Below, in pieces: positions 1 through 64,000 of a stretch of DNA of 64,000 nucleotides (the stretch's first letter is position 1; every line of letters starts with the position of its first letter). Both the position numbers and the translations under genes were made by a program. The stretch is from Loxodes magnus (lineage: Eukaryota; Ciliophora; Karyorelictea; Loxodida; Loxodidae), in NCBI GenBank assembly GCA_946699065.1, contig CAMPDV010001931.1:1-64000 (forward strand). The letters are read 5' to 3'. The notes under the pieces are model-generated. The model saw only the letters and a program-made list of their open reading frames with translations, was not told the origin of the DNA and searched no databases.

Positions 1-1757
1 AACTTTCTAATACATATTTATCTACTTACTTTGTATTCTGAGCATTTTTCTATGATATGCCTTTCGTTTTCTCTTGCATCATTACAGAAAGGGCATTTGC
101 TTGTCGCAACTAAGTGTCTTTCTTTTAAACAATCCTGGCTCCCATTACATCTCGTTCTTATTCTAAATATGTGGCATATTTCTTCTTTTCTATTTTTATT
201 GTATCTCAGGTAGTTGGGTGGTCCTACTACATATTCATCAAATCATGTTTTTCTATACTGTAGAGTTGTTATCATTTACTCCATTCTTTCTCTATCTTCT
301 ACGTATACTCTATGTTCTCAAATTTCACGATTAATGTTTTTCTTCCCTTTTTGATTATTATTACCATCATCTATAAATATATTTTTGTCTTCAATTTTTA
401 ATTCTAATTTTATTGTCGTGCAGTATTGTTCAAAAATAAAGTTCTCTTCTTTACTTAGGTCGAACATTAATCCATCTACTGTTTTTCCTTAGTTGTCTAT
501 TAGTCTCCCTCTTAATCTCAGCGTTTTCTGCCATAGGTAATGTTTAAATTTCATAAACTGTAACTCGTATTCTAGCATCTCATTTTATACTTAGAAAGGG
601 GCATCTATGATTGCTCGTAAAGATCTTCTCTATATTATTTCTAATTGTTCCATCACTTATTTTCCTACAAATTATTCACAATATGGGATAACTTCTGTCC
701 CATAGCTGAATACTGAGCTTACGAACGTTTTTATCATTATACCTGCGTTATATGGTGTTAATCCCTTATTCATTGTTATTTTACCCAGTATTCATGTTTA
801 CATCTTTTATGCTGCTTCTAGTCTGTTCTCCATGTGTTTTTCAAAGCTGATGGTTTCTTCTATTATATGCCCTAAGTACTAAAAGGACGTTACTCTTTCG
901 ATTCTTAAGTTTCCCACCTCAATAGTATTGCCTATATTTTCTCAGTTTCTATTTTCTGCTGCTTTTCATATCATTCATTTTGTTTTATCTGCAATTTCCA
1001 GTTTGTATTTTTCTGCCCATGAGGTTAAATTTTTGATTACTTCCTCTAATTATTCTCATTCACTTATTAAGGCTAGGTCATCTGCATATGCAAAACATCC
1101 TGCATATATTTCTTGTGTTCATCCCTCTTAGTTTTTAAAGTCTATCGTAATTCCTAGCTTTTAATCTTCCAAGCTATGGAGAAGTCTTGCTATTATTAAG
1201 TTAAATAGTCTTGGCGACGTTATGCTTCCCTGTTTTAGTCCTTTATTTGTCGAGAATGATTTTGCTATTTATTCATTGATTTTGAGTTTAATTTCTTCTT
1301 CACAGTAGAAGTTTGCTAGGAGTTTAATTATCTATTCCGGTACTTTTAGATCGTTTAGGATTTATCATATATCTTTTCTTTGCACCGAGTCGTACGCTTT
1401 CTTAATATCAACAAATATTACGAAAACATCTTTTTTGTTCCGTATTGATCATTCCTATACTGTTCTTAGGTTGAAAATTTATAGGGAGCATGATTTTCCT
1501 TTTTTAAAGCCATATTAATATTCGCTTTCATCATTATGCAGATATCCTTATAGTTGTTAGAAAATTCATGCATCTACTATTTTTAAAGCATGATTCAGTA
1601 AAGAGATTGGTCTATAATTCATCGGGTTCATCTGTCCTCCTTTTTTGTATATTAATACATGTTACTTCTGTTAGTTTTTTCCCACCTTCTAATATTGTGC
1701 CTACTTGTATTTCATCAGGTCCTGCTATAATAATCTATCCTTTTATTTAAAAGTAAA
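1..1757 (-). mobile_element. 5'-truncated non-LTR retrotransposon (LINE) reverse transcriptase, open past the window edge
   Basis: Read on the minus strand with UAR=Gln and UGA=Trp, this is one nearly continuous RT. In order it shows 'AGPDEI', 'YKKGGQMNPMNYRPISLLN', 'FKKGKSCS', the palm motif 'FVDIKKAYDSVQRKDI' followed by a UGA-encoded Trp, 'LKQGSITSPRLFNL', the catalytic box FAYADD at 1078-1095, 'FQYLGHII', a thumb with 'SYGTEV', and a C-terminal zinc knuckle (CPFC...HIIEKC) at about 20-110. About nine Trp codons are UGA and one is UGG. The endonuclease domain is missing: homology stops near 1757, the 5' truncation typical of target-primed reverse transcription. A one-base slip in the A6 run at 1641-1646 separates the 'AGPDEI' frame from the rest. 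The family matches CR1/Jockey/I-like LINEs in architecture; I cannot name the clade. Confidence 0.9.
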
Positions 1758-2129
1758 AAGATATATAATTAAAATTGTAAAAGTTTGTACACTATTAGTT
1801 TAATTACTTGCCTTGTTTTAAGACAAAAATAGAAAAATAAATGTTTAAGAAATGAGATATTTATAAGTATGCTTAATAAATAATTTATTTGTTTAATCCT
1901 ATTGAAATTAAATCAGTAAAATTTGTGGGGTTGTTTTGTTTAAATAGTTTTAGAAGTAAGTTATAAAAATTAAAATGGAGAAAAAAGAAAAGCAATTTAC
2001 TAAAATTATTTTTTTTAAGAAAACTCCTAAGAGCGAGAAACCACATTTTAGGGAAAATATCTCTACTTCATTTTAAGTATGAAATTCTGCCTAACTTATG
2101 CTACTAAAAGCTAATAAATAAGATCAGTT
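1758..2129. other. Spacer between LINE and WD40 gene
   Basis: AT-rich DNA with no recognisable motif. It holds the LINE truncation point and the region upstream of the WD40 start. I see no clear promoter element. Confidence 0.4.
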
Positions 2130-3044
2130 ATGACCAAAGTAAAGGTATTTCTTTTATATTTTTTAGACTAAGTTATTAATAACACTTCAGTTGATTTATC
2201 GGTAGCCATATCAAGTGACTTAAATTGGATTGTATCAGGTTCAGCATATCCTGAATATTCGATAAAGATCTTAAGCTTGTAAACTGGTTCTCTCATAAGA
2301 ACTTTAACGGGACATATTTCTACTATTTGATCGGTAGTAATCTCCTCAGACTCTAGCTATATCGTATCAGGATCTGGTGATAAAACCATTAAGATCTGAA
2401 ATTTCCACAATGGTGCTCTCCAAAGAACTTTAACGGGGCATACTTCTACAGTTAGATCAGTAGTTATCTCCCCTGACTCTAGCTATATAGTATCAGGATC
2501 TTCTGACTAAACCATAAGAATCTGAAATTTCCACAATGGAGCTCTCCAAAGAACTATAACGGGACATACTTCTTTCATTTACTCGGTAGTACTCTTATAT
2601 GACTCTAGATATATTATATCGGGATCTTCTGATACAACCATAAAGATTTGGGATTTCTAGACAGGTCAACTTGTGCAAAACCTTACTGGGCATTCAGGTT
2701 CTGTTTTATCGGTAAAAGTGTCTAAGGATAATAGATACATAATATCAGGCTCTGGTGACAGTACTATTAAGATATGGGACTTCTCTTCTGGCTAGTGTAT
2801 TCGTACTCTTTAAGGTCATTCAAGTTATGTATCAAATATTCAGTTAAGTGTTGATTCAAGTGTTATCTTTTCTTGTTCATGGGATTATACAATCAAGATA
2901 TGGAATTTTGATAAGGGTGAGTGTATATAGACTTTGTAAGGGCATACAGATGATATATAATCTATAGCATTGAGTGTTGATAATAGATGGTTGGTTTCGG
3001 GAGCGGGTGACAAGACGATAAGAAAGTGGAGAGTTTCGAGTTGA
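2130..3044 (+). CDS. WD40-repeat protein, intact
   Basis: This is one frame of 305 codons from ATG 2130 to TGA 3042-3044. It encodes about seven WD40 repeats of ~42 residues, each with the 'LTGH...SV..S.D..YIVSGS.D.TIKIW' pattern, so a beta-propeller scaffold is expected. Two of the repeat-closing tryptophans ('KIWNF') and an inner one ('STIWSV') are UGA, while later repeats use UGG ('KIWDF'). Several glutamines are UAA or UAG. The protein ends 'RKWRVSS' and then UGA, so UGA is both Trp and stop in one gene. The start is uncertain because the upstream frame is also open. Repeats 2-4 are very similar in DNA, suggesting recent internal duplication. WD40 fragments at 40.6 and 53.7 kb are paralogues. 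The cellular role cannot be told from the propeller alone. Confidence 0.88.
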
Positions 3045-4450
3045 GTAACTTGCTATTTGACTTAATTTAATTTTACGATTAAAGATATAAGATATTGATA
3101 GTACATTTAAATGAATGTTTAATGATAACTATGTTTTTGTTATATGAAGTGTTTGCTTTATATTTATTTTAAAATTTGTATTTTCTTAAATATTCTTGGT
3201 TTAAAAAAAAGGCTAAGTAGATAATATAGGCTAAGAAATTAGTGAGATATATGATTTAAAGTGGTAATGTTTAAAAATATTTGAAATATAATTTTGGTAA
3301 AAGAAGACGTATAATAAGTTTAAGTTTAATTTTATTCTATAAAATTTTATAGATTTATTTTTAGATTTTGTAAAAATTTACATTTTTTTTTGTGAAGTAG
3401 TTAAAATATTATTTATAAGAGCAAAGTTAGTTTATAATCTTGATTATTATTTAAAAATTTTAATTAAGTATTTTATTTAATTTTATGTTTAATATTTTAT
3501 GTTTCCGATTGGGAAAAATAATTTTTCTGAAAATAAGTATTATTTATCTTTCAGGTTTAGAGCTTAATTTTATGAAAATGAAAAATTTGTTTTTGCTCAG
3601 CGTTTTACTTTACCAAAGATTTTTGTGAAGGAATAAATTCAATTTTTTTTATTTAAAAAATTAACTTGAAAAATTTTTGAATTATCAGATGTTAATTTAA
3701 ATATTTTCAGGTAGATGTTATTAAAATTAATTTAAATATGTTTACTCTTGTGTTTTTGATCAGGTTTAATTTTAATTTTTAGTCCAACATGTTACATTTC
3801 TAATTAGAAATTTTTTTTCTGATAGTAAGTTTTTTTATTTTTGTTTCAATTTTAAAGCATAGATTTCATGAAAATAAAATATTTGTTTTTTAGCTCAGCG
3901 TTTTATACTAGAGGAAATTTTCGGGAAGGAATAAATTATTTTATTTCGGGATGAAAAAAACTAAAAGGGAATAAAATTTCAAAAAAATTCCAAATATAAA
4001 AGATTTAAAAAAAAATAGGAATTTAAAAAATTTGTTTAGTATAATTAGAATTTGTAAATCTTCTTTGTTAAAATGGTATTTTGTAAAAATGAAAACACTT
4101 ATTTTTGTTTTAAGGAAAAATATTTGATTTGAAAAATGTTAACAAATTTTTTGTTTCTTTTTTATTTCAAGAAAAAAAATCTGATAAGTTTAATTTTTTG
4201 AAATGATATAAAACAAAAGTTATTGCTTATGTTTTTGATAAAAATGCATTTTTTTAATTGGAATTTAAATTTTTTAAATTTGAATTCCTTTTCGAGTAAA
4301 TGAAAAACTAGTGATAAATTTTTTAATTTTATAAGAATTTAATTAATTGAAAAGTATCTCAATTAAAAAGGAGAGAAAAGAAAGTAAAGAATGAAATTGT
4401 GAACAATTATTCTTTATTTTTTATCTCTGAGTCTTACACTACAGAAGATT
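3045..4450. repeat. AT-rich block with at least three diverged tandem copies of a ~300-400 bp repeat
   Basis: No coding signal is seen. Three landmarks recur in the same order: 'GCTCAGCGTTTTACTTTACC' near 3597, 'GCTCAGCGTTTTATACTAG' near 3893, and 'CTGAGTCTTACACTACAG' near 4426. Each is followed by a run ending in 'GGAATAAATT' or similar. The first part (3045-3500) is almost free of C on the plus strand. A related word in the opposite orientation (TATAAAACG..GC) recurs in the AT-rich block at 51.9-53.6 kb. Confidence 0.55.
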
Positions 4451-4499
4451 TTCGGGATGGATAAATTAAGAAAAAGGGTTAGAGTTTTGATAGATATAA

Positions 4500-5215
4500 A
4501 AATCTTTAACAATGGCCTTTAAATTAAGATATCAAAGATTAAGCTTATGAACTTCTTAACACATTGCTAAATAAGTTTGATGAGAATCCACATATACTGA
4601 CAGGAGATTTCAAACACTCTTTTATAAGGTTTTGCAGACAATCCTGAAAATAATTTGATAATTCATATAGACTATAAGAATTTCTCCTACTAAATGATCT
4701 TGAAATAATGAATGAAAGTAACGTTAATACATGTATACAAAAGAAACTGTATAATTGTGGTGTAATGATTATATCATTATAAGCACCAATTTAAAGTAAA
4801 AAAAAATATGGAAAATACTTAAAATTCACTAGTTTTAACTAGCGACTCTTCTTTAATTGATTATAAAGAAGCTACAAACTTAGATCAAACACAGGTAGGT
4901 GCATAAAAACCCCGAATAAAAGAATTGGAGTTGCTATAAATCAAATAAGTAAACATAATAATGGATTTATTAAGAAAATCATTAAATATCTGTAGTCAAA
5001 GACTAGAAAATAAATTCTTACGCGCTCCACTGAAATCACTTAGAAATTCTCTTCAACGTGAACATCAATTATAGCATCTATTGAAAGAAAAATAAACTTA
5101 TAGGTAGAAAACTAGTTTAAATGCCTAAAATATTACCGCAGAAGATACAATAAGATCATCCAAAAATCTTTGCAAAATTAAGATATTATCCAAGACACTC
5201 CGATCTCTTAAAATA
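4500..5215 (+). mobile_element. LINE endonuclease-domain fragment (copy A)
   Basis: The frame reads 'ENPHILTGDF' (the GDxN strand of an APE-type endonuclease, with N changed to K), then 'LNDLEIMNESNVNTCIQKK'. It aligns with the better preserved copy at 6.6 kb ('NNPHILMGDFN', 'CLEIVNNMNSNTCIHKG'). No SDHxP motif follows. The downstream K/I-rich reading to ~5215 could be an endonuclease-RT linker but is not diagnostic. Copy A is probably a dead fragment. Confidence 0.55.
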
Positions 5216-6529
5216 TACTTTCAAATTTGAATTAAAATTTAAATAAAAATATCCTTTTACAATAGTCAAAAAGTACATAAACTTAAGATTTATTTTTGAA
5301 TAATAGTAATCAGAAATTCAATTAAATTGAATGTAATAAAAACAGTTAAAAGTAAGACAATAAAATTATTTCAGTTATTTCAAAGAATCACAATTTATCT
5401 GTTCTTTAGAATTAAAATTTACAACTTTAATAGAATTGATACCCAACAATTCAATTTAAAATTAAGCAATCAATAGTTCGTTTAATTAAAATTAGTATTT
5501 TAAGAAATGAAATTATTTAAATATGATATATAAAGACTAATAGATAAGAACTATTTATTAAATGAAAAGTTAGATAGTACAGAAACAAAATACGAACTAG
5601 AAAAATAAGCCTTGATAAATAACTAAGAATCATCAAAAGCATATATTAATAAAATTAATTATAAATACAAAAAAATAAAAACTATTTACTAAAATTTAAC
5701 TTATAATATTACTAGGAAAAGCTTTTGCAAAAATAATTAAGAATTAAAACATATAAAAAATAACCCGTTAATAACTTTAAAGTATAAGATTAAACTGAAC
5801 AGGATTAATTAGAGAATGTTACTTACTAATTATATCTTTCTATAATAAAACATAATTAATAACTACTTTAGAAACTTTTTCAATACAAATTTGAGAGGAA
5901 TTGGTTTTCATTTTAATCCAAAAAGAGTAAATAAGAGTTCTACGAATAACCAGTATAAACAACTTATGTCAATTCTAAAGAGATAACTGCTTAAACAGAT
6001 TTCTTAATGAAATGTATTGAATAAAGAACTTAAACTAACAATAGAGTTTTTGTATATTAAGAAGCGTTAACACAATATATAAATATAGAAATGAATCAAA
6101 CATAAACCGAAGAATCTTTAATATATTCAGAATAGGAATATTTAAAATAATAAATTCCATTCTATTAATTGTAATTTCTGGATAACAACACATTTGGTAA
6201 CTACTTTAAGAAGTTTGATAATCAAAAACTAATATTGAACTTGAAATAAACAATATTTTGAATTATAATTAATAACTGAAATCTTAAAATTAAAAAGTAA
6301 CTGATTAAGTATAAATATTATAAAGCTACTTGAAATTTTGAACTTTGAATGAGAAAAGAAATATTCTTAGAGATCAGATTATTAAAGCATACTAAGTTCA
6401 TTACATTTGCATAATAATAAATATATCCAAGATTTTAAAGATGCTTTCACATAAACAAAAATACCTTAACTATAGAATGATTACAAACAGGTTGAAATTT
6501 AATCCAGTGATTAAAAAATAAAAAAAACA
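5216..6529. other. AT-rich stretch without a recognisable gene
   Basis: Plus-strand readings are rich in Asn, Lys, Gln and Ile and carry no motif I can place. It lies between two fragments of the same LINE family and may be their diverged N-terminal or untranslated sequence. Confidence 0.3.
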
Positions 6530-7904
6530 ATTATTTTGAATTTAGATACGGCTACTGGAACAGAACTACTACATTTGGATTAAATTTCCTAGTGCGACTT
6601 TATTGATTCTAAATACATAAAATTGTACAAATAACCCACATATTCTAATGGGAGATTTCAATTGCTACCCTATAAGATTATGAAGATAATCCTAATAATG
6701 ACTATGATAATACAAACAGATTCTAGGAATTTATTATTCAGAAATGTCTTGAAATAGTAAATAATATGAACAGCAACACTTGCATACATAAAGGAAGATA
6801 TTTTATGCATTGCAATTACTATATTGTAATAAACAATCACCTGAAAACTAATCAATCTGAAAACTTCTAGGCTCATTATAACTAACTATTTACTGATCAC
6901 ATACCAATTATGGAAAAGCCTCTCTTCAACACAATTCTCTATTAGGACATGAATACCTAAAGAAAATATAAAATTAAAGGCTGCAAGACCCTAAGCATAA
7001 TAAACTTTCAAAAGACCTCACAAAGAAGTATATTGAAGCTAAAAGAGCTAATTAAGTATTCAAAGAAAATCACGCGTAGTTAGGAAGAACTAATTAATAA
7101 ATCATTCCCTTTTTAAGAACAATTAGTAAGAAGGTAATAATATAGAGATTAAGTAACAAGACTATCTGAATGTTACGAAATAGATATTAATAATTAGGAA
7201 TATAATAGTAGCTTTAATACTTTTACAAAATATATTAAAAGTAAGATTCAACATAAATTTTATGAAGTAACTATTAAAAGACTAAAAAGGATGTCCACTG
7301 CAAAGTTATTTATAGAATAGTTAGAATAATAAAAATAATTCCCGTAAATTACCTATCCAAAACTAAATAAACATTATCGAAAAGAAATATTTATTATATA
7401 CAAACTCAGAACCAAAAGTTACAACTTTCGCAAGAATCTAAAAGACAGACATTATTTAGTTGAGAATTCCCATTGTATATGTGGAAGATTTGATTAATTT
7501 GAAGAATTCTGGAATGCGATTGCTATATAGATATGCGAGAATGGTTAATAGAAAATTGGAAAATGCGACATTCAAAAATTCATAACCTATGACCAAAATT
7601 ATATCATATAATTTCCAAAAAAATTAGAATACATTGATCTGCAAATTAAAATTTTCCATAGGAATTTACTTAAAAGGAGATTAGGTTTATTCGAAATAGA
7701 AAAAAACTTATAATAAGAAAGTTCGAAACTAAGGTTAAGAAATCGAAATAGCAAGATAAAGATGAAGAGAATGATGAAAATAAGAAAGGAAAAGAAAAGA
7801 AAAGAAGAACAAGAAGAAAAAGATGAGCAAGTTGAAGATATAATGACCAAACTGATGACGAAGATGATATAGCTGAAGAAGAAGATGAAGTAGAAAGTGT
7901 TTGA
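6530..7904 (+). mobile_element. LINE copy B: endonuclease joined to the post-RT C-terminus, RT core deleted
   Basis: Endonuclease motifs are 'NNPHILMGDFN' near 6630-6660 and, after a one-base slip near 6668, 'NNDYDNTNRFQEFI' and 'FTDHIPIMEK' (the SDHxP strand) near 6890. About 200 bp later the reading already matches the C-terminal part of copy C: 'FPQITYPKLNKHYRKEI' and the zinc-knuckle start 'HCICGRFDQFEEF' near 7460-7500, against copy C 'FPQITYTKLNKQYRREI' and 'YCMCGEYETFEY'. The whole RT palm and thumb is missing, so this is an internal deletion. A Lys/Glu-rich tail follows, with an acidic reading ending at TGA 7902-7904. Confidence 0.75.
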
Positions 7905-8944
7905 GTTGAAAAACTTTAAAAATCTTTATAACATCTTTAATTGAAGGAAGGACTTACTTTTAGTCTAGTGGTTTGTAAAGATATATAACAATTAGCTGGT
8001 ATAGCTTTAAGTATTTGAACGATATGAGTACTTTAAAAGTATTAAAGAGATTTGAGTGAATGAAGATAGAGACAAAGTTAAATGATGAACGATAATGAGG
8101 ATAATATGTAAAAAAAGAAGAGCCAGGATCTATATAACTAAGCCAGCAAGAAAAAGATTTGACTGGTACAGATAGGATATCAAGCATTCTAATCCACTTG
8201 ATCATGATCACATGATGTAATATAGCCAATAGATAAATTTCTTGGCTAGCTACTATCAAGTAAATTACAATAGATTGAAAACCTGGTTAAGTTAGTAAAC
8301 CGACTAACTTTTTTATTTCAAACCTTTCAAAGATAGGACTAAGCATAAATTCACTTGATATGTTGATGTAAGAAATTTTAGTGTTTTAAATATCTTTGCT
8401 AAGTTATAAAGAATTGTAGATATAGAAAGAGTTTAAATTTAAAACAGTTATAAGGAAAAACTTTAAGACTAGCAAAAGCATAAAACCAAATACCATAAGG
8501 CTAGTCAATACTGTAGCAGAGTATATAGTAGGCTACTCAGCTAGAAAAAGGAGATAAAAATGAAGAGGAAATGCTAGTAATTTTAGATACTTTAGTAGAC
8601 AAGAGCTTATTCATCGAGAGCTGATATTTATCATACTTAAGAGAGTAGATTTAAAGTAAGAATGCTGATTTTAAACTATTTTTAAAGATTAGAAAAAAGA
8701 AGGATAACTTTATAGCTCTAAATCTAGAGTAGATTGTGTCTAACTGAAGTACATTTCGCTTTTAGAAATTTTAAGTAATAATTAATAAAATAAAAAAACA
8801 ACTTTGGGTAAATAGAATAGAAAGCTGAGCGAACTGTAGTAAAATTAAAGAAGTTAAGAATTGATTAAAGCAAGAACTTAAGAAAGAAATTAAACTAAAT
8901 ATACAGAGTAAAACTTGCGCTCAAACTAAAAATCCTATCTATCT
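7905..8944 (+). CDS. Possible coding region with helix-turn-helix-like segment, unrecognised
   Basis: The plus-strand reading is open with UGA=Trp and has gene-like composition, for example 'RKRFDWYRQDIKHSNPL' then 'INFLASYYQVNYNRLKTWLS', which resembles an 'A.YY.V....L..WL' helix-turn-helix. No catalytic motif of a transposase family could be located. It may be the diverged 5' part of the gene that follows, or a relic. Low confidence because all frames are open in this code. Confidence 0.25.
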
Positions 8945-8965
8945 ACTTACCATTTTAATTGCAGA

Positions 8966-10430
8966 ATGGATGAGTAAAATAAAGATTGATCACCTAATTA
9001 GATTTATTCCAGTATTATTCAAAACAATTAGTAAATACTCTGAGTTTTACAGGAAGATTAAAAAATAAAAGATTGAAGGATGGGTTATTAAGTTTTTAGT
9101 TATCACTTGTGGATTACATAGAAAGGATGAAGACTATTAAGTAAATAAATATCTTACATATAATCTTAACTTATATAATCTATATAAAATCTCAATTTAA
9201 TCTAGAATGGATCATTAAATGCAGCTTTAATAAGAAGCATAAAGGAATAAAGATAATACTTAGTAAATAAGCTAAAGTCTATTAATTAAGCTGATTTAAT
9301 TAAGTATTACTAATATTATTAAGTTTGCTGAAATATAAGGTTAAATGGTAACTAGAGTATCTGGAAATGTAGGATTATATTAGAGATATAGGTAAGAAGG
9401 AACGCTTTTAAGATACTGAAAGTGAGTATAAAGAAGCAAGTGAAGTTGGTATGAAGGTATAGATTGGAGAGATAAAGGAAAAAATATAATAATGGAAGAG
9501 ATGAATGGAAAATCAGGGACAAAAAGAAATATGGAAAATGTTTATATTTTATTAATGAAAGATAGCAATGAATTTACTACTCCCAATATAAAAATATCTA
9601 AAGATTATAGTGTAAGTAATTTAGTTAAAAAGCTGACAAAACGAAGAAATCATTAAGAGCTTTAATACTAAAGTATAAGTTAGATAAAGAGATCATTACT
9701 CTAACAAAGAAACTATTCTAGTTGCTTTCGAAATCTCCTTAGAACTCATAAGAGTTTCAATCAAGAAAATAAAGCTTTTATGAGAATTTGAACAGTTTGT
9801 CCATTATTAAGTGTTAACATTGAATGAATAATTTTAAAGCATAATTATCATAGAACTTAAGTGGAACATTTCCTTTATTTTTTTGTTTAACCAACAGTAG
9901 AAATGACTACAAGTAATGATGTTAAAGTGAGACACTGAAAATTGTTAGTTAAGGAAAAGTCTTTATACTAAGAAAAAGTAGTTTAAAGTAATCTGACTAA
10001 TCTAAACTGTTTAAGCACCTAAAAAAATTAAAAAAAACTTAGATTTGGAAATCAAGAAGACAAACTATCTCTTCCAAGAAATTAAGTAGCACAGACCCTT
10101 TAATAGAAATTAGTTTTACCCTTAAAGAAAATCTTTCTAATGAAGTAGCAGATTTAAATAACCAATTTTATTTTCTATACTATTTCATTGCTAGAGGTTG
10201 GCGAAAAAGCTTAGAAGAAAAAGAACAATATTAATAAAAGATTTTAGCAAAATCAAGTTTTAGAGAATAATTAAAATGCTGCTGAGAGTTAGTAAACTCA
10301 CAGGTTTTGAATAAGATATGCTGTAAGTCTTTAAAAATCTTATAGTATGAAATATACAAGTTATTAATACTTTAGTTTAAATTCTAAAACCTTATACACT
10401 AGTAACTATAGAGAAATTAAGTCTATTTTA
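8966..10430 (+). CDS. Unrecognised Gln-rich protein, frameshifted
   Basis: ATG 8966 opens 'MDEQNKDWSPNQIYSSIIQ', followed by 'GSLNAALIRSIKEQRQYLV'. The best reading then changes frame near 9340 and again near 10070, ending with 'SSTDPLIEISFTLKENLSNE' and 'LYYFIARGWRKSLEEKEQY'. The balanced composition (E, D, S and G besides K, I, N) indicates real coding. I recognise no family. Either the gene has decayed, or it carries undetected short introns or sequence errors. It converges tail-to-tail with the minus-strand gene at 10469-11309. Confidence 0.45.
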
Positions 10431-10468
10431 ATTGGTGTAAATCATAATATTCACTTTTGTAAATTTAT

Positions 10469-11309
10469 TCAAAGAGGTAAAGTAATCATGTAGCAAGTAA
10501 CATAATGTAGTATCATGTAAAAATTATTAGAATTCAATTCTAGATAGCCGGGGTTGATAGAATTAGCCTCTTACTAGTTAGCTTAGATTATCAATCCTTT
10601 TGTATAATCCAGGCTAGAAGTAACCCTATTTAACTAAATGGATTTATGGATTAAATAAGTATATTAATAGAAAATGGCTATTTTCTTGCTTTAATAAACA
10701 CTATTGAAGACTTAAATTAACCTAGAATTACACTTAATGATCGTTTAAGGTAAGCTAGGCTCAAAGTCACTTCATCCTTCAGTCTCTTTCTCTCTTGAAA
10801 TTTTATTTTTCTTTTATAAAGAAATAAACCTTTAAATGCTATTGTGCTTACTAGTGATTTGGTGGACTTATTCCCTTTTTGATAAACGTACTCTTTTTTT
10901 ACTCTATAGTTAAGTATTTTAAGCATAAGTCTATTCTCAGGCCATAGATGGAAGAACATCATAAACTTCTAAAGTGTCTCCTGTTTCATAATTCTTAACC
11001 GATTTATTTCTTTTAGCATTCATAAACTAAGCAACTCCTTACTTGAGCTACCTGTTTTCAAATTTATTTACTTTAGCTAAACTCATAATCAGTTCTTTAG
11101 ATATTTCTTCTTAAATGCTCTAATATTGAAGCATCTCAGTCCATTCTAAGGAATTTTTTGATACTTAAGCATTTTAAATAAGCTCAGAAAATTGAGTATT
11201 TTTAGTTAAATAAGGGAATTGAAGCAGATGATGTAACTATATTAACTAGACTCTGAATATAGATAAGGTTTTACTATATCTTTTGATATTCACTCATTTC
11301 TCGCTCCAT
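10469..11309 (-). CDS. Unrecognised soluble protein, one frameshift
   Basis: The minus-strand reading starts at ATG 11309 with 'MEREMSEYQKIQQNLIYIQS'. After a slip near the CCC at about 11210 it continues 'TKNTQFSELIQNAQVSKNSL', 'LIMSLAKVNKFENRQLKQGV' and 'VKNYETGDTLEVYDVLPSMA' (next codon UGA=Trp). It reaches TGA at 10471-10469. The length is 3n+1, consistent with a single indel. The N-terminal half looks helical and the C-terminal third is Lys/Gln-rich. No family recognised. Confidence 0.5.
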
Positions 11310-11779
11310 ATAAAAGCATAAACCGAAAGAGAAAGGTACTCACCTACTTTTCATAACTGTAGCTTTAGAAATAGTCATGCTGATATATACAGACAATATC
11401 TATCACCAACAACAGACTATTAGAAGAATATTCTTATTTAAATAGCTTCTTACATATAAAAGCTGGAAAGCATTTCTAAACCTAAACTTTTAATTTCTAT
11501 TAACACTATCCATTAAAGAATAATCTATCACTCTTTTTCATATCAAAGCTAAACAATTTTCCTCTAACTATTAAATAAATAATACTGTTTACCTTGTTCT
11601 CAACTCATAGAAGAATGGACTAGAAGCAAAAACTTATAAATGAATGGAGGAAATAAATAGTTAAAAGGGTTTAAGTATTAACCATTAAAGTGTTAGACAT
11701 CAATAAGAGAATTTAACACTTAGATTATTAATTTTAAATAGACTATTCAAGCGAAAAACCCCTAATTTAATAAATTAAA

Positions 11780-12813
<1,034 letters not shown>

Positions 12814-13011
12814 TCCAGCCAATTTTATATAAAAAACTAAATTATGATTTCTTGGATTAAATTATATTAAATATAGTAGTAAATCGAACTTAGGTATAAC
12901 CTCTTATATCAATTACTATAAATACTATATTTCCACAGTTTTAAATATAACTAGGATTAAATTTTTATATTATGTATTCCAATTATTCTTTGAAATTGTT
13001 TCTCTAATAGT
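12814..13011. other. Convergent intergenic spacer
   Basis: Short AT-rich spacer between the tail-to-tail protease gene and the minus-strand gene ending at 13012. No other feature seen. Confidence 0.5.
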
Positions 13012-14540
13012 TCAAAGCTTTTTTTTAATTTATATATATTCAATAAGTAAATAATTAACTTGCTATTCTATTTCTTTATTATTAAGTTTTGAATTAGATT
13101 AAACTTTCTTTCTTAATATCTTGTCTTAGTTACTATTTAAGATTGAAATGAGTTAATAATATCCCTAGGTATGATATTATTGAATTAGAGCTTTATTATA
13201 TGTTGCTATTATTGCTATAAGGGAGTATAACTTGAAGATTTGCTTCATTTATTTTTACTTCTTCCTTGTATTTAATTTTCTATTTACTCCTTTTATTTAA
13301 ATAGGAGTCTTGGCTTCATCGATATGGTTTTAGAATGGTTTTACCTCAATACTAGGATTAATTTTTAAAGACTAAGTAGCTGATAAATTAAAGCTAAATT
13401 TGGATCCTTCTTCAGAGGGTAAATTAGTTTCACAAGTTTATAAATAAGTTAGCTGCTAGAAATGCATTCCCATTTTAATTTATAGCATACTATAGTAAAA
13501 AAGATTCTCTTATAACTTATATTATAATAATGAAGTATAGTGATACTACCTTTCAATTAGGATACTCTCTATTTTAAAGTTTATTGATTGGTTCAAATAT
13601 TAAATTTACAATTTTCTTCTGAATCATCTTCTTTAAATGCATATCTTTCAGTAATGTGTTTACTCTTTTTTATTATAGATATCTTGCTTCAGTCAAGTTC
13701 GATTCCAATTGTATTTATGCTTCTCCTTTATTAAAAAATGTGATGCTCATTAAAATTTTATTTCCTTTGTAGTTCTTTTTTTCTGTACAATAGGCCTTCT
13801 AAAGTGTAGTAAAGGTTACTTATCTATCTCCTTATTCTAAAGCTTTCTAGTTCTTATTTTTGTTAAAATCTTCAGCAACATCTTAAAATACGTCCTTATT
13901 TACTGCGATGCATGTATTATTTCTTCTCTTTAGTATAAGACATCTTGCTGGGTGAATATTGGTTTTTACATACATGAATCATCTGTTGATATATTTTCAA
14001 AAAGTAAGCTTTCAATCAGCTCTGTAAATACATAAATTTTATTTTAATTTGTTCAATTCTGAACTTATTTAAAAGTGGATTTCAGTTCTTTGGTTTTAAG
14101 GTTCTCAGAATAAAGTTATTAGATTTTTACTTCAGATTCTAGACTTTCATTTAAAACTTATCATTTTCATTTTACATGTTTTGAAGTTCTTGAAGAATGA
14201 TTTATTGATCGCTGTTTAAGAGAGAATTATCCTTTTTCTAAGAATATTTTTGCATTTAGTTTGCTTATATACATAATAGTAATAAATTAGTGTGAATCTT
14301 CCTTTAAGAACTATCAAGGTTTTAGCTTAATAAAAAACTTAAGTCCGAATCTACTCTAATAATTCAGAGAGTTAGATCTCTTAATCTCCAATTCTTTTAT
14401 ACAGTCTATTAATGTCAATTAATTGATCAATCTCACCTAGTTTAAGTTAATTAGAAATAAGATATCTTAGTCATTAAAGTTAACACTCTTAAATGAAAAA
14501 GTGCAGTATTTGTCTTAGATTTATATTCTATTTAACTTTC
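13012..14540 (-). CDS. Unrecognised coiled-coil protein, several frame changes
   Basis: The minus-strand coding character is strong but moves between frames. It reads 'GEIDQLIDINRLYKRIGDQE', then coiled-coil 'SDQQIILQELQNMQNENDKF', 'NTCIAVNKDVFQDVAEDFNK', 'EAQIQLESNLTEARYLQQKR', and later 'TNLPSEEGSKFSFNLSATQS' with 'VKPFQNHIDEAKTPIQIKGV'. It ends at TGA 13014-13012. At least three slips are needed. Composition resembles a long coiled-coil cytoskeletal protein, but no domain is diagnostic. Probably a decayed gene, or one with short introns that I did not resolve. Confidence 0.45.
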
Positions 14541-14590
14541 AATCATTTGAATTGCTTTATTATGACATAAGTGAATTATTTTCAAATTTT

Positions 14591-15080
14591 TATAAATAAA
14601 TTTGATTATAGAACGCGTAGCACTCTCGTTGATGCGCAGCTATATAAAAAAAAAGTTTCATACTGACAAGAATGTTTGTTACTGATAAAATTATCAGATA
14701 CTGATAGACCTTGCTCAATACTGGTATAATTATTCAATACTGATATAATTTTAGAATACTCGTAATCTTTAGTAGTTGTTGGAGATCCAAGGACATGGTA
14801 GGATTGTGTCTCATTACATCACCAAAGCAGAGGACGACATGTGTTAATTATGGGTACTTAAATTCCCCACCTCTGATGAAGCTCGCAATATTATTTCTTT
14901 ATAGTTCCAGAATTAAATCTAAACTAAGCCAGTGCCGAAGGTCTAAGAATCTTATGTCTCGAGGCCAAAGCAAAGCAGAGGAAGACATAAAATCGATTAT
15001 GGGAACTTAACTTCCCCATCCTCTGATGAAGATAACCTTATTGTTCACCTTCGAACAACTATGGCAGTTTAAAAAAAAAT
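14591..15080 (+). repeat. SINE-like repeat family 1, copy 1
   Basis: It starts at an AT-rich lead 'AAATAAATTTGATTATAG', then the head 'AACGCGTAGCACTCTCGTTG', then a zone of short 'CATACTGA'/'CAATACTG' direct repeats. The body contains two imperfect copies of a ~60-nt unit (CAAAGCAGAGGA...ACTTAA.TTCCCC..CCTCTGATGAAG), and the tail 'CACCTTCGAACAACTATGGC' precedes an A-rich run. Two further copies lie at 16.7 kb (minus) and 55.8 kb. Within each unit CAGAGG pairs with CCTCTG and the tail holds GTTC/GAAC pairing, so the element may act as a structured RNA. The A-rich 3' end suggests retroposition. A ~70-codon reading across it (from 14795) is open in all three copies but is probably incidental. 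Confidence 0.75.
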
Positions 15081-16292
15081 AATAAGGTTATCTAAGTGTT
15101 AAAACATTAAACTTATACTAGATAATATCCTTAGTAAGTGGGTAAATTGGATATAACGAAGATCATAATATTACTATTAATAGTAACAATATCTAAATTC
15201 ATAAAGTGTATGACAATACTTTAATTTATATAATAGGTTTATATCTTCTCATACTATACAAATCTATAAGCACTATATAAGAAAATAAAGTTAGTTGGTA
15301 TTAATTATATTATAAATAACATTTAAACTACATCTAATCTAAAAGGGTATCTAATATTATTAATGTTTAAAGCATTAAGAAATAAAATTATTCTTAAGCA
15401 GATTAAATTGGAAAATGTTCTAAGATAATAGAAAGTAGAAATTTGATATTAGAATTGAAATATTTACTTATAGTCCTTAATTTAATAACTTGAATGAAAG
15501 TATTTAAAATACTGATTTAGAAGTAAATATCACATCTTCAAGTTTTATAATAGTTATCAAAAATTAGAAGAAATAGAATTAACATTAATTATTCTAAGTT
15601 ACTTTCAATTAAACAACTTTATAAGGTCTTATCTTCTCAATGAATATGGGGTTCTAAAGTTTAAATTTAGCTTACGAGAAGATAGATTGAATCTAAAATA
15701 GGAAGAAATAAAAGCAAACTATAAGATAATAAATCTATGCTGTAATTTGAAGAATCTTTAATTGAAAGCAATCAAAGGGAACAAAGTAAACTTAAAATCC
15801 TTTAGTTGATTTATGGTTTGTGACTAAATATAATTCCAAAAATTAAATTTAGTTGAATTAAAAAATATAGAAAGATCAAAATTCTAAGAATATAATATCT
15901 TAAAACTAGCTAAAAAGTTTAAAATTAAATCATCACAGAATTAAAAACTTAACACTAGAACTATTTGGATAAATGTATAGTAAAATCAAAGATATAATTA
16001 AAGCTAAAATTGAGAATGGTAATTAAACTATCTTTCAATATTTAAAATTCCAAAGCTTTCTTAAAAATTATTTATTCCTATGTAATATGAAAAACTTATA
16101 AAAGAAACTAAAAAATGAAAGAATATAAATATAGTAATTAGAATACTTAATCAAATAAATATTACTATCACTAGAAAGGATTTATTATATAAAGTAGATT
16201 AAAATCAAATAATGTAATTAATATCCTGAATTTATATCTATCTCAGTAATATTAAGTAATTATTTACTAACATTCTAAAATACTTAATAAAA
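15081..16292 (+). other. Spacer between inverted repeats with weak coding character
   Basis: Very AT-rich. Around 15550-15830 the plus strand can be read as a gene-like stretch ('RRQIESKIGRNKSKLQDNKS', 'QFEESLIESNQREQSKLKIL'), but competing frames look equally plausible and no family fits. I make no firm gene call. Confidence 0.25.
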
Positions 16293-16365
16293 CGCCGACT
16301 AAGGGACTTGAACCCTTGACCACCAGCTTAAAAGGCTGGCGCTCTACCGACTGAGCTAAACCGGC
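16293..16365 (-). tRNA. tRNA-Lys (anticodon UUU)
   Basis: On the minus strand the sequence folds into a complete cloverleaf: acceptor GCCGGTT/AGTCGGC, D-arm 'TAGCTCAGTCGGTAGAGC', anticodon arm CCAGC-CTTTTAA-GCTGG giving UUU, variable loop, and T-arm AAGGG-TTCAAGT-CCCTT. A and B box consensus are intact. No intron. The 3' end is followed at once by GTTTTATT, a pol III terminator. It is transcribed in the same direction as the tRNA-Ala gene 62 bp upstream. Confidence 0.96.
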
Positions 16366-16427
16366 TTATTTAATATATCCTATATTTATTAAATATTATT
16401 ATTATAACTAATAAAAAATAATAAAAA

Positions 16428-16500
16428 TGGAGAACACGGGTATCGATCCCGTTGCCTCTCGCATGCAAAGCGAGCGCTCTTCCATTTGAGCTAGTTCCCC
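16428..16500 (-). tRNA. tRNA-Ala (anticodon UGC)
   Basis: Minus-strand cloverleaf: acceptor GGGGAAC/GTTCTCC with the G3:U70 wobble pair that marks alanine tRNAs, D-arm 'TAGCTCAAATGGAAGAGC', anticodon arm CTCGC-TTTGCAT-GCGAG (UGC), and T-arm ACGGG-ATCGATA-CCCGT. Discriminator A. A T5 run (ATTTTTATT) follows as terminator. No intron. Confidence 0.96.
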
Positions 16501-16729
16501 TTCATAAATATACATTTCCTTTTCTTAAATACATAAAAGAGGGGTTAAAAATTAATTTGTAGTATATATCAATAAAGGATAGCAATTTATTTATTTAGCT
16601 ATATTTTCATTATTTATTATGAGTTTTATAATAGTTTCATTATTTGCTTAATAGCTATTTTACTATGTAATCATAAAACCTATATTATGATTGTGGTGCT
16701 CTTAGATAATATAATTATTATACTATTTT
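16501..16729. other. AT-rich spacer upstream of tRNA-Ala
   Basis: Low-complexity A/T sequence between the tRNA pair and the poly(A) end of repeat copy 2. Nothing recognised. Confidence 0.5.
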
Positions 16730-17233
16730 TTTTTTTTATTTTTTTTAAACTGCCATAGTTGTTCGAAGGTGAACTATAAGATCATCTTCATCAGAGGTCG
16801 GGGAAGTTAAGTTCCCATAATCGACTTTATGTCTTCCTCTGCTTTGCTTTGGCCTCGAGACATAAGATTCTTAGACCTTCGGCACTGGCTTAGTTTAGTT
16901 TTAATTCTGGAACGAAAAAGAAATAATATTGCGAGCTTCATCAGAGGTGGGGAATTTAAGTACCCATAATTGACACATGTCGTCCTCTGCTTGGTGATGT
17001 AATGAGACACAATCCTACCATGTCCTTGGACCTCCAACAACTACTAAAGATTACGAGTATTCTAAAATTATATCAGTATTGAACATTTTTATCAGTATTG
17101 AACAAGGTTTATCAGTATCTGATAATTTTATCAGTAACAAACATTCTTGTCAGTATGGAACTTTTTTTTTATATAGCTGCGCATCAACGAGAGTGCTAAG
17201 CGTTCTATAATCAAATTTATTTATTTATTTATA
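16730..17233 (-). repeat. SINE-like repeat family 1, copy 2 (inverted relative to copy 1)
   Basis: The reverse complement matches copy 1 almost base for base from the 'AAATAAATTTGATTATAG' lead through the two ~60-nt hairpin units to 'CACCTTCGAACAACTATGGC', then a longer A-rich tail (T-run at 16730-16748). It is inverted relative to copy 1 and brackets the 1.7 kb that holds both tRNA genes. No matching target-site duplication could be seen by eye. Confidence 0.78.
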
Positions 17234-17332
17234 CTTTTTATTATTTGAATGAACTGCAATGTTTATAATTAAATTTTTAATTTCATTTCTATAAATTTGT
17301 TATTTAAGTTTCATTGAAATTAATTTAATAAA

Positions 17333-18060
17333 TCATTTAAAATTTTACTAAACATCAGCAATAATTATAATTTTTCCTTCTTCATTATGTGTTATTTGAG
17401 TCACAAGTTTCAAAATATTTTTATAATTAAGACATTTAGAATCAGTATTTAATCTGAAAATTACAAGAAAGTATCTGAAAATTTGTATGCAGCTACCTCC
17501 ATTTAAAGCATAACTGGAAGGAAATTATGACGGATATTCATTTTAATACAATTCTTTTCGATTTCGCATTATAAACTTTGATCGTCTAAGTTATTAATAC
17601 AGTCTGTTATAGGTTGAGAACAAGCTAATAAGTTTACTTTTTAAGAAAAATTAAGATTTATACTAAGTAAACTGTGAGTTCTGTTGAATTACAGTTTTCA
17701 AAGTTTATATTAGAAAACTTAATTGCTAGAAAGTAACTGGATTGATTTTTTCTTAATATATCCATATCTTATATGAATGATAAGCTTTTTATATTTAAAA
17801 AGTTCTACAGTTTGATATTTAGTGCAAGTATTAGAATCTGAACTTGTTTAGCTACCTAGAATTCCCCGAATGAACTTTTTTACTCTCTGCTGGAATTCCT
17901 TTAAAAGCAAATGAATTAAGAAGGCATTAGTTCTTGAATGTAAAGCCTTAATAGTTTTTTTACTCTGCCCTAAGTATATTACCCTTACCTATATTAAAAT
18001 TGATCACAGTTAGAATAAACGCTATATTCCACTATTCATATTTAAACCATACAAATAATT
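17333..18060 (-). CDS. Unrecognised protein, C-terminal part
   Basis: The minus strand gives one long gene-like frame: 'FTFKNQCLLNSFAFKGIPAE', 'FQIQKAYHSYKIWIYQEKIN', 'QQLSFLIQTLKTVIQQNSQF', 'ELYQNEYPSQFPSSYALNGG', ending 'THNEEGKIIIIADVQQNFK' and TGA 17335-17333. Several Trp are encoded by either UGG or UGA. The amino end is unclear above 18060. No domain recognised. It lies just downstream, in the same direction, of the LRR/zinc-knuckle ORF. Confidence 0.45.
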
Positions 18061-18141
18061 GTATCCTATTATTTTATTTAGTTATATCATTTAATTATCA
18101 AATATTTTATTAAGTCTATCAATTGTTTTCATTCTAAGTCT

Positions 18142-19540
18142 TCAACTAAAGTCTTCCTATTCTAAACTCATTTCTTCTATATAGTTTAACTACTCAAAAT
18201 ACTTTTTAATTAAATTAAAGTGCTAAAGAAGGATAGTCTACTTAAAAGCTTCCTACTTCCCTATCCAACCAATAGGAACTTGATCTCTAGGTGGTCTTCT
18301 CCTCCCTTCACTGTCAAGTTTTCGGAATGGTTGTCTCTTCATATAGCTTGCTTTCTTCTTATAAATTTCTCCATTCCTAGTTGGGTAAAATTAGGTTAGA
18401 TCATTCCATATTTTCTATTAAATCTCCTTTCTCTTCCAGCATCGTCTCCATAGGTGGTCTGTTCTCCTGCAGATGTAACATTTTTTCCTAAAATATTTCT
18501 CTTTAGTTTGCTCAATTAGCTTATTATTCTCTTATTCGATCTCCATTGGGATAGATTGCATAGCCTATTATTTTACACTTGACTCAAAATACTTATACTC
18601 AATTATTATTTTTCTTAATTTTTGGCTTAACTTAATGATATGTTTTTCTTTTAATTTAGAACAACCAGATAAATTTAACTTTTTTAAATTATTTCAAATT
18701 TAATATTAAAATCCTTATTCATCTTATATAGGAAATGCTTCTTAGTTTATTTCGCTATTATAACTTAAGTCTAATTATTCAAGCTATTTACACTTTTTTA
18801 TAATTTAAATAACATCTTTGTTAGCTAAATTGCATTAACTAAATTCTAATTTTCTTATAGTAGGTATTTTTACTCTTTCACCAACTCACTTTTTCTGGTT
18901 TTTTTCACATTCATAAAGTTTGATTCTTTGTATTTATTAGCAATAAGTATTTAATATCCTGAAAGTCTCTTTTTATAATCCTTCAATATTACCAAGTTCA
19001 ATTTCTTTAGATTAGGAGAGTTTATAAATATCCACTATAAAATGTCATCTCTTAGACTATTACAACTCTCAATGCTAACATCCAAAAGTTAAAGTAACTT
19101 TTTACTTAAAGAGTCTAGATCCTATTCTACTGCTTAAATTCACTAAGCTAAGCTGGGTTACTTTAAATGCTAATCATCTATAAAAGTGACTCCATTAAAT
19201 GATATTCAACTAAGTTACTATAACTTAAATTATTCCTAAATCTAGAACTTAATATAATCCATTAGCTGCTATTCTTTTTCTTATATCTATACATTTTCTT
19301 ATTCATTCTCTTAAATTTCTTACACTGAAGTACCTTTACATTCTATATCTAATTTTTATAGCTAAGAACCCCCTTATTTACTTAATCATTAGTTTAGCAT
19401 TTCAAGTTTTATAAGTGGAATAGTAATTAAATTAGGACAAAATTCTATTATACTTTGTATATCAAAAGTGGAGTCAATTTCAATATATTACTTTTCCTTC
19501 TCTTAAATTCAGGTTTTTATGATAGATTAAAAAGACATAA
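18142..19540 (-). CDS. LRR protein fused in frame to a retroelement CCHC zinc-knuckle ORF1 (copy a)
   Basis: The N-terminal part holds F-box/LRR-type repeats paralogous to the gene at 26-28 kb: 'FCPNLITIPLIKLEMLN', 'SLRDDILQWIFINSPNLKKL', then after a frame slip and a loss of ~65 residues 'NIEGLQKETFRILNTYC', 'QLDLSYNSEINQEAFP' and 'NNLKKLNLSGCSKL'. With no intervening stop the frame runs at about 18600 into ORF1 sequence: 'MEIEQENNKLIEQ', the knuckle CYICRRTDHLWRRC (C-x2-C-x4-H-x4-C), 'FYPTRNGEIYKKK', and an acidic end 'EMSLEQEDFS' with TGA 18144-18142. The zinc-knuckle part is visibly less AT-rich. Whether the fusion is expressed is unknown. Confidence 0.7.
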
Positions 19541-19892
19541 GTTGTAAATATAAATGAAACTAGAATAATCAATTTTAAGTTAAATTAGAAGAATGGCTCA
19601 TTTTAAAAAATGAATAAGCAAAGGTTATAGAATTTTATTCTGTTTGACTGCAAAATTTACGAAGCAAAAAACTTTAAGGCAAAGTGCATGAAAGGCTTTA
19701 GTTTCAAAAAATTTAACTTGATATTATATACTTTTAGTTGGTAAACTAAATTGGCAAATGATTATATATTAATAAGTTAAATGATATAAATAGTGCTAAT
19801 ATAATAGAAATTATAGATATATAGTGAATATAGTTATTTATAATAGATAGAAACAATAGTATAACTTTCATTTAAATGGTATATAAATAAAT
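19541..19892. other. AT-rich spacer
   Basis: A/T-rich DNA between the LRR ORF and repeat family 2. No coding or RNA feature recognised. Confidence 0.4.
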
Positions 19893-20285
19893 AAAAATGA
19901 TTATAGAACGCGTAGCACCTCGATGGCGCGCAGCTCTTTCAATATTAATATTTAAAAATGTTCTCATGATTCTTGCTAAATTCTAGAGGTCCGATGAGCT
20001 ATGTCAGCTTCTCCAAATGGGAAATCTTCTTATTAAAAATTATTCTAAAATCTTGAGTCAAATTCTTCAGTTTTCAAATAAGGTCCAAATAAGAGATAGT
20101 TATTAAGTTGGTAATTAGAAGGCCCGTCAGTCAAACTTTCATACTGCTAGAGAGAACCCTCGGGGTAAGTTAGGTACGTCTCAACAGAGCTTATCCACCC
20201 TTCCCCGTGATAACATCTAGTGTGAGATTACTCGCAATGCAGTATACACTACACCAGATTACCTACTAGTTTTTTGACGCGGCCA
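19893..20285 (+). repeat. Repeat family 2, copy 1
   Basis: A ~390-bp GC-enriched element. It shares the lead and head with family 1 ('GATTATAGAACGCGTAGCAC', 'GCGCAGCTCTTTC'), then differs completely. Conserved internal words against the copy at 23.6 kb are 'CTTCTCCAAAT.GG.AATCT', 'CATACTGCTAG.GAGAACC', 'ATCCACCCTTCCC' / 'GTCCATCCTTCCC' and 'GAGATTACTCGCAATG'. Patchy strong conservation in otherwise diverged copies suggests an RNA or a protein-binding function for these blocks. It does not match 5S rRNA, SRP, RNase P or spliceosomal RNA consensus that I know. Confidence 0.65.
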
Positions 20286-20489
20286 ACATACATTTAATAT
20301 TATATATAATAATATCTATCTTAAATAAAGCCAAAACATCTTATCATTCTAATATAAGATATTGCTATTATTTAAGCATAACTAAAGAAATTACTAAGCC
20401 ATTAATGTAACTTACAAGATTAAAAAACATATCAATCTCTACAGCTAAAAGAAAATTACTTTCGTTGAGATTATTTCTAACCTTCTTAG

Positions 20490-21330
20490 CAGAAAAATTA
20501 ACTCTGAAGAAAGTATTAAATTGAGTTATGCAAAAGTGTTACAGAAATAGGCTTATGCAAATATGGAGTTTTTTATAGATTTGCTCATGGAAACGATGAA
20601 TTATAGTAGAGATAAGCCAAAAAATTAAAATTATGAATCAAAAAATTAGCATATTTTCATGGAAAATGAATGAGTCATTTTGGAAATAGATTCTGTATTT
20701 TCACGATGATAGAAAATTCAAAGAACTTGAAAGATAGTTTTTTATGAAGAATCCAGAACTAAAAGAAGCAAAAGTTTATTAATAGCATTAAAAGACCAGA
20801 TTGCTTATTTTTGAAGATTCATGTGCTAAAGAGGAAACTAAATTTTTAAGTTTACTAAAACGAGACGAAGTATATTAATGGTAGCTTTCTAGACTGAGAA
20901 AGAATAAAAGCATTTAGTTGTATTAGTTGTATGGATTAATACATCATTCAACTAATAATAAATTAAATGATAATGCCGATTATATACTCAGTTTCATATA
21001 ATTAAGGTATATTCAAGAAAATGAACATAACAAATAGAATAAAGATGATTAAGATAGAACTTATTCTAATTTTTAATTATTCTTTTAATGCTTTAATTAA
21101 CAAATCTATTAACTTACCAATAGTTTTATTAAGATACAACTAAGAAAATAAATAAATAGAATAAAGCATTAAAGATAAGGACTAAGATTATTTACTAAGA
21201 AATAAGCTAATCTTATTATGAAAAATCAAAAACCAGGTAAATGTTTAAAGTGCCCCTTTTAGTAAAATTCAAAAAAAAGGGATTATAATTATGGATTTGA
21301 CTCTTTTAAAAATTTAGGATTTTTTAGATT
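20490..21330 (+). CDS. CCCH (TIS11/TTP-type) zinc-finger protein, degenerate
   Basis: The frame reads 'YQIELCKSVTEIGLCKYGVF' then 'YRFAHGNDELQ': a C-x8-C-x5-C-x3-H finger with the lead-in of TTP family proteins, but with the third Cys replaced by Tyr. A second finger-like segment (HFGNRFCIF, then a slip, then HDD) follows about 110 nt later. Downstream coding is convincing: 'DDRKFKELERQFFMKNPELK', 'FEDSCAKEETKFLSLLKRDE', 'NKLNDNADYILSFIQLRYIQ'. Intact relatives bind AU-rich RNA; the lost zinc ligand argues that this copy does not. No clear start codon was found. Confidence 0.6.
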
Positions 21331-21651
21331 TATAAATACGTTTATGCATAGTAAAGATAGTTAGAATGGATTTGTCTTCAATATGCCCTTTTTTATTTAA
21401 ATTATCTAAATCATTACTATTAGCAGCTTGTATGATTCTCGCTATAGATACAATAGCCCCCTCCCAGAACAGCTGTTTTAACTTCGATCCTTGGATTAAT
21501 GGGTTTAACTTATTTAAATACCTTAAATTATTTTTAAAAGCTTTTCAAAGAATAAGAATAGCATACCTTTTCTAGTTCCTTAAGATAGGTTTCGTAATTA
21601 AAGGTTGCTATATTGAAGGAAACCATTTTAGTTAATAATAACAACTATAAT

Positions 21652-22560
21652 GTCTGAGGTTGCTAAATGACAATCCTGATAAGGAGATTTCGAAGACTAA
21701 GATAAAATGCCAATGCTTATAACATGAAAGCACAACATATAAGCAATGTGGACATACGAATAGTTCAAGTAAAGTAAGACTATAAAATGCTTCCACTAAA
21801 CTTGCCAATAAGTGTATAAGATTCATCCTGCTAACTTATAGAAAGACAGCTATTTACTGAAAAGTTTTAAGCAAAAGGCACTGATTGATATCATAGCTCA
21901 GTTAGAAAGTTAAGACTCTAGAATAGTTTAAGCTTGCAGTTAGTTAGCTTAGTAGCATGTAAGTATGATCTAATAAGTAACCTAACATCTCAATGAATAT
22001 GTATTTAAGGAAAGTTTAACTCTATAAAGAGAGTTAAAATAGACAACTAAGGGAACCTAATAGCAACTAAAATAGATATAACTCATGCAGAACTTGATAA
22101 AGATACAAGACAACCCATAGCAATTCAACTATGAAGGTTTTAATAATACGTAAGTGGAACTGTAAGTTTAGCAGTTAGTAGCTGATTCGTAAAAAGTATT
22201 GTAATAGAATTCTTAGTTAACTAAATATGAAAACGAGAGTCAGACCTTTAAATTATAGTCCTAATAACTCTAACCCACTTAGTTGAACTAGAACCAAGAT
22301 TTATAAGTCAAACTAGTATTCCCAAATAATAAAACTGTTTAACTATTAGTCAAATGATAAACAACTATTGAGAAATGAAAAAATCAATCGAATAACAAAT
22401 ATAAATATGATGGAATAATAACTAGCTAGATAACTGCAAAGCTATAGCTTATTATTAAATATGGAGTGTAGAAAGATTATAAGTGAAATGAAGTGAATTA
22501 CGACTTAAAAACTAAAACTATAAATAGACGCTAAGTGGTTAAAGCTTATAGGAAGTAAGT
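21652..22560 (+). CDS. Gln-rich coiled-coil protein, possibly B-box-like at its N-terminus
   Basis: ATG 21652 gives 'MSEVAKWQSWQGDFEDQDKM', then 'TIKCFHQTCQQVYKIHPANL' and a long coiled coil ('QKALIDIIAQLESQDSRIVQ', 'QLAQQHVSMIQQVTQHLNEY', 'LQVQQLVADSQKVLQQNSQL') and 'VKLVFPNNKTVQLLVKW'. Nearly half of the glutamines are UAA or UAG. A competing frame at 21690-21760 has 'CQCLQH' and 'QCGH', so a B-box with a frameshift is possible. It lies directly after the CCCH region and could be part of the same gene. The end is unclear: coding character fades into the 32-bp repeat array. Confidence 0.5.
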
Positions 22561-22810
22561 TGACATTAAGGTAAAATGAAGATTGCAAGTTGATTGTTTA
22601 TGTGAAAATGAATTGAGTAATTGTACATTTAATGCGAAAAACGAAGTGAGTAAGTAAAGATTAAATGGGAAAATAAAGAGAGTAAGTTGACATTTAATGC
22701 TAAAATAAAAAAGGTAAGTTGACATGCAATATGAAAATGAAGTTTGTAAGTTGGCTTTTTAAGAGACAATTAAGATTGTTAATTTTCACTTGATTTGTAA
22801 TGAAGCAAGC
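22557..22810. repeat. Tandem array of ~32-bp units
   Basis: About eight head-to-tail units of 30-33 bp, each starting AAGTTGACAT or a variant and centred on 'AATGYGAAAATGAA', for example 'AAGTTGACATTTAATGCTAA' and 'AAGTTGACATGCAATATGAA'. The unit length is not a multiple of three, so the array is more likely noncoding than a protein repeat. It abuts the 3' end of the coiled-coil gene. Confidence 0.75.
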
Positions 22811-23110
22811 AAATTAGCAATTAATATTCATTAGAATGTAAAGGATTTTTAACAATAGTATGTAAGAGGTTGCGTATAGAAACTATCAGATCAAAATTGA
22901 GTTTTATAATAAAGAGGTAAGATCAGTAATGATAACATAAAATGTAAGAGTATAAAAATGAAAAGGGAGTAAATAAATTTATAAAAATAGGATGTAAGAA
23001 TATATTTATCTAATGTAGTAATCAATTAAGAGAAAGCAGGAAAATAACGCACTTTAAAACATTAAACCGTTGTGAATAAAACTAAAATATTGAATATTAT
23101 TGAATTAATA
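22811..23110. other. AT-rich spacer
   Basis: No recognised feature; sequence between the 32-bp array and the GC-richer segment at 23.1-23.35 kb. Confidence 0.4.
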
Positions 23111-23350
23111 TCAAGATATAAGATAATGTATTTTTGGCTGCTTCAGGAGTAGTGCTTCATCTAAACCTAGATATAGGACATCAGCACGAATGCGGTATCT
23201 TGATTCAAAGTCGAATTGAATTATTCGGTTTACCATAGGTAGGGATTTGACGATAGGCAGTTCATAGCGATGGAACTTCCTTACTGCAGATATCCAAATA
23301 TAAATATCTATCTCCGCATATGTCACCGGTAATCTTTAGTACTTAAAGAC
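23111..23350 (-). CDS. Short GC-richer segment with good minus-strand reading, unrecognised
   Basis: The minus strand gives 'AEIDIYIWISAVRKFHRYEL' and 'QFDFESRYRIRADVLYLGLD', ending at TGA 23113-23111. The neighbouring frame ('DICSKEVPSLW', 'AYRQIPTYGKPNNSIRL') also looks sensible if UGA is Trp, so I cannot fix the frame. Its base composition differs sharply from the flanks, suggesting a gene remnant or inserted piece. No family recognised. Confidence 0.3.
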
Positions 23351-23604
23351 AGTATATTAGGAGTTATGACTGAGCAAGATGTTGATTTTCAAATCAGAAT
23401 AGATCAAGTAATTTTAGTTCAACAAGCATATAAAAAAGGAGCAAACGTATGTAATTAAAAGAAAAGCTCTTATAGATTAAAAATATGAAGAAGCAATTTA
23501 AAGTTTTATCAATGCAAACAAACTCATTGCTAAGTAAATATAAGCTCATCCATTTAAAAAAGAAGGAATATGTATTTATAATCAGAAAAATAAGTATAAT
23601 AAAT

Positions 23605-23990
23605 GAAGATGATTTGGAGGGCGTAGTATCTCGTTTGACACACAGCTCTTTCAATAATAATATTTAAAAAAACGTTTTCAGACTTCTTGTTATCATTCTA
23701 GCTGTCCAATGAGTCACTTCAGTTTCTCCAAATAGGGAATCTGCTTATTAAAGATTATTCTCGAATCTTGAACCAAATGCTCCAGTCTTCATAAATAAGA
23801 TCCAAATAAGAATTAGTAGTTAAGTCATTAGCAGCTCGACAGTAAAACGTTCATACTGCTAGCGAGAACCTTCAGACAAAATAGGCTTTCCTCTTCCGAG
23901 TTCGTCCATCCTTCCCGTGGTGGTATCTAATGCGAGATTACTCGCAATGATTATCTGCTAGTTAATCTAACCGTGACTGAAATTCATATT
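23605..23990 (+). repeat. Repeat family 2, copy 2
   Basis: Direct-orientation relative of 19893-20285. The head is diverged ('GGCGTAGTATCTCG', 'ACACAGCTCTTTCAATA'), but internal blocks 'CATACTGCTAGCGAGAACC', 'CCATCCTTCCCGTG' and 'GCGAGATTACTCGCAATG' are well kept. Confidence 0.65.
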
Positions 23991-24329
23991 TTTATCTTAA
24001 TAAATAGCAAAATCTATTAGTCAATGTTAATACGCTGAAGCTTCCTAAAACCTTTAAGTTGCTAATTAACATTATCTTAAATGATATTAAAGCTTATAAT
24101 TATAAAAATTTTGTACCCAATAAGACTAGTAGAATTGAAGAATCAATAAAAGGTCTATTTAGTCTATCATAACAATCCTTTAGTCTTCATAAATAAAAAA
24201 CTTTCTCATAGTAAGCGAGAATAATTGAAGACGTTGATAGGTACTGAGACTAGACTCTTAATATCTTAATACTTGAAGACTTTCGCTTTTTAATTCTAAG
24301 TCATAACATAATAGCATAACAAATTAACA

Positions 24330-25850
24330 TGGGTCTGCCATTATTAGGCTATCCACGATTAATACTGTCGAAGGCCGGAGTTGAAGCTCTTTTATAGTTC
24401 TCATTCTTGTACAAATGTCAGTCTTGAGCAGCCTTCTAATCCTAATTAAATTTAGCTTAGCTATGCCTTGTTTTTATCCAAGCTGACGACATAGAGAATA
24501 GGAGAGTTTTTGAGACACTGACTACAGAATATGACTCGCTTGTTCTGATATTGAGTTTCAAGCTAAAAACTAGCTTGAGACTCACCATCCATTTTTTAAA
24601 TTATATATTACCAGCTAATTTAATATCTGACACTACTATAAAACTAACTCCTTCTAATACCTAAGCCTTTGGAAATAAAATTCAACTTTATCCTCTATAG
24701 GAAGAAATAAAGTAGTAAAAGAGCACTATTAGGATACTATAAAGACTAATCCTTTGATAAATACGATTGCAGTAAGTAGTTCGAAAATTACCTCTTTCTA
24801 TAGTAACCAAAAAAGCTTTAATGAAACATGTGCTTTTGGAATAAAAATTAGCATCTTAAATATCCATTTGATTGCAAAAGTTATGTAACCAAGCAATCAA
24901 TTTTTGGAATATCTATAAGTAGTTGGATAACAAGACTATGAGTATACTAGCAGACTAATATTAATGAAAAAGTATTACGCTGGACAGAAGAGGAGAAGAT
25001 AGTTAGATTAATAGACTTAATTAAATGATTTTGTAGTGAATGTGAATCACTTTCAGTGATAATAGAAAGAAATCTAAACTAACTTTAACTTTCCTAAACA
25101 TCAAAATTGGATAAATAGCTAGTAAACTTAATAGGCTTCTAATAAAATACCTATTAGTAATATTTTATTATCATAGCATATTGGGGAAAAATGTAAGGAT
25201 TTAGATCAAGATTTTTAAAGGCTTTAAGAAGAAAAGGGTTAAAGTCATGCAAGAGAAATTTGGACCAGGAAAAAACTCCAAAAATTGAAGCTAATGAAAT
25301 CGAGAGTCCTACTCAAGAAGAGAAACCTTAGAAATAGGTAAAATAAAATTAACCCGTAAGTCAACTTATTTCATCACCAAGCAGTAAATATGATATGATT
25401 AGATGATAAAAATATGGATGGATCTCCAGGAGGAAGACAAAAAACTGAAGAAAGTTAATTTGAGACTATGAAAAATCTTTAAATAGAATCTAAAATCATG
25501 ACCAAAAAAGAGACCTTAACGTTTTCTGAAATATCTCACAAGACTAGAACAGCAAATCCTAAAACTAACAATAGAATAGAAAAAAGAGAAGAATCTCAAA
25601 AAAAAGTGCTGCATGAATGGTACTAAGAGAGCTTGAAAACGGCTAAATAATAATCTAAGAAGAAAAAAACTCAAGATTAGAACATAAACGAGAAACGAAA
25701 AGATACTATTACTGCAACTCTCGAACTCATCTATAGAAAAGATGCTAAAAATATCGCAAATTCTTATAAGACTACTGAAAATACTAGAAGAAGTAAGCGA
25801 ACAAAAAGAAGAAACAACAGCAACTAAAACCAAAAAGAGAAAGAGAATAA
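24330..25850 (+). CDS. Possible Myb/SANT-type DNA-binding protein, frame changes
   Basis: It begins with a GC-richer stretch ('MGLPLLGYPRLILSKAGVEA', 'CLVFIQADDIENRRVFETLT'). The best frame then reads 'DKYDCSKQFENYLFLQQPKK', 'NINEKVLRWTEEEKIVRLID' (a SANT-like W-x-x-E-E start of helix 1), 'TPKIEANEIESPTQEEKPQK' and 'SKYDMIRWQKYGWISRRKTK'. In the last 450 bp two frames compete: one with 'KRYYYCNSRTHLQKRCQKYR', another with 'SEISHKTRTANPKTNNRIEK'. The WQKYG...RYYYC pattern faintly recalls WRKY/FLYWCH zinc fingers, without supporting spacing. Assignment is tentative. Confidence 0.3.
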
Positions 25851-26058
25851 CAAATTAATATAGTTTAGTAATACAGAGGAGAGAAGAGAATAAAGTTATA
25901 AATAGATAAGGTTTAAGTATTAGAGAATTGAGAAAATTGAAGAAAACAGATAAAATGATCTCATCTTTCAAAAGCATTTTACTTTAGAACTTTCACTAGA
26001 ATTAGATAATTACAATGTAAAACCTTTATTTATACTACCATACTCTCAACTTTATAAA

Positions 26059-28329
26059 ATGGACACTACTTATATTTGTAGAGTCTGTTGTAAAAAATTA
26101 GTCAGTAAGAAGAAGCAATCTTAACTATCTTTATGTGAAGAGCATTATAACTAAACCCAATTTGAGTCTTAACCTTATAAGAAAAAATGCTCAGAAAGCA
26201 TAAAATAAATTTAAGCTCGAGAAAACGAATAGGCAGAACACTAAAAATAGGAATTTAGTTTAGCTACTAATTTAGATTAGCAGCATCAAGAAAAATCACT
26301 AGCATAGTAAGAAAATACTAGCGAGGAAAATGAGAATAAGTTCTAAGTATAAAGGTAATAAGTAAAGGAGTTTTGGAAGAATAACAACATTATAAGTTGA
26401 ATATGCTAATTCCTGGAAAATAGAGACATCGCTATTGTATAATAAGTTAATAGAAACTTCTACTTTTATAGGTATATTTTTAACAAGCTTGAAATCAGAC
26501 TATTCGAAGAAGATTAATTAGCCACTAAAAACATGATAGAATGAGCTTTGAAGTAGATTTCATACTCAGATGTAAAATAGTTACTAGTAGATGCATATGA
26601 GTTTACACTAAAAATTAAAGGCTAAATTCCAGAAAGGCTACAGCAAAGTATCTAAATAAGACTGAACAGCTTAAGAAGTAACTAATAGCTTTAACTGTAA
26701 GAAGTTCATTTTAATGGAATGGTAATAAGCAGCAGCATGCAAATAACTATTCCTCATTTTAATTAGCTAAGGAAGATAAGAATCGCTGACTGCTTAATTG
26801 AAGACTAATCTTTAAAATTTTTGCTATTGCTACACAGATTAGAGTCAATTGATCTATTCTCATAATAATTAACAGGCTAGTTTTTATTAGATTATTGCAG
26901 TAGCCTTAACTTAAAGGCACTAAAAGTCTATAGTTATAGTCTATAATATGAGAAGGTTAAAGAGTATCTATAAGCTAAAGGGAGAGGTTTGCTGGAAATA
27001 AATATAAATGAAAACGATGAATTTGAGGAGCTTATTGAGTTTTGTCCTAATCTGGAGAAAATCGATTTTTCATTCTATAAGGAAAATCAAAAAATGATTC
27101 TAAGGAAAATAAAGGAACTTAAACTTAAAGATCTAACAATAGGATTTTTCGATGCTAACTGCTAAGCAAACCAAGAATTCCTAGCCTAGAAAAATAAATA
27201 CCTATAAAGAATTGATATCAACAAAGTGAGGCATAAAGGTTATTAATGACTACTCTTTCTACTTCGTAATACTCCTAGTTTAAAGAGTCTCAGTGTTTAG
27301 AATAGTAAATATAGTCGAAATAGAAATGAAACAGTGTAGATATAAAAATAAGATTAACTAATAGTCAATGAAACTAGCCTTCAGTTTTAGGAGCATTTTA
27401 ACTTAGAAAATATTAATTTAGAAGGGATTTAAAGAATAAGTATTCACATCATCAAACTATTGGTATACAACTCTCCTTGTCTGAAGAAATTAAGGTTAAC
27501 AAATGTAAGAGTGAGAGATGATTAAAAAACTTAGTATAGTAGCATTACTTAATAAGTATAAGCACTAGAGTAAAATAAAAGTCTTTAAAATCAAAAGCTA
27601 CTCTAGCTTGAAGATGCTTCAATTGAAGACTGTGAATAGCTTAGTGATGAAGTATTATAATTCATCCTAATAAACTCTCCTAATTTAAAAGGGTTGAAAC
27701 TAGGTTAATTAGATAAAGTCTAAAGTTAGACTTGACATAAAATAGGAGTTTATAATAAGAACATCCAGAATTTGAAAATAGAACAGGTTGAGAATCTTTA
27801 AGTAGAAGCTATCAATTAGATATTCTAAAATTGCTAGAAATTAAGAGAAATTAGCTTAACTAAAATAGAAGGAATATAAAATAAGACTTTAGAAATACTG
27901 AATACTCAATGCTAGTAACTTCAAAGTATTTAACTGGATTGTTGTAGCTTTAATCAGTAAAATTGGATTAGTGAAATAGTTAAAATGCCTTCTTTAAAAC
28001 AGATTGTAATCAATACTTGTAAGTTAGGTAATGAAGAAGTATCTCGAATAATAAAAGAATGCAAATGATTGAAATATTTGAATTTAGATGATAATAAAGA
28101 TATAACAGAAGAAGCATTTCCTTTAAGTGATAGATTTGGGATTTAGTATGAAATTTGGAATAATTTAAGACGTTTAAACTTAGGTGGATGTAGAGTGAAC
28201 TTATAGTATTTAGAAGATCTAAACCAAAAATTTAAAAGGATAAATATTTATTCTAACTTAGGATGAATTAACAAAAAGAAAGAACAGTTAGACTTTGATT
28301 TGTTGGATTTAAGTAAGTAGAAGACATGA
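26059..28329 (+). CDS. F-box-like/leucine-rich-repeat protein with N-terminal Cys motif
   Basis: ATG 26059 opens 'MDTTYICRVCCKKLVSKKKQ', with a paired-Cys segment followed by 'SLCEEHYNQTQ' that may bind zinc. After a Q/E-rich linker comes an F-box-like helix set ('IISWICQFLENRDIAIVQQV' then 'NRNFYFYRY'), then about 15 irregular LRRs such as 'SLKFLLLLHRLESIDLFSQQ', 'LQFILINSPNLKGLKLGQLD', 'ECKWLKYLNLDDN' and 'IWNNLRRLNLGGC'. One frame holds from 26059 to TGA 28264-28266, and UGA is Trp at several internal sites (ISW, ECKW, GYQW). A second in-frame TGA lies at 28327-28329 after a plausible tail, so either may be the stop. F-box/LRR proteins usually act as SCF ubiquitin-ligase receptors; that role is inferred. 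A decayed paralogue is at 18.6-19.5 kb. Confidence 0.82.
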
Positions 28330-28609
28330 AGCTCGAGCAATTCTTAACTTTATGATTTAATATAAATTTAGAGTAAGTTAATCAACTAATTAAACCTAAT
28401 TCTTACCCTTTAAATCTCATAAGTAACCCATACTTTTTATCATCTAATATAATGGATTTTATTCTTCAAATTATTTCTAAATTGATGTATTCTTGGAGAC
28501 TGTTTCGTTAAAAAATTTAAGGACGAAAAATAGTAATAGAACATATAGATAGGAGATCAAGCTTTAGTTTTACGAATTTGCAAGTCTAACAAGATAGTAA
28601 TAATAATGG

Positions 28610-29631
28610 ATTTTAGTGATTCCAACATTTGTTCATCATGTATTAAAGTTTCCTTGCTTTGTCAGATCTTAAATTTCCAGACTTTGTCTTGATCTCTTTC
28701 CTTAAAATCATATTAAATCGTGCTGATTTAATCCTTCTTAATTCTAGGATTTTCATTTATTCATTCCTTCTTTACTGTGCAAATACTATGTCTCTCAAAA
28801 TTTCATTCCCAGTTTTCATTTTCTTTTTGTATAATTTCCATTTGAAGTTCAGTATAAAATACTAAACGATTGCCATAACTTTGAGTTTTCTCGTTATTAT
28901 TTCCGTTTAAAATACCTCACTATCTTACAGTATGTCCATATCCTTTGTTATATCTACATTACTTTTTCCTCTTATTTAAAGAAATTTTTTCTGGCTGATC
29001 TTTAGATTCTACGTCCATAAGATTGTCTATAGATGTGTTTAGCGAAATATTCTCTGCGAATTAGTTGAACTTTATTTCTATCGTTCGATTCTCATATTTG
29101 CTGAATACCCATTTTCGATTCTTAAGTGTTAGAATTCAAATATGCGGCTTTCCCTTTGAAGTCTCGTAAGTGTCTTATAAGTTTAAGATTTTCTTCTTGG
29201 ATATTTTTTAGTTCTTTCCTTACAGTTTGCTAATTGTGCTCTAGTTGAAATAAATCCTTTTAGTTGAGACTTTTTTCAAGTGGCTTTCCATTTAATATTA
29301 TATAGTATGCAAGCCTGACCAACTTCTTATTAGGAAGCTTTGCAAAAAACAGCTCTTGTGTAAGACAAGGTAATTGTTTAGCTTAATGAAGACCTAGTCT
29401 TAAGTTTGAAATACTAGTCCATTGATTACTTAAAGCCTCATATTTATGTCTTGTACGTTATCTTCTGAGTGCTAATATGAGATATACACCTCTCAATCTT
29501 TGTTTCCAGATTACTCTCCCAAAACGATCCACTGATCTCATCTAACTTCGTTCCTATCAATCTTAGCTCTCATTTTAACACCAAATGCATTCTAAAATTT
29601 GGCTTCTTCCTTTCGCTAGTAGATCTATCAT
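28610..29631 (-). mobile_element. ORF1-like coiled-coil/zinc-knuckle protein, copy b, degenerate knuckle
   Basis: The minus-strand frame opens at ATG 29631 ('MIDLLAKGRSQILECIW'), continues 'VIWKQRLRGVYLILALRRQR' and 'LPCLTQELFFAKLPNKKLVR', then a coiled coil 'QTVRKELKNIQEENLKLIRH'. After a slip near 29100 it reads 'YENRTIEIKFNQFAENISLN', 'LMDVESKDQPEKISLN' and the knuckle position CRYNKGYGHTVRQW, where the second and fourth ligands are Asn and UGA-Trp instead of Cys. Layout matches the other copies (coiled coil, M-D/E-I/V-E, knuckle). It starts 8 bp from the divergent coding stretch at 29640. Confidence 0.6.
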
Positions 29632-29639
29632 TTAGGCAA

Positions 29640-31030
29640 TGATATGGTATCTAGCAAAGCTGAGAAAATAGCTAAGGTTAAGTTAATGTATATTACACTG
29701 CAATACTAGAGAAGATGGGTATACGTATTGCCAAGGAGTGACTAAGGTATAAACTACTGAATAGCTTATGGACATAGCTTCAAGAATGAAAGCATCAAAG
29801 AGATCAATAAAGAAGTAGGCTTTTCATGTACTTCTGCTACTTTAACTGTTGATAGGATAAGTAGCTTATTCAACCTGATGGGTATAAATATGGGATAGTA
29901 ATCATCTTAAAGCCTACTAATTTAATTGAGTCTGAGGAATAAATACTAGAACAAGAGATAGTGAGCGATGATAACCTTTGGACTTTAGACTAGTTTAGTG
30001 TATTTGTCTAAAGGCTGATTAGCAGACTAGTTCTTAAAGCTTTATTAGCTTCATACTTAGCAGGAGTTAACTATTCTAGCTTTACTTTAGCATATTCAAA
30101 GGCATCGTTAAGCATAGAGCTACTCCAACTCTATTCACTCGCTTTAAGTCGAGTTACAATCATTCCCAGTTGTACCGTTGATTTAGCACTGATTAGTTGC
30201 AATAGATAGAATTATCTACCTTCCGTTACAAAAAGTCAACTAAATGTTAAACAACGAAATTAAAAAAATGGGGCTTATTTAACTAGCCATGAAAAACCAA
30301 AGGTAAATAAAGAACCGCCAGTTTAATAAATAGTAGAGGAGGTAAAAGAAGAATAGCTAGTTAAATGCGCTTTATCAAAGCAGGAGTATTTAGTCAGTTT
30401 GATTTACCTTCACAAATTGGGTAAAAGCATATGCCTAACTCATTAGCTTACTATATTGAGAGGATGTCAGTTCTGATGGGCAAGTATGAACTATTCCCAA
30501 GCTTAAGTTATAAAATCTATTTTCTTCGTCAGAAAGCAACTAAGTATATCGAGTTCATCTCTCAACGATATATAAGGCTAAGAGAGAAAGGATAAGGAAG
30601 CGCTTTAGTTGACTTAAAGCTAGTCTAAGGGAAAATCTACTCCATATATTTCACAGTTAACACTAACTAACCCTTCATTCATATTGGCATTAGTCTTGAT
30701 TACTTTATATGCTAGAACTGAGAGTAAATGACTGATCAAAAATAGTACTAGAGAGTTATAAATTTCAGTCGATAGACATACTATCCTGTAGTTTTAATTT
30801 AAAAACAAAATTGTGGAGTCAAACTTATAAATATAGCAGTAACTAACAAGTGAAAGCGCCTAAGACTTCTTTACCAAGATACTTTCTTCGTTCATTTTAT
30901 TAGTAAAGAGTTGATCTTCAATAATCAAACGTTTAAGCTAGTTATTATAACTTGAAAGCTATATGAGTATAAAAATGGTTGATATGAATGATATAGATTA
31001 TTGATACCTAATGGTTTAGAAAACATCAAA
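29640..31030 (+). CDS. Unrecognised protein, at least two frame changes
   Basis: Gene-like readings in sequence are 'SSKAEKIAKVKLMYITLQYQ', 'ESIKEINKEVGFSCTSATLT'; then 'NLIESEEQILEQEIVSDDNL', 'VFVQRLISRLVLKALLASYL', 'EKPKVNKEPPVQQIVEEVKE'; then 'AGVFSQFDLPSQIGQKHMPN', 'MSVLMGKYELFPSLSYKIYF', 'KIYSIYFTVNTNQPFIHIGI'. The base composition is richer in G and C than the neighbours. No catalytic motif or family was recognised. It may be one large gene carrying two indels, or several fragments. Confidence 0.45.
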
Positions 31031-31499
31031 GGGATATAAATATAAAGGTTAGTCCTAATAAGGTATGTGATACTTTAATAGATATAGCAGTTATAAAACA
31101 GCTAGGGTATAAAATACTTTAGACCAAATGTGTAAGTAAGTCACTAAAATGGAACTAAAAGAACATATATAAGTCACGAAAGTACTTAAGAAATGAAAAG
31201 TAATGGATATAAAGAACTTAAGCTATATATTTTGTATGATGAGCTTATCAGATATACTATACTAACTTTAATACTACGATTAGAACGGGCATTATAGGTG
31301 AAAAATTATTAAGAAGAAAGAAACTAAAGCTGCTTGGGATTCTTAAGATACCACCTTTTTTTATACCTTTTAAACCTGGCTATTTGCCAGTCTCAAATTA
31401 AGCATTAGATATACAACTTAGCTATTTCTCTTCCTTATGCTAAGACTAAAAGTTTCAAAGGTTGTATGGTTTAATTATCTGTAAAGCAAGGTAAGTATT

Positions 31500-32110
31500 T
31501 ATCTAGTTACTTATCTCATCAAAACTTCGTTCCTCACACATCTTTATACCCTTAAAGATTATCTTAACCTATAAGCTCATACCAAACCTTATTTCTATTA
31601 TGTCTTCATTTTAGTCTTAAGCTAACTGCTATATCTAGTTTATATAGATAAGTCATTTGATCTATTGATCGATATAATCTTAGCATATAGTTATATCCCT
31701 TCGTACTTATCATACGATTTCAAGTTAGATCTTTCAAATCGTTCTGCTTGTTTTATTATACCCATACCAATCTCAGAATCTGGTTGATACGAGTATATCG
31801 AACTGCGCTTTCTATCCTCTAGTTAATAAGACTTTTCAGACAAAGCTAATATTTGCCAAAATTCCAGATCTAATCTCCACCTTTAGTCTTGCATCTTTAG
31901 AAGCTTTTAAGTTAAGTTTTTGCTTGTTATGTTGTCAAATCTTGCGCTTATAGGATACTGGCACTGAGTATTTCAGTATTCTATACCAGTTTTCTGAAGC
32001 CATCTGAAGTATGGACTTTGAGCTCATACTTTCCAAATCTTCGTTACTCTGTTGTTTACTCCTGTTATGTAGCTAGAGCTATGATACTAGTGTAACGCTA
32101 CTATAGTATA
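31500..32110 (-). CDS. Unrecognised basic protein fragment
   Basis: A single minus-strand frame with convincing composition: 'YITGVNNRVTKIWKVWAQSP', 'FRWLQKTGIEYWNTQCQYPI', 'DLEFWQILALSEKSYQLEDR', 'YSYQPDSEIGMGIIKQAERF'. Trp codons are both UGG and UGA. No start, stop or domain could be fixed. Confidence 0.4.
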
Positions 32111-32189
32111 AGGAAATGAGAATGCAAGGATAAGAGCTATGGAAAAGGCGTTTTAAAGTGTAAAATTAAGGAATCTTAACTACAGTTAC

Positions 32190-32700
32190 TGAGGTCTAAC
32201 TCTAGCATCTACCTAGAAATCAAAACGGTGGAAAGGATTTAAAGTACAGAAGATTGTAACTGATGGAGCTAGAGAAAGCTGAGAAAGACGAGGATGAAAA
32301 GGGAGAGAAGTAAGAGTTAAAAAGTAGAATTGAAGTTAGAATGGCGTAGCATGGATAGCTATTAAAGTCTTAAGCAACTCTGGCAGTTAAAGGTGCTAAG
32401 GATACTTAATTAGTTATTCTATGGTATTTGAAGGTAAGTGATATGAAGTAATTAATGAGGTCACTATGTGGTCTTATAAGTCTCTCTGGTGAAGATATCG
32501 AAAGAGTAAAAATAAAGGATTGCCAAGAAATGTAGAAATTAAGACCTAAAAGTAATAAGGAGTTATGGCTATTGCTGTTCCTATGGATGAAGGGATAAAG
32601 TAAGGGTTATATTTGAGACTTTAGTCTAGTGCTTAGTTCTAAAAATTTTTGTCGGGATATAGTTGAAAAACCTAAATTTTGAATGAATAACTTTGACTAA
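32190..32700 (+). CDS. Unrecognised charged protein
   Basis: The frame 'GGKDLKYRRLQLMELEKAEK' continues 'DEDEKGEKQELKSRIEVRMA', 'TLAVKGAKDTQLVILWYLKV', 'SDMKQLMRSLCGLISLSGED' and 'VKIKDCQEMQKLRPKSNKEL'. The acidic-basic N-terminal helix and the compact second half look like genuine protein. No family recognised. After ~32700 the reading degrades into F/S/L-rich sequence. Confidence 0.4.
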
Positions 32701-33499
32701 AACTTCATTCTATTTGAGAGTTTCGTTCCAGTTCTAAAAATCATTAGTGAAAATTTTAAAAGCGTAAGATTTTAGGTTGAATATTGAGTCAAAAATAGTT
32801 TCTGCTTGAGAGCTTAAATCTAGTTCTCAAAATGAGTCTCAGTAGGGATAAAGCTGAAGAGCCTAGAAGATTGTGAGTAGAACTTTGAATTAAAACTTCG
32901 TTCTGCCCTTTCTAAGGATTTTCACACGCTCATTCTTTTTACCATATTCTTACTTAAGATTTCTTATAAATGCTAAATAATTTCATTTGTTTGCATTTCT
33001 TCTTGAATGAGTCTTTGTTTGTAGTTCTTTTCTTCTAAAAAAAATTTTAAATTTACAAATTTTTCTCTTTTAGCAGTTCCGAGCTTCGTATTCTCGTCTA
33101 TTTTTTTCTCATTCTTTTCTTCCTACATTCTAAAGATTTTCAAAGAGCTTTAGTCTTAGTAAATGTTCTAACTTAGCTACTTTTTTTGATATTAAGATTA
33201 GTTAAAGATTGTGTCCCTTTTTTAGTGCATTGCTCGTAGTAGTTTTTAAAGATTTTAGGATAGAGATGTTTTTGTTATTTATATAATAAAAAATGTGATT
33301 AAGTTGTAAAGCTGGTTGGTTTTTTAAATTTAGCAAAATGTATTGGTGCGGATTGTAGATAGGTACTTGATATAAGAGGTTAATATTGTAGTATGTATGT
33401 AATGATAGATATTTGAATTTATAATGGTTAATTATAATTTTTGATGGTAACTGTTATAAATTACCTTTATAAGCTTTTTTAATCTAAATAATAATAAAA
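32701..33499. other. AT-rich upstream region of the RING-kelch gene
   Basis: T-rich then C-poor sequence (33250-33470 has very few C on the plus strand). No gene recognised; presumably promoter and 5' flank of the next gene. Confidence 0.4.
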
Positions 33500-34945
33500 A
33501 TGTAAGCGTTACCAAAATGCTTAATCTGCTAAGAAGATTACAACTTAACTAATGCTCTTCCAACTGTCTTACCTTGTGGACATATTTACTGTGGTTTGTG
33601 TTTGAATACTCAGTTCTGATTATAAGGCATAATGTAATGTCCTATTTGTTAAAAAGGATTCCATTTTAGATTTGAAGACTTACCTTAAGAAAGTGATTTA
33701 ATAAGAATGATATTTTAAAACTAATAATACATATAAAAGATTTAAGATGCTAGATAGAAATTAAAAGAGATAAGGAAGTAAATTATGCAAAAATCTAAAA
33801 CCATTACAACCAAATTATCTAACATTACTAATACTCTCATTATACCATATACTAATATCATCCAATACACTACCATTAACTACAACTAATAACACTAAAA
33901 TATTATACAATCATCCTAATTCCCTATTTACTCATTTCTAAAACCAACTCAAATCCAAACTATAACAGTCTAACTATATTCCACTATATAACCACCTTTA
34001 GTACTAAACCCTAAATTAACTTCAAATTATATCACACAAATAAGAAACAAACTATAGTAGAATACAAAGTAACAACAGTTAAACACTAAACAGACTAATT
34101 AACATAAACTAACCTAGTAGCAACAGTTTATTCAATCTAACTATATTCACTTTTTTAATTGCTCTATTTAAAAATTAAGTTTATTTAACATTTAAACTGA
34201 GTAATTACGATAAGTCTAAGTTTAAATTATAATTCCAGAATCTAGTTAAAGTATAGAATATTAAAATAAGTTATATTTAATTGGAGGATATAACTAAAAT
34301 TAAAAGAAAGAAATAAAAGAAACTTGATAGTTCGATTTCGAAGGTAATAATACAAAACTTAGTGATCTAAATGAGGGAAGATATAATTTTGGATTAGCAG
34401 CAGCTTAAAATTATCTTTATGTGGTTGGAGGATTTACTAGTATAAATAAAATGTTATAATCAGTAGAAAAGTTAAAGATAGGAAACTAAAGTAAATGATA
34501 AAAACGCTCTTAATTTTCACTCTTAATAGTAGGCTAAACTTTAGTAGTAGATAAAGATGAATAAAATATTTATTCTTTTGGAGGTTTAAATTAGAAAGTA
34601 TAAACTTTAAAAGATATATGAAAGTATAACATATAGAATGATAGATGGAGTAAGTAAAATTTGAATCTTCCTGAAGCTGTTGCTTGTCCTATAGTTTCTT
34701 TAGAGCCTTTTGTCGTAATCGGAGGTATAAAAAATCCATTTACGAAAGAACATTCAAGAAGAATATATAAAAGAAACAAAGAATAATGGCAATAAAGTTA
34801 AATTTTTAAAGATGTCTTTGCTTTAACGGAGATGAAAGTAAGAGGTATCTATGGATATGCTTTTGCTATAGAATAGGAAAGAGTTTCAATAATGAGGATT
34901 GATTTAGAAAAGTTGAGTTATAGAAGTGTTAAAGGGGATAACTGA
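33500..34945 (+). CDS. RING-finger/kelch-repeat protein, intact (481 codons)
   Basis: One frame from ATG 33500 to TGA 34943-34945. Residues ~7-60 form a C3HC4 RING: CLICQEDYN...LPCGHIYCGLC...QCPICQKGF. A low-complexity T/N/I/Q linker follows (residues ~85-215). The C-terminal half has kelch repeats with paired glycines ('LYLIGGYN', 'YLYVVGGFT', 'IYSFGGLN', 'FVVIGGIK'), each followed by a Trp-containing strand. Four Trp are UGA ('TQFW', 'ETWQFDF', 'SKWQK', 'DIWKYN') and two are UGG. The architecture suggests an E3 ubiquitin ligase whose kelch propeller selects the substrate; this is inferred from the domains. This is one of the clearest genes proving UGA=Trp and UGA=stop together. Confidence 0.88.
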
Positions 34946-35500
34946 GATAATAATAATATTGATATGATTAATATTATTGATAATAAATATAGTTTTATAT
35001 GTAAGTAGTTTAAATATCTATAGTAAATATGTTACTACTTATTAATATGGTTAATCTATACTTATTAATGTTGTATTTTTATAAGTTTTTTTGTATGTTT
35101 AAGTGTATATATGATGTTGATATGGTAATGTAGTTATAGCTATATAGTTGACAATAAAGATTATTTTCCTTACTAGCTCTTTTTAAAGCTGAAATAAATA
35201 AAGAATCAAATTTTATCTAAACATCTTTAAAAATCTATTATTCAAATATTATCATTATTCAGATACTAACATACAGCTTATAACATACCAAAACATATTC
35301 AACAATGTCAAAAAACTATCTTTAATATATCCTTATATTTAAATTATACAAGTACAGATTACTATTTATCTAATCAAAACTATAATCAAATTATCATTAA
35401 CCTATATCTAAATACAAGTCATTATTACTATCATACACTCTAAAATACATACTTTAATACCAACTACTAAACTTTCCTATACACATATATCAAATCAGGC
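34946..35500. other. Gene-poor spacer with abrupt G/C strand-skew switch
   Basis: 34946-35150 has almost no C on the plus strand, then 35200-35480 has almost no G. No gene motif is seen. Confidence 0.5.
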
Positions 35501-35559
35501 CATTGAGGGTTCTCTCGATCGGTACCAGAATCTAACTAGGGTGCTGAAGTCCAAGTCTC

Positions 35560-36850
35560 AGAGTAATCCTGCTACTATGTCATTAATCTGGTTAGGAATT
35601 GGAAAAACCTGAAGACATGACTGAGACAAATTATATCTTTAAGTAGAAAGATAAATTCGATTGTGAAATTTGGCACAATAATTGGATTTTATTCTATTCC
35701 CTTTTAACTTTAGCCTTCGGAAAGAAATACAAGAATTTTGAGAGTAAAGGTAATAAATTTTTATTTAAAAACTGAGAAAAAAGTGACCAAAGAGATCGGA
35801 CGAAGCAAGAAATATTTCTAGACTATTTTAATAACTAAATTTGGTTTTTTTATTAATCGTGGTGAAACTAATAAGGGTAGAATCACGTTTATTTATTTAT
35901 CTTTAGAAACGTTCTCATCATATTATTAAATCCTAGCTTCCTTATACTTAGCAGATAAATCTTCCCTTTTAAATTTAGTCTTCTAGGTAGCATTCAAATT
36001 ATTACTTACTTCTGTGATATTCGATTTTAACTTAGAAAAAGATGCAAGAGAGTAGAATTTACATAGTTCAAATTTTAAGTTGTCTAAAAGTAGTGTAATA
36101 TATTACTTATTAGCACTTGAAGGTTAATTGAACCAGCTAAATATTATGAATAATCCTTGAATTAAATTAAAAGTTCTTAAGAGCCCGGCTAAAGAGGAAG
36201 ATCTCCTAATGGCAGTGTATCAGGAAAAATATTGAGACCTTTGGAATTACGAAAAGGCTCTGATGTAGTAAAATGTATTCCTGATATTGATATTTTTGTA
36301 AGAAGAGGAGTGGTCACTGGAGATAATCTTTTTGAATTCATAAATTATGGAGTAAAAGCGTTATAAATTTGTCCTTCTGTTTAAATTAGACTTTTCAACA
36401 GTGCTCTATGATCTTAAAATAAGTCTGAAAGCTCTTTTGAATTAAAAGCATCTTGTTGAGAAGTGATGATATGGTAAGTTCCCACAGCAAATTAGGATAA
36501 AATTTAAAAATCCTAATTCTTATGAAGAAAATAAAAAGTTCCCTATATAATTGATTTGGCAGGTTCTTAATTAAAGTATATTTATCCTATATAAAATGAA
36601 TAAAGGGTAATTTAAAGTTCCAATAATTAACAGTGATAAATGCTTTAAATGTGGAAGATGCTACCTTATTATCTAGATTCTGGGTATCAGTCAATAAAAT
36701 TGAAAATTGCAAAGTCTTTCTGAAATATTCATTAAGACAACACAAAATGTTCTCATACTAAGCTGTATGTTCAGTGAAATAAACAATATAGACGGTTCCA
36801 AAAACATTATTATATAAGGCGTGTAGGGGAGCAGAAATTAATCCTGATTA
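35560..36850 (+). pseudogene. Kinesin motor-domain relic
   Basis: Plus-strand readings include 'LGIGKT' (a weakened P-loop) near 35594, 'PLELRKGSDVVKCIPDIDIF' and 'VVTGDNLFEFINYG' (the kinesin segment before switch I), 'MVSSHSK' near 36474 where SSRSH is expected, 'YIIDLAGSQ' near 36548 (switch II, DLAGSE), then in another frame 'GRCYLIIQIL' and 'FIKTTQNVLILSCMFSEINN' as in the neck-proximal part. Order and the 25-residue gap between SSHS and DLAGS fit kinesins. Several slips are needed and the P-loop is poor, so this copy is probably nonfunctional. Confidence 0.5.
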
Positions 36851-37143
36851 TCCGAAAGAACGTTAATAGATTTATCCTCTTTTGAACAAAAATGAAGGTT
36901 TACAGTTAATTTTTAGTATTTAGATTTGAAATAAGAATGGCTACTTGGTATTTAAGATAGATTAATAACAATTTTATAACATAAGCTTCCTAATTTGAAC
37001 ATAAGTTATTAAAGAATTAAATATATTAATTAAAAGTAGGTAAATTATTTTTTAAGGGATATAAAATAAAGATTGGCTTTTAAAATTGAATTGAATTTAA
37101 TCTAAATAAATTAGGCGAAAAATAAACTTTAACAAGTTTGGAT

Positions 37144-38088
37144 TCAAAAATCAGATAGATATAACTTATATAATAATTAAAATTAAAAAGTTTAAATTGG
37201 AGTTTAGTGAACTTGGAGGACTTTCAACTTCGTGTTCACAGAACCAGTTTGATAACCTGGCTGGAACCAGCTCCATTCAGGACTCTTTCTTCAGTCGCCT
37301 TAGATTGTATACCACTTCGGTTTGTAGATTTGACCTCCTGACGGATAAAATTAGTTAGAGAATTCTCGTTTAATCTTATCCTAATATTAGTACTATTATT
37401 TTTCTTATTATTTTCTATTCCAGTACTATTATTTAATTAATTTCAATTTCTAACATTGTCTATATTTATGTCCAGTTTGTTTGCATACAAAACATCTTGG
37501 TTTATTCCTAATTCATTTCTTGTCTGGACTCCTCAGTAAATTAATAGTTCCTTCTATGTCCATTGGATCTTGAATTGTCTACTGTTGGTACTTGCTGTTC
37601 TCTTCAAGCACAGTTGTTCTCTGCTGTAGCAATCCCATTTCTCTGAAGAAAGTGTTTTGCTCTCGATCGTAGACTTCCCAGAAGCTTTCTTTCCATTCTT
37701 TGAGCTCAGTAACTTGATTTTTTAGAGCTCTATTCTCTAATCGTAGCTTCTTTACTTCCTCCTTCAGGTCAGAGAATGCGACTAAAATTTATGCATGTTC
37801 TTCCTGGAACTGTGGCATCGCAAACTCTCGCACGGCTGCTGCTTCTTGCGTCTTCAGCACCTTTCTAGGTCCTTCCTCTTCAGTTGGTGTCATCGAGGTA
37901 GCCTTTTGGCGCTTTTTTCCCATCTTTTAAGTTGATCTGGAAGTTCCTAGTTGAGTCTATTATTCTTGAAGGTTTTGAGAAGAAGATTATTTCTAGAAAG
38001 AAGACGTGTTAGTTAGAGATGAGGGTTCTTACTTTCTCACCCCTTTTTAGGAGGTGGTATAAAAGCCTTTCTTGAACACTTCTACCAT
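37144..38088 (-). mobile_element. ORF1-like coiled-coil/CCHC zinc-knuckle protein, copy c, intact (314 aa)
   Basis: A single frame from ATG 38088 to TGA 37146-37144. The N-terminus is S/T/Q/K-rich, with a second Met at 37922 starting 'MGKKRQKATSMTPTEEEGPR'. A strong coiled coil follows ('AFSDLKEEVKKLRLENRALK' then 'NQVTELKEWKE'), then 'DPMDIEGTINLLRSPDKKW' (last Trp UGA), the knuckle CFVCKQTGHKYRQC, and 'FYPSGGQIYKPKWYTIQGDW'. GC-rich relative to its surroundings and the best preserved member of the family. Likely a nucleic-acid-binding Gag-like ORF1 of a non-LTR element; no RT follows it in the same direction, so linkage to a LINE is inferred. Confidence 0.82.
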
Positions 38089-38862
38089 TTTTTTATAGAT
38101 ATAACTTATATTAATTATTGAAATGATAGATAATTAATTAAATATATAGCTTTTATATATTATCGTATAAAGAAAATAATCAGTTTAGTTTTATTGAATG
38201 TAATAATTCTTAATCTTATATCTTATAAAAGTTAAAGATATCTTAAAATCTTATTGATATAATTGCCTGGCTTATTCTACTTATTCCTTAGACTAATTAC
38301 ACTTCAATATTTAAACTCTTATTTTAGTATTATTTAACTTTCTAAATCTTTCTTGTGTTTCAGTATTAAGTTCCACTGCCAAAGTAAATTTATCTAGCAT
38401 AGTTTTTACCTTTAAATAAAAATCTACTGACTTATTTTAATATCATGCTTTTAAATTCTCCTTTGCTTCTGTTTGACTGTAGTAGAATCTTACAAAAAAG
38501 CATTTTCTCCACCAAATTGCAATTAAGTCTATCTTTGTATTGAAAGGCATAACTGCAAATCTAAATTTAAAGACTCCTTAGTCTAAATTTTAAGCATTTG
38601 CTTACATTATTTGGTTACCCTTAAACAGCTTAAACAAACTCATGGATTTAAGAAGCAAAATAAATTTTCCTAATTTTGTTTGCTGAAAGTTATTAAGTTT
38701 CAGCTAAGAGTCAATAAAGCCAAAATTTTATACGAGACGCTAAATAAAAATTTGAGAAAGAGCTTAGAAACTAGCTATCTAAAACGAATGGAAACGATGG
38801 TTTTCATATTTATAAGGACAATAAGCTATTTTGGGTAAGAGGAGATAAAGATGTTTTGCCAT
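38089..38862 (-). CDS. Unrecognised ORF continuous with ORF1 copy c
   Basis: ATG 38862 opens 'MAKHLYLLLPKIAYCPYKYE' and continues 'ALSQIFIQRLVQNFGFIDSQ', 'QQTKLGKFILLLKSMSLFKL', 'VFKFRFAVMPFNTKIDLIAI', 'VKTMLDKFTLAVELNTETQE'. It contains a UGA-Trp ('LKAWYQN'). No UGA separates it from the ORF1 start at 38088: the frame is open for 573 codons in total. The last ~50 codons before 38088 look like AT-rich spacer, so either UAA/UAG stops it, or it is a fused or retroposon-truncated gene. No family recognised. Confidence 0.5.
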
Positions 38863-39230
38863 AAAGATAATAAATAGGATGATAAGGTATTAGAGATACT
38901 AAAGGGATAAATATTATGTTTTACTGGTGCTTTCTGAAACTAATAAATAGTAGATATAATCTAGAATAAATATAAATGGTGTGATATAGATTGTAGTTTA
39001 ATAGGAGTTAAATGTGGTAGATAATGTTAATCTGTTATATGAATAGAAAGTTGGTTAGTAAGACATATTAATGAATGATATGTTTTACATGTTTATAAAT
39101 TAGGCTTAGATACTATTGCTCCCTATCTACATGAAAAGGAATAGATAAGGTTAGCTCTGTATTATATGGAATTGTATTTTGGAATAACTTTGATGAGGAT
39201 TGTAGGTGTGGACTGATTTGATATAGTATT
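38850..39230 (+). CDS. Unrecognised protein-coding stretch
   Basis: The plus frame from ATG 38851 reads 'DDKVLEILKGQILCFTGAFW', 'KWCDIDCSLIGVKCGRQCQS' and 'EKEQIRLALYYMELYFGITL'. 'LKGQILCFTGAF' recalls the start of a BRCT domain, but the rest does not support it. It overlaps the divergent minus-strand ORF start at 38862. The plus strand here is almost free of C. Confidence 0.35.
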
Positions 39231-39499
39231 AATAAGTTGATTCTTTGAACTTAAGATTAAATTAGAAGTTATCTTGCTTAATTAACCTCTCTTAAGTATT
39301 TAAGATTAATTAAAATTAATCTAAACTTCTTAATTAGTCTCAACCAATACACTATAAGGATAAAACCACTTTACAACACCATTCATTATCAATTCAAATC
39401 ACTACACCAATATCATACCATACAGTTTAACTGCCTCCAATTAATTACTCTAAAACTATCTTACATCATAACCAAATCTATAGCATACACACACCAACT

Positions 39500-40565
39500 A
39501 ACTCAAAACTAATTTTTAAGAACTAGCATACAACTAAGACTAACCATTAGAAAGCTTAGTCTCTTCTTAAACAACAGAAACTAATTAATTAGCCAACTAA
39601 TATTAGGCTACAGCTCATTACTGATAGGTCTCTTAGTAGCTTAGTAGAAATAAAACTAAGAGATTAAGAGTTAAGATAGCTTTATTTAATCAAGTAATGC
39701 TAATACATTTTCTGAGAACACTTCTTTAGATGTTAATAGACCTTAAAGAAAAGCTCTTAGCAAATCATAACAGATAGATGCTTCAAACAAGATTGAATAA
39801 GTAGAGTAAAGAGAATCGTAGTTTAATACTTTGAATAGTACTGCAATCTGTTCTTATGATATTCAATCTGTAAAATAAAGTTAGAAGTTGATGAGGAGGA
39901 AAAAGCCTCTTTAGTGAAATAATAAGGTAATAAAAAAGTTAGTTAAACCAGATTTAAATTTAAGCAGAAAAAGGATAGATAAATTATTTATCTTATTAGG
40001 CTAAAAATGATAAGTTTGCTTAAAGACACTTAAAAGAAGCTAAATTTATAGCAGCTACAACATTAATTTAATAGCTTTTAATCTTTATTTTTAAGAAGTT
40101 CTAATTAAAGCAATATAAAAGAGAATAAAACAATAAGCTTAATAAAAGAAATAAGTCTTTATCTATAACAGATAGGTAATACTAGTATAAAGCTTTATTA
40201 AACAAACTTAACTTTCAAAACATAAGAAACAGAAAACATTCAAGTACTTTACATTTTTAAGAAGTAGGAATAAAACCTAGTTATCAACTATAATTTACCA
40301 AAAATTTAAGACTTACAAAATAATAGTAGTTTCTGAGTACAAAATTAGATATAATCACAAAAAACCAACTAATTGAAAGATGTAAAATCAACTCTAACAA
40401 ATTAGCAGAGATTGAAGGCTTAACAAAGGCATATCAATGAAGACCCGAATAAATAAAGGCAAATTAAATTTCATTTAAGTAAGGTAACGGATTCTATATT
40501 AAACAATGTCTAAATAAGTTTTGCTATAAGATAATAGATTTAATAAGAAAATTAAAAACAGCTAG
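39500..40565 (+). CDS. Unrecognised Ser/Gln-rich protein
   Basis: The plus strand reads 'NANTFSENTSLDVNRPQRKA', 'SKSQQIDASNKIEQVEQRES', 'NSTAICSYDIQSVKQSQKLM', and in a second block 'RKHSSTLHFQEVGIKPSYQL', 'TNQLIERCK'-like and 'SNKLAEIEGLTKAYQ' (followed by UGA=Trp) with 'GNGFYIKQCLNKFCYKIIDL'. Glutamine codons UAA/UAG are abundant. At least one frame change occurs near 39960. The coding ends where the minus-strand WD40 fragment begins. Confidence 0.45.
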
Positions 40566-40574
40566 AGCAGTTGA

Positions 40575-40935
40575 GAAGATCCTATCTTTATCGTGCAATC
40601 GGAACTTCCGGAGACAATTCATTTCATGTCACTTGTTAAAACTACAGAATTAACGTAACTCGAATGACCCGTCAAAGTTCTTTGGAGGGTATCAGTCTGA
40701 AAATCCCACATTTCTATCGTGACATCTCCACTTCTGGAGACAATTCATTTCATGTCGCTTGTTAAAGCTACAGAGATAATTGAATCCGAATAATCTTCCA
40801 GAGTTCTTGTACAACTTTCAGTCTGGAAATCCCAAATCTTTATCGTTTAGTAACTACCGGAGACAATTGATTTAATGTCACTTGTTAAAGCTACAGAATT
40901 AACGTAACTCGAATGAGCCGTCAAAGTTAAGTCTA
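40575..40935 (-). pseudogene. WD40-repeat fragment (three repeats)
   Basis: The minus strand encodes three repeats in one frame ('LTAHSSYVNSVALTSDIKSI', 'TIKIWDFQTES', 'DMKWIVSRSGDVTIEMWDFQ', 'LTGHSSYVNSVVLTSDMKWI'). The Trp of 'DMKW' is UGA. There is no start, no stop, and no further repeats on either side, so this is a truncated gene copy. It is related to, but not derived directly from, the 2.1-kb gene. Confidence 0.8.
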
Positions 40936-42440
40936 AAATATTAAAGAATTAGCTTGAGATTAGTCGTAGGAAATGTTGTTTAGCAATTTTTAGAAGCAGA
41001 GGTTGAATTTGGTATTTAAATAGAAGAAGGGGTATTGTTGGGACTGATTTGTTGTTGTTAATATTTTTGGTAAAAAAAGAGTTTTAGTAAATGATATTAG
41101 TTTTGATTGAATTTTGATAACTAAGTTGAATAATTTGGAAATGAAAGTAACTGATCTTAATAATTTTGGTTATTTAAGTTGAATTAAATAATAAAAATAT
41201 TGATTTATTAAGATACTTATAAGATTTTATTAATTAAATTATTGAAAATTCTAATTTTTAAGCTTAAATGCAGAAAAATATAAAGCTGTCTTTGTCCATT
41301 AAAGGTTTTAGAATTTGAATGATTTGATATGTTTTGACTTTTAAATAAAAGGATAAATGATTATATCAAAAGTTTATAACTAAGAATTTAAATCCTTATT
41401 ATAATAACTTTACTATGCATTTATTAATCATACCTTATTTGAGTTTTAAATAAAAAGACTCTTACCTTATTTCAATATAAACCCTTTTAAATGATAAACA
41501 AAATAATAAAAATGCTTTAAAAACTACTGTTATTAATTATTCTTTACACTTACATTTAATCAAACAAATTAGTTATTTAAAATTTTAATTATTTAAAATA
41601 AATAAAAATTAGTTTCTTAGTTATTAGTTTAAATATAAAAACCATATTTAAACCAAACTATTTATCTTTCTAATTTATAACATCAAACCAATTATACACC
41701 AAGTAATTAACTAATATCATACAAAATTTATCATCTTTTAGTCATCAATAATCAATACAAAATATCCATATCCAACTTAACTTCACCTTAATTCATCAAA
41801 ATTTAATCAACATTTTAATCAAACTATAAAAGCAAAACAACGCTACCAGAACAAAACTTTATATTATAAATAGTCAACATCCCAATAATCTCAACTAAAT
41901 ACCAATTTAGTCAAATGGTCTTAAGATCACTCATTCAAATAAAAAAACAATCCTTCAAAATTACAAAACAGAAGACTAATAATCTTATAGGATTAACACT
42001 AAAAAATTATAAGATATCACTTTAACATTTAACTAAATTATCAAATATGGATCAACTTATCCCTATTACCTCTATTTCATCATGTCTAAAAAAAGGCCCA
42101 AAATCCAAAATTATAAAACTCTAAAGTAGTTAATCATAGAAATTTCAGTCTATACTTTATGATTCAAACCTAAATTCCTCTCTTCACCTTTTATCTTAAA
42201 CCATAAAGTCAGTTTTTAACTAAAGATACTAAGATACTGGACTTTTCTTAAGCAACAAAAAACAATACATTAATACTCCACAATTACTAAATCCACATCA
42301 AGAGAAGACTATCAAGAAGAAATAAAGGAAACGCAAAACTTTAAGCTCTTACAATAATCCTTGCATCTTACTATGATAGGCAAAAAGCACAACATGAGAA
42401 CAATCTAATAAGCATTTCTCTACTGAGATGACAATAGATT
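40936..42440. other. Gene-poor AT-rich region with skew switch
   Basis: 40980-41380 is nearly C-free on the plus strand. From about 41640 to 42340 it is nearly G-free and A/C-rich. No gene or RNA motif is recognised. Confidence 0.5.
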
Positions 42441-42449
42441 ATAGCTGTT

Positions 42450-43160
42450 CTGAATTGAAAAGGTATTTTGGGTCTTTTTAACAAACCAAAGTAATATATT
42501 CTATTTTAGATTTTAAATTGTACATAATTTACTGATCCTACTTTCTACCTCTAATAATTTTAGAACATCATCAAGTATTAATTCTAGAACTAAAAATTAT
42601 TAAATTTAAAATCTTCTACGCATTACTCTTATACCAGACAGTATTTTTCTTTTATTCCATTTTCTTTGGCAAGGAATCTTAATTTCCTTTCCTTAAAAGC
42701 TGTTTTAGCTTTTTCTTCAACAATTTTAGCTTTCCTTAGTACTTTCTGCTTAGGTTGTTATTTTTATAATTGAAGCAACATGCTTTTATTATCTATTCTA
42801 GTCAATGAAGTTTTCTTTAAAGTAATTTGATATCCTTTTTTGGTTTTAGTTTCGAGCTTTATCTGAAATAGTTAGATGGAAATTATATACTTAGGCTTAT
42901 TTGAGATTATATCCTTAAACTAAATCCTATTTTTAGATCAAATTAACTAGTGTAAACAATTAATTCAGATACAAATTATTCAGCAAAGGCATCTAGCTTT
43001 TAAATGTAACAAGTATAATACCTTTATAAACTCCTAGAATCAACACTATTTCAACCATACTTTTCAAACATTTCCTTTAACTTCCACTAACAAACTTAAT
43101 GCTAGATACTAAATCAAACCTACTCAGATCCTCTTTATAACTGCAAGTCAGATCATTCTA
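42450..43160 (-). CDS. Unrecognised Lys-rich protein
   Basis: The minus strand reads 'KLKEMFEKYGWNSVDSRSLQ', 'RYYTCYIQKLDAFAEQFVSE' and, after a slip near 42930, 'FKDIISNKPKYIISIQLFQI', 'KLETKTKKGYQITLKKTSLT', 'AKIVEEKAKTAFKERKLRFL', 'AKENGIKEKYC'. The composition and the long Lys/Glu helix are clearly protein-like. No family recognised. Confidence 0.45.
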
Positions 43161-43164
43161 AGCG

Positions 43165-44067
43165 AGGAGAATAGCTGTGATAGAGTAAATTACTATACAA
43201 AAGATTTAGCAACTAAACTCTAAAGTCTCTTCCTCAATAATAACAAATAACTCAAAGAAGCTACTATCTAATCAGTTCTTAAACGACCAGGATTAATTTC
43301 AATCTTAAAGAATTGTAGATAAATAAGAACACAATAGTCTTAAAAAGAAGTTAAATCCTTATCTAACTAACTAAATTGCTTTATAAAGGATAATATATTT
43401 AAACAACAATAAACACCTTAAACCACTCTAGTTCAAACCAAAACTACTTTATGGTCAAAAGCAGCAACACAAATTTCCAACAAGGCAAATCAACAATAGC
43501 CAAGCCAATTAAAAGTAAAAACTTTTCAAAACAAAGTAACGTTTCATAGATCTGAAGCTTGACTAATTAAAATCATTTACCAATCATTTTAAGGCAGAGG
43601 ATACGGTAGTATTTTACAGTGCTAGGAAGGTTAGAGCAAATAATTAAGTAGAAGAAAACTTAATTAAAAGCTAGAAATTTAAATTTGGGAATGCTAAGAT
43701 TAAAAGAAAACTTTCTAGTTCATTAGCATGATAAGAGAAGATAAATGCATTCAATATGAAAACTTTCTATCTCCATATGTATTTGAGGAGATAAAAAGTG
43801 GTGAGTATATAATTTAAAAGCTACAAAGTTAGTATTCTGAGAGTGGTGTAATATAAAATTAATTTTAAGCAGTTCAGTCTTAGAAAGGTTGTAGCTAGCA
43901 TATAAGGAAAAAAATGTACTTTAGAATATCAATTTGAAAATAGAAACTTAAAAGAGAGCAAATTAACGCTAGCAGAAGGATTATAATACTTAGAGTAAGC
44001 TGAAGAAGAAAAAAAATCCAGAATTTGATAAAAGCAAAGAAGCTTCTGAAAAAAATGAGGAAAGAGA
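43165..44067 (+). CDS. Coding region leading into LINE copy C, not RT-like
   Basis: Plus readings include 'ILSEENSCDRVNYYTKDLAT', 'KEATIQSVLKRPGLISILKN', 'NFLSPYVFEEIKSGEYIIQK' and then, in the frame that continues into the RT, 'QFENRNLKESKLTLAEGLQY'. None of the upstream RT palm motifs is present, so this is either unrelated sequence joined at the LINE truncation point or a highly diverged part of it. Confidence 0.35.
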
Positions 44068-45354
44068 GCAGATGATCTTATTCTTCTTTCCAAATCTGCA
44101 AAGTAGATGTAGAATTTAATAAATGAAGCAAATAAAGTTTTTGCATGAACATATTTAAAGATAAATGCTACCAAATCTGAATGCATCTAATTTCTAAAGA
44201 AGAATCAGAAATAATAAATTTTAAATTTATGATTAGGAAATTAACCAATTGCTTAAAAAGAACAAGTAACATATTTAGGAGTTATTCTACATCGGAAGAA
44301 GAACTTGAATCCCCATTGCAAAGAAGTTGCATTCAAATATATAGCTGCAATGAAGAAAGCTGTTTTTTAACTGATGAGATATAAGAATGTAACTCCTTGA
44401 CATTTTAAAACTTTATGTAGACTTTTTACATTACATAAAGCAGAATATGGAGGATATTTAGTACCATGAAGTATTCAAAAAGGAGTAACTGGAGTTCTGA
44501 ACAGAATAGAATCAAGCATGAGATTAATTTCAAGAAAAGCTTTTTAAGTAGCAACTTCAACATTTAATGAATCATGTTATATAGACCTGAATTGATTACC
44601 CTTTAAGCACATTATGGCTATAAAATTCTTCAGATTTTACCATAAAATTAAATAAGAAAGTATTGATTTTCCAAAATCAACAATAGGCTCTCTTTTCATT
44701 AATATATGGAAAAAAGGATTTCAATACTACGATTAAGTATAGCAATTATCAGACCTTTATAATATCGATCTGCAGAATTAATAGAATAATACCAATCTTA
44801 AAACTTTTACTAAACATATTAAAAAAAAAATACAGCAATAATTCTACAAAGTAACTACTAAAAAATTTATGAGAATGAAAACAGCTAAAGTATATACTGA
44901 ATAATTTGGTAATCTTTAACAATTTCCACAAATTACTTATACTAAATTAAACAAATAGTATAGACGAGAAATTATCAGTATATATAAACTTAGAACCTAA
45001 ATTTATAATTTCCGTAAGGATCTTTAAGATCGTCATTACCCCATTGATAATCCCTATTGTATGTGTGGAGAGTATGAAACTTTCGAGTATATCTTTAAAT
45101 GTGTGTACTATTCTAATATAATGAATTGATTATCGGAAAAGATCGGAAATTATGACTTAAGGCGCCTTATACTATACGATCAAGAATATCTAAACTAATT
45201 TTCAAGGTCTAAATTGGAGTATTTAGACTTATAGATCAAAATATTTCATAAGAAGCTAATGACAAGGAGACTTGAGATTCTAGAAATGGAGAAAGCAAAA
45301 AAGGAAGAAGCTAAAGATGAGTAGAAAGAAGAACTAATTAAAGAAAAATGATGA
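44068..45354 (+). mobile_element. LINE copy C: RT from the ADD box to the C-terminal zinc knuckle, intact frame
   Basis: An uninterrupted frame of 427 codons from 44068 to a tandem TGA TGA at 45349-45354. It shows 'RADDLILLSKS' (catalytic Asp pair kept, preceding aromatic changed to Arg), 'YLKINATKSECIQF', 'QVTYLGVILHRKKNLNPHCK', thumb 'HKAEYGGYLVPWSIQKG', 'LPFKHIMAIKFFRFYHK', 'FPQITYTKLNKQYRREI' and the knuckle start CMCGEYETFEYIFKC, then a Lys/Glu tail. Trp is mostly UGA. The 5' part of the element is missing. Distinct from the 1-1757 element but the same family as copies A and B. Confidence 0.85.
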
Positions 45355-46926
45355 GATGTAAACAATATTAAAAAACTCTTTTAGTTTAAATTTAATTTAT
45401 TTATATGTGATATTCCTTTTTACATTCTTTTACCTTATTTATTTTTATTTACTAAGCTTTAGAAATATTTAATGAGTTATGTTGAAAGATTATAATATCA
45501 AATGATTTTGCTAGATTGATAAATTTTATGTGGCTTTTACTTTGTAGCTAGTCTAATAATTTTTGCCATTCCTTAATGAATTGGATCTTTCTTTAAGAAT
45601 GTTAATGAACATAGAATCTTATTTTCCTAAACTAACTTTAAGATAATAATATGAGAGTTGTAATTCTCTTTCTTGACTATTTTATAACTAATTAGGGATT
45701 TCTTAATAGTAGCCTATTGATAATAAATTGGTTATGAAGTTAATTTCATAAGTATTACTAGTAATAGGATATATTATATTCTAATATTCTTATTTCACTT
45801 CCAAATATTTCTCTAATAAACTCATGCTTATTCATATCTATAGCAATCCTATAGTTCTTATTTCTACTTATCACCTTTAAAATTACTTATATCTTCTAGC
45901 TAACAATTTAACTTTAGTCCTTTTTAATATCGATAAACCTTATTTGCTCAGTATTTCCTATCTTTTAACCTATAAATAACTAATTTAATTATTTACAAAT
46001 AAATAGCATTAAAGCATTTTTTAGCTTGCTTAAGTTAGACTAAAAATAGAGAAGTGTATAACTTACTCTTAAGCTAGCAAGTTAGATAGACAATATCTAT
46101 TACTACTAAACTATAACCTAAATAAATAATCCTTTATTTCCCAATTTAATAAATAAGAAGGTATATCCTTCCTGCATTTTATACTCTAAAACACAAAAAA
46201 GAAAGTTAGTCAGTACCATAAATAAAAGGATTATAGTTAACTATGAAGGGATTAGGGAATTAATAGCTTTAGTTACTAAATAAGTTTGAGATTATATAAT
46301 TATAACTAAAGGTATAAATGGATGCACTTTCTTAATTCATATCTCTATTTAATATTTGAAGCATATTTCAAACTCTTTAATCAGATAGTTATTAAAAAAG
46401 CTATTAAGATCATTATTTACATTTTACACTAAAGAGAGACTCTAAGTTCAATCTTCTTAGTATTTTTTAAAATTAGAGTAAGTATTTCTAACTTAAATAG
46501 AGCCAGTAGGACAAGGATAATTTGTATTGATAAGATGAGAAATATATGAGATTCTAGTTATTCTCTATTAATTCATATTTCAAAGAGCAGAAATAATTAT
46601 TAAACTGCTTATTTTATTTATTATAACTAGAAACTAAGAAAAAAGTTTATCTAGTTTAATTAATTTATTTTAGTAATTTTTACAACTAAAATAGATCTAA
46701 AAATTATTTAATCAAGTATATTCTTTTTCGTTTAAATAATAAATACAATGCTTAGCTAATTAATTAATTTCTATTTATTAGTCACTTTCATTATATTAAG
46801 AGTATTGTTATTTGACTAAGGTTGTAGGATGTTTTTTTGTATTATATATTGCTATTAGTTATAGAAATTAAATCTAAGATTGAATAGAAAGCTTTTATAT
46901 TTAAATCCTAATTTGTACCCTTTTTT
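45355..46926. other. Gene-poor AT-rich region
   Basis: No reading on either strand has convincing composition or motif. It contains the 3' flank of LINE copy C and the upstream region of the REJ gene. Confidence 0.4.
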
Positions 46927-49900
46927 ATGCTAAAAGGTATTTGCTTTAGTTTTTTAAATTGGATAAATAAGTTTTTTGGATTTTTTCCATCAGTAACCTA
47001 ACATGTTTAGAGCTACATTGGAAATAAGCTTTTATCATATAGATATTTTCATACCTAGTAAAGATAACTTTACATATCCTAAATGATCTCATATTTTAAA
47101 TGATATCAAACTCCAAAAGCATTACAAAAATATATCTCAGAGGCAAGACTAATAGGCTTTAATAATACTGGCCTTTCTCTTAATGATCTACCTAAAAGCT
47201 TTAGAAAAGTAAAATATTACTCATTAATAGAATCTCTACTCATCAAAAATACATAAAGTTAAATAGTTTTAGACTTATAGATTCAAATTAAGATACTTAG
47301 ATAGCATTATGAAGGTCTAATTTGTAATTTTCTTATTTTAAATTTCTGGTAAAATGAAGATTTTAAATCTTCATATACTTGTTAGTTTAACTAAGACGAT
47401 GAAGGTTTATATTCTGGTAATTAGTATAGAGAGATTATTTTGCAGGATGACTGCACATTTTATAAAATAGCGTTTGATAGTCCGAGTGAAGAATTGAGAT
47501 ATAAATCAAGTTGATTAGTTATAGACTAAAACTAAACTTCAAATAATAAAAAAGAAGTAGAAGAAAAGTGTCATTTCTTTGTATCTTTCATTATCTTATA
47601 AGAATAATAGCTTCCAGCATGAACATTCTTAGAACTTAATGTAGAAACTATTTCAACAACTGAAAATAAACTTTTGATAAAATGTACTTAAATATAACCA
47701 GTAATAAGTATCTCCAGTTTCTATAGTGATACAGAATAATGAATATAACATAATTAATCTAGCTAATATCTTTATAATGTATAGATTTGTTTCTAATTCA
47801 AGCATAGATATCTAATCTGTTTCTTTTTGCCAAAGTCTTGATAGCATTTGATAAACTGCTACCCCCTTTACCACTACATTGTTTATATAAATCAATACTT
47901 AAGAGCTGGAGTCAGGAAATTACTATACATTCACTTTTAAGGAGTGACTAAGTAAACTAGCCAAAAAGTAATCAATGTTAACAGAGTTCCTCAAGCTGAA
48001 AATTTTATAGTGAGCTCTCAAAAAGGAAAAGCGTGAAATACCTTATTTACTCTAAAGTGTGATGATGCTACGGATTTAGATGAAGAATATCCCTTAAGAG
48101 CCAGATCTGTTACATAGGATTATTCAATCAAGAATTTCCTTTAAATTAGATAAAGAATATTTACACTAAAAACTTTAAGTTACCTTAAGTAGATTATACC
48201 AGTTCATTAGTAGTAGAAGTCATTGTCTATGACTAGTTTAGCGCATCTACTAAAATGTTTTCTAATATCTAAGAAGAAAGGATATTATAATTCTTATCTT
48301 AGCAAATATAAACCCTATAAACTAGATAATTCGCCTCAGATGTAAAAGCTTAAAATTTTATGCATGACGTAGCTATTGAAATAAGTACCAGTACTCTGAA
48401 TCTTTCTCCTCTAGAATGAAACAGTTCTTATGATATCTTTCCTAAAAAATAGAGAAGCAAGAATAGATGGCAATAGCAGTTTCTAGTTACTATGAAGCAA
48501 GACTAAAAGTAGCATCTGAAAAATTGCAGAAGTATATAGACAGTATCTGCCAATATCTTAACTAGTAAACAAAGTACAAGATATCCTAAAACTAGATGGG
48601 TTAGCTTATGTAGATCATTAAAAAATTCAACTATATAAAGCTAAACTCGAACAAAAAGCATAAACTAGTTTTATGACTAGAAGAAGTATCTTTAACCAGG
48701 CAAATAATCATATTTTAAACTATCAAACTTATACAGTCTAAATTTGATAACTCCTGTAAATAATTCTTCTATCCTATGCAAAGGAGAAGGAAATTCCTGA
48801 TAAGAAATAGAGCTACGAAATTAGAATCTTTTCTTTTTTATGATATAAATCATTAAAACTTTAAAGGAGATATAAGGATAGTAATGGAAATTTCTCTGTC
48901 TAAGTACTAAACTACTCTAATGATCTTAAAGGATGCTTTGTTGCATTCTTCATTTTTGAAGAAACAGACCATATGAGTTGGATGATTTGAGTTATATCCA
49001 ATATTTAAATCTTTCGGTTTACTAAATATCTGAATAAGCAAATGAAGGATTCTATATAAGAAGGGTAAACTGAAAAAAGTGAAAATCTAAATAGAATTTG
49101 TTCTAAGCTATAACCAAACTTAAACACCTTCAAATGTAGTATGCCAAATGTGAGATATTAACGAATAAAAATGAGATAATGGAATATCATGCTCAATAGA
49201 AAAATTCAATTTACTAACTATAAAAAGTGTAAATTGTAGTTAGTCAGGATTTGTTATACTCGCTTCAGTTGTATAAGAGGTAGAAGAATGAGAAAAAAAA
49301 TGAAGAAAAACAAAATGATAAAGAATCAGACTAAGGACTTAACTTAAATAAAAAAAGAGAGGACAATGAAATTATTAAAGCTATAAGCATCCAGTTATTG
49401 CTTACTAATTATTAATCTTATGTTCTATATTTGCCAATTTAAATATTTATAATTCTGCATGTAATGTCAAAAGGTTAAAGAAAATTTAGATAGAGCCTTA
49501 TATTTTAGTTCTTTAAATCGACCAGAACTATCTGAATGAATGATTAATGTTTTCATGACAGTTCTTTGATTAAAGATTCAATTTAAAACTTAAAAAAACT
49601 TAATTTTGTATATAGATTTTACTATTGCTTAGTGATGCTTACTGGTAACCTCGTAATTGCTACTTAATAGAGAAGTTTAGGCTAAAATTTTGGAGTTACG
49701 GTTTTAGTAGATTAAGGAATGTCTATACTGAAGTAGTTTGAATAATCTTAATATAGTTTAAGAAAATCTAGTAACTCATTATTTTTAACTGCTGCATTTT
49801 ATTCTTAAATTCATTTCATGCATTTTGCTGATAGTATTCTAACCGTAGTTTTAACTATCTTAACTAAGTTTCTTTATCCATAAGTTTGCTGGTATAATAT

Positions 49901-50384
49901 CTTCTTAGTTATTTTTACTTAGTAAAACACTATGATTCATCTTATCTTCTGTTAATCTTGCATACAAATTTTTCACCACCACTTTCAGTCTTTTCTTTAG
50001 TAAGAGCTTACTCTGAAACATAATGTATAACTTGACAAATCACGAGATATATGAATAATAGGGGTCATAAAAAGAACTAAGTCAGCTACTAAATTAGAGC
50101 AAACGTTAAATTTATAACTTCAGACATCATTTTATGTTTTTAGAAGAGAACTTAAATACTCAAATCTAATGAAAGAAGACAACAATGAAAATTATAAGCC
50201 TGAAAATATTTTTGGCTTTAGTCCACTTGCATCAGATTGGAAATAAAAGAAGGAACAAGTTGTGATATAAGTAAGACTGAAAAATGGACAGCATATCTTA
50301 ATTGTCTATGCAGATTAAAATAGTAGGGAGGACAAGAATAAACTGCACTGCTTGTAGTAAAATTAGTTACTTATTGAATTATGA
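46927..50384 (+). CDS. REJ-domain (polycystin-like) membrane protein, frameshifted
   Basis: ATG 46927 gives a hydrophobic N-terminus ('MLKGICFSFLNWINKFFGFF'), then a long extracellular-type region ('NNTGLSLNDLPKSFRKVKYY', 'QDDCTFYKIAFDSPSEELRY', 'FLELNVETISTTENKLLIKC'). The REJ core is near 47975: 'NVNRVPQAENFIVSSQKGKA' with UGA-Trp, 'NTLFTLKCDDATDLDEEYPL'. After a frame change near 48245 come 'FSNIQEERILQFLSQQ' and 'NFMHDVAIEISTSTLNLSPL', then a G/N-rich segment and hydrophobic helices (~49400-50050). The C-terminus 'NIFGFSPLASDWKQKKEQVV' with 'VRLKNGQHILIVYADQN' ends at TGA 50382-50384. Ciliates have many REJ proteins. The length is not a multiple of three, so at least one indel is present. 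Ligand and role unknown. Confidence 0.68.
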
Positions 50385-51076
50385 TCAAATTGTTTTTTAA
50401 TTATAATTTATTTATTTTTTAACTAAAATACTTAAGTTCAAAGACTAATGATAAGGTTTTTTACTTCTTTTTAAAAAATTAAAGTTGTCTTTGTTGCTTT
50501 TTTATGCTATTGAGACTTATAATGAGCACTTGCAATTTTCTTATTTTATAGATTTAATATGAAAAGAGAAATTCGGAGTTAGATTATAAGTTACGAAGAA
50601 TTTTGAGAGAAGCGAGGCTAAAATATACTGGCTTATATTCCTATATTTCTAGTAGAATAATTAGATCAATGCCGTTCATTCTAGCCTTTTAAATTAATTT
50701 TCTTTCTTTGAAATCTTCAAAACTAAATTTTAAAAACTAAAGATTTTTCTATTTTTGCTAGAAATTAAGATTTTATCTTTTTCTTATATTGTAGTCCTTT
50801 GAAAGAGATTACTTTACTATAGCATACTCTTAAATTTTTATATTTCTAAAAAGATGTTCAAGTGAATAATTTTGCTTTTTACCTTAGATCTATTAATAGA
50901 TATTTCCCTTTTTTAATTCATAACTTGCTTCATAATCAAGCCTCAAATTAGAGATGATATTTTTTAATTTATTAAGATATACATATATAAAATGGCTTCT
51001 AAGAAATAACAGAACTTTGAACAAAACATTTAAACAGGAAAATTCTCTAAAAAATAAAAAAAGCGAAATAATTACA
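50385..51076 (+). other. AT-rich spacer; possible N-terminal exon of ORF1 copy e
   Basis: From ATG 50992 the frame 'MASKKQQNFEQNIQTGKFSK' then 'KQKKRNNYNE' is a basic tail like that of other ORF1 copies, but it is out of frame with the main ORF1 at 51077 by one indel. The rest is AT-rich with no feature. Confidence 0.35.
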
Positions 51077-51853
51077 ATGAGTGAAAGTGAGAAATATGAT
51101 TGATATGACGAACATTAACCACTTGGAAATCCAGAACTAAAAAAACTTCCGACACAAACTCAAATAGAAATATTATCTAAGTCATTAAAAGAGTTTATGT
51201 TTAAAAATAGATACCTCACTGATAAAGTAGAAAAATTAGAAAAACTAATAACGTCTTTACTTGAGAAACAATATTAGTCATCATAAGAAATAGAAAACAA
51301 ACTGGAACAAAGAATTCTTTAAATTTAATAATAAATTCAGGTAATTCCATTTTTGTTTTAACAGAATTAATCAGATCCTATGGAAATAGAAAATGAAGCC
51401 TCAAATTAAAATAAACAGTAAACGTTTATTTAAAATAAGTAGTAAATTTAAATTAAATAAGTGTTACAGGAATAATAGTTTAAAAGAAGAATAAAATGCT
51501 ACGTGTGCAATAAATAACAACAATGAAAATACTGCTACTAACTAAGCGAAATTTAAAGAAAGAATAAATAAGATATTTTTAGAAAACTATTTAGGATATA
51601 TCCAACATAAAGCGGAAACATTTATGGAAAAAAATTCTTTAATTCAAATCTTAATCCTTGGAGAAATAATTAGGCTACATGCAAGATGAAAACTATTCGG
51701 AATATTAAAGGATGGTGTGCTAATGAAGTGCTACACCGCCTAACTAAGCCTAGTAGAAATTCAAGACAAACTAATGGAGACAAGCTGATAGAATAGGTCA
51801 GATGGCTGACTACTAAGGCTTTAACAAAGCTTTTTAACTTTAACTTTTTATAA
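51077..51853 (+). mobile_element. ORF1-like coiled-coil/zinc-knuckle protein, copy e
   Basis: A single frame from ATG 51077 ('MSESEKYDWYDEHQPLGNPE'): coiled coil 'YLTDKVEKLEKLITSLLEKQ', 'SDPMEIENEASNQNKQQ', a knuckle beginning KCYVCNKQQQWKYC in which the His position is lost, 'FRIYPTQSGNIYGKKFFN' and 'NGDKLIEQVRWLTTKALTKL'. It reaches TAA 51851-51853 and then low-complexity DNA. No UGA follows nearby, so the end is uncertain in this code. The shared 'MEIE' and 'IYP..GNIYGKK' blocks place it in the same family as copies a, c and d. Confidence 0.72.
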
Positions 51854-53690
51854 ATAAATAAATTTTGCTAAATAATTTGTGTATAAAGCATAAGGAATTT
51901 TTTAATATCTTTTCAATCAAAAATTTAATCAATTAAAAATTCAAAAAAATTATATAAAAAAACCTTTTTCTTCATTTTTAAAAGAATTTTAAGAATTTCT
52001 TTTTTTATGATTATTTGTAAATTAAATCATTTTTATTTTATTTTTTCTAAAAATTTTTGATAGTATAAAACGTGCAAAAAAATAAAAATCAATTTTTTTC
52101 GTCTTGGAAATTATTTTTGCTACTCATTTTCTATTGATTTTATTACTAAAATCTCTTAATTAATTTTTTCTTCCTTCAATTTTAAAATATTTGATTTAAT
52201 TAGTTTTTATGATTACTAAAATTTTGTATTCCTTTTCTTCTAAAATATGTTTTTATTCTAAAATAATTTTTTTATTTTAATATAAATTTTAGCACTTTTA
52301 TTATACCTTTTACTTGATCCATTAATGGGAAACATATTAGAAAATGAATTTAATAATTAAATTAAACTTTTTATTATTTAATAAACTATTTATGTTTCTT
52401 TTTAATTACAATTTATTTAAAAAATCCCACTTTATTATTATTTATTTTTAAAAAATTTAGCTCTAATTCCTTTTATTTTATTCTCAAATATAATATTTTA
52501 TTTTTCCTAAAAGAGTTATAAAACATAAAACGCAAGCGAATCTTTTGTTTTGACTTTTTTTAGTTGATTTTAAAATTTTATATTTTTAATCTTAAAAATA
52601 TAAAAAAATAAAAAAATCTATCTAAATTAATAAACAAACTTTAACTCACTCTGCTTTTAATTAAAAAAATAAGAATATTTATAAGATAAATTTTACTCTA
52701 AATTTAGATATTTCCTAAAATAAAATAAGATTTAATTATAATACTTAAAGTTTTCTTTTTATTTTTATTAAAAGAATTCTCACTAGAATATATTTTATTT
52801 TCTGAATAATAATTAATAACTTCATTTTTTATATATTTTAAAATTATAAATCTATGTCTGTCCCCAAATCTTATATAATATATAACGCAGTGCAAAGCTA
52901 ATATTTCTAATTAATTAAAAAGTTTGCTAATTTTAACTTTTTATTATTTAAAATTTAATAAATTTAAATTATTTTAAAATATTTAAAATTTTAATATTTT
53001 ATTACCTTTAAAAATTCCAATATCAAATTTAAAATAAGTAAATCTTTATAGCTTTAGAAAAATTGCTAAATAAAGCTAAAAATACTAATTCATCTTTTTA
53101 AATTAAAAAAATCTTTAAACAATAAAATTAAAAAAATTAAATATAGATAAAATCCATTTTTTTTAATTCTATCTTATAAAATAATTCAATATAATTCAAA
53201 TATTTTATGTTTATTTTTTAATTCAAAAATTATTAAAACTTTATATAGTGAAAAATTTTAGTTAAAAAGGATTTAAAATATGTTAATTTATAAATTAATA
53301 TTTAGATTAAATTTATTGCTTTTATCTTATTACCTTTTTAAATTAATTAATTAATGGATTAATATTTTTATTTCAACCACTTCAAATTTTTAAATTAATG
53401 TAATTTTTCAATAAATGTTTTTAAGAAAAATATTTAAAATTCTTATTGTTTTACATTGTAGACTTAGCCATGCTTAAGTAAAAGTATATTGTCATATATA
53501 AATTTTTAATATAAAATACTTAAGGATAAATAAATCTCAAACATAAATATACTCTTAAACCATACGTAAATATCTTAATTTTTAATTGCTTTATATCTTC
53601 TAAAGCTTTTATACGTAATTAAATACATAGCATGCTTTTCCTAACAGTAATAATAAATTTCTTAAATTATAAAATTAAAAGTCTTAATAG
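51854..53690. repeat. Extremely AT-rich block with recurring 'ATAAAACG' words
   Basis: Almost no G or C except short islands. 'TATAAAACGTGC' near 52071, 'CATAAAACGCAAGCG' near 52521 and 'TATAACGCAGTGC' near 52876 recur with spacing of about 350-450 bp, each in a similar A/T context, and 'TTACCTTT' recurs between them. The reverse complement of the 3.0-4.4 kb repeat unit contains the same 'TATAAAACGCTGAGC' word, so the two blocks appear to carry one family in opposite orientation. Confidence 0.45.
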
Positions 53691-54440
53691 TTATTACTTT
53701 CTCTCAACTTATTATTTTCCACTTTTTCACAGTATTATCATATCCTCCTGATACTATTCATTTGTTGTCCTTACCCAATGCTATAGAATTTAGATAACTT
53801 TTAGCCTTAAAGAGTTTATATGCATTCACCTATATTAAAATTCCATATCTACATGGTCCAGAAATTGTAACACTTGAAGTTACTAAACTGAATACTTGAT
53901 ACAGTATTTGAATGGCCTTGAAGAGTTCGAAGTAGCTGACTAGTTGTTAGTTCCCATATATTGATTGTCTTATCAATACTTCCCGATATGATCAGTTCTG
54001 GTCACTTGAAATCGCTACAGAAAACACAGAATCTGTATCTCCCCACAAAGAACCCTTACATTCGCTAGTCCCATTTATTGATCGATTTATCATAACTTCC
54101 CAATAAAATTCAATTCTAATTACTTGATATCGCTAAAGAATTTACACCATTCGTGTGTCCTTACAAAGAACTTTTTAACTAACCAGTTGCTAAGTTCCAT
54201 ATCATTATCGTACCTTCAGAACTTCCCGATACGATTCCTTTTCTGGTCTCTTGAAATCGCTACAGATAATAAAGGATTCGTATGTCCCTATAAAGTAATC
54301 TTACACTAGCCAGTTGTTAAGACCCATATCTTTATCGTATTATCTCTATTTCCCGATACGATTAAATTTTAGTTACTTGATATCACTACAGATAATAAAG
54401 TACCGTATATTCTTGGAATATTTTATCTAAATATTAAAGA
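53690..54440 (-). pseudogene. Decayed WD40-repeat gene
   Basis: The minus strand shows at least six repeats ('VSGNRDNTIKIWVLTTGQ', 'LLSVAISRDQK', 'GSSEGTIMIWNLATG', 'LLGSYDKSINKWD', 'SGSIDKTINIWELTTSQLLR', 'LQGHSNTVSSIQF'), but the frame changes at least three times. One change is an extra A in an AAAA run near 54240. It ends near 'GGYDNTVKKWKII', much like the end of the intact 2.1-kb gene. Without a shared frame it is a pseudogene unless the indels are sequence errors. Confidence 0.78.
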
Positions 54441-54989
54441 ATTACCTTTATTTTTGTCGTAGTTGATTATATTTTCCAGTTTTAAAAAAACAAAATAGGT
54501 AGAATTTCATATTTAAGAAAAAAAGGAATTTTAGCTAGAGAATAATTTGCTTATTTTAAAATATTTCTTAAAAAGATACTCTTAATAAATTATATTTCTT
54601 TGTTTTGCATTTTTTATTTTATAACTTACTTTATAATAGTTTAATTATATTATCTCATATAAAGAAAATAATTAGATTTTAAACTTTTGCTATAAGCAAA
54701 ACTGTTTTAGCATTTATTTAAAGAGATCAACGAACTATCCATTAGAAAATATATTTAAGTTAAAATTAAATTAAATAATGAAATATTCTATACAATAATC
54801 AATGTAAAATTTAGGATTTAGCTTATAAACTAAATTTATAATTAACATATTTTTATGCTTTAATTCCTTTTTTTATTTTACTATATAAAAAAGAAACATT
54901 TCTTCCAAAAATCTCTTCTCAATAGGATCTATACCAATCAAGATACCACTACCAAAATTTACTTTAAGAACTCAAATTATGTAATAGGA

Positions 54990-55160
54990 GAATTTTGAAC
55001 TTTTAAGAAATGTATAAGGGCTTGAAGGGAAAATCGCATACTGATGTCTAGCACTTAAGAATAAAAGATTTAAAATAAGTACTCAGCAAATATTAGAATC
55101 GAACGATTAGAAACAAAATTCAGCCACTTTGCAGTGAGATTAAGAAGATTATTTTGAAAA
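54990..55160 (+). mobile_element. ORF1 fragment (copy f)
   Basis: The sequence 'GGCTTGAAGGGAAAATCGCA' through 'TATTAGAATCGAACGATT' aligns with the reverse complement of 29070-29190 in copy b. The reading 'VLSKYQNRTIRNKIQPLCSE' parallels copy b 'VFSKYENRTIEIKFNQFAEN'. Homology ends on both sides within ~170 bp. Confidence 0.55.
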
Positions 55161-55429
55161 GAAGCTTCATTTTATGATTATAATACACTAAAAATTTACA
55201 GTTTCCCAGTAACAACCTACTTCACAACTCTTATGAATAGATTAATTATTGAAGATGATAAGAACCTCGACCCTTAATGTTATACTCCTATGTGCTCAAG
55301 TTATGAAAGTTCTAACCAAATTTGACTGACTGAAGTGATAAGGAATGACTTTATTCTAACTGAGAATAACCTTAATAGTAAGATGAAAATAATCAATAGA
55401 ACAGGGGAAATAATCCATAGAATATGAGT

Positions 55430-55845
55430 TAAAATTAGGCAAATGTATTAGACTAAAGGTGCAATTAAGATTAATGACACGATTGAAATGACTGCTAACT
55501 ATCTTCTCATCAAAATTTTACATATTGCAATTTAAATCCACAATATAATTGTAACTGGAATATTATAGGTAACAATGTAATCCAAATAGTTTACTACGAA
55601 AATTCTAAAAGATATTAGAATAGTTTATGCAAGTACGATGGTAATGACTGCTAAGTTTGCATAGATACCAATAATACATATCTTCAATCTTAAGGGAACA
55701 ACATTAGCGATTTAAGTTGCTATAATAAATAATGTAACTGAGATGGGTGAGGTCGTAAAAAGTGTTTATAGAAAGGCTGCAAAATCAAACAAATTGGGGA
55801 TTTTATTTTTCAAGAATAATGCTATTACGAAGAATGCTTTTTTGA
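55430..55845 (+). CDS. Lin-12/Notch-repeat (LNR) protein, segment 1
   Basis: A Cys-rich extracellular-type reading: 'CNLNPQYNCNWNIIGNN', 'SLCKYDGNDCQVCIDTNNTY' (the C-x-Y-D-G-x-D-C signature of LNR modules), 'CYNKQCNWDGWGRKKC' and 'FQEQCYYEECFFDK'. LNR modules bind calcium. The frame is cut at ~55846 by repeat family 1 copy 3, and LNR coding resumes after it, so the two flanks are probably one gene. Confidence 0.6.
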
Positions 55846-56352
55846 TAAATAAATAAATAAATTTGATTATAGAGCGCGTAGCACTCTCGTTAGTACGCAG
55901 TTCTTTAAAAAAATGTTTCATACTGACAAGAATGTTTGTTACTGATAAAATTTCAGATACTGATAAATCTTGTTCAATACTGGTATAATTATTCAGTACT
56001 GATAAAAATGTTCAATACTGATATAGTTTTAGAATACTCGTAATCTTTAATACTTGCTGGAGGTCCAAGGACATGGCAGGATTGTGTCTCATTGCATCAC
56101 CAAAGCAGAGGACGACATGTGTCAATTATGGGTACTTAAATTCCCCACCTCTGATGAAGCTCGCAATATTATTTCTTTTTCGTTCCAGAATTAAAAATAA
56201 ACGAAACCAGTGTCGAAAGTCTAAGAATCTTATGTCTCGAGGCCAAACCAAAGCAGAGGAAGACATAAAGTCGATTATGGGTACTTAACTTCCCCAACCT
56301 CTGATGAAGACGACCTTGTTGTTCACCTTCGAACAACTATGGCGGTTTTAAA
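55846..56352 (+). repeat. SINE-like repeat family 1, copy 3, inserted in an LNR gene
   Basis: It has the same order as copies 1 and 2: AAATAAATAAATTTGATTATAG lead, 'GCGCGTAGCACTCTCGTT' head, CATACTGA/CAATACTG repeats, the two hairpin units and 'CACCTTCGAACAACTATGGC', ending GGTTTTAAAATATT with a weaker A-rich tail. It differs from copy 1 by scattered substitutions and is free of indels in the body. LNR-coding sequence lies on both sides. Confidence 0.78.
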
Positions 56353-57030
56353 ATATTATAATAATCAGCAAGAATAAGATGATTATCTGTTGTAATCTCA
56401 AAGAAAATGTACTTTAAATAAGCCACGTAATAATTAGTATGATAGAATGTGATTTTTTCGAACGAAATTATGACTCAATTGGTTTTCAGAGTAGAAACAC
56501 CCTTAATCAAAATGATCTTTTTATATAATTCAGGATAATAAATGTATTAGTGACAAATGTCTGGGTCTTTACGAGTCTTTTTTTCATGTAATTAAAAATA
56601 ATGTAGTGGAAATGATTTTAGTTATCATAACATCAATAAAATAGGAAATGGAATATGTGATGAAGAACTGCTAAGTCCTGATTGTAATTATAATGGTTTT
56701 ATCTTTTGTACAACAGATTTAATTGAAGAATGTAGCAGTCTAAGTCTGGCAATGGATGAATTTTGCCAGGTTGGATAATTAAGCGATTAAAATATCAGTT
56801 TTTTTTACTGTAGCTATGATAATGCTTAATGTTGCTTTAAAGTAACGAATAAAATCAGATTCTTATGAAGGATTTCCTTGCTATCCAGATTTACTTAATA
56901 ATGAATTTTGCGATCTTTAATGTTTTGTTAAGTAATGTTAAGAAGATGAAAGATTTTGCATAAAATGTTCAGATACCTTATGCTTTAATGTTAAAAGAGT
57001 AGGAGATTAATTAATTAATTTTAACTATAA
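56353..57030 (+). CDS. LNR protein, segment 2
   Basis: Continues the Cys-rich pattern: 'NKIGNGICDEELLSPDCNYN' with 'GF.FC' (a full LNR start), 'MDEFCQVGQLSDQNISFFYC', 'SYDNAQCC', then 'NNEFCDLQCFVKQCQEDERF' and 'CIKCSDTLCFNVKRV'. The frame changes at least once near 56850. Cut near 57030 by a minus-strand ORF1 copy. Confidence 0.6.
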
Positions 57031-57103
57031 GGGTTAGGGTCATCTTTAATTAGAGAAAATGTTTCCTCAAATTAAAGACAATAAAAGTTCTTATATTCAA
57101 TAC

Positions 57104-57860
57104 TCAACATTACATGTCTTCATCTGAATCAATTTCAAACTGAGATAATTCTTCTTTCTCTTCAATAAGCTCATAGAATTGTTCTTCCATCTTCTTGTAA
57201 TTTTTCTCCAGCTTATCTAAACAAATTCTAAGGTCATTATTGTCCTTTTAAAGCTATTTATTCTGTTACTATTAATTATCAAGATCCTGTTCGATTACTG
57301 TCACACTTGAATCATCTAATATCAGCTTCTTTCTGTAAATACCTCCAAAGTAGTTACAATATAGCCTCCTCGATGTTCCAAATTATTTACGGTGCTGCTC
57401 AAGCACTCTTCTTCACTTCGGACATTACCTCCAAAAATGTCCAGCCTTTTGACAACAATAGCAACGTTTTATTAAGGGCTTGAATTAAAATTTTTATTCT
57501 TTTTACATTTTTTCAATTTCCATCTTTTCTGATTGAAGTTAGTTTTTTTTTATTGGTAATAGAATTTCTTCTTTAATTTTCTAATAGTTGAAATTAGGAA
57601 GTTAAGACTTCAATTTAAAACTAAACTTTACTTACCAAGTCTTGATCTTCCTTTTTTCTATCTTACAAAAGAAGCCGAAGATTCAAGTTTTCCGCCTTAA
57701 GGATCTATATTTCGGTAATCATTTTCTCAATTAATGAATAAAGCGTAATAATGTCTTGCTCGTGGGATTTCTCAAGCTTTTTCAGTTTGCTAGGAAATTC
57801 CGTATTTCCCAATCCTTAACAGAGTAGATTTATCTTTTTTGAATTCTTGGTTCTTGTTAG
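57104..57860 (-). mobile_element. ORF1-like coiled-coil/CCHC zinc-knuckle protein, copy d
   Basis: Minus strand: coiled coil 'KLKKLEKSHEQDIITLYSLI', 'LKAENLNLRLLLQDRKKEDQ', a slip in an A9 run near 57540, 'KMEIEKMQKEQKFQFKPLIK', the perfect knuckle CYCCQKAGHFWRQC, 'YFGGIYRKKLILDDSSVTVI', a second coiled coil 'NDLRICLDKLEKNYKKMEEQ' and the acidic end 'SQFEIDSDEDMQC' with TGA 57106-57104. It shows the full domain order of the family. It lies in the opposite direction within the LNR gene. Confidence 0.8.
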
Positions 57861-58059
57861 TTAACTGAGACTTAAGATTGATCTTTAAGGTTAGAATTCA
57901 AGGTTTAGATTCCCGGGTTTTTTTCCATTTTTTATATAAAGAGTAGAAGATTATTAGTATGATAGTGATTGTTGAAATAATTATTGCAGCTTTGATACTC
58001 ATCCTAGAGTAATGAAACTATTCAATTATAATGTTTCTTAGTACATCTTTTTTCAGCGA

Positions 58060-58560
58060 TTGTGCTTGAGTAAATATATCTCTGATAATAAATGATCTTC
58101 AGTCTTGCATTTACAAAATGAATATTATTGTGAAGAATGGTATAAAGTAGTAGAATGCAATTTATTGCAATAAGCATTGTAAATGAGCCAAGGCAGCAAG
58201 AAATTGAATATATGAAAAGCTAATTCCTGGATTCTTATCAATGAATACTAAGTGAAATGCTAAGTTTTAAAACTGTTAGTCTTATTTATTAGGGAATGGT
58301 TAATGTGACGAAGAATGCTATTCTAAAGACTGCCTTTGAGACTAGAAAGATTGCATTTGTTATGAAAGTGACGGAGAATATTGTTGATTATATGAAATCG
58401 AATATGGAATGAAATATGCAACAACAAGTTCTGCGATTTTGATTATAAGAATTGCTGTAAAATAGGATGAAAAGATTAAGCCACATAAAATAATTTAGGC
58501 GATAGTATTTGATAAGTCAGTTGCATTCAATATGACTGAGATAGTTAAGTAGATCAAGAG
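58060..58560 (+). CDS. LNR protein, segment 3
   Basis: After the ORF1 insertion the plus strand again reads Cys-rich, the clearest module being 'GNGQCDEECYSKDCLWDQKD' followed by 'CICYESDGEYC'. The two Trp are UGA. The module type and orientation match segments 1 and 2, supporting one gene split by two insertions. The C-terminal extent is unclear. Confidence 0.5.
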
Positions 58561-58859
58561 ACGATAAAATTCCTTAGTAAAACCTGATTGCATGCTATAT
58601 ACTAAACTTCCACATAAGCCTGAAATTTAGTATAGCCTCACATTTTAATAAACTTTTAAAAGAATTTTAAATAATGATAAAAGCATGTATTTAGAAGATC
58701 GCCCGTTAGAATGTATAAATTAATTGGAATAGCAGCAGCAAGTTGGGAAGTTTTTAAGAAATATAGGAAATTAATATAACTATAATTAAACTTAATAGAA
58801 TTATCAAAACTATAAGACCTCTTAAACTTAATTTTCATGTTACTAGGTAGATTAAAGCT

Positions 58860-60330
58860 ATGAAAAAAAAATTATGATTGCAGGATGTCTTTATGATGGA
58901 ACTGTTTGTACTTATATGTTCATCGATACTTAAGACTAAGATTAATTATTATTTTTCGATCTTTAGGGGAAAAAATATTGCAATGTCATCCTTTTTGCTC
59001 TGTATACAACTAAAATCAAAGTGCGTAAGATAAATTCCAAATTATTGGCATTGCTGATATTGTAATTAAGGATTTTATAGAATCGCTCTTTTCATCTAGA
59101 TGAATTACCTGCTAGGTTTATTAAGAATGTAACAGACCCAAATGATCCTAGATGTGAGGCAGGTCCTGATTGATCCTCTTTGGAGAATCTTTAGGGTTAT
59201 TTATGTTACGAATATAAATTATCCTCTAGCAGGATTTACTAAAAATGGTATTTTCTATAAATTTTGCGATGAAGTATCTAGCGAATAACTAAATGAAACT
59301 CAAAACTTTAACCAGGGAAATATCAGCCAGCTGCATTGTATACAAAGGATTAGGAACTTTTGATCGGCCTTATCTTTCATTAGCTGAAGCTTTGGCAGAA
59401 GGAGTTTAGAAGAGATATGTTAAGGTTCTTTTGACAAATAGAACTCATTTTTTAGATGATCTATAGTAGGAATAAAGTTCAATGGCTACTGACAGTTTTA
59501 CAAACTACATTTTACTCCTAAAGTAAACTAACGACTAAAAAGCTTATACGAGTAATTTAAGCAATTAACTATTTAAACTCTTTATTGCTTTCAGTATCCA
59601 AAAGACTAAGCTTCAGAGTTAGCTAAATGGTTTTTTGATTCTAAAGAAAGAGCTAAAATTATTTTCATGCGAACAGATATTCAATTTTTTTTCTTTTAAA
59701 GCCACTTAAAATTTGAGAACGTAATATTAGAAATGCACACACTTGCATTAAACATGAATCTCCCAAATGTATATTGCTATAAAAATGAAAAGTGATCCTG
59801 TAATATATGTGCAGAAGCTTCCTTTTCGAGAGATGATCTTATTTCTTTACTTGATGAATATGGTTATTCATGAAGTTTAGCAACAGATGTTTTAGAATAG
59901 CTTTAATTTTTTGGAACTGAATATCTAAAAATACATAATCTCTGATAAAGATCATTCAAGGAAAATTGAGTTTAAATAATGTTTGGTTTCATCAATTTTC
60001 TAATCATCACCGTAATTACATTGAATGCTAATCTTGTAATTTAGAATTTAATGACACAGACTTTTAGTTTCTTGATTCATGAAAGTATTTCGTTAGCACG
60101 TATTGTGTACTAGAGCACGAAGAATTTGATTGTGGAAGTCTAAAATTTAATAGAGGGAGTGAAATAAATAATTTCCATAATTTGGATTAAAAAAGTGGAG
60201 ATTAAAACTATACAGGAATTGAGTTTCCTGGGTTTGAAAAATCTAACTCGACTCAACTAATCTGAATAAACGAAGTTACCTTCCCTAAAAGCTTAATTTG
60301 ATCATCCTTATTAAGCTATTTTTACAGTGA
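58860..60330 (+). CDS. Unrecognised coding region
   Basis: Gene-like readings in more than one frame: 'LAGFTKNGIFYKFCDEVSSE', 'QYPKDQASELAKWFFDSKER', 'HTLALNMNLPNVYCYKNEK', 'SFSRDDLISLLDEYGYSWSL', then 'NYIECQSCNLEFNDTDFQFL' and 'LEHEEFDCGSLKFNRGSEIN'. The paired Cys and Cys/His spacing could be a zinc site or disulphides. It may be the distal part of the LNR gene. Confidence 0.35.
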
Positions 60331-60499
60331 AATTGAAGCTCTCCTTTTGATTCAGAACTGTAAGTTATTTAACAAGAGATTTGAATGACTGTTATTAAGA
60401 TATTTAAAACTAAGATACTTGGTGTGAGAGTGATTTGAATGGCACCTAATAAAGAGCAGCAATAGAAGGCTAAAATGGTTAGTAAAATGGTTAGTTTTG

Positions 60500-61000
60500 C
60501 TATAACTTAGTTATATCAATAATTTGAGTAATTAAATATAAGTGATACTGAGCAGCAATATATTGAGTCATAATTAGAGGTATTCAGAAGAAAGGTTCCG
60601 AAAATATTGTCCCATAAGCAAAGTAACATTAAATTACACATAATTGCTTTTTTAAAGTCTTAAGGGTTTTAACTTTAGATGCTTAATAAGAAATGATATA
60701 GAAGTTAAGAGGTAAAAGAAGCAGGTTTTTCTGTAGCTTGTGTCTATAAGATGACAATTTTGGAATAGTTGAAGATGTAATATTTGAGTAAATAAGAATG
60801 GTAGAAGATATTAAGATGACTAATTGTAGCATTCGCTATAACTAAATCTGAATAAATAACTGATTGACTTAAAATTAAGTTGAAACAGATTTTGGCTATA
60901 TTAGTTGTTGTATTATAGTTAACTCTGCATATCCATTTTAATATATTTTCTGATAACTATAATGAAAGAGGTGGAGGAATGATAGTAAACTGAGTATAGG
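60500..61000 (+). CDS. Unrecognised coding region, helix-turn-helix-like
   Basis: The frame reads 'SDTEQQYIESQLEVFRRKVP', 'KILSHKQSNIKLHIIAFLKS', 'SQEVKEAGFSVACVYKMTIL' and 'IVAFAITKSEQITDWLKIKL'. The 'EVKEAGFSVACVYK' segment resembles a helix-turn-helix as found in Tc1-like transposases, but no DDE motif was found. Confidence 0.3.
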
Positions 61001-61792
61001 ACTGCATAAGGAATGATAAGGCGCAAGAATTGTAATTTAGAGCCTTGAATGCAAATTAAGTTCTGGTAATAAGTGCTGATAACTAATTGCACATTTTCCT
61101 AAACTAGCAGCTTAAATAATAAAGACTAGCTATCTAATAATTAGATAAACTAGAATGCTTAATGTAAATGGAAAAACATAAACTGCCTCCTTTAAAATTG
61201 AGAACATTTATTTAATGGAAAATATAGGTTGAAAGGCAGCTGCAGATTTGAAACTAGTCAGGAGGCATAATATAGTAAATTTGTAAATAATAAACAGTAA
61301 ATTTTAGGGAAGCAGCGGAAAACAAATTTCTAGTCTCTAAATTTAGGATAAAATGCTATTAAGGATTGATAGCAAAATTAGAAATTCTGAATTTTATAAC
61401 TAAACCTCTACAAAATATTTGATAGCTTTGTAAAATTGGAATTATATATAGTTGATATTAGTAAAGTTTAAGTACAATACTCTAATAAACGAAATATAAT
61501 TTAAAAATGTTTATATTATAATTAATTATTTAATTTTCTCAATTTATAAGACTAGCACTCTCTAAGCAAGATATATATTAATAACCGAAATGAGACATAT
61601 AAAAGCAAAAAGAAATAATTGTATATTTAAAACTATCTCTTAAAGATATAAAGTTTAATATTTACAAGAAAAATTAAATAAAAGCAGAAGATTTATGTAT
61701 AAAGAAGTAAATATTGGGAGAATATAAAATTAAATAAAATGTAAATAAATTAATAAAATTAAAAAACTATAATTTTAATATTCAAAGAAGAT
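61001..61792. other. Weakly coding to AT-rich spacer
   Basis: No firm reading. AT content rises towards 61790. Confidence 0.35.
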
Positions 61793-62188
61793 ATGTCTTA
61801 AAAAAATCAAAGTTCATTCGTCATAAATAGATTGAGCCCAATCAATCACTTAAATGATGCATTACTAGGTTTAGAATAATGTAAATATAAAAGTGAAATT
61901 AGAACTTTAGTAAAAAATTATCTTTTATAAGCGATGGAAATTGCTTCTATCTTACTATCGAATCTCCATTCTTAGAACATCTATCTAGTTAGGCAAAAGT
62001 AGTTCAATACGAAAAGATATAAATTAGGAAAATAAGAAATTTATTAAGGATAGAAAAAATATTAATAAGAAATAAAAATAAAAGTCATATGCTACTTAAA
62101 AAAATCACCAAGTAAAAAATTTAAAATGAATGAATCCAAAAAAAGAATATAATTTGTTTAAATACAATAGTCAGTAAATAAAAAATGA
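61793..62188 (+). CDS. Small basic Gln/Lys-rich protein (131 aa)
   Basis: A single frame from ATG 61793 to TGA 62186-62188: 'MSQKNQSSFVINRLSPINHL', 'NDALLGLEQCKYKSEIRTLV', 'AMEIASILLSNLHSQNIYLV', then a Lys-rich end. UAA/UAG glutamines are frequent. Upstream is a purine-rich, very AT-rich leader typical of a start region. No family recognised. Confidence 0.55.
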
Positions 62189-62486
62189 CTGAATCTTTGT
62201 TTTTTTTATTAAAAAATAATAAGTTTTACTTTCTTGAAAGAAGTAGAAATCTATTCACGCAAAAAATTCTTGAAAAAGAAAAAAAATAATTGAGAAAAGC
62301 AATAAATAAGATAAAAATTTATAAAAAGCTGATTAAGGATGACATCAGATTGTATACAATTATCTTTACATAAAATATTTAATTTAAAAATCTAAATAAA
62401 AAGGTCTAGAAAAAGAATTAAAAAATAATCCAAAAGGTGATAAAAAGTGCTAAATAAAGAGAAAAGTATTGAAACATATTAAAAAG
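62189..62486. other. AT-rich spacer
   Basis: A-rich intergenic DNA upstream of the ARF-like gene. Nothing recognised. Confidence 0.5.
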
Positions 62487-63077
<591 letters not shown>

Positions 63078-63580
63078 TTAAAATAATCTAAATAAGTTTA
63101 AAAAATTAAATAAAATTTACTAATAAAAATATATTTTTTATCAGAACAAATATTCAACGTGAAATCTATACAAATTTTAAAGGTTCTTCATTTTTGGACA
63201 AAACAAATATCGATTAAAAAAATCTTTAAAATATAATAGACAAAAATTTAATTTGACTCCTGCATAATCTATAAAAATTTATCTTGATATAAAAAATTAG
63301 AAAAATCATTCTTAAAACTTATGAAAGAACAGTAATTAAATTTTTTGAAATAATTAAAAAATCTTTAGTTAAAGCTTAAGATTTATCAAGTAATAAGTTT
63401 AATTGCAATACAAATAAATAATAAAATTCCTTTAAAATTTGACATAATATAAAGAGAAATTTGTAATTTAGAAGAAAAAGCAACTTGGAAATATAGAAAT
63501 AGATCATATTAAATTTGAAGTTAGTTTTTGAAAAGAATGTTGCTTATAAGTTTAAAGATGAAGATGATAAAAAGCTTAAG
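63078..63580. other. AT-rich spacer
   Basis: No recognised feature between the ARF-like gene and the tandem repeat. Confidence 0.45.
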
Positions 63581-63584
63581 AACT

Positions 63585-64000
63585 AAAAGACTGTAAGAAG
63601 AACTTTAAGATTGCAAACCGTTAACGTTGCGAGCTCGGATCTCTTTCTAAAGTTATATCTGAATATCGAAAGCGTGGAAATCTCAAAATGACAGTAAGAT
63701 AAACTTTAAGTTAGGAATCCGCTTTCCTTTAGAGCTCTGTTCAAATCCTCCATTGAACTGAGAATCGAGAGTGCTTAAATATTCAAATTCTGAAAGAGAA
63801 ACTTTAAGTTAAGAATCCGTTAATCGTTAAATGCTCTGTTCAATTTCTCCAAAAGAGTTTGCTGATATTAAGCTAAGAACTATAAAACTGTAAGAGAAAC
63901 TTTAAATTTGGAGGCCGTTAATCCTTGAAAGCTTCTGATTAAGTTCTCCAAGATTGAACTGAGAATCGAAAACGCTAAGTACTGAAAGACTGTAAGATGA
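63585..64000. repeat. Tandem repeat, period ~98-102 bp, running off the window
   Basis: At least four units, each opening AAACTTTAAG (63601, 63701, ~63799, ~63897). Each contains 'TTAGGAATCCGTTAATCCTT'-like, 'GCTCTGTTCAAAT.CTCCA' and 'TGAACTGAGAATCGAAA' blocks and ends 'CTGAAAGACTGTAAGA'. The unit is more GC-rich than its flank. The period is not a clean multiple of three, which argues against a protein repeat. Confidence 0.75.

Follow-up and report, generated by a model that had tools for sequence, protein, structure and literature searches.

The stretch of DNA analysed here (64,000 nucleotides; hereafter the window) carries on its forward strand a WD40 repeat gene (2130–3044), a gene for a cathepsin L-type peptidase (11849–12813), an LRR gene (26059–28329), a RING-kelch gene (33500–34945), the C-terminal part of a LINE element (copy 2; 44233–45354) and a gene for an Arf-like GTPase homologue (62484–63011). 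On the reverse strand lie tRNA-Lys(UUU) (16293–16365), tRNA-Ala(UGC) (16428–16500) and LINE copy 1, the reverse transcriptase domain of which (RVT_1; 861–1646; Pfam, 121.5 bits) stands in a frame that runs on to the left end of the window. Read with table 11, the 64-kb window contains no open reading frame of at least 150 amino acids; Pfam domains emerge in frame once UAA and UAG (UAR) are read as Gln and UGA as Trp. Pfam scanning covered chosen segments, some in three forward frames, and so fell short of all six frames throughout; no match was obtained in 4700–9801 or 42001–46502 (three forward frames), nor in 6/10 of another set of segments. Codon-usage segmentation, the self-training of which may have drifted, served solely for the choice of segments. 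Searches for tRNA, eRF1 and LINE sequences were run against the whole Loxodes magnus assembly (705,730,643 bases; 705.7 Mb). The 350 matches (at most 1 mismatch) found there for a 25-base core of the tRNA-Lys(UUU) gene link the window to this assembly. From its size (approximately 706 Mbp), its use of table 27 and its abundant LINE reverse transcriptases, all expected of the L. magnus MAC genome, we infer the species; the available part of the published account gives a MAC genome of 706 Mbp with table 27 as its code (PMC11441545).

The WD40 gene, identified by Pfam, PDB alignment, translation and repeat layout, matches the WD40 model at 233 bits and the best propeller model at 335, and its frame and repeats remain intact across three UGA codons. 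At one conserved Trp column, repeats 1–6 carry UGA, UGA, UGG, UGG, UGG and UGG; the homologues listed in the PDB alignment have Trp or Thr opposite the third UGA. This alternation within a single column (two UGA, four UGG) bears out a sequence-only reading of the window, which had placed UGA at conserved Trp in WD40. The RING-kelch gene (Pfam RING and kelch) has 4 internal UGA and 2 UGG codons, and the LRR gene, matched by an FBD-associated F-box LRR model at 45 bits, has 6 and 3, respectively; in 26059–28329 the LRR model alone matches, and no Pfam match to an F-box model was found. Translation of UGA as Trp in these two genes is plausible, but short of decisive. The cathepsin and Arf-like genes use UGG throughout, with 11 Trp codons in the former and 4 in the latter, which also contains 6 UAR codons; together with two eRF1 paralogs found elsewhere in the assembly, they contain 0 UGA among 23 Trp codons. 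In the cathepsin gene, the Gln at what we take to be the oxyanion-hole position is encoded by UAA.

The inference of codon meaning that the sequence-only reading had proposed was made without databases, from alignments of paralogs. Thirty-one of 45 accepted pairs were used, with 14 left out as repeats judged to be non-coding, and matches of a tandem repeat (L014) were excluded. TAA is best assigned to Gln, by 20.2 log units (359 columns), TAG to Gln, by 38.2 log units (146 columns), and TGA to Trp, which beats the 19 other residues and leads Tyr by 17.4 log units (88 columns); 57/60 sense codons were recovered. Five of the 88 UGA columns lie in sequence flanking the two eRF1 copies and, because the eRF1 reading frames are free of UGA, these represent a little non-coding sequence mixed into the pool. 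UAA and UAG thus very probably encode Gln, as had been claimed: the pooled inference, the cathepsin oxyanion position and the GGQ motif of eRF1, in which Gln is encoded by UAR, all agree. The pooled inference and the WD40 repeats likewise indicate that UGA encodes Trp internally; the LINE columns alone give no support.

In its reverse transcriptase frame, LINE copy 1 contains 11 TGA and 2 TGG codons (residues 135–682). In the two R2 alignments listed, no LINE UGA stands opposite Trp, and when copies 1 and 2 (approximately 22–24% identity) are aligned, the residues opposite UGA in the seven columns concerned are F, Y, Y, F, F, Q and E, which are mostly aromatic and include no W. The earlier placement of UGA at conserved Trp in the LINE reverse transcriptases was not confirmed, and the claim for five families was overstated as regards the LINEs. 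The tandem UGA UGA reported at a LINE end is present, in copy 2 (45349–45354); the hexamer TGATGA occurs 39 times against 33.4 expected (sd 5.7), which is no enrichment. The reverse transcriptase frame is offset 1; three LINE copies are approximately 97–98% identical and, in whichever frame they are read, their differences are scattered across codon positions. The off-frame reading of the LINE also looks open. The LINE protein query lay outside the reverse transcriptase frame; it gave 4068 first-look candidates in the genome, and the 79 genome matches with 15–19 TGA each were rejected as support for UGA as Trp, since counts from an out-of-frame translation are uninformative on this point. A count of 18 TGA and 5 TGG for copy 1 was set aside as off-frame.

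Three gene ends are anchored by a conserved C-terminus, those of the cathepsin gene and of the two eRF1 copies (L002 and L003), and all three are UGA, with UAA and UAG at none; as the eRF1 copies are paralogs, they represent two independent genes. By our own reading of the translation, the cathepsin frame shifts by 2 bases near 12718–12722 and then continues to ...ASYPVL and UGA (12811–12813); a UGA at 12740 was rejected as the stop, as the conserved C-terminus runs on, two bases out of frame, to 12811–12813. The ends of the WD40 (3042–3044), kelch (34943–34945) and LRR (28327–28329) genes were judged solely by codon and by the fall in G+C beyond, which is clear in the WD40 and kelch genes and slight in the LRR gene. 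The assertion that these genes end at UGA stands insofar as UGA is present at each of the three named positions, but the ends are unanchored, and in the LRR gene, for which 28327–28329 is the likely end, another UGA lies 21 codons upstream. From the anchored ends, UGA probably terminates genes, and the broader claim that all three stop codons are used as sense codons with UGA doubling as terminator is supported by the paralog inference, the WD40 repeats and these ends. The code had been matched to either table 27 or table 28, and the choice of lineage left open. Assembly size points to L. magnus; with UGA at every anchored and named end, table 27 fits rather than 28. Independent ends are few, and lineage therefore carries much of this choice. 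In L. magnus, sense UGA is described as depleted before stops in the available part of PMC11441545.

The assembly contains 124 exact pattern matches to a putative tRNA-Trp(CCA) with a 4-bp anticodon stem and 3 to a form with a 5-bp stem, such that 124 of the 127 tRNA-Trp genes detected with the two exact patterns are of the 4-bp type. The CCA anticodon is kept, the pair at the top of the anticodon stem is broken (A27·C43 or U27·C43) and the other pairs are intact, consistent with a 4-bp-stem tRNA-Trp; in each of the 8 array copies listed, cmsearch marks 27·43 alone as non-standard, and it finds no such pair in the C110 copy (L024). None of the three tRNA-Trp types took the cloverleaf form in a plain thermodynamic fold. 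Among the 100 matches listed of the 124, nearly all lie in tight tandem arrays on two contigs, and the full 4-bp copies read differ between arrays at position 27 alone, which is A or U and in neither case pairs with C43. A search for a tRNA-Trp reading UGA had been advised; for one with a UCA anticodon, two patterns gave 0 matches across 705.7 Mb. Except at the wobble base, both patterns agree with each of the three known tRNA-Trp types; they are modelled on nuclear tRNA, and would miss a tRNA-Trp whose D-loop or loop context differs, as well as one encoded by a mitochondrial genome left unassembled. Within the two patterns searched, the genome thus appears to be without a cognate nuclear tRNA-Trp(UCA). 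For UAR, the anticodon UUA was found in 6/6 loci scanned, and the UUA-type pattern has 290 genome matches (at most 1 mismatch); Gln identity is predicted for this tRNA. Both eRF1 copies, checked for changes as had been advised, keep NIKS and GTS and are altered at Glu55, Ser70 (to Ala) and Tyr125 (human numbering).

We hold with high confidence that the window is L. magnus nuclear DNA with the karyorelict code, in which UAR is Gln and UGA is Trp inside genes and a stop at their ends; decoding most likely proceeds as outlined below. The proposal builds on direct observations, namely the code assignment, UGA at the anchored ends, the tRNA and eRF1 sequences and the gene numbers. UAR would be read as Gln by the abundant tRNAs with anticodon UUA, and internal UGA as Trp by the nuclear 4-bp-stem tRNA-Trp(CCA), the function of which is predicted from its structure. 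The altered eRF1 would release at UGA, presumably in competition with this tRNA, and its changed residues are thought to set that competition. In a step taken from published work, eRF1 would prevail solely in the vicinity of the mRNA 3′ end; a 3′-end context is assumed to apply here.

Tables 27 and 28 share their sense assignments, hence sense data cannot separate the karyorelict code from a Condylostoma-type code in which UAA and UAG also act as stops near mRNA ends, and anchored ends are few here. Since all three (two independent genes) are UGA, and Loxodes is given table 27 with UGA as its sole stop in the accessible text of PMC11441545, we consider table 28 very unlikely. A Tetrahymena code, with UAR alone reassigned to Gln and each internal UGA due to a frameshift or to a stop in a pseudogene, would account for the lack of UGA among the 23 Trp codons of the cathepsin, Arf-like and eRF1 genes, for the LINE UGAs that face no Trp and for the one frame shift in the cathepsin gene. 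It is scarcely credible, however, given that the WD40 frame and repeats persist across three UGAs, two of them at repeat Trp, that the pooled inference prefers Trp over 19 other residues, and that an ambiguous code has proteomic and ribosome-profiling support in the relative Condylostoma (PMC4967479, in part).

The reader of internal UGA might instead be an imported mitochondrial tRNA-Trp(UCA). Ciliate mitochondria encode such a tRNA, and a role for it in the cytosol has been put forward as possible (PMC4967479, in part); the UCA patterns searched here were, moreover, modelled on nuclear tRNA. Yet the 4-bp-stem tRNA makes up 124/127 of the tRNA-Trp genes found, and its counterparts from other species raise UGA readthrough in reporters (PMC13092985, in the portion available). 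Import is therefore improbable, and the 4-bp-stem nuclear tRNA is the preferred reader.

Tentatively, and with rather less than even confidence, we suggest that the Trp/stop balance at UGA is partly set by gene dosage. The 4-bp-stem tRNA-Trp(CCA) would have been amplified into two tandem arrays, which would hold nearly all tRNA-Trp genes found; as the copies read differ between arrays only at unpaired position 27, it may serve UGG and UGA alike as the general tRNA-Trp, not as a minor suppressor. The amplification as such is not unique, as the UUA-type tRNA has 290 matches and a 25-base tRNA-Lys(UUU) core has 350 (at most 1 mismatch). With 16.6 Trp and 79.0 Lys codons per 1000 (2885 codons in 7 gene sequences), genes per codon used are roughly 1.7 times as many for Trp as for Lys, a modest excess. 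tRNA-Met was discarded as a comparator, as the 1 place found is an odd gene sharing its body with a C110 tRNA-Trp. No mention of tRNA-Trp array amplification was found in the literature searched, the primary Swart et al. preprint being outside its reach.

The karyorelict code belongs to a small group of codes that leave no codon without a sense meaning and give a double meaning to one. As is already recognised, annotation with table 1 or 6 consequently misreads this genome. The code of Loxodes is itself published, with table 27 described for L. magnus (PMC11441545, in part); our analysis adds a survey of the tRNA-Trp and eRF1 genes in this assembly, and with it a testable decoding picture comprising more than 120 tRNA-Trp genes with a mismatched stem, an altered eRF1 and no UCA tRNA found with the patterns used.

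In its code the window does not differ from table 27 as used by the karyorelicts Loxodes and Parduczia, with UAR as Gln and UGA as Trp inside genes and a stop at ends. The tRNA likewise resembles the 4-bp-stem tRNA-Trp(CCA) of other organisms, in which CCA is kept, the 27–43 pair is broken and no UCA tRNA is reported as found, and Loxodes is named as a carrier of this form (PMC13092985 and PMC12005148, each in the part available); its 124 genes, in tandem arrays on two contigs among the 100 matches listed, set this genome apart. With Condylostoma magnum (table 28) it has in common that 64/64 codons are sense and that a nuclear tRNA-Trp(UCA) is lacking, here within the two patterns searched; context-dependent termination would also be shared (PMC4967479, in part). 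Condylostoma, however, also terminates at UAA and UAG, whereas solely UGA ends were seen in the small sample here. Blastocrithidia (UAR as Glu, UGA as Trp, UAA as stop) resembles Loxodes in combining a 4-bp tRNA-Trp with a change at eRF1 Ser70, but in Loxodes UAR is Gln, the stop is UGA rather than UAA, and Ser70 is replaced by Ala rather than Gly (PMC12153298, in the portion available).

The assembly that holds the window (contig CAMPDV010001931.1) comprises 7843 contigs and 705,730,643 bases; 350 matches to the core of the window's tRNA-Lys tie the window to it. The ambiguous stop code is real here, and its explanation is already published: PMC11441545 describes a 706 Mbp Loxodes magnus macronuclear assembly, abundant in LINE reverse transcriptases and read with NCBI table 27 (the karyorelict nuclear code), in which UGA and UAA are scarce ahead of stops.

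Under the standard code, the window contains no open reading frame of at least 150 amino acids. With UAR read as glutamine and UGA as tryptophan, WD40 (2130–3044, + strand), RING-kelch (33500–34945, +) and LRR (26059–28329, +) proteins with Pfam domains emerge, together with reverse transcriptase, a cathepsin-L-type peptidase (11849–12813, +) and an Arf-like protein (62484–63011, +). Three GTP-binding motifs are altered in the Arf-like protein, so it may be a pseudo-GTPase or stem from a gene copy in decay.

The sequence-only reading had assigned UAA and UAG to glutamine and UGA to tryptophan, and had proposed a codon-to-residue inference, which we ran on paralogs and which returned the same three assignments. 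So that no code was presupposed, the three stop codons were masked as X. The window and 23 fetched loci were then compared all-against-all in all six frames, and each codon was given the residue best explaining what faces it in aligned pairs; 31 of 45 accepted pairs were used, with 14 left out as repeats judged non-coding and hits to one tandem-repeat locus (L014) excluded. UAA was assigned to Gln (359 columns; runner-up 20.2 log units below), UAG to Gln (146 columns; 38.2 log units) and UGA to Trp (88 columns, 5 of them from sequence flanking the two eRF1 genes; Tyr 17.4 log units below), the columns being interdependent where some families supply several pairs. Of the 60 sense codons having 15 columns or more, the same inference gets 57 right. 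Conserved glutamines also carry UAR, both at the cathepsin position that we take to be the oxyanion hole and in the GGQ motif of eRF1, and these residues show UAR to be glutamine.

For UGA, the strongest single proof within the window is the WD40 repeat column, in which the Trp position of repeats 1–6 reads UGA, UGA, UGG, UGG, UGG, UGG. Of the earlier claim that UGA falls at conserved tryptophans in five families, the WD40 part is borne out by these repeats (two UGA, four UGG), but the claim overreached on the LINEs (copy 1, RT domain 861–1646, − strand; copy 2, 44233–45354, +): neither of the two R2 alignments printed has Trp opposite a UGA column, and when the two window LINEs are aligned, the residues opposite the seven UGA columns are three Phe, two Tyr, one Gln and one Glu. 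A set of 79 scored genomic LINE copies rich in in-frame TGA was rejected as support for the code, because the query lay outside the RT frame and three copies showed no third-position excess in that frame. LINE pieces also lie head to tail with a period of 2532 bp (C5131:12053–26353 and C20:1177–7881), hits for which positions alone are usable, the query translation being off-frame.

UGA use is unequal among genes, accounting for 13 of 25 Trp codons in the WD40, kelch and LRR genes and none of 23 in the cathepsin, Arf-like and two eRF1 genes, which fits an avoidance of UGA by conserved genes in a small sample.

All three gene ends anchored by a conserved C-terminus (two eRF1 paralogs and the cathepsin) are UGA. 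Near the end of the cathepsin (12718–12813, +) the frame slips two bases in a GA run, and the conserved C-terminus resumes in a different frame and runs to UGA. The ends that the sequence-only reading gave for the WD40, kelch and LRR genes, which use UGA internally, also fall at UGA, these ends being placed solely by the codon and a fall in G+C past it that is slight for LRR. These ends agree with table 27, and the sample alone is compatible with table 28 (the Condylostoma code) too. In each eRF1 copy, as in LINE copy 2, a further in-frame UGA lies within 5 codons. UGA-stop ciliates show a known tendency towards tandem stops (PMC6879139). The window shows no enrichment of the TGATGA hexamer.

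A search for a tRNA-Trp reading UGA, likewise proposed earlier, yielded 124 candidate genes with a CCA anticodon and a 4-bp anticodon stem. A broader pattern fitting tRNA-Trp and tRNA-Cys matches 307 places in the assembly, and an exact tRNA-Trp pattern with C43 matches 124; among 100 of the latter listed, the anticodon is CCA in every one, though that base was left free in the pattern. Of these 100, 48 form a tandem array spaced about 187 bp apart (C67:482313–491186, ending in one degraded copy, L043) and 52 lie on C148 (155454 to about 173067), 51 spaced about 241 bp and one about 1.9 kb off on the opposite strand. Among the array loci read (L030–L037 and L041–L043), the full copies are 72 nt long, have T-rich runs downstream, and differ between arrays solely at position 27 (A on C67, U on C148), opposite C43 in both. 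In a model built from four tRNA-Trp sequences, 27·43 is the sole non-standard pair in the 8 printed array copies. A pattern with a base other than C at position 43 matches three places, all on C110 with U27 facing A43, so that the 4-bp-stem form makes up 124 of the 127 tRNA-Trp genes matched by the two exact patterns; in the same model one C110 copy (L024) has no non-standard pair and another (L040) has a mismatch in the T-stem, not at 27·43. UCA placed in two arm contexts fitting these tRNAs (fit control-checked) gave no tRNA-Trp(UCA) in the assembly, and plain RNA folding gave no cloverleaf for any of the three tRNA-Trp types. The C110 region (361729–470121; L024, L038–L040) also carries a single-copy tRNA-Met(CAU) that has nearly its whole tRNA body in common with one of the three 5-bp-stem tRNA-Trp genes there, and this looks like an exchange of anticodon arms.

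Amplification is not in itself peculiar to tRNA-Trp, since tRNA-Lys and a UUA-anticodon type also have hundreds of matches. UUA was read in all six loci of the latter, and its pattern fits 290 places within one mismatch, among which there may be UUG or CUA forms. Nor are tRNA arrays restricted to tRNA-Trp, as short tandem arrays (C214:232607–237602; C103:669759–672945; C78:681143–688179) space the UUA tRNA at about 275 bp and tRNA-Lys at 527 and 1753 bp. In the window, tRNA-Lys and tRNA-Ala genes are flanked by an inverted pair of a repeat of about 490 bp (14592–15078 and 16739–17224; 96% identical), with a third copy at 55845–56364 (88–89%).

Changes in eRF1, which the sequence-only reading had proposed looking for, were found in both copies (L002 and L003, about 35 kb apart on C196). 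Numbered by motif on the human protein, with the motifs of PMC12153298, both retain NIKS and GTS and share E55A, S70A and Y125F (the first residue of YxCxxxF); the TAS preceding NIKS is RAQ.

The code, the anchored ends, the tRNA and eRF1 sequences and the gene numbers are direct observations; the proposed mechanism is drawn from cited work. The 4-bp-stem tRNA-Trp would decode UGA, and the altered eRF1 would be a weak competitor inside genes, prevailing close to the poly(A) tail. The decoding pieces in this assembly are consistent with the published picture. In reporter assays, a Blastocrithidia or Condylostoma tRNA-Trp(CCA) whose top anticodon-stem pair is broken increases readthrough of UGA, and the broken-stem form is already reported for Loxodes (PMC13092985 and PMC12005148). 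A literature search that stopped short of the preprint by Swart and colleagues found no published description of the tRNA-Trp arrays. In eRF1, the same Ser70 is changed in Blastocrithidia, to Gly where Loxodes has Ala (PMC12153298).
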